From a virus: a stretch of 30,130 bases of DNA. The notes below the pieces were generated by a model. It made no database searches. It was not told the DNA's origin and worked only from the letters and a program-made list of their open reading frames with translations. The position numbers and the translations under genes were made by a program. The stretch's first letter is position 1. Every line of letters begins with the position of its first letter. The stretch covers positions 1 to 30,130 of the IMG/VR virus record IMGVR_UViG_3300042892_000945; one strand, 5' to 3'. Positions 1 through 30,130 of the stretch are shown piece after piece.

Positions 1-11
1 GATAGTACTTC

Positions 12-19
12 GATAAATA
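12..19 (+). promoter_or_regulatory. T4-type late promoter octamer before the gp25-like gene
   Basis: The octamer GATAAATA differs at one base from the T4 late consensus TATAAATA, which the phage sigma factor gp55 recognises. T4 late transcripts start about six bases after the octamer, which predicts a start near base 25 and a leader of about 19 bases. That leader holds the ribosome site AGGA at 30-33, ten bases before the ATG. The same octamer precedes several other genes here, which argues against chance. Confidence 0.6.
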
Positions 20-43
20 CTAGTAATACAGGATTAGTATAAA

Positions 44-493
44 ATGGCAACTTATTTAGGATTTAGTACGCAGAATGTTGGTAAGTCTCAAACTACTAAC
101 GCCTTGTCTGGTAGAGACGGCGGTCCTGGTGGAATAAGACAATCAATAGTATGGGGCAAAAAGTTTAAATTAGTCGATACTAAATTAGTAGTGCAAGACT
201 TTATCAATGCTATGAATATACGTAAGGGGACTAAAGTAGGTCAACCCGGTTACGGTACTTCATTGTGGGATTATGTATTTGATACTAATACCCAGGCTGT
301 ACGAGCGCAAATTGAAAATGAAGTCCGAAGACTAGCTCGCCTTGATCCTAGAATCATTCTTAACTCAGTAGCAATTTACTCAAATTCTAATGGAGTTTTA
401 ATTGAACTTCAAATGGCGGTAGCACCTATGAACGAAGCATTCGTAACTAAAATTAATGTCAGTTTAACCACAGAAACTGCCTCAATAGTCTAA
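44..493 (+). CDS. 25: gp25-like baseplate wedge subunit
   Basis: This 149-residue protein matches the gp25/GPW family of contractile tails, small lysozyme-like-fold proteins that sit in the inner baseplate wedge with gp6 and gp53 and help start sheath assembly. T4 gp25 is 132 residues, so the length fits. The family pattern is visible: a beta-rich start (SIVWGKKFKLVDTK), a helix (VVQDFINAMNIRKGT), a helix (AQIENEVRRLARL) and then the DPRI motif that corresponds to the family's EPR motif, followed by beta strands to the end. The ATG has AGGA ten bases upstream and a late promoter before that. The gp6-like gene follows after 46 bases, as expected for a wedge cluster. The family call is secure; the role is taken from T4. 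Confidence 0.9.
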   Translation: MATYLGFSTQNVGKSQTTNALSGRDGGPGGIRQSIVWGKKFKLVDTKLVVQDFINAMNIRKGTKVGQPGYGTSLWDYVFDTNTQAVRAQIENEVRRLARLDPRIILNSVAIYSNSNGVLIELQMAVAPMNEAFVTKINVSLTTETASIV

Positions 494-506
494 TCCACAG
501 TTTTTT

Positions 507-530
507 CTATGATAAATATATTATCAATAG
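507..530 (+). promoter_or_regulatory. Late promoter octamer inside an inverted repeat before the gp6-like gene
   Basis: GATAAATA at 511-518 predicts transcription from about base 524, giving a 16-base leader with a weak purine-rich ribosome site (AGAGAGA, 529-535) before the ATG at 540. The octamer lies in an imperfect palindrome: CTATGATAA (507-515) pairs with TTATCAATAG (521-530) with one bulged A, around an ATATA loop. Read-through RNA could fold next to the ribosome site, while RNA started at this promoter would lack the 5' arm. The promoter is likely. The regulatory fold is weak because the DNA is AT-rich. Confidence 0.55.
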
Positions 531-539
531 AGAGAAACT

Positions 540-3500
540 ATGGCAACAAGTTCAAGACAATCAGCACTGTTCGGCCCCAACGACTGGAAAACTATTTACC
601 AGACGTTCAACCAAGCAGACTTTCGTAGTTATGACTACAACACTTTGCGTAAAGCATTCATTGACTACTTACAATTAAATTATCCAGAAACATTTAATGA
701 CTATGTGGAGTCAAGTGAGTTTGTTGCACTGCTTGATGTTATTGCCTTTATGGGTCAAGGGCTTGCTTTCCGTAATGACTTGAATGCTCGTGAAAACTTT
801 ATTGATACTGCTGAACGTAGAGACAGCGTTGTTAAGCTTGCTAATCTTGTGAGCTATACTCCAAAAAGAAATATCGCAGGTCAAGGCTATCTAAAAGTAA
901 CTAGTATAAAGTCTTCGCAAAATATTACTGACATTAACGGATTAAATTTAAGCAATGTTCCTGTATTATGGAATGACCCAGCCAACCCAAATTGGTTAGA
1001 GCAGTTTAATACGATTATTAATGCAGCACTAATCGATACACAAAGAATCGGTAGACCGGGCAATGTTAGTGAAGTAGCTGGAGTAGACACCAGTGAGTAT
1101 AGTATCCAAATTGCTCCCAATGCATTACCGATTGTACCTTTTACTAGCACAGTAGACGGCGTCAGCATGAACTTTGAGCTATGCAGCGTATCAAGCGTTG
1201 ACAGTAATTCTATCTACGAAATACCACCGGCGCCCACCGGCAGATTCAATATGGTATATCGTAACGATAAATTAGGATTCGGCTCACCAGATTCAGGTTT
1301 CTTCTTTTATTTTAAGCAAGGAGCCTTGCAAACATTTGATTTCAGCCTACAGCAGCAAATTGCTAATCAAAACATTAATATTGATATTCAAGGAATCAAT
1401 AACACAGACACTTGGTTGTATAAACTCAATCAGGGTAACATAAGAGATTTGTGGCGCCAAGTAGAAAATGTATATGCCAACGCATACTTGCAAACTGAAC
1501 GAACAGATAAGCAAATATTTTCGGTTAGCTCACGGTTCAATGATCAGGTAACTTATGTGTTCGGTGATGGTGTGTTCAGTGAAATCCCTGTAGGAAACTT
1601 TAGAGCATATGTAAGAGCTGGCAATGCGCTTACTTACACAATCTATCCGTCAGACATGAATGGCTTGTCGGTGACGTTCACTTATGTTTCTCGTTTAGGT
1701 AGAGCAGAGATTTTGACACTTGGACTGTCATTGACACAAACAGTTACTACAGCCCAAGCTAGAGAGTCTATTTCTAATATCAAACAGAGAGCGCCAACTA
1801 GATACTATACACAGAATCGCATGGTCAATGGGGAAGACTACAATAACTTCCCATACACGTTGTATAGTTCAATAATCAAAAGTAAAGCAATCAACCGCTC
1901 AAGTGTTGGGGTTAGTAAAAACCTAGACCTGCTAGATCCAACTGGTAAGTATTCAAGTACCGTCAGTTATGGTAATGACGGGGGATTATATCTAGACAGT
2001 AATGATGGATTCCTAAATCTAACAATTAACAACTCTAGTGATATCATTGCGTTCTTTACTGGTACATTGGCAAGTGTATTGACATTGAATAGAGCTACCC
2101 AGTACTATATACAAAATTATCCACGCTATAACGTGAATGCTAGTAGCGGCGATGGAGTAGTGTATTGGCAAACAAGCAACGTAACAGGCGATGCAGTTAC
2201 TGGATATGTCTACAACAGAACAGGTAGCTTAGAGCAACCGGTTAGTGTCGGAACATTTAATACTAATAATTTAAAATATTTGACGACCGGTGCTATAGTA
2301 AAGTTCACTGCGCCTGATGGATTTTATTTTGATAATAATAATAGACTAGTGCAAGGGATTCCCGGACCAAGTAACAGTACTTTTATTTGGACTACGGTAT
2401 TGAATGTAATTAGCGACGGGTCAAATAATGGACAAGGAAGCTTTGCTAACGGTACTGGCCCTATTAAATTTAATGGCTATATTCCCGACGGCGCTATTGT
2501 AACTCAAATTATTCCTGTATTTGGAAATAGTATTCCTACTAGTGTAATTCAAGAAGCATTAATTAGAATGGAATTGAATCAAGATTTTACTCTTGTATTT
2601 GACAACTCATTATTAATTAATCAACTCAGATGGAGTGTGAAGAAAATCACTGATCCAAATTGGTTTGTGAAATTTACTAGCATTGGTGAAAATAGATATT
2701 CTGTAACTTACAAATCACTAGTTTATTATTTTGGAAGTGTGGCAGATACTAGATTTACGTTTGCTAAAAACGAGCTAGTATATGATCCCTTTACTGGTAA
2801 AATTATTCAAGATTTTATTGATGTTTTGGGAATAAACACTTTGCCCAACTCAGTAAACAGTATTGGTAAAAATACAAAGATCAATATCTTAGGACAGACA
2901 GTCCAGAGTGACGGGTATGTGGATGATTTCCAAGTTGAAGTTGCAGCGACCGATGTCAACAACAATCAACTAATTTTGAATCCAGACTTTTTCAATGAAA
3001 TTACTGGATATGATCCTTTAGGTTCTAATGTCGGCATCTATGCGTTCTTTGAAATTCTCCAAGACCCGATTAATCTTACTAGACAATACTTGTTACCAAC
3101 CACTGAGATCCAGTTTCAATATGCTACGCAAACTGATATTGAGTTAGTGAAGTATGATTATCCTGTTGGTCAAGTGTTTTATGCGTTCGGTGCAAATAAA
3201 TTTTACAAAACAGTTCAAGATCAAACTGTAACAGTTCCCTTCTATGTATTAGTAGAACAACCACAGTTCGTTGTAAAATTTGGAAGACAAGGACTTAGTT
3301 TTCAGTACAAGCACAATTCAAACAACACAAATAGAATTGATCCAGTAACTACTAATATCATTGACTTGTATCTAGTGACTCAGAGCTATTACACAGAATA
3401 TCAAAATTATGTTGTTGATAGTACTAATACTATTCCTGAGCCAAACAAACCTACAATTACTGAATTAGCAGCGCAATATCCTGAAATTCAAAACTATAAA

Positions 3501-3908
3501 ATGTTGTCGGATTCGGTGATATTAAATAGTGTAGAATTTAAACCGTTGTTTGGTCCTAAGGCTGATCCAGCGTTGCAAGCAACTATCAAAGTAATCAAGA
3601 CAAGGAATACTAATGCTAGTGATAGTGAAGTTCGTAGTGCAGTGTTAGCAGCCATGAACCAGTATTTTAATGTTAACAATTGGGACTTCGGAGACACTTT
3701 CTATTTCTCAGAACTTAGTGCCTATCTACACGCTGAATGTACAGACCTTATTAGTTCGGCAGTGCTAGTACCTAGTGATCCGACTATGAGCTTTGGGGAT
3801 TTGTATGAAATAAAATGTAGACCTTTCGAAATATTTGTTAATGCAGCAACCGCAAATGATGTGCTAGTTATAGCAGCACTCACACCCGACGAATTACAGG
3901 TACGATAA
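540..3908 (+). CDS. 6: gp6-like baseplate wedge subunit, enlarged
   Basis: This 1122-residue protein is the equivalent of T4 gp6, which forms the continuous ring of the baseplate wedges and drives the change of shape on contraction. The N-terminal family signature lies at about residues 54-111, with FNDYVESSEFVALLDVIAFM, NDLNARENFIDTAERRDSVV and LVSYTPKR. The C-terminal dimerisation region is clear at about 1010-1110, with NNWDFGDTFYFSELSAYLHA and the segment LVPSDPTMSFGDLYEI. T4 gp6 is 660 residues, so roughly 460 are extra. Most of them lie between about 480 and 930 and read as beta-rich, Asn/Tyr-rich sequence that I cannot assign. The stop codon overlaps the next late promoter octamer. The gene follows gp25 and precedes the giant protein, so it lies in the wedge cluster. 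Confidence 0.9.
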   Translation: MATSSRQSALFGPNDWKTIYQTFNQADFRSYDYNTLRKAFIDYLQLNYPETFNDYVESSEFVALLDVIAFMGQGLAFRNDLNARENFIDTAERRDSVVKLANLVSYTPKRNIAGQGYLKVTSIKSSQNITDINGLNLSNVPVLWNDPANPNWLEQFNTIINAALIDTQRIGRPGNVSEVAGVDTSEYSIQIAPNALPIVPFTSTVDGVSMNFELCSVSSVDSNSIYEIPPAPTGRFNMVYRNDKLGFGSPDSGFFFYFKQGALQTFDFSLQQQIANQNINIDIQGINNTDTWLYKLNQGNIRDLWRQVENVYANAYLQTERTDKQIFSVSSRFNDQVTYVFGDGVFSEIPVGNFRAYVRAGNALTYTIYPSDMNGLSVTFTYVSRLGRAEILTLGLSLTQTVTTAQARESISNIKQRAPTRYYTQNRMVNGEDYNNFPYTLYSSIIKSKAINRSSVGVSKNLDLLDPTGKYSSTVSYGNDGGLYLDSNDGFLNLTINNSSDIIAFFTGTLASVLTLNRATQYYIQNYPRYNVNASSGDGVVYWQTSNVTGDAVTGYVYNRTGSLEQPVSVGTFNTNNLKYLTTGAIVKFTAPDGFYFDNNNRLVQGIPGPSNSTFIWTTVLNVISDGSNNGQGSFANGTGPIKFNGYIPDGAIVTQIIPVFGNSIPTSVIQEALIRMELNQDFTLVFDNSLLINQLRWSVKKITDPNWFVKFTSIGENRYSVTYKSLVYYFGSVADTRFTFAKNELVYDPFTGKIIQDFIDVLGINTLPNSVNSIGKNTKINILGQTVQSDGYVDDFQVEVAATDVNNNQLILNPDFFNEITGYDPLGSNVGIYAFFEILQDPINLTRQYLLPTTEIQFQYATQTDIELVKYDYPVGQVFYAFGANKFYKTVQDQTVTVPFYVLVEQPQFVVKFGRQGLSFQYKHNSNNTNRIDPVTTNIIDLYLVTQSYYTEYQNYVVDSTNTIPEPNKPTITELAAQYPEIQNYKMLSDSVILNSVEFKPLFGPKADPALQATIKVIKTRNTNASDSEVRSAVLAAMNQYFNVNNWDFGDTFYFSELSAYLHAECTDLISSAVLVPSDPTMSFGDLYEIKCRPFEIFVNAATANDVLVIAALTPDELQVR

Positions 3909-3911
3909 ATA
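3904..3911 (+). promoter_or_regulatory. Late promoter octamer overlapping the gp6 stop, five bases before the giant gene
   Basis: GATAAATA overlaps the TAA stop of the gp6-like gene (3906-3908). It ends only five bases before the ATG of the giant gene at 3917. With T4 late spacing (octamer at -13 to -6), transcription would begin at the A of that ATG. No good ribosome site is present; the nearest, AGG at 3898-3900, is 16 bases away. The giant gene is therefore either leaderless from this promoter or translated from read-through mRNA after gp6. Confidence 0.5.
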
Positions 3912-3916
3912 TAGAT

Positions 3917-6900
3917 ATGGCACGTATTAGAACCTTAAATTTCCTCCCGGAAATCTTTCAAACCCCTACTAACGCTGAATTTCTTTCGGCTACCCTCGAC
4001 CAGCTAACTAGCAACCCGGTTACTACCAGGGTGCAGGGATATGTAGGTAGTAGATTTGGTTCAGGAGTTAATGCTCTCAACTACTATGTTACTGAGCCAA
4101 CCAAAACTCGTACTGATTACCAGCTTGATCCAGGCGTGGTGTTTACTAAAACCGACGAATCAGTTGCTCAAGACTTTATTACGTATCCGGGAATTATTGA
4201 TTCATTGAAGCAGCAAGGAGCTGTCACTAATAACAATAATCGGTTGTTTGAGAGTCAATTCTATTCATGGGATAGTTTTACTAACTTAGATAAAATAGTT
4301 AATCACTATGAATATTATTGGCTTCCTGAAGGCCCTCCCGTAGTAACAGTGTCTCCTAGCGTAGTTTTCACTAACGAAGATTATATCGTCGGTGACTTAC
4401 CAAACGCATATGAATTAACAGAGGTTGGTTCTAGCAATAACACCGGACTCAATCCTACTATTTCGTTGTTGCGCGGCGGAACTTATAACTTCTTTGTTAA
4501 CCAAGACAGTCCATTCTATATTCAAACTATTCCGAGCGTGACTGGATTTAATCCTGATCAACCTTTTGTCAGTGTGCGTGATGTTTTTGGGGTAACCAAC
4601 AACGGTACTACCGATGGAGCTGTTACTTTTAATGTTCCTTCGAAGACTGCTCAAAACAACTTTATTTTTCCGGGCAACAACTTTGTTGATGTAGTCTCTA
4701 CTACACCATTTGATCAAGTAAATGGAAAAAATCTGTACGATGTTTTTGACCCTTCAACCGGTATTACTTATCCAGGGTTAGGCAATATTGACGGTGTTGT
4801 GGGTCTTAACGGCCTACGAGTAATGTTTTATAATGATGGCGTTCCTAATGAAATCGGATACGTTTCTTCATATTATGATGGTACAAATTATGATGTAAAT
4901 GATCCGCTCTTCACCGAACCTCAAACAGTTACTATCAGCAGCACAACAGCTACAGGAAACTTCCTGTCAATGGCAACTGGCTTCACTACAGACGAAATTA
5001 TCGTTAATCAAACTGTAACTTTTACTGCTCCTTTATTAGGTGGTCTACAAGAAGGCCAAGTTTATTTTGTCAAAGAAATTTTAAACTCTACTGACTTTAC
5101 TATTAGTACAAGCATCGGCGGTGCTACAGTATCGGTCGGAACAGATTCTGGCTTTAACACTACAGTTAACATCAACCAAGGTCAGTATGAACAAGGATTT
5201 TATACTAGTGTCAGCGAGAACTACTACAGAATTCAATTTGTAGGCGATCCTAATAATCCGGTACTAAGACTGTTGCCGGACGGTATCATTCCCAACGAAG
5301 AAAACATTACTCCTAGGTTTGGGGAACAATGGATAAACAGAACCTTCTATAGAAATACATTAGGTGTAATCAGTTTGGTTCCAACTGTTACCGCGCCACT
5401 AGATACGCTATATTATCAGGATGGCACTAATCCAAATAAAGTTGGCGTGATTAAAATCATTGAAAATACCGGTAAAGATTTTATCGATGTTGATACTGAA
5501 ATTTTAGGTAAAATAAACTACACATCACCAACCGGCGTTCAGTTTACAAACGGCCTAAAAGTAAGTTTTGATGGTAACATATTCCCGATCGGTTATCGAA
5601 CAGGTCAATACTACGTTGAAGGAGTAGGTACTGGGATTGAACTAGTATCAGTTGATGAACTAGTGACTCCTGAAAGTTTTTCAGCAGGAGCGTATATTCC
5701 ATGGGATGAATTTGGCTTTGATATTGGTAGCTATGACATCAGCTTGAATATTCCAGTTGACCCAGATTATATTACTATTGCTAGAAACAGTATTTCCAGA
5801 AATGCATGGGCTAGAAGTAACCGCTGGTTCCACATCGATGTCATTAACGCATCTGCACAATATAACAATAACCCAAACATTCTAACAGAATACGTTACTC
5901 CAGACAACAAAGCTAAAAGACCAATCATTGAGTTTTATCCAAACTTAAGATTGTTTGATTCTGGTGCGGTTGGCAAAAGACCGATCGATTTCTTTGATAC
6001 TCGTGCAGTAGATGCATTATCCGACGTAGCAGGATTGTTGAATTATTATCCTGACGTTGAGACTTATACTACGAATACTGCAACTGTTGCGGCTACTCCT
6101 ACTACACTTGTTAACGTTGTTGACATGGAAGCAGGTAAAACATATAGCATTAATGTATCAATTAGTCTAGGCGCAACAGGTCAAGCTGCATGGAACACAC
6201 TAGCCGGTACAATCGGAGTTTTCTATCAGACGGGTGACGAAATAACTTGTCAAATCGATGGCAACGAGCTAGCATTCCCGGGTAGCAGTAACGGAAGATT
6301 AATATACGATGAGACTACGGTTGTTATTCCTAATGATCAAATAACTGGTATATTTCAAATTGGTATGTATTTGGGTGATACCTTAAATATTGTCCCTACG
6401 AATTCTCAAATTACCGATCTAACAGATGACGGAACCGACACTACATTAACTATTACATGGCCCTATCCACAAGATGTTTTGGGCGGCGTAACTTCAGTTG
6501 TGGGCACAGATACACTAGCAAGCAATTATGCAGTATTCCCTGGCGCCCGCATTGTATTTTCTAATGACTCAAATGAAGAAACCAAACATACGATTTATGT
6601 AGTCGATATCGTCACAACAATTTTAGGACAAGAACCTAACATTGTGTTGATAAAGGCAGAAGATAGTAATGTTGGTATTGATGAGCAAGTTGCTATCAAG
6701 CGAGGATATAATAATCAAGGTAAAACTTTTTATTATACTGGATTAGCTTGGAACCAAGCACAGCAAAAAGTAACAGTCAATCAAGCTCCGTTCTTTGACG
6801 TATTTGATGAAAACGATATTTCGCTAGGAGATAGCGATATTTACGGTGGCACAACATTTAGGGGCTGTACTCTATTTGCTTATGGAATCAATCCATTAAC

Positions 6901-9900
6901 AGTTGATGACCCTATTTTAGGTTTCCCTGTTAGATACAGTGATGTCGCCAACATAGCTGATATTAGTTTTGATGTAACTATCAACTCTGATACGTTTAAC
7001 TATGTCCGCGGATTTGATTCTATAACTCAAAAAGTAAATACCGGATATGTGTATAACTATACCGCGGCTGATGCATTTACTAGAGAATTAGGATGGCAAA
7101 CCGCAGTTGAAAACAGTGTTCAATATCAGCTTTTCAGCTTCAAGTATGATATCCTTAATCCACCAACTCAGTTTGTTTGTGACATTGCAGCATTGCCTGA
7201 AGTACCTCTTAATAGCAAAGGCTGGCCTAGAGTTAAAGTATACAACAACAACGTATATTTGGAGCCGACTACTTACACGGTTGAAGTAACTGAAAACACA
7301 ACTACCATTACTTTGCTAGATTCTCCCGTTGAAGAAACAGTAATTCAAGTTCTACTATTGAGTGACCAAGTAAGTAATTCGGCTTATTATCAGATTCCTG
7401 ATAACTTGAATAACAACCCATTCAATGAAGACTTGACGGTTGCTGATGTCGGTGACATTCAGAATCATTATCAAGATATCTTTATCAATGCACCAAACAC
7501 AACTGGTCAAATCTTTGGAAGAAATAATTTCCGAGATTGCGGCGACTTGATTTCATATGGCACTAAGATTATTCAAAACAGTGCTTCACTTGCGTTGCCA
7601 GGCACCTTCTTACGTAAGACTGAACACAATGTTGTTGACGCATTACTATTCAACAGCCGCGAGTATATAAAGTATAAGCAACTGCTAGTAGACACTGTAC
7701 AAAATACAGATTATGTACAGAGATATACGCCATCTGAAATTTTAGATGCTGCTATTGAGCAAATATCTGCAAGCAAGAGTGAAGTTAATTCATTCTTTTG
7801 GTCTGACATGTTGCCAAACAAGGCACCATTCAGAACCACTACATATAACTTCAATAGCCTTGCTGATGTAACTAGATATCCGTTGAGTCAAGTTTATAAC
7901 TTTGAGTCAGCAAACTATAATGGTGTGTTGGTATACTTAAACCGCACGGTCGACAACAATCTAGTACAAACGCAGCTTTTAAGAAATGTTGACTATACTA
8001 TCAGCACAGATAGTCCATCGCTAACTATTACCCTAGATTTGGTGCCGGGCGACGAAGTTGTTATCAAAGAATATAACCAGACATATGGTTCATATGTTCC
8101 GTATACTCCTAGTAAGTTAGGACTCTACGCATTGACTCAGCCTAGTGTTGTGCTAGATAGCGATTACACCGTGCCTACTTACTTTATCAAGGGGCATGAC
8201 GGTTCGTTCACTAAGCTCTACGGCACATATAATCCTGTCACCGATGTTCTTGTGGACTTTAGAGACCAAGCATTGCTTGAGTTTGAAAAGAGAATCTATA
8301 ATAACGTCAAGCTAAGCACCGAAGTTCCTATCAAACTTTATGAAATATTGCCGGGCTTCTTTAGAGACAGTACATATAGCTATGCTGAATGGCTACAGAT
8401 GTACTCTACCAACTTCTTAAATTGGGTCGGTCAAAATAGAGTAGATTATAAAACTCAGTTTTTCAACAGAAATAATGAATTCACTTATAACTACACGAAC
8501 TCAGGTAACAAGTTAAATGGCGCCCCAATCAACCAAGGCTATTGGAGAGGTGTGTACGAGTATTTCTATGACACTACTACTCCTAACGAAACACCTTGGG
8601 AAATGTTGAGCTTTGCCAACGAACCAACTTGGTGGACTGCTCGGTATGGCGCGGCCCCTTATACAAGCGACAACTTAGTATTGTGGGGAGACCTCGCAGA
8701 AGGTAGAGTATACTCAGCAGACGGTACAAGTGTTATCGTTCCTGAGTTGGCTCGGCCTGGCTTACTAAACATTCTGCCCGTAGATTCAAGTGGTAATTTA
8801 TTAAGTCCGCTTGTCTCAATAGTAGGAAACTATAACCCAAGTACTTTCCAGAAAGACTGGGTAGTGGGAGATGACGGTCCAGTAGAACTTAGCTATCGTC
8901 GTAGTTCATCATATCCGTTCGATGTTATTAAGTTGTTTGCGTTAACTAGACCAGCAGAATTCTACAACTTGGCAGTTGATTTGGATAACTACAAATACAA
9001 CAGCGAGTTTAATCAATATCTCGTTAACAATAGATCACACTTGATTATTAATGACATTGAAATATACGGTAATGGCACTGCCAAAACTTCATATATCAAC
9101 TGGGTTGTTGACTTTGAAAAGCAATTTGGCATTGATGCCACAAACAATATCACTGAATTATTCAATAACCTAGACGTAAGATTAATCTATCGTTTGGCTG
9201 GATACAGTGACAAAACCTTACTCAACTTCTATGTTGAAAAGGGTTCACCCAATACTGCAAATGCCTCGTTGTTAATCCCAGATGAGAGTTACTCGGTAAT
9301 TCTTTATGACAATCAACCATTTGATCAGTTAGTATTCTCTAGTGTTGTTATTCAGAAAATAGGCAATGCATATGCTGTGTTTGGTAATTCACAAACCTTT
9401 GCTTACTTTACAGTTAAGGCTCCGATTAATAACGGCAATAATTCTAGACTTGAAGTATTGAAACAAACTGTTAAAGTGGCAAACGATTACACTAATACTG
9501 ATGTTTTAATACCATATGGTACTAAGTTCTATAGTACTCAAGAGGTAGCACAGTTTATTTCGAGCTATGCTGCTTATTTGAAAAGTAAAGGTGTAACATT
9601 TGATTTAATTGAAACCGGTAGAGAAATAAATTGGGACTTAATGATCCAAGAATTTTTGTATTGGACTCAGACTGGCTGGCAAGATGGAAGCATTATTACT
9701 CTTAATCCTTCTGCTACAGTGTTGGCTATAAACAAAGAAGGAAGTATTGTTCAGCCACTAACGCTTCAGCAGCAGAACTTTATTCTTAATCAAAACTTGT
9801 ATCCTATTCAGAATAATGAGTTGAATATACGCCGCGAAGGTACTGCCTTTATAGTTAACACATTAAATGAAGGCGATAGCATGTCTTTTGCACAGTTTAA

Positions 9901-12900
9901 TGTTAGTAACTTTGAGCATGGCATAGTGTTCGATAACACTACTTTATTCAATGATGTTATCTACAACCTTGTTACTGGGCTACGTCAAAATAGAATCACG
10001 TTGCGCGGAACTAAGACTGCGGAATGGAATGGCACAATCAATACTTGGGGCTTCATTCTCAATCAAGATAATGTTAAAGAATGGTCAAAGAATATTAAGT
10101 ATCCTAAGGGAGTAATTGTAAAATACAAGAACAAGTATTACGCTGCCCTTACACTAATTGAACCGACTGCTACCTTTAATGAGCTTAATTGGAAACTTAT
10201 AAACTATAATGATATACAAAAGGGACTATTGCCCAACAGTGCTACTAGATCATATGAAAGTACGCTGTACTATAATTGCAATGTCGCAAATCTAGAGCAG
10301 GATTCAGATTTATTATCCTATTCATTGATTGGGTATCGTCCAAGAGACTATCTAGCTCTTGCTGACTTAACCGACGTAGCACAGATCAATGTTTATAAAA
10401 ACATGATTAAGAATAAGGGTACTATCAACGCTGTCAGTGCGTTTGATGGCGCCACATTGCCACAGGGCGGAATTAAGTATGACGTATATGAAAATTGGGC
10501 TATCAAGTCCGGCGAATACGGTGGCGTACTAAGTCAAAACTTTGTAGAGTTTGGGTTAAACGAAAACGTATTGACCGGTAACCCAAGCATTGTATCACTA
10601 ACTAACGGCGTGTATACTGAAGGCGCCCAACAAGAAGTTCCGCTATACTCATTGTTAAATTACGGAACCCCTATCGTTGATCCAAATATTCTTGACACTA
10701 CAACTGACTATAAAAATGCATTGTATCCATCTGCCGGATATGCTAACTTTGATGATGTCAAGATGTCAGCGTTCTTTTATTCGGAACTAGCTAATTCTGT
10801 GAATAAAGCAGGACTCGTTGTTCCTATTCAAGACTTCTATGTAAGAGACTATTTCTGGTTAGCAAACTTTAAAGAGCAGTGGGGAATTTATGCTTGGCAA
10901 CCTATTGGTGCTGTTATTTCTGCATCTCCTAACAGTAATGGAACTGCTACAATAACATTCAATAAGCCACACAATCTATCAAGATTAGATCCTATTGCGA
11001 TTGTTAACTTTGCAGAAAACGTAGATGGTTATTTTATTGTATCACAAGTTGTCAATTTAAATCAAGTAATTATCAATCTAAACATCTCCAATACTCCTGA
11101 CAATATTATTCAGGGATTGGGCATAGGATTGTTGGTTACTAGTCAGCGAGTAGCAAAACCGTCCGACATTAATAACTTACCTTTACTAGAAGCTGAGTTT
11201 GTTAAGAACACCGTGTGGGTAGATGAAAACACAAACGGTGATTGGGCAGTGTATCGCAAAAATATCAATTACTTGCGTGAAGGTCAACTAACAGTAAACA
11301 ACACTACTAATTTTGGCGCAAGCGTGGCACACACTAATAACGTGGGATATTTAATTAGTGATCCGGCAAACGGCGTAGTGTATCGTTATTCTTACAATAT
11401 ATCCACCGACGATTATGAAATATCACAGACTATTACAAATGATACCTCGTTTGGTACCAAGATTGCATACAGTGATAACATATTTGCAATTTCACAGCCA
11501 ACTACCGACCCTAAAGTTTTCGTGTACGTTTGGAATGACACACGGGTTACTAATAATTTACTTGAGTGTCAAGTTATTGATGCACCGATCGGGGTAACTG
11601 ATTGGGGTAGCCAAATAGAAATTTCAGGCGATCAAAATTGGATTTACATCTCTGATAACCTAAATACTAAAGTTTATGTATACCGTAGAGATAGCATTGA
11701 GTTTAACGCAGGATACTTTACGACAGGCGAGACATACACCATCACTTCGTTATATGCAACAGTCCAAGCTGGTTCGTTTACTGTCGGTACAACATATACA
11801 ATCACTCAGCTAGGCACTACTGATTTCACACTTATTGGTGCTACTAGCAATGAAATAGGTCAAACATTTGTTGCGACTGCTGAAGGTACCGGTACGGGAG
11901 TAGCTACTGCGCCTGCTACTGACTTTACTGCATGCGGTGCCGTAGAAAACAGCATAGGTATAACATTTGTTGCAAGCGCATCGGTGCTTGCTAATACAAT
12001 GACAGCAGGATATGCGTATAAAATCGTAACCCTAAGCACTACCGATTGGAATGCAATTGGTTATGTAGGTACTCCTACTATAGGGGGAACGTTTGTATAT
12101 AACGGGGCTAGTTTTACGGGTTCAGGAACTGTTACCGGTAATGTCAGTAGTACTACAGGTACCGCAATACAAGTAACATATCAAGAAAGTGCGATCATTG
12201 ACGGAACTTCTTTGGGCTTAACCGGTACTGATGGCTTTGGTAAGTCAATCGCAACTGACCATTATAGTACGGCTGTCTTTATCGGTGCACCTAACAAGGA
12301 CTATAGTGGTTCTATCACCGATTGGGGAAGTGCTTACTCATATCAAAGATCAGTACAGAGATTTGAAGCGCAATTTACTACAGTTTCATATATACCTAGC
12401 ACGTTTGTATTAGGTTGGTCACCTGCTACAACTTCATATGATGTTTTGTCTACTAACGGAACTACTGATGTAATAACATTAAATACTGCTGCTGGTATCT
12501 CAGTTAATGATCCCATCATATTCACTGGCGTTGGATTATCTGGTACTAATATTACAGAAAATAAAACTTATTATGTGGCAGCGGCCCCTGTAGGCAATAC
12601 TATTACTATTAAGCTTAGCCGTTCAACTACTGATGTGTTCAACATTAACACTGTTGGTTCAATCACTACTGCTACTGCAATACTACAAGACACTCCTCTA
12701 TATGTTGTTGTCAACGGAACGTTAGTTTCTGATAGTAACTATGGTGTATCGGGTAATACTTTGTTTTATACCGGTAACCTAACAGCAGGTGATATTGTGG
12801 ACGTTAGCGGCAGCAGCTTCTACCAATCACAGTCATTTAATTCTAACTTTGCAGATAGAATTAATATTCAATTTGGGTCTGCCCTAGACGTAACGCAAAC

Positions 12901-15900
12901 CTCTTCGGAGCTATTGATAGGAAGCCCGTTCGAAATTTCTGAAGAAAATCAAGAAGGCAGCGTCTATAGATTTACTAACGCTGGTGCAAGATTCGGCGTA
13001 ATTGTGGGCGAGGAAGAATGCAATTTAGGAGCTGACACTACCATCTTCATCAACGGTTATTCTGTAAATGTATTGGCCGGTAATGCTACTATTGTTGCTA
13101 CTGCAATTAATAATACAAACGTGCCAAATGTTCAGGCTTCAGCAACAGAAGATAACAGGTTGATTATTCAAATTGTTGATCAAAATATTGCCAACATAAA
13201 CAATAAATTGGCAGTAGCTGCGTTTGATAACACTTCACTCACGCAATTGGGAATTGCTATCTACACGCCTTCGCAAATAATTACTTGCCCGAACGAATTC
13301 GGACCAACTCAGTTTGGTAAAGCTATCAAGTTTAACGAATTTGATTCAGTAATCATCGGCGCACCAGTCGGGGCAAATATTGTAGGCACAACGTTTGATT
13401 TTACTGATGACGAAAACTTAGATAACGATACGGTCTTTGATAATAACGCAACTAGATTTGTTGACAGTTATCCAAACTCTGGTGCAGTGTATATGTTTGA
13501 CCTGTTGTCAAACTATAATGGAAGTGCTACTAATCCTGGTGCGTTTGTTTACGCACAGACAGTCAACACACCTGCAATTGACGTTGAGTTAAGTCCATTA
13601 TATGGCCTCGCTATCGATTTTAATAACAACTCAGTTATCGTCGGTGCACCCAACACTATCGTTACTTCGGCCACTACAGGCAATGTAACAACTTTTGTTA
13701 ATGCAACCGGCATCAGAGATTGGAGTGAATTTAGACAGAGCAGCGCCATCGTTGACATTAACAAAATTCAAAACACTCAAATCTTCAGTGCTATTACTAA
13801 TAACACCTTAATTAATCTAGACTATATGGATCCGTTACAGGATAAGCTACTAGGCGCAATCAGAGAAAATATTGATTTTGTTTCTTCAACTGATCCAGCA
13901 AGTTATAATAATGATGCTGCTAGCCTTACCGGATATGTTTGGGGTGCTGAACAGCTTGGTAGAATTTGGTTCAACACTAGAAATGTTCGCTTTGTAAACT
14001 ATCACCAAAATGATGTAGTATACAACAGTGAGTATTGGGGAACTCTATTCCCAGGCTCTACTGTTTTGGTAGCTACGTGGGTAGCTAGTAACGTTCCTCC
14101 TTCGCAGTATCGCGGCCCGGGCATCCCTATTGATCCGTCTCGCTATTGTGTTGGTAGCACAATGAATGCTTCTAACGTGGTGACTCCGGTATATTACTTC
14201 TGGGCTAGAAATACTAATCTCATCGATAGAAAGAGAGAAAAGACATTAGCAGATACCGTAATTGCCGAATACATCCAGAACCCACAAAGTTCGGGGATTG
14301 CATATCTTGCTCCATTGCTACCTAATACATTTGCATTGTACAATTCTAATCAATATATCAACGTAGCAGATGCAGTATTACATTTAGGCTTTGCATCAGG
14401 TTCAGCTAGTGATATTGTTCACAATGAATATTCACTCATTAGACAAAACTACGCAGATGATTTCTTGCCAGGGTTGCCTGCATCAATCTATTCTCCGGTT
14501 ACGTTCCCTAATAGAGTACTATATCCGTCGACGGGCGAAGCTGAGGTTCCCACATCACTCTATGCTAGAATGCTAGATAGTTTATCTGGATGTGCGGCTG
14601 GCGGCGAAGTAGTTCCTAATCCGTTCTTGCCTAAGGCAGTTCAGTCGGGTATATTAGCTCGCCCAAGACAGAGCTTCTTCTATAACAGACTTATGGCAGT
14701 ACAGAATTACTTGACCTATGCAAATGCGATATTAATCCAGTACCCAATCACTGAAATAAGACCAAATGTAACGTTTGCATTCGCACAAGACGAATTCTTC
14801 AACACACCTAATTTTTGGAATTTAACAAATTGGTGGTTACCTGGTTACTCAAATGATACTCGTGCTGCTATGCTAGTTCCGTTATATGCTGACTTAGCTG
14901 AACTCTCTGTTGCTACCGGAACTATCGTTAAAGTAGAACAGAATGGCCAAGGCTTGTTTGAAATGTATCGCTATGATGCAAACGATGTTTGGACTAGAAT
15001 AGGACTTGAAAATGGAACCTTCCAGTTCAATAGTTACTTGTGGGATTACGATGAAGCTGGGTTTGGTTTCGGCAACGACTTCTTTGACACAACTCCTTAT
15101 GATTTGTATCCTAGTGAAGAAACTAGAAATATAGTGAGAGCATTAAACGAACAGGTTTATGTAGGTAACTTAGCAGAATACCGAAACAAGAGTTTGATTT
15201 TACTGTTTGAGTATATCCAAAGTGAAACAATAGAATCACAAAACTACTTGCCGTGGCTCAGCAAAACTTCGTTAGCTGATGTATTCCACACTGTTCGTCA
15301 ACTACAACCCTTCCAAGTATTCAAGTCAGACAACGTTGAGTTTCTAGAAGGCTATCTTAACGAAGTAAAGCCTTATCACGTTGTCATCAAAGAATTCTTA
15401 ATCAAGTATGATGGTTTGGAAGAATTCACCGGTGATATTACTGACTTTGATTTGCCAGCAACTTATAACACTGAAGTACAGCAATATATTACTCCGCAGC
15501 TAGTCTATTCTGTTCCGGATAATGAATATCAATACGAGGTAGATAGTCCGATTTGGTCTACTCTCCCGTATACTCAGTGGTATCAAAACTATGGACTATC
15601 TATTGTCGGTGAACCTAATTACAATATCACTGCAATACAGTCATATATGGATTTGGGCACACGTTCAGTTATTGTAGATAATGCTTCAGGATTCCCAGTG
15701 AATGGTGTAATCCAAATCGGACAAGAAACAATTGCCTATTCATCTGTAGACAGAGATTTGAATATTCTAGGAGGATTGTCTCGTGGATTTAATCAAACAG
15801 CAATATCCGAACATATACCAGGTGAGCAGGTTTTCATTGACTTACCGCCTGTCGTAGTACTCAATGAGGGCGAGGGATATACTTTTGTTCCTAGAGTTAC

Positions 15901-18900
15901 TGCTGACATTGATCTATCAATTCATTCTGCTCCGAGAAAAGCAGCTATTCTCCAGGCAGTAATGAGTGGGGATAGAGTTACTGCAATCACCGTAGTAGAT
16001 CCCGGTGACGGATATCCTACATTACCAACAATCAATATCGAATCGGCATACACGGTTTATTTTGCTGATACTGACATCAATGCGGCCCTCAGTACTATAA
16101 ATGTATTTGCGTCTCAGCTAACCACTGGCGAAATTGTTAAATTTAGAAGCGGATCTAATGGTGCTACGCCTACTAAACTACAAGACAATCAGTGGTATTA
16201 TATCGGGGTATTGGAATCTCTTCCGGCAGTCGTTATTGCACTATACACTAGCTATAGTGATGCAGTCAAGGACCAAAACAGAATTGCAATTGCACCGGGC
16301 TTGGTATCAGATAATATGTCAATCTCGCCGGGAGCAAGAGCATCAATCATAACTTCCTCTGCCCCTATTCGTGAAAATAATATCACGCTTAGATTTGACA
16401 GAACTACCTATGACTCTCAGGTTCTTGATTGGGAAACCGGCGCATTCTATGGTGCGTTCTTTGCAGGTACCTACTATAATAGCGACAAGGTGTCTAGCTC
16501 TGCTATTACGCTAGAGAATGTAGAGCCAGATATTAACACTGTTCTTGCGAGTGCGCAGGGCGTAGCATTACAAATTTCTAATATAGAGAATGATAGAGAG
16601 CTATCCTGGTCATCGTTTATGCGATATGTGTCAGGTACTTTTTCTTCTAATAATGCAATCCAGCTAATTCCGCAAGACGGTAATAATCCAGATTTATCTG
16701 AACTTGAACCTAATGCTTCAGGCACCACAAACGGATTTTATGTAGGGATGCCGGTAATGTTTGTGGGAGCAGTTCCTGCTGGACTTAGTGAAAACCAAAC
16801 TTACTATGTCTCAGAAATACACGATCAGTTGCAATTTTCTGTTTCGCTGACAGATGGTGGTTCTTCTATCACTCTATCAAATGCTACGATAGGTCAGCAG
16901 GGTCTTGTTATGTATACAGCCGAAGTTACTGACACTGCAATTCTTACGGTAGATTACCCTGGCATTCTTGAAGTAACCGCTACTCAAGCGACGACCAATG
17001 CAATAACTGTACCACTGACTTCAGTAGGAACAGGTGGCACAATAGGGTTCTATACTAATCTTCCTCTATACTTTACTGGTACTACGTTTAGTAATGTTAT
17101 ACCAAACTTGACGTATTACGTAACAACTGTAATAGACAACGAAACTTTTACTATTAGCGAATTCGAAAACCCAGTATCATCTACTATTACTGCTACTACT
17201 ACTTCTACTAACGTTTTAACGGTTGAGTCTACAGTTGGTTTTAATAGAAATGATCCTATTATTATCACATCATTAACTGGTGGATTAGTTACTAGCAATA
17301 TAGTTGCTGGCACAACATATTATGTAAGCCAAATTATTAGCAGCAATCAACTTAGTATTTCTGCGGTAGTCAACGGTCCATTAGTTGCACTAGCGACTAC
17401 AGTAGGTTCAGCTACTATTACAAGTCAAAAAGACGTAGTACAGTTTGAAACAATGACTGGTTCAATGACTATGAACGTCTCGTTACCGGTAAGTCCTGGA
17501 CAAATCAACGGACAGTTGTTTACGTTATATCAAACATCAGAACAATATCCAAATGTCGAATCAGAAAGCTATAGCGACCTTATCGTAAGAAACATTAGAG
17601 CTACTATAGGAACTAATTATGGCGTAGCTGTGAATAGAATAGCTATCAGTGAGTTAGAAGGCGGTACTAATAACTTCTATGTCAACATGCCATTGCGTGT
17701 ATCGGTCAATGTTGGCAATTTGATTGCCGGCACAAATTATTATATTACCGAGTACTCAGGTGAGGAAATTCCTGATCCGGAAAATGCCGGAGAAACTATT
17801 AACAGACCAAACATTAAGGTAGAAGTTACTACTACATCAAGTATCGGTAACGTGCTGGTCAGTACAATTGATCTTTTACAAGGCTATATAGGAACTGCTT
17901 CATTGTATGAAGGTATGCCTATTGAATTCTCTGGTTTAGGATTGGGCGGGATTGTTATAGGACAGCAATATTTTGTTAAAAATATTATTGATGCCACTAA
18001 TTTTACTATTTCTGAATTGCCCGGCGGAGCCGCTCTAGTAGTAACTACTGCTAACGGAATCATGATTGGCATCGGCGATCCGTATATTGTTGTTTCCGAT
18101 ACTATACCTTTAGGTTCTGTTTTCAGCTTAGCTAACGATGTTCCTGCTACTAACACTGTATCCTTTACACAGTTTGTCACTGGCATACCTGAGTTTACTC
18201 TATCTTATATGGTGGGCGGATATAGAGCTATCATTACTGATGCAGGGTCTGGTTTTGCAATAAACAATCAAATTGCAATTTCCGGAACTGCGGTCAACGG
18301 GACATCTCCTAGAAATGATCTAACACTGACCGTCAATACTATAGATGAGTTCGGTGGAATAACTTCAGTTATTCGTACAGGTACCCCTCCTGAAATTGCT
18401 AGCAACTATTATTTACAAGTTCGTTCAGAAAACACCCTTGCTGTGTATGAAAATGCGTTGATGACAATACCTGCTAGTGGACTAGAGTTGCCCTATACTG
18501 GATACACTACTGCCACTGTGACAACTGCTACTACAGATACATTAACTGTAGATACTACGGGCTTTGAAAATTATGACGAAGTATACTTCACTGGTGAAAT
18601 CCCAACAAGTATCGTTCTTGGACAAGCATATTACTTGTACAACGTAACCAGCACTACAACACAAGTCACTGAAGTTCCGAACGATGCAACAACGTTGGTA
18701 ACTGGAATTACATTTGGTTCAGCATTTACGATGGCGAAATTAGGCAGCATTGCATTATTACCGGAGCCTTTCTATTTCAACCAAAGCGTAGTCAAATTTA
18801 ACAATCGTGTGTATATTTGTGTCATCTCAAACAATGATGATGAATTCATTTTTGGTAAGTGGGAACTAGTAGACAGCGGCGACCGTAGACTAAATGCTAT

Positions 18901-21900
18901 GGATAGAGTAATTGGTTATTATCAGCCCACAGTAAATATGCCGGGTGTTGACCTTACACAGTTGTTTGAGGGAGTAACATATCCTAATTCAACATACTTA
19001 GGAAATGCATTCCAGCCGGACGAGCAATATACTCTTGACACAACGCTAGTCGATCTTCCTTTCTATCCTAGCGATGCTGATGTTACTGGTGTAGTGTATG
19101 ACGGTTCACGTTATTTGGCTAGTACTAATCTACCCGGATACAGTGCTGTTCTACTAAGTGCAGACGGCGAAAATTGGCAGATTACTCGTCTAACAAATAC
19201 TAATATCAATCTTACAAATATCGTGTATAACACACCAACTTACTTAATCACTAGCTCTAATCCAGCAACTCCTATTTTAGTAAGCAGTGACGGAATAGTA
19301 TGGACTAGTGATTTGTACTATATCCCATTCGGCACCGATACTTCTATTCCATATGAAGTAGTAGCGTTGTCTAATGCTAGACTATCTATTAATAGCGCCG
19401 CATATTGCAGCAATGGCGGGGCCTGGATAGCGGTAGGCGAATCTATTCTAAGAAGTACTGATGACATTATTTGGGAAGAGACGGTTACCTTTGACCCAAC
19501 TTACTCATATGAATTATATGGTGTGTCTCCGATAACAGGAACTAACTGTATGGGTCTGGTTGCAGTAGGAAAAGGTAAAGAACCAGATTATTCAACTGGT
19601 GTAACTCAGCTAGTAGACATCAATTTGTTCTTCTATAGTTCAGATAGCATCAATTGGTCCCAGTCACCCGCACTCACTAATAAAGGCTTCTATGGCGTAT
19701 CTAGTGACAGTAGCATTGTTATCTCGGTTGGTGAAAGTGGCGTAATATATTATACACAAAACGGATTTGACTGGTTTGGTATAAATGAAGTCGAATGTAC
19801 GTTTGTGAACTCATCAACTAATGTATTAAATGTAACCGGGACTGCTGGATTTGTTGGCGGCGCATCAGGCACGCCAGTAAGATTCAACAAAGCATTCTCT
19901 AGCATTGCTGCTAACACAACTTATTATGTTAAATCAATAGTTTCAAGCACACAGGTCACCTTGTCTGATACGTTGAACGGTACAGAAAAAACATTAACTA
20001 CTAGTTCTGTCCCTGCAGGCACTAGAATGTTTATCTATGATGCAGCAGATCCAAATCCTGCAACATTGCGAGATCTTACATATGCTAATGGTGTTTGGAT
20101 TGCAGTAGGTGATAATGGAACTATCAAAACTTCAGCAACCGGGTTTATTTGGAACGAGGTATCTCTAACAATTACTGCTGATTTGAATAGCATAACATAT
20201 AATGCTAGCGACACATCATTTGTTGCTTCGGGCGAAAACAACACTATTCTGACTAGTACCGACAATGGCGTAACTTGGGATGAAACATCAATATTCACTC
20301 CTATACCTACAGCCTATGATGTTCAGGGAGCTGATTTCCAATTCGGTTATGCCCCTGAAGAATTAGTAGCAGGTGTAATATCAGATAATTTTGCAATGAT
20401 TGTGAATACTCGCCCCGGCACAAATTGGCCAGTTGTTGAGTACGGTCACACCGGCTATAACGCAATATCAGTCGAATTGACTCCGACAGATGGAACGCAA
20501 CTAGAATATAGCTTTGCAAATGTTGCAAAGGTTCCAGCTCATGTTAGTATTCAAGTTATTAACGGAAACACAGGATTAGGAACAACACTATCGCCTAACA
20601 GTTATGATATTGATTGGGTAAACAAACTAGTAACCCTAAATGCTCCGTTATCTTTCTCTCCAAGACTTGATAAACTAAGAATTGATGTCTACGAAGTAGG
20701 TAACGGCGACCAGCTAGTTAAATCTAGCACAGACACCTTGCCTATCAAAACCTCAGCGACGACTGGATTCAATGAGATTGATTTAAATTGTAATTACAGT
20801 GCAGTAATTTATGCAGGAAGCGGCGCGCTCCGCCCCGGAACTGACAACGTAAATGTTAGAGTATTTGAAACTGAAGCAATTGCTGATAGAATTTTCTGTG
20901 ATGACGTAGCAGACTTTATTTTAAACAGTCCGATTAGTTTCCAAGGTTTACCGTTCGGCGGACTCCAAGAAGAAACAGTATATTATGTAAAGACTATCAG
21001 TGTTGCATCTAATGCTATTACTGTATCAGAGGTGTACGATACTATAAGTGGTCAAGCAGGACCCACTACAGAATTGACTGACGCTACCGGTGAAATGTTT
21101 GCAAACATTCAAAATGGTGTTGGCGCGATATGGTCTGACCCTGTAGTTGACCACAATGGTGAAAAATTAGTATTTGGTGGAACAGGTTTGATTACCAGAA
21201 CAATAGCTTCAAGCGATACAATTGTTACCGGAACTACCTCAGGCTTGATAGTAGGAACACCTATCACATTCGGTCAAGCATCGTTTGGCGCGCTAGTACC
21301 TTTCCAAAGATATTATATTCAGTCAATCGTTGATGGAAACGAGTTTACTATTTCCGAAACTCAAGGTGGTCCGGTGGTATCTCAAGTTGATTTTGTCGGT
21401 CAAACTAGATACGTAACAAACGATTATGCTATTGGTTCTCGCCCTGGTAACCAGGCTAGACTTGTGTTTGCTACGAACACTTATACCAATGATACGGATT
21501 ATATTGTATTCTCTATTTTTGGAGAAACTATACCGGAACAGTACGGATATGCATTGCCTGAAACAGAATATTTTGCAGGGAACGGGTCAACCGCAGAGTT
21601 CTATCTTAACAATTTTGTTGGTTATAACAATCCTAATAATGCGGTAGTCGAAGTGAATGGTATACGTTTAACTAAGTCGCAATATACTATTGATCCTGTT
21701 CTGAATGTTGTTACTTTTGTAAGTCCTCCTATCGCAGATTCTACGGTATCAGTGACGACCTACAATGATACTACTAGACAGTATCTTACAAGTCAGTACA
21801 ATGTAACTGGTAACCCTGGATCATCTTTGGTGAATTTAGTCGTAGTAGCTACTACGCAAGAAGTCGGAACATATGATCAGGACACGCCGGTAGTACAGAC

Positions 21901-23806
21901 GTTTGACCAAGATGACCCTAGTATAGTTTTGTATGATGAATTTTTGAATTACTTAACTTTGGACAGCGGCGGCGATGATACTAGCATTCTCAATGTAAAT
22001 GACTCTGTTCAATTTAGTTCCCCTACTCTAGGAGGAATTGTTGCAGGTAGAACATACTATATTATTGAAATCATAAACTCAACAGATTTTGTAATTTCAG
22101 AACAAGTATCCGGAGCTCCGTTTGAAGTATTCAACGATACCGGATCTATGCCAGTGCTAGCAAACGGCTTAACTGTTTCAGGAATATCAAACATTATCAA
22201 CACGATTGCCCCTCCTATTGCTATAACTAATGCAACTGCATCAACTGCTGGGTCACCTAATGAAATTACGGTTACTGATGTTACGGGCTTTGCAGTGGGG
22301 CAACCAGTTCAATTCTTTGGTATTTCATTCGATGCAAATATTGAGACTGACGGAGTGGTATACTTTGTTAAGACTATAGATACGCTTAATGACAAGTTTA
22401 CTATTTCAAATACGCAGGGCGGCCCTACTAAAACACTAGCAGGTGGTACTGGAAATATGAGTGTAGAAGTCGGCGGCAATCCCGCAATACGTGTTACTAC
22501 AGCAATTGAAAACAAGTTTGTGGAAAATACGCTAATTCGTATTGACGGAACAGAAGGTTCAATTCAACTCAACAATAATACGTACTATGCTAAAATCATA
22601 GATGATTTTACTTTTGATTTATACAATCAACCGTACAGTCCTGCTATAGGCGCAGTAAATGATCCAGTCACAACAATTTCGGCCTACACTGGCGGCGGAT
22701 ACACTTGGCGTCAAGGACTGTTCTTTATTGCTACTACGGTAGCTACTGCTACTACCTCAGGCACTGGATTCATAACAGTAGATTCTACTACTGATTTGGT
22801 TGCAGGAACTCCGGTATACTTTAGTTTAATAGAAGAAAAATCAGGTGCCACATTGATGGGAGGACTGGTACAGGGTCAGGAATACTATGTACGTTCTGTT
22901 GAAACTGCAACTGCATTTACTATTTCTAATACTAGATACGGTGATCCTGTAACACTTACAAGTGATACCGGTCAAATTTATGTGACCCAGTGGTCTCAGG
23001 AAAATGTTGATAGACTTTGGGTCACTGTTAATGGTTATCGTGTACCATCTTCTAAACTTAAGGTTAATCCTGCAAACGAAGTAAGTATATTGACTCAAAT
23101 TACACCGGGTAACCAAATTATCATTTCAAGTATGATACCGACCGCAACACCAAACGAAGAAACTTATATTAACTATGTTGATAATACTAATAATGCTTCG
23201 GTATATAGAGTAAATCCGCAAATTTCAACATGGTTAACTCAAGCTATCAACCCACTAAGTGATGTGATATATGTACAGGATGTTACTAAGCTAGCTAACC
23301 TAATCGTGCAAACAGAAGTCACTCCTGCTACGGTAGCCGGATTCTATTACATTGGACTAACCGCAGACAAAACATTGATTGCTAATGTGAGTGTACTCAA
23401 TAAAACGACCGGAAACGTATTACCAGAAGAAGCATTAAGTGTAGTGCTAATAGACCTATCACCTAATGTCAAAATTGTACCTGGAGCCTACATTACAGTA
23501 GGAGATGAGCTAGTAATCACTACGCTTGAAGGAAACATAATAAATGTAGGAAGTGAGCAGATTAGGTTCGGCACCGCAGACTTTGAAAACAACACATTAG
23601 GACAGTTGTCACGTGGAGTAAATGGTACCGCAAGAAGAAGTTTTACTCCTACATATACCCCGGTATATGGATTGTTGTCAAGCAATAAACTTCCAGATAT
23701 TTACTATACCCAATCTTGGAATTCGTTTGTTTATAACACGGTAGAGGGCGATCCGCTACAAATTAGTGATACTTTACCTGCTAACTTCCTAATTGCAAGT
23801 AATTAA
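3917..23806 (+). CDS. Giant modular virion structural protein, probably the baseplate periphery at the gp7 position
   Basis: A single frame encodes 6629 residues, roughly 0.7 MDa. The conserved start (MARIRTLNFLPEIFQTPTNA) and two core blocks at about residues 1286-2338 and 3296-3853 resemble large structural proteins of marine T4-like phages. Inserted in or after this core are a cupredoxin-like domain (about 179-258), an FG-GAP propeller (about 2462-3292), an Asp-box propeller (about 5056-5462), and many copies of two small repeat modules. No signal peptide, membrane segment or catalytic motif is evident. T4 places gp7 (1032 residues) directly after gp6, so position suggests a wedge-periphery role like gp7, perhaps fused with adhesin-like functions that T4 puts in separate proteins. 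That role is inference. Phage structural origin is nearly certain. The ATG has no clear ribosome site and sits five bases after a late promoter octamer. Confidence 0.85.
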   Translation: MARIRTLNFLPEIFQTPTNAEFLSATLDQLTSNPVTTRVQGYVGSRFGSGVNALNYYVTEPTKTRTDYQLDPGVVFTKTDESVAQDFITYPGIIDSLKQQGAVTNNNNRLFESQFYSWDSFTNLDKIVNHYEYYWLPEGPPVVTVSPSVVFTNEDYIVGDLPNAYELTEVGSSNNTGLNPTISLLRGGTYNFFVNQDSPFYIQTIPSVTGFNPDQPFVSVRDVFGVTNNGTTDGAVTFNVPSKTAQNNFIFPGNNFVDVVSTTPFDQVNGKNLYDVFDPSTGITYPGLGNIDGVVGLNGLRVMFYNDGVPNEIGYVSSYYDGTNYDVNDPLFTEPQTVTISSTTATGNFLSMATGFTTDEIIVNQTVTFTAPLLGGLQEGQVYFVKEILNSTDFTISTSIGGATVSVGTDSGFNTTVNINQGQYEQGFYTSVSENYYRIQFVGDPNNPVLRLLPDGIIPNEENITPRFGEQWINRTFYRNTLGVISLVPTVTAPLDTLYYQDGTNPNKVGVIKIIENTGKDFIDVDTEILGKINYTSPTGVQFTNGLKVSFDGNIFPIGYRTGQYYVEGVGTGIELVSVDELVTPESFSAGAYIPWDEFGFDIGSYDISLNIPVDPDYITIARNSISRNAWARSNRWFHIDVINASAQYNNNPNILTEYVTPDNKAKRPIIEFYPNLRLFDSGAVGKRPIDFFDTRAVDALSDVAGLLNYYPDVETYTTNTATVAATPTTLVNVVDMEAGKTYSINVSISLGATGQAAWNTLAGTIGVFYQTGDEITCQIDGNELAFPGSSNGRLIYDETTVVIPNDQITGIFQIGMYLGDTLNIVPTNSQITDLTDDGTDTTLTITWPYPQDVLGGVTSVVGTDTLASNYAVFPGARIVFSNDSNEETKHTIYVVDIVTTILGQEPNIVLIKAEDSNVGIDEQVAIKRGYNNQGKTFYYTGLAWNQAQQKVTVNQAPFFDVFDENDISLGDSDIYGGTTFRGCTLFAYGINPLTVDDPILGFPVRYSDVANIADISFDVTINSDTFNYVRGFDSITQKVNTGYVYNYTAADAFTRELGWQTAVENSVQYQLFSFKYDILNPPTQFVCDIAALPEVPLNSKGWPRVKVYNNNVYLEPTTYTVEVTENTTTITLLDSPVEETVIQVLLLSDQVSNSAYYQIPDNLNNNPFNEDLTVADVGDIQNHYQDIFINAPNTTGQIFGRNNFRDCGDLISYGTKIIQNSASLALPGTFLRKTEHNVVDALLFNSREYIKYKQLLVDTVQNTDYVQRYTPSEILDAAIEQISASKSEVNSFFWSDMLPNKAPFRTTTYNFNSLADVTRYPLSQVYNFESANYNGVLVYLNRTVDNNLVQTQLLRNVDYTISTDSPSLTITLDLVPGDEVVIKEYNQTYGSYVPYTPSKLGLYALTQPSVVLDSDYTVPTYFIKGHDGSFTKLYGTYNPVTDVLVDFRDQALLEFEKRIYNNVKLSTEVPIKLYEILPGFFRDSTYSYAEWLQMYSTNFLNWVGQNRVDYKTQFFNRNNEFTYNYTNSGNKLNGAPINQGYWRGVYEYFYDTTTPNETPWEMLSFANEPTWWTARYGAAPYTSDNLVLWGDLAEGRVYSADGTSVIVPELARPGLLNILPVDSSGNLLSPLVSIVGNYNPSTFQKDWVVGDDGPVELSYRRSSSYPFDVIKLFALTRPAEFYNLAVDLDNYKYNSEFNQYLVNNRSHLIINDIEIYGNGTAKTSYINWVVDFEKQFGIDATNNITELFNNLDVRLIYRLAGYSDKTLLNFYVEKGSPNTANASLLIPDESYSVILYDNQPFDQLVFSSVVIQKIGNAYAVFGNSQTFAYFTVKAPINNGNNSRLEVLKQTVKVANDYTNTDVLIPYGTKFYSTQEVAQFISSYAAYLKSKGVTFDLIETGREINWDLMIQEFLYWTQTGWQDGSIITLNPSATVLAINKEGSIVQPLTLQQQNFILNQNLYPIQNNELNIRREGTAFIVNTLNEGDSMSFAQFNVSNFEHGIVFDNTTLFNDVIYNLVTGLRQNRITLRGTKTAEWNGTINTWGFILNQDNVKEWSKNIKYPKGVIVKYKNKYYAALTLIEPTATFNELNWKLINYNDIQKGLLPNSATRSYESTLYYNCNVANLEQDSDLLSYSLIGYRPRDYLALADLTDVAQINVYKNMIKNKGTINAVSAFDGATLPQGGIKYDVYENWAIKSGEYGGVLSQNFVEFGLNENVLTGNPSIVSLTNGVYTEGAQQEVPLYSLLNYGTPIVDPNILDTTTDYKNALYPSAGYANFDDVKMSAFFYSELANSVNKAGLVVPIQDFYVRDYFWLANFKEQWGIYAWQPIGAVISASPNSNGTATITFNKPHNLSRLDPIAIVNFAENVDGYFIVSQVVNLNQVIINLNISNTPDNIIQGLGIGLLVTSQRVAKPSDINNLPLLEAEFVKNTVWVDENTNGDWAVYRKNINYLREGQLTVNNTTNFGASVAHTNNVGYLISDPANGVVYRYSYNISTDDYEISQTITNDTSFGTKIAYSDNIFAISQPTTDPKVFVYVWNDTRVTNNLLECQVIDAPIGVTDWGSQIEISGDQNWIYISDNLNTKVYVYRRDSIEFNAGYFTTGETYTITSLYATVQAGSFTVGTTYTITQLGTTDFTLIGATSNEIGQTFVATAEGTGTGVATAPATDFTACGAVENSIGITFVASASVLANTMTAGYAYKIVTLSTTDWNAIGYVGTPTIGGTFVYNGASFTGSGTVTGNVSSTTGTAIQVTYQESAIIDGTSLGLTGTDGFGKSIATDHYSTAVFIGAPNKDYSGSITDWGSAYSYQRSVQRFEAQFTTVSYIPSTFVLGWSPATTSYDVLSTNGTTDVITLNTAAGISVNDPIIFTGVGLSGTNITENKTYYVAAAPVGNTITIKLSRSTTDVFNINTVGSITTATAILQDTPLYVVVNGTLVSDSNYGVSGNTLFYTGNLTAGDIVDVSGSSFYQSQSFNSNFADRINIQFGSALDVTQTSSELLIGSPFEISEENQEGSVYRFTNAGARFGVIVGEEECNLGADTTIFINGYSVNVLAGNATIVATAINNTNVPNVQASATEDNRLIIQIVDQNIANINNKLAVAAFDNTSLTQLGIAIYTPSQIITCPNEFGPTQFGKAIKFNEFDSVIIGAPVGANIVGTTFDFTDDENLDNDTVFDNNATRFVDSYPNSGAVYMFDLLSNYNGSATNPGAFVYAQTVNTPAIDVELSPLYGLAIDFNNNSVIVGAPNTIVTSATTGNVTTFVNATGIRDWSEFRQSSAIVDINKIQNTQIFSAITNNTLINLDYMDPLQDKLLGAIRENIDFVSSTDPASYNNDAASLTGYVWGAEQLGRIWFNTRNVRFVNYHQNDVVYNSEYWGTLFPGSTVLVATWVASNVPPSQYRGPGIPIDPSRYCVGSTMNASNVVTPVYYFWARNTNLIDRKREKTLADTVIAEYIQNPQSSGIAYLAPLLPNTFALYNSNQYINVADAVLHLGFASGSASDIVHNEYSLIRQNYADDFLPGLPASIYSPVTFPNRVLYPSTGEAEVPTSLYARMLDSLSGCAAGGEVVPNPFLPKAVQSGILARPRQSFFYNRLMAVQNYLTYANAILIQYPITEIRPNVTFAFAQDEFFNTPNFWNLTNWWLPGYSNDTRAAMLVPLYADLAELSVATGTIVKVEQNGQGLFEMYRYDANDVWTRIGLENGTFQFNSYLWDYDEAGFGFGNDFFDTTPYDLYPSEETRNIVRALNEQVYVGNLAEYRNKSLILLFEYIQSETIESQNYLPWLSKTSLADVFHTVRQLQPFQVFKSDNVEFLEGYLNEVKPYHVVIKEFLIKYDGLEEFTGDITDFDLPATYNTEVQQYITPQLVYSVPDNEYQYEVDSPIWSTLPYTQWYQNYGLSIVGEPNYNITAIQSYMDLGTRSVIVDNASGFPVNGVIQIGQETIAYSSVDRDLNILGGLSRGFNQTAISEHIPGEQVFIDLPPVVVLNEGEGYTFVPRVTADIDLSIHSAPRKAAILQAVMSGDRVTAITVVDPGDGYPTLPTINIESAYTVYFADTDINAALSTINVFASQLTTGEIVKFRSGSNGATPTKLQDNQWYYIGVLESLPAVVIALYTSYSDAVKDQNRIAIAPGLVSDNMSISPGARASIITSSAPIRENNITLRFDRTTYDSQVLDWETGAFYGAFFAGTYYNSDKVSSSAITLENVEPDINTVLASAQGVALQISNIENDRELSWSSFMRYVSGTFSSNNAIQLIPQDGNNPDLSELEPNASGTTNGFYVGMPVMFVGAVPAGLSENQTYYVSEIHDQLQFSVSLTDGGSSITLSNATIGQQGLVMYTAEVTDTAILTVDYPGILEVTATQATTNAITVPLTSVGTGGTIGFYTNLPLYFTGTTFSNVIPNLTYYVTTVIDNETFTISEFENPVSSTITATTTSTNVLTVESTVGFNRNDPIIITSLTGGLVTSNIVAGTTYYVSQIISSNQLSISAVVNGPLVALATTVGSATITSQKDVVQFETMTGSMTMNVSLPVSPGQINGQLFTLYQTSEQYPNVESESYSDLIVRNIRATIGTNYGVAVNRIAISELEGGTNNFYVNMPLRVSVNVGNLIAGTNYYITEYSGEEIPDPENAGETINRPNIKVEVTTTSSIGNVLVSTIDLLQGYIGTASLYEGMPIEFSGLGLGGIVIGQQYFVKNIIDATNFTISELPGGAALVVTTANGIMIGIGDPYIVVSDTIPLGSVFSLANDVPATNTVSFTQFVTGIPEFTLSYMVGGYRAIITDAGSGFAINNQIAISGTAVNGTSPRNDLTLTVNTIDEFGGITSVIRTGTPPEIASNYYLQVRSENTLAVYENALMTIPASGLELPYTGYTTATVTTATTDTLTVDTTGFENYDEVYFTGEIPTSIVLGQAYYLYNVTSTTTQVTEVPNDATTLVTGITFGSAFTMAKLGSIALLPEPFYFNQSVVKFNNRVYICVISNNDDEFIFGKWELVDSGDRRLNAMDRVIGYYQPTVNMPGVDLTQLFEGVTYPNSTYLGNAFQPDEQYTLDTTLVDLPFYPSDADVTGVVYDGSRYLASTNLPGYSAVLLSADGENWQITRLTNTNINLTNIVYNTPTYLITSSNPATPILVSSDGIVWTSDLYYIPFGTDTSIPYEVVALSNARLSINSAAYCSNGGAWIAVGESILRSTDDIIWEETVTFDPTYSYELYGVSPITGTNCMGLVAVGKGKEPDYSTGVTQLVDINLFFYSSDSINWSQSPALTNKGFYGVSSDSSIVISVGESGVIYYTQNGFDWFGINEVECTFVNSSTNVLNVTGTAGFVGGASGTPVRFNKAFSSIAANTTYYVKSIVSSTQVTLSDTLNGTEKTLTTSSVPAGTRMFIYDAADPNPATLRDLTYANGVWIAVGDNGTIKTSATGFIWNEVSLTITADLNSITYNASDTSFVASGENNTILTSTDNGVTWDETSIFTPIPTAYDVQGADFQFGYAPEELVAGVISDNFAMIVNTRPGTNWPVVEYGHTGYNAISVELTPTDGTQLEYSFANVAKVPAHVSIQVINGNTGLGTTLSPNSYDIDWVNKLVTLNAPLSFSPRLDKLRIDVYEVGNGDQLVKSSTDTLPIKTSATTGFNEIDLNCNYSAVIYAGSGALRPGTDNVNVRVFETEAIADRIFCDDVADFILNSPISFQGLPFGGLQEETVYYVKTISVASNAITVSEVYDTISGQAGPTTELTDATGEMFANIQNGVGAIWSDPVVDHNGEKLVFGGTGLITRTIASSDTIVTGTTSGLIVGTPITFGQASFGALVPFQRYYIQSIVDGNEFTISETQGGPVVSQVDFVGQTRYVTNDYAIGSRPGNQARLVFATNTYTNDTDYIVFSIFGETIPEQYGYALPETEYFAGNGSTAEFYLNNFVGYNNPNNAVVEVNGIRLTKSQYTIDPVLNVVTFVSPPIADSTVSVTTYNDTTRQYLTSQYNVTGNPGSSLVNLVVVATTQEVGTYDQDTPVVQTFDQDDPSIVLYDEFLNYLTLDSGGDDTSILNVNDSVQFSSPTLGGIVAGRTYYIIEIINSTDFVISEQVSGAPFEVFNDTGSMPVLANGLTVSGISNIINTIAPPIAITNATASTAGSPNEITVTDVTGFAVGQPVQFFGISFDANIETDGVVYFVKTIDTLNDKFTISNTQGGPTKTLAGGTGNMSVEVGGNPAIRVTTAIENKFVENTLIRIDGTEGSIQLNNNTYYAKIIDDFTFDLYNQPYSPAIGAVNDPVTTISAYTGGGYTWRQGLFFIATTVATATTSGTGFITVDSTTDLVAGTPVYFSLIEEKSGATLMGGLVQGQEYYVRSVETATAFTISNTRYGDPVTLTSDTGQIYVTQWSQENVDRLWVTVNGYRVPSSKLKVNPANEVSILTQITPGNQIIISSMIPTATPNEETYINYVDNTNNASVYRVNPQISTWLTQAINPLSDVIYVQDVTKLANLIVQTEVTPATVAGFYYIGLTADKTLIANVSVLNKTTGNVLPEEALSVVLIDLSPNVKIVPGAYITVGDELVITTLEGNIINVGSEQIRFGTADFENNTLGQLSRGVNGTARRSFTPTYTPVYGLLSSNKLPDIYYTQSWNSFVYNTVEGDPLQISDTLPANFLIASN
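4451..4690 (+). other. Cupredoxin-like beta domain within the giant protein
   Basis: At about residues 179-258 the sequence runs NPTISLLRGGTYNFFVN, then SPFYIQT, then GVTNNGTTDGAVTFNVPS. This order matches a beta-sandwich pattern (NPTL.L.RG.TY.F.V....PFYI.T....GVTNNG...G...F.VP) that I know from marine phage and bacterial proteins related to cupredoxins. The His and Cys copper ligands at the end of classical cupredoxins are not seen, so a structural or carbohydrate-contact role is more likely than metal chemistry. The call rests on pattern memory, not on a search. Confidence 0.45.
4927..5175 (+). repeat. YYV/FTIS module, N-terminal single copy in the giant protein
   Basis: This is the first copy of a module of about 70-80 residues found about fifteen times in this protein. 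The order is a beta start (TVTISSTTATGNFLSMATGF), then VTFTAPLLGGLQEGQVYFVK, then NSTDFTISTSIGG, and a closing strand. The shared signature is a hydrophobic strand ending in FTAP or similar, then GG.xxG..Y[YF]VK.I....FTIS...GG. The module recurs in phage structural proteins. I know no biochemical function for it. Confidence 0.75.
7770..10930 (+). other. Conserved core block 1 of the giant protein
   Basis: Residues about 1286-2338 are less repetitive and richer in helix and aromatic residues than the rest of the protein. Recognisable stretches include NSFFWSDMLPNKAPFR, EILPGFFRDSTYSYAEWL, TPWEMLSFANEPTWWTARYG, YPFDVIKLFALTRPAEFYN, FLYWTQTGWQDGS, IGYRPRDYLALADLTDV and YDVYENWAIKSGEYGG. I recognise these as conserved landmarks of large T4-like marine phage structural proteins. 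This block and block 2 are the best candidates for the part that contacts the baseplate wedge. Confidence 0.6.
11708..12142 (+). repeat. Three GTTYTI/TDFT repeats, one nested inside another
   Basis: The full unit, AGSFTVGTTYTITQLGTTDF followed by TLIGATSNEIGQTFVATAEG and TGTGVA, occupies 11768-11917 with its tail. It interrupts a homologous unit whose first half (AGYFTTGETYTITSL, 11708-11752) and second half (TDFTACGAVENSIGITFVAS, from 11918) lie on either side. A third, more diverged unit (TAGYAYKIVTLSTTDWNAIG, then GGTFVYNGASFTGSGTV) follows at 11996-12142. The whole cluster sits between blades 3 and 4 of the FG-GAP propeller. Confidence 0.75.
12439..12650 (+). repeat. YYV-type module inserted after propeller blade 4 (divergent copy)
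   Basis: The stretch TDVITLNTAAGISVNDPIIF, then TGVGLSGTNITENKTYYVAA, then NTITIKLSRS keeps the order beta strand, V.DP.IF, G....N.TYYV, short strand seen in the other copies. It lacks the GG pair and the FTIS sequence. It is followed by a separate strand-loop piece (LYVVVNGTLVSDSNYGVSGN) before propeller blade 5 begins. Confidence 0.6.
13800..15470 (+). other. Conserved core block 2 of the giant protein
   Basis: Residues about 3296-3853 return to non-repetitive, aromatic-rich sequence after the FG-GAP propeller. Landmarks are MDPLQDKLLGAIRENIDF, GYVWGAEQLGRIWFNTRNVR, YYFWARNTNLIDRKREKTLA, LARPRQSFFYNRLMAVQNYL, NLTNWWLPGY and LNEVKPYHVVIKEFLIKYDG. With block 1 it looks like one ancestral baseplate-associated domain split by the propeller. 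No enzyme motif was seen. Confidence 0.55.
15662..15835 (+). repeat. IG.E.I.Y...LSRG beta module, first copy
   Basis: RSVIVDNASGFPVNGVIQIG, then QETIAYSSVDRDLNILGGLS, then RGFNQTA form a module typical of phage structural proteins: a strand, a G..ETI.Y hairpin and an L.RG..GT-like turn. A second copy near the C-terminus of the giant protein (about 23500-23660) carries GSEQIRFGTADFENNTLGQL followed by SRGVNGTARR. The first copy is followed by two GYxxxP motifs (EGEGYTFVPRV and DPGDGYPTLPTI). Confidence 0.6.
16643..18710 (+). repeat. Cluster of about six YYV/FTIS modules in the giant protein
   Basis: Signature lines appear in succession at these approximate starts: 16643 (GLSENQTYYVSEI...FSVSLTDGG), 16973 (LTYYVTTVIDNETFTISEF), 17190 (IVAGTTYYVSQIISSNQLSI), 17576 (LIAGTNYYITE, divergent and longer), 17884 (GGIVIGQQYFVKNIIDATNF then TISELPGG) and 18510 (IVLGQAYYLYNV, divergent). 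Between the fifth and sixth lies a GSGF-type beta piece. The copies differ clearly in sequence, so most of the duplications are old. Confidence 0.75.
19081..20300 (+). other. Asp-box (BNR-like) seven-bladed beta-propeller in the giant protein
   Basis: Seven Asp-box-like turns are visible in order: SADGENW (residues 5081-5087), SSDGIVW, STDDIIW, SSDSINW, TQNGFDW, SATGFIW and STDNGVTW (starting at residue 5447). Each is preceded by a strand such as GVWIAVGDNGTIKT or IVISVGESGVIYYT, the layout of BNR/YCF48-like propellers. The spacing is even except between boxes 5 and 6, where a YYV-type module (19793-20045) is inserted. Sialidase catalytic residues cannot be recognised. A binding or scaffold role is more likely, and T4 gp7 itself contains a GQTW-type propeller stretch. 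Confidence 0.7.
19793..20045 (+). repeat. YYV-type module inserted within the Asp-box propeller
   Basis: CTFVNSSTNVLNVTGTAGFV, then FNKAFSSIAANTTYYVKSIV, then SSTQVTLSDTLNG and a closing strand follow the order of the other modules. It lies between TQNGFDW and SATGFIW, two adjacent propeller turns. Confidence 0.65.
20885..22985 (+). repeat. Second cluster of about six YYV/FTIS modules in the giant protein
   Basis: Copies start at about 20885 (FGGLQEETVYYVKTISVASN), 21196 (RYYIQSIVDGNEFTISETQG), 21942 (GGIVAGRTYYIIEIINSTDF then VISEQVSG), 22220 (VVYFVKTIDTLNDKFTISNT then QGGP), 22480 (a variant with QLNNNTYYAKIIDDFTFDLY) and 22730 (GGLVQGQEYYVRSVETATAF then TISNTRYG). Between the second and third is a different beta piece (FAGNGSTAEFYLNNF then VVEVNGIRLTKSQYTID), a motif common in phage fibres. 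Confidence 0.75.
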
Positions 23807-23811
23807 TAAGA

Positions 23812-23819
23812 GATAAATA
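23812..23819 (+). promoter_or_regulatory. Late promoter octamer five bases before the 46-codon gene
   Basis: GATAAATA lies just after the giant gene's stop and ends five bases before the ATG at 23825, the same spacing as at the giant gene. T4-like spacing would put the transcription start on that A. The same transcript would carry the 206-aa gene downstream with its good ribosome site. Confidence 0.55.
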
Positions 23820-23824
23820 AAGAG

Positions 23825-23965
23825 ATGAATAAGAACATGAAACCCAGCAAAAATATCTCTGAAAAAAAGCCTAACGAAGTAGGAGGGTTTTACTTCTCCT
23901 CTGGCATTAAAATATTTGATCCGACATCAAAAGAAGTTCTTCTGCAAAAAAGAGGAGACAACTAA
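23825..23965 (+). CDS. Small uncharacterised 46-aa phage protein
   Basis: This 46-residue frame starts MNKNMKPSKNISEKKPNEVG and ends in SGIKIFDPTSKEVLLQKR plus GDN. The N-terminal half is charged and probably disordered. The C-terminal half resembles residues 11-30 of the next protein (EGFLKIYDPNDGEVFVDKKN), with the shared pattern KI.DP...EV...K. The stop overlaps the next start by one base (TAATG), so translation is probably coupled. Its own ribosome site is weak; an alternative ATG at 23837 would shorten it by four residues. A late promoter octamer directly precedes it. The coupling, the motif and the promoter make it a likely real gene. I cannot assign a function. Confidence 0.65.
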   Translation: MNKNMKPSKNISEKKPNEVGGFYFSSGIKIFDPTSKEVLLQKRGDN

Positions 23966-24585
23966 TGTCTATTATTAACATGTCATATAAAGTTGAAGGC
24001 TTTCTCAAGATTTACGACCCGAACGATGGGGAAGTTTTTGTAGATAAAAAGAACGCTATCAATTACGAGAACATGTCCGAAGCTATTGCAGATACCTTGA
24101 GTAGTCGAGGCTACGGAGAAATCTATCAGATGGCATTTGGCAACGGCGGCGCTAGCGTCGATCAGACCGGCGTAATTACATATCTTCCACCTAACGTGAC
24201 TGGACAAAATGCTGCTCTGTACAACCAAACATACGCTAAGATTGTAGATGACACTAGTGTTTTCAATCTTGATCCAACTAGAAATAAAATGACAGTATCA
24301 CATACTGTAGGAAACTTATACTCAGATATCGTAGTGCAGTGTTTGCTTGATTATGGTGAGCCAGCAGGACAGGCGGCGTTCGATAACAGCACGCAGACCG
24401 ATTCAGCATACGTATTTGATGAAATTGGATTGTTAGCTAACTATGGTACAAACAATGCTGGTACAGTAATCACTAGATTATTGACTCATGTTATCTTTCA
24501 TCCTGTGCAGAAATCATTAAACAGACAGATTCAAATCGATTATACAATTAGAATTCAAAGTCTCACGAACTTAGTAACAATTTAA
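23965..24585 (+). CDS. Putative virion structural protein, possibly a fibre-baseplate connector
   Basis: This 206-residue protein sits between the giant baseplate protein and the fibre genes. Visible landmarks are KVEGFLKIYDPNDGEVFVDK near the start, MAFGNGGASVDQTG at about 56-69, TDSAYVFDEIGLLAN at about 145-159, and a strand-rich end (RLLTHVIFHPVQKSLNRQIQ then IDYTIRIQSL). The FGNGG region recalls the FGDG turns of N-terminal fibre-attachment domains in contractile phages, but the similarity is loose. No membrane or enzyme motif was seen. A strong ribosome site (AGAGGAG, 23951-23957) lies seven bases before the ATG, inside the preceding small gene. Position suggests that it joins the fibres to the baseplate; this is inference. 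Confidence 0.6.
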   Translation: MSIINMSYKVEGFLKIYDPNDGEVFVDKKNAINYENMSEAIADTLSSRGYGEIYQMAFGNGGASVDQTGVITYLPPNVTGQNAALYNQTYAKIVDDTSVFNLDPTRNKMTVSHTVGNLYSDIVVQCLLDYGEPAGQAAFDNSTQTDSAYVFDEIGLLANYGTNNAGTVITRLLTHVIFHPVQKSLNRQIQIDYTIRIQSLTNLVTI

Positions 24586-24597
24586 GGAGTTTCAGAA

Positions 24598-27273
24598 GTG
24601 TCATATTCTATTTTACGGACAGATGGTACGTTATTAACAACGATTCCCGATGGTGTTATCAACACCACAAGTACTCCTTTAGGACTGCCCGGTAGAAACT
24701 TTGCCAGCTACGGTCAAGTTGTAGATACTAACTTTGTACACCAACTTGAAAATTTTGCTGATAATGTTGTCCCTTCAAATGCTATTAGAGGGCAATTATG
24801 GTATGACACGGATTCCCCACCCGTAGGAAGTACTGGTGTTCTAAAAATCTGTCCTGCTGACGGTGAATCAAATTCGGCTAATTGGTATACTGTACTAACA
24901 CCGCAGTCAATCAGTAATCTTACGCTCGACAACCTTATTGCTACTGCTAATATTACAGCAAACAATGCAGCTATCACTAATAATGCAAACGCTAATGCAA
25001 TCAGTACAAATTACCTAACGGTAAATGTCAATGCTAACATAGCAAACGCTAATATCACCGGTATCACTTATGCTAACACTGTCAATACAAGAGTTATTAC
25101 AACTGGTACTAGATCAACACTAGGGAATATTACCGGAGCTTGGACAATCAACGGTCAAGGTACTGTTAATAGTGTAGCAGTGACAAGTCTTTGGGTTACT
25201 GGCGGCAACTTAGTCATTACTGACCCTTCAGGTGTTACCGGCATTCGCACTGATAATTATATGTATGCAAATGGCGCAGCGGTAGACTTCGCCGGATCTT
25301 ATACTAATTCAAACGTTGCTGCCTTTTTACCTACTTACGTAGGAAATGTGGGCGAGGTAGGCAACCCTACGATTTTCAATGGTAGAACTCTTACTACCGG
25401 TTCTAACACAACAACCGGCGAACTAACAGGCAACTGGACGCTTTCTGCTGGATCCAAACTCAACGGATTGAGCGGCATTAGCGCAGCTAATATTGTCGGC
25501 ACAGTTGCTAATGCAACGTATGCTGATACTGCCGGCGCTGCCTTAACAGCAGGGACAGTAACAACAAACGCACAACCAAATATCACAAGTGTCGGTACAT
25601 TATCTAGCCTTGCTGTTACTGGCAACGTAACCGCAGGAAATGTTTACGCTAATAGTGGTGCTATTGGTGCAGCATTATTAACCGGTACATTAACAACTGC
25701 TGCTCAACCAAATGTTACTTCTCTAGGGACTCTAACAGGACTTACTGTTTCGGGAACAACTTCACTTAGTGGCGGCCCAGTTGCTTTAGGGTCAAACAGC
25801 AACGTAAGTATCACTGGCGGCTCCGCCGGTCAAGTATTGTCAACAGACGGATCAGGTGGACTAAGCTGGGTTCCTACCGGAACAGCCACAACAGCTATTA
25901 CGGTTACTGCTAATGCTCAGCCTAATATCACATCTGTTGGTACATTAAGTAGTCTTGCTGTTACTGGAAATATCTCAGCCGGCAACGTAACAGTCAGTGG
26001 AATATTCGCAGGTAATGCCGCGGGATTGACTAATGTTCCGGCTGCAAACATTGTGGGGACAATTGCTAGTGCGACAAGTGCAACAACAGCTACTTCGGCC
26101 ACTACAGCAGGCACAGTAACAACTGCTGCTCAACCTAATATCACTTCACTTGGTACTCTTGCATCATTAGCTGTAAGCGGCAATGCTACATTTACCGGAC
26201 AAGTAGTTAATCTAGGTACTGTTGCTAATCTCAGAATTACAGGGGGAACTGGCGGCGAGGTGTTGACCTCAACTGGCAGCGGCGGACTAACTTGGACATC
26301 AGGTGCCGCAGCCACAACAGCTATTACGGTCACTGCTAACGCACAGCCAAATATCACAAGCGTTGGTACACTAACATCACTAGCTGTTAGTGGCAACATT
26401 ACTGCTGGTAATGTAACAGTTAGTGGAAGATTTGTCGGTAACGGAGCTGGATTAACTGGTATTGCTGGCAGCGGCATATCAGGTCAAGTTGGCAATGCTC
26501 TTACAGCGGGTACAGTGTATTCAAACGCTCAACCAAATATCACCAGTGTTGGCACCTTGTCATCGCTAAGTGTTAGCGGTAACATAACCTCAGGTAACGT
26601 GACTGCTACGCACTATGGTAGTGGTGCAGGACTAACAAGTATTCCAGGCGGAAATGTTACTGGTACTGTTGCAAATGCAAGCTATGCTACTTCAGCCGGA
26701 ACAGCATCTTCAGCAACCACTGCTAGCACGGCAACATCTGCAACTACTGCTACCAATGCAAGCTTTGCTACTAGTGCTGGCAGTGCGACAAGCGCAACTA
26801 CAGCAACCAGAGCCGCAACAGTAACAACTAATGCTCAACCAAATATTACATCTGTTGGTACATTATCATCATTGTCCGTTTCGGGAGGAGTAGGTGTTTC
26901 AGGAGCGTTGACCGCAGGGTCAGCAGCTATTTCAGGAGCATTAACTAAAGGTGGTGCGAGTGTACTAACAGCAGCAGATTTTACAACAGCCGGCTCCGGT
27001 GCAGCAACAGGATGGACTCGTTTACCTAATGGATTGTTACTGCAATACGGCACTGCATTCGTGACTAGAAAAGCTTATACTAACGTTTTTTACCCGATAT
27101 CATTTTCTAGTTTTTCTATTGCGGTCTGTAGTGGGTCTACTCAGTCAAACGGTGACGGTTCTCAGGGCGCTCCGGGCGTTACTAGCACTACTACTTCCGG
27201 TTTCACAACATTCTTTGGTACTGATGGTGGCGGCAGCGGAATTACGATTCAATGGGTAGCAATCGGATATTAA
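24598..27273 (+). CDS. Long repetitive tail fibre with Gp53-like C-terminal tip
   Basis: This 891-residue fibre starts at a GTG with a strong ribosome site (AAGGAG, 24584-24589) that overlaps the preceding stop. The GTG is supported because the N-terminus (MSYSILRTDGTLLTTIPDGV) aligns residue for residue with the second fibre at 27692. The N-terminal ~100 residues, with NFVHQLENFA and RGQLWYDT, are the attachment domain of many T4-like fibres. The shaft has seven repeats of NAQPNITSVGTLSSLAVTGN type plus Ala/Thr/Ser-rich stretches, suggesting a trimeric beta structure. The last ~90 residues (GWTRLPNGLLLQYG to IQWVAIGY) match the Gp53-like C-terminal domain, a receptor-binding tip. The protein should therefore carry host recognition. 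The chaperone gene starts one base after its stop. Confidence 0.85.
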   Translation: MSYSILRTDGTLLTTIPDGVINTTSTPLGLPGRNFASYGQVVDTNFVHQLENFADNVVPSNAIRGQLWYDTDSPPVGSTGVLKICPADGESNSANWYTVLTPQSISNLTLDNLIATANITANNAAITNNANANAISTNYLTVNVNANIANANITGITYANTVNTRVITTGTRSTLGNITGAWTINGQGTVNSVAVTSLWVTGGNLVITDPSGVTGIRTDNYMYANGAAVDFAGSYTNSNVAAFLPTYVGNVGEVGNPTIFNGRTLTTGSNTTTGELTGNWTLSAGSKLNGLSGISAANIVGTVANATYADTAGAALTAGTVTTNAQPNITSVGTLSSLAVTGNVTAGNVYANSGAIGAALLTGTLTTAAQPNVTSLGTLTGLTVSGTTSLSGGPVALGSNSNVSITGGSAGQVLSTDGSGGLSWVPTGTATTAITVTANAQPNITSVGTLSSLAVTGNISAGNVTVSGIFAGNAAGLTNVPAANIVGTIASATSATTATSATTAGTVTTAAQPNITSLGTLASLAVSGNATFTGQVVNLGTVANLRITGGTGGEVLTSTGSGGLTWTSGAAATTAITVTANAQPNITSVGTLTSLAVSGNITAGNVTVSGRFVGNGAGLTGIAGSGISGQVGNALTAGTVYSNAQPNITSVGTLSSLSVSGNITSGNVTATHYGSGAGLTSIPGGNVTGTVANASYATSAGTASSATTASTATSATTATNASFATSAGSATSATTATRAATVTTNAQPNITSVGTLSSLSVSGGVGVSGALTAGSAAISGALTKGGASVLTAADFTTAGSGAATGWTRLPNGLLLQYGTAFVTRKAYTNVFYPISFSSFSIAVCSGSTQSNGDGSQGAPGVTSTTTSGFTTFFGTDGGGSGITIQWVAIGY
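25567..26900 (+). repeat. Seven NAQPNITSVGTL fibre-shaft repeats
   Basis: Units begin at about 25567, 25699, 25912, 26125, 26338, 26524 and 26830. The core is [NA]AQPN[IV]TS[VL]GTL.[SG]L[AST]V[TS]G, often followed by NITAGNVTVSG and then GAGLT-type turns. Spacing is uneven (132, 213, 213, 213, 186 and 306 bases), so three consecutive intervals are exactly 213 bases, i.e. a 71-residue super-repeat. The unit is protein-coding throughout and is not a CRISPR. Confidence 0.85.
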
Positions 27274-27274
27274 A

Positions 27275-27649
27275 ATGACAATTTACTACAGTCCAATTAC
27301 CTCAGGGTTTTATGATACTGAAGTTGTAAAATATCCCGTGCTGCCCGACGATTGTATAGAAATTACCGTTGAGGAACGTGATGAATACATTAATGAAATT
27401 AATAATCACGAAAATCAATTGGTAGTAGTTGATGGAAAATTAGTTTTAACCATTAGAGAAAGAATAATAACTTGGCAAACGATAAGATTAGATCGTAATG
27501 ATAGATTGAATAGTAGTGACCATACCCAAATAGGTGACTACCCAGGAAATAAAGAAGCGTGGTCAATTTACAGACAGCAACTTAGAGATATACCACAAAC
27601 TTTTGCTACCCCGGAAGAAGTGATTTGGCCAAAGTCGCCAAATAACTAA
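27275..27649 (+). CDS. Tail fibre assembly chaperone
   Basis: This 124-residue protein starts one base after the fibre stop, so translation is probably coupled; no good ribosome site is visible. The N-terminus (ITSGFYDTEV, then LPDDCIEITVEERDEYI) follows the pattern of phage tail-fibre assembly proteins. The C-terminal half (IRLDRNDRLNSSDHTQIGDY, then EAWSIYRQQLRDIP, then EEVIWP) is the tail assembly chaperone motif, usually IR..RN.LL..SDW...D.....W..YR..LRDIP....WP. In this protein the usual W after SD is H. Such proteins bind the fibre tip and help trimer folding, and are not part of the virion. Its position right after the fibre with a Gp53-like tip points to that fibre as its client. Confidence 0.85.
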   Translation: MTIYYSPITSGFYDTEVVKYPVLPDDCIEITVEERDEYINEINNHENQLVVVDGKLVLTIRERIITWQTIRLDRNDRLNSSDHTQIGDYPGNKEAWSIYRQQLRDIPQTFATPEEVIWPKSPNN

Positions 27650-27663
27650 GCGAAAAAAAGTAA

Positions 27664-27671
27664 GATAAATA
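27664..27671 (+). promoter_or_regulatory. Late promoter octamer before the second fibre gene
   Basis: GATAAATA is followed at T4-like spacing by a predicted start near 27677. This leaves a 15-base leader carrying the ribosome site GGAG (27679-27682), nine bases before the ATG at 27692. No terminator-like hairpin is seen in the 42-base gap, so read-through from upstream is also likely. Confidence 0.6.
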
Positions 27672-27691
27672 ATTTGACGGAGAATTTTTAA

Positions 27692-28930
27692 ATGGCATAT
27701 ACAATTGTAAAAAGCGACGGAACAGTATTAACGACCATCGCTGATGGTACAATTAACACAACTAGTACTTCTTTAGGTCTGCCTGGCAGAAGTTTTTCAG
27801 GGTACGGTCAAGCAGTAGATACTAATTTTGTACATCAACTCGAAAACTTTGCATCAGCAACTCCACCGCCCAATCCTTTGCGCGGTCAACAGTGGTTTAA
27901 TACTACCAACAATACAATGTACGTTTGCCCGTCTGACGGAGAAGCTAATGCTGCTGCTTGGTTAGCACTAACATCGACCGCATCAGGTGGCTCTACTTCA
28001 TTCGGAGAAATTACTGTTTCCGGTTCAGTGTCAGCTAACAATATAGTTGCAACTAACGAAATTTCTGCTACTACCCTCACTTCAAGTTATTTGACTATAT
28101 CAACTCAAGCAAACATTGCAAATGCTACATTAAGTGGCACAACAACTATTGCAAACTTAAACACTACCTCTATTACAACAGGTAGTGCAACTACAAACGG
28201 TAGTTTGACAGGTACTTGGAGCTTAAGTGGATCCGGTATTGCTAACGGAGTTAACGGCACTGCACTTTGGATTACGAATGGCAACTTAATGATATCCGGC
28301 GCTGGCAGCGTAGGTATCGTAACAGACAACTATTATTTTGCAAACGGTGACCCAATCTCGTTTACTGGAACATATTCTAACTCTAACGTGCAATCATATT
28401 TGCCTACATACGTTGGTAATGTCGGTAGCTTCGGTGGCGCAACTGTGTTTAACGGTAGAACTCTTACTACCGGTGCTAATACGACCGCAGGAAATATAAC
28501 AGGTAACTGGATCTTAACTGCTGGTTCAAGAATTCAAGCTACTTACGCTGACCTTGCAGAACGATTTGAAGCAGACCAAGAATACGATCCAGGTACAGTC
28601 GTTGAACTGGGCGGCGAAAAAGAAGTAACTGCGGTAAAAGATGATCTATCAGATAAAGTATTTGGTGTTGTTTCACTGACTGCTGCTTATATGATGAATG
28701 CAACTGCCGGAGACGATGCAACCCACCCAGCTATTGCTCTTGCTGGTCGAGTTAAGGTTAACGTAATCGGTAAAGTAAATAAAGGTGACAGGCTAGTAAG
28801 CGCCGGTCAAGGTAGAGCCCGTGCAGCTAAATTAGGGGAAGCTAACGCTTTCAACACCGTAGGTAGGGCGCTTATTGATAAATACACTGATGATGAAGGC
28901 TCAGTAGAAGCTGTAGTCACAGTGAGATAA
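27692..28930 (+). CDS. Second fibre-like structural protein with a DLAE-type C-terminal domain
   Basis: This 412-residue protein is a paralogue of the long fibre at 24598 over about residues 1-282. They share the attachment domain (TSLGLPGRSFSGYGQAVDTN, then NFVHQLENFA) and the later block LPTYVGNVG, then FNGRTLTTGANTTAG, then GNWILTAGS. It lacks the NAQPNITSVGTL shaft. The tip differs completely: residues 283-412 begin YADLAERFEADQEYDPGTVV and continue with VFGVVSLTAAYMMNATAGDD, LAGRVKVNVIGKVNKGDRLV and GSVEAVVTVR. This resembles the Peptidase_G2-like (IMC autoproteolytic) C-terminal domain of phage fibres, recalled rather than searched. Autocleavage cannot be judged here. It has its own late promoter and ribosome site. 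Confidence 0.75.
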   Translation: MAYTIVKSDGTVLTTIADGTINTTSTSLGLPGRSFSGYGQAVDTNFVHQLENFASATPPPNPLRGQQWFNTTNNTMYVCPSDGEANAAAWLALTSTASGGSTSFGEITVSGSVSANNIVATNEISATTLTSSYLTISTQANIANATLSGTTTIANLNTTSITTGSATTNGSLTGTWSLSGSGIANGVNGTALWITNGNLMISGAGSVGIVTDNYYFANGDPISFTGTYSNSNVQSYLPTYVGNVGSFGGATVFNGRTLTTGANTTAGNITGNWILTAGSRIQATYADLAERFEADQEYDPGTVVELGGEKEVTAVKDDLSDKVFGVVSLTAAYMMNATAGDDATHPAIALAGRVKVNVIGKVNKGDRLVSAGQGRARAAKLGEANAFNTVGRALIDKYTDDEGSVEAVVTVR

Positions 28931-28939
28931 GGATTTAGA

Positions 28940-29893
28940 ATGACCTACGCACAATTTGGCACAATTCAGGCAGCAGATTTTAATACGTTAGTGGGAGGAA
29001 ATCCTACTACTACTGCTAACACTTTAAATGCAACTTGGGCAACCGGCGGCACTAATGCTGGTTATGGTCAAACTGCTGTGAGCAACGTTACTGCTGGGAC
29101 TAACATCCTAGCTAGTACTCAATGGTCATCACTAGTATCTAATACAGCTAGTGCAGCATCACATCAAGGCTCTAGTATTACAAGTGTTTCTGTTCCGGTT
29201 GCCGGCGGTACTATTACTTACAATGCAGCCATTCCTACTAACTTGACAACTATCTATACCAACAGATTAAATGCAACTGCACAAGGTTCAACACCTCCAA
29301 ATACTGCGACTAGAGGAACAACTTGGTCAAACCAATTGACATTTACTCATACTGCTACTTTTGCTAGTGGTAATGCAGCACGTTATTTCTTTAATGCCGG
29401 TGGTCAAATCAAGATGACAGTATCACATCCGGGTGTTTCTGGCATTGATTTATTGTTTAACAATCTTGCAAGCAACGTAGGCACCGTAGTTATGTCTTCT
29501 CCGACATCAGGATCAGTATCTATTGCAGGAACATCATATAACGGTATTACTAAAGTAGGTGGAAGCGGAAACACTCCCACTATCGCAACAAATAATGGAT
29601 ACTATGCGTTGACCACATCTAACGCTACTATATTCACCCAAACTGCAAGTACGGGCCCGAGCGGTTATCTATCATCATTCATTCGCTTCATTGCTGTAAG
29701 TAATGGTACACAGGGTGCGAACGGTGATGCTGGCTCAGTAATTACTATCTATACTATTTGGGACGAAGTTCCTGATGGTCTTGTTGTTGCATCAGGTTCA
29801 GCAACTACCATGACGCTTACTCCCCCTTCTACTACTAACATCGCTAATTCTTGGGGCGCAATCACGTTGACCGGTACTGTAACCGGTTCTTAA
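28940..29893 (+). CDS. Putative virion structural protein of a marine phage family
   Basis: This 317-residue protein follows the second fibre after nine bases. Its ribosome site (AAGGA, 28929-28933) overlaps the preceding stop, so the two genes probably share a transcript. The N-terminal ~110 residues (FGTIQAADFNTLVGGNPTTT, then WATGGTNAGYGQTAVSNV, then SAASHQGSSIT) form a module I recall from many marine phage structural proteins. The remainder reads as a beta-sandwich with the landmark FASGNAARYFFNAGGQIK at about residues 142-159 and a C-terminal Ser/Thr-rich strand region. No Cys-rich, membrane or catalytic motif is present. Its place next to the fibres suggests a decoration or adhesin role on the tail. 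The family match is from memory and the function is unknown. Confidence 0.65.
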   Translation: MTYAQFGTIQAADFNTLVGGNPTTTANTLNATWATGGTNAGYGQTAVSNVTAGTNILASTQWSSLVSNTASAASHQGSSITSVSVPVAGGTITYNAAIPTNLTTIYTNRLNATAQGSTPPNTATRGTTWSNQLTFTHTATFASGNAARYFFNAGGQIKMTVSHPGVSGIDLLFNNLASNVGTVVMSSPTSGSVSIAGTSYNGITKVGGSGNTPTIATNNGYYALTTSNATIFTQTASTGPSGYLSSFIRFIAVSNGTQGANGDAGSVITIYTIWDEVPDGLVVASGSATTMTLTPPSTTNIANSWGAITLTGTVTGS

Positions 29894-29912
29894 CTTTTTA
29901 ATTACACAAGGG

Positions 29913-29951
29913 GTATCCATCTAAATACTCATAGGAGTTTATGATGGATAC
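29913..29951 (+). promoter_or_regulatory. Hairpin hiding a start codon, with a late promoter between its arms
   Basis: GTATCCATC (29913-29921) is a perfect nine-base inverted repeat of GATGGATAC (29943-29951), with a further G-U pair outside. The 3' arm covers the start codon at 29944. The late-promoter-like CTAAATA (29921-29927) begins at the end of the 5' arm and continues into the loop. T4-like spacing predicts a transcript start near 29933, at the first base of the ribosome site AGGAG (29933-29937). RNA from upstream would carry both arms; RNA from the local promoter would lack the 5' arm. Confidence 0.6.
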
Positions 29952-30130
29952 TAAGACCTTAATTACCGATGCAAAAGCTCGTTTTGCTCACAACTCAGCA
30001 AAAGATTATCTAAAAGAAAAGTACAATGCTAAGCTACTAGTAGCAGAGCAGGGCGGTCTATGGCGTGCTGACCAAGAAACTATTGCATTTTTAACAGTAA
30101 TGCCGAACGGCGGTGACGATAAACTTATTC
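29944..30130 (+). CDS. Conserved small phage protein, 3' end outside the window
   Basis: Only the first 62 residues are present, from MDTKTLITDAKARFAHNSAK through YLKEKYNAKLLVAEQGGLWR to the window edge. Two ATGs are adjacent (29941 and 29944). The ribosome site AGGAG (29933-29937) is three bases from the first and six from the second, so 29944 is the better start. The sequence resembles a small conserved protein of marine T4-like phages that I recall by its DAKARF.HNSAK.YL.EKY and GGLW landmarks; its function is not known to me. It has its own late-promoter-like element and a possible start-hiding hairpin. Confidence 0.7.
   Translation, partial: MDTKTLITDAKARFAHNSAKDYLKEKYNAKLLVAEQGGLWRADQETIAFLTVMPNGGDDKLI

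Follow-up and report, generated by a model that had tools for sequence, protein, structure and literature searches.

Gene content and order at the locus

The window analysed here is an IMG/VR record of 30,130 bases, a metagenomic contig. Its first genes are a gp25-like baseplate wedge gene (44-493, + strand, 149 aa; PF04965 above cut-off, phrog_43/261) and a gp6-like baseplate wedge gene (540-3908, + strand, 1122 aa), the latter matching phrog_10646 (E 4e-254) and phrog_219, "baseplate wedge subunit" (E 2e-25). Starting 8 nt past the end of the gp6-like gene, ORF calling located a single open frame with an ATG start (3917-23806, + strand). The encoded protein, hereafter the giant, has 6629 aa, a computed molecular mass of 725 kDa and a pI of 4.2. 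It is followed by a conserved gene for a 206-aa protein that matched phrog_11259 (23965-24585, + strand). In phage PA5oct, a gene of similar size occupies the same place, and its product has been seen by mass spectrometry according to the sequence record.

On 20 of 20 related contigs, the gp6-like gene immediately preceded the giant. PA5oct, CBB and Phosso retain the order gp25-gp6-giant, as does 121Q, where an HNH gene separates gp25 from gp6. Direct adjacency to gp6 was likewise observed in Atu_ph07, RaK2 and IMG/VR contigs, so that the giant came directly after the gp6 position in every phage examined. In the Salicola phage SCTP-2, the gene at the gp6 position is large as well, encoding 3096 residues (contig L121, 609-9899).

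The giant gene is maintained as a single coding frame

Related viral contigs (n = 80) were retrieved with one core stretch of the giant as query. The frame was open through the whole fetched stretch in 79 of them, and the 16 IMG/VR contigs reaching the 3' end all carried it as a single closed frame of about 5,860-6,750 aa. Thus, the frame is neither a chance product nor an assembly joint. One of the 16 complete homologues differs from the window protein by 1 residue and the other 15 have diverged; most of the 16 share the C-terminal pattern GDPLQIS...A.FL. On the remaining contig of the 80 (L057), the frame stopped early after 2914 codons (stop at 15560-15562), which reflects either an error or a true split.

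Synonymous divergence was near saturation along the entire frame and far above amino-acid divergence, with pS values of 0.71-0.86 versus pN values of 0.13-0.34 in every segment (seven segments, four comparisons). The giant gene is hence real and maintained as one coding frame. The first-pass annotation of the window had reported this unbroken frame of about 20 kb after the gp6-like gene, which we have confirmed together with its similarly long homologues. It had also raised an assembly error fusing separate genes, a reading to which the metagenomic source and the mere 30 kb of the contig lend some colour; its probability is now negligible, as it is refuted in practice by the 16 complete homologues on other contigs, the near-identical one included, and by purifying selection spanning the whole frame.

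The giant belongs to a jumbo-phage family of virion proteins

Successive pieces of the giant matched phrog_10938, "virion structural protein" (E 1.5e-167, 1.9e-117 and 4.9e-45), and this family was matched by 35 of 35 family N-termini. The Pfam scan returned no family covering the protein. By tblastn, about 86 cultured jumbo-phage records matched the first third of the giant, the holders being RaK2-like phages, PA5oct and its kin, Agrobacterium phage Atu_ph07, Sinorhizobium phage Phosso, Salicola phage SCTP-2 and Vibrio phage 2.275.O. Stenotrophomonas phages RAS14 and CM1 and Xanthomonas phage XacN1 were more distant members, and a member is also present in GAP32. The named proteins include RaK2 ORF070w, 121Q gp582, CBB_236, phAPEC6 gp245, PA5oct gp355, Atu_ph07 gp180 and SCTP-2 gp140. 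A seven-member family profile matched at least 592 IMG/VR stretches, whereas PA5oct or SCTP-2 segments scanned singly against viral contigs gave no matches. The RAS14 member is very diverged (3138 aa; contig L226, 5380-14796) and contains an insert with a weak match to the head-protein family phrog_1236 (E 1.9e-4).

The window protein and the cultured members are homologous across the core and partly at the C-terminal cap, and they share the slot after gp6. They differ in length (6.6 thousand versus 3.1-4.6 thousand residues) and in the arm of 73-aa modules, present in the window protein and absent from the cultured members. Insert A is much shorter in the cultured forms, and the propeller-1 stretch is short in 121Q, CBB, PA5oct and Vibrio phage 2.275.O. 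In cultured phages, tblastn gave no match to window positions 17231-23803. With its last third lacking a counterpart there, the giant is an enlarged form of this already listed family.

Shorter relatives are virion components. In CBB virions, CBB_236 was detected by mass spectrometry with 21 peptides (PMC5259590), and in phAPEC6 virions gp245 (382 kDa) was detected with 17 peptides (PMC7247149). The sequence record of PA5oct gp355 carries an ESI-MS/MS note. These data concern relatives of 3.3-3.9 thousand residues, all devoid of the 73-aa module, and a peptide coverage of about 8% is too low to demonstrate an intact chain. The presence of same-position relatives in virions supported the earlier description of the giant as a structural protein in a baseplate cluster. 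PHROGs places phrog_10938 in the category "head and packaging", which speaks against a baseplate location but is made less likely by the gene order. In the open-access literature, we have found no functional study of a protein of this family.

A discontinuous conserved core

We have mapped the core by aligning 16 long forms and 7 cultured jumbo-phage forms. It comprises about 2,200 residues in six segments plus a C-terminal cap, all on the + strand. Segment 1 (aa 1-150, 3917-4366) has a predicted helical start, was conserved in all seven cultured phages aligned and falls within the phrog_10938 match. The alignment with cultured phages further delimited segment 2 (aa 600-700, 5714-6016), segment 3 (aa ~851-1300, 6467-7816) and segment 5 (aa 2101-2300, 10217-10816). 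Between the last two lies segment 4 (aa 1401-2050, 8117-10066), with the near-invariant motif GxWRGxYxxxYxTxxPxxxPWEM, and segment 6 (aa 3251-3880, 13667-15556) ends with the motif WxxKTS...E(V/A)KPY. The cap (about aa 6541-6629, 23537-23803) bears the motif IG.E.I.Y...L.GLTRG..GT, common to the window, PA5oct, Atu_ph07 and Phosso and weaker in 121Q and CBB. A conserved core had been proposed before, in two blocks (7770-10930 and 13800-15470); the core stands, and its layout is revised, as the two blocks correspond to its later part only and the alignment gave a larger core of six segments plus the cap.

Propellers, repeat modules and a variable arm

The regions between and after the core segments, again on the + strand, contain adhesin-like modules. 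Insert A (aa 151-599, 4367-5713) includes one copy of a ~73-aa beta module at 4937-5161, and insert B (aa 701-850, 6017-6466) is variable in the alignment. Inside the core, near aa 2051-2100 (10067-10216), lies a CBM5/12-like (chitin-binding type 3) patch. It matched PF02839 in three of seven members, at E 0.036 in the window and 2.6e-4 in PA5oct, all below the family cut-off, and the chitinase A1 domain at E 0.014.

Insert C (aa 2301-3250, 10817-13666) contains one further copy of the 73-aa module and an FG-GAP/integrin-like beta-propeller (propeller 1). FG-GAP_2 was found in 15 of 16 members (best E 3.7e-9), integrin alpha-4 matched at E 0.004, and internal repeats were present at 2445-2790. 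The arm (aa 3881-6540, 15557-23536; 2,660 residues) holds 12 of the 14 module copies, other beta repeats and a YCF48/BNR-like propeller (propeller 2, about aa 5052-5454, 19070-20278). The latter matched the PSII_BNR profile in 9 of 15 members (best E 1.8e-6) and has internal repeats about 43 aa apart. The integrin-type FG-GAP and YCF48/BNR propellers are matched by modules within the giant only, the giant itself being of another family.

The 73-aa module gave no Pfam match. The window has 14 copies, against 1 match across 20 shuffled versions of the protein; each of 15 long relatives has 8-15 copies and the seven cultured forms have none. Across the 16 sequences, the arm varied more in length than the rest of the protein (CV of 9.5% versus 3.3%), and its length tracked module number (rho 0.82, the 16 sequences being related and hence non-independent). 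The module also occurs in cyanophage structural proteins and in a Gordonia phage minor tail protein. In the virion structural proteins of cyanophages Syn1 and S-RIM44, it is present as one copy (about 43% identity over 72 aa), and the records that the core of the giant matched do not include these phages. The profiles, internal repeats, shuffled controls and alignment bear out what the first-pass annotation had read from the window: two propellers, many repeat modules, and adhesin-like modules inserted in and appended to a conserved core.

Comparison of the core with T4 gp7

The giant holds the slot of T4 gp7, a baseplate wedge subunit of 1032 aa that is likewise encoded directly after gp6. 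T4 gp7 is six times smaller, and no sequence or fold similarity between the two was detectable. When deeper core profiles were compared with nine T4-type gp7s in HHalign, the probability was <1%, the same as for a reversed-gp7 control; the profile searches recommended earlier as a check therefore gave no signal above background. HHalign comparison of nine blocks of the giant with T4 gp6-gp12 showed no homology either. Bridging via RAS14, CM1 and XacN1 stayed within the same family and reached no smaller gp7-like protein. A search for a helix-bundle relative with the N-terminal 150 residues, run against PHROGs and the PDB, returned only phrog_10938. A profile that finds the gp7 of T4 found no gp7 elsewhere in 121Q, PA5oct, Atu_ph07 or the contigs of five large relatives; this result concerns the relatives, the window itself being a genome fragment.

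Because structure prediction was limited to 1200 residues, we have folded two pieces of the insert-poor relative 121Q (residues 1-1200 and 1264-2463), using family alignments that comprised 57 and 65 members, window included. The models are therefore of 121Q and not of the window. The first half of the core gave a confident model (pLDDT 84.5, pTM 0.82). Searched against predicted viral structures, this model strongly matched long members of its own family, including that of Atu_ph07, or unnamed proteins; the weaker matches were fibre-like proteins with poor superposition. The second half gave a weaker model (pLDDT 74.8, pTM 0.46). Neither half had a PDB match at E <= 0.001, although Foldseek can overlook a small shared domain in a chain of 1200 residues. 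The insignificant matches of the second half included two baseplate chains, of AlgoCIS (7aeb_G, E 0.13, probability 0.02) and of phiKZ (9xqs_U, E 0.56, probability 0.01). As modelled, the confidently predicted part of the core resembles no solved structure.

The giant could be a genuine but highly divergent gp7 (baseplate triplex subunit 2) that insertions have enlarged, with part of its core bundling with two gp6 copies. This would be compatible with the shared slot, with the failure to find another gp7 in the three phages and five relatives' contigs, and with the N-terminal helices, whose prediction in isolation was of low confidence, as can happen with helices that belong to a bundle. The below-significance fold matches to 7aeb_G and 9xqs_U point in the same direction, but are no evidence on their own. 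The profile signal, however, did not exceed the reversed control, and neither core half found a significant fold match even though T4 and injection-system baseplates are present in the PDB. We consider descent from gp7 rather unlikely. The gp7 analogy drawn at first thus held for the position after gp6 and gained no support beyond it: the giant has the position of gp7, not demonstrably its ancestry.

The same early reading had suggested that one chain might do the work that T4 spreads over gp7 to gp12. The profiles of T4 gp8, gp9, gp10, gp11 and gp12 found no match in the giant chain. Weak matches to the gp9/gp10 N-domain lay elsewhere on the relatives' contigs, outside the giant, and separate tail-fibre genes are located downstream of it. 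Gp8 was not found in any relative searched, an absence that alone proves no fusion. With the gp7 comparisons negative and the gp9/gp10 N-domain matches elsewhere, the one-chain proposal is unsupported.

A putative baseplate scaffold presenting surface-binding modules

We favour as probable that the giant is a virion protein of one broad jumbo-myophage group, whose core forms a scaffold together with gp6, in or near the baseplate wedge, and which presents surface-binding modules. The ~2,200-residue core would assemble with gp6 and fill the genome slot of gp7, perhaps also its place in the particle. The FG-GAP propeller, the CBM5/12-like patch, the YCF48-like propeller and the about 14 beta modules would then be surface-binding elements, sitting in core loops and in the long arm ahead of the conserved cap. 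Several copies may ring the baseplate, six if wedge symmetry is followed, with flexible beta arms held out towards the host envelope. The arms could supplement tail-fibre binding with further weak contacts or with a step of irreversible binding. Propellers, CBM-like domains and beta modules are usual components of phage adhesins. From this usual use and from the gene order, we infer the baseplate location, the binding of the wedge scaffold to gp6, the six copies and the host-surface contact.

In its furthest-reaching form, which we regard as possible if doubtful, gp7 has been replaced by an unrelated giant of undescribed fold that closes the wedge and also carries host-binding arms, in a single chain that can reach about 6,750 residues. 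Such an architecture would be unlike those of T4 and of known injection systems.

Two other readings were weighed. The giant could be a fibre or whisker protein that forms tail hairs and only shares a cluster with baseplate genes. Its long arm of beta modules would suit this, and hairs do run along the tails of CBB and phAPEC6 (PMC5259590, PMC7247149), but the CBB authors expect the hair genes among those missing from GAP32 (PMC5259590), and GAP32 has the giant. The core, moreover, shows much stronger conservation than the arm and is linked to gp6, and we consider the fibre reading improbable. Still lower stands a polyprotein, cleaved during assembly to give separate core, propellers and arm. 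The size of the giant and its insert junctions invite the idea, as do the maturation proteases encoded by jumbo phages, such as RaK2 ORF092 (PMC3622015); profile scans, however, revealed no protease or self-cleaving domain in the chain, and conservation of the core extends to the C-terminal cap. On these two grounds, the polyprotein reading was set aside.

The giant may exceed every other single component of these tails in size. The family, present in about 86 cultured records and at least 592 IMG/VR stretches, has nevertheless been annotated only as hypothetical or structural. If a gp7 role is indeed performed without a gp7 fold, the supposedly universal gp25-gp6-gp7 wedge would not be universal. 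The 73-aa module and its copy count also provide a way to study how jumbo phages in the environment alter their surface contacts.

Tail-fibre genes downstream of the giant

The tail-fibre gene at 24598-27273 has a GTG start and encodes 891 aa. Its product contains repeats of TNAQPNITSVGTLSSLAVTGN-like units and ends in a domain resembling Gp53. It is followed by a tail-fibre assembly chaperone gene (27275-27649; Phage_tail_APC above cut-off), which lies between two fibre genes. The second of these (27692-28930) encodes a fibre-like protein of 412 aa with a weak Peptidase_G2 match near its end, below cut-off; Peptidase_G2 is an intramolecular chaperone that cleaves itself. The first ~75 residues of the 412-aa protein resemble those of the 891-aa fibre.
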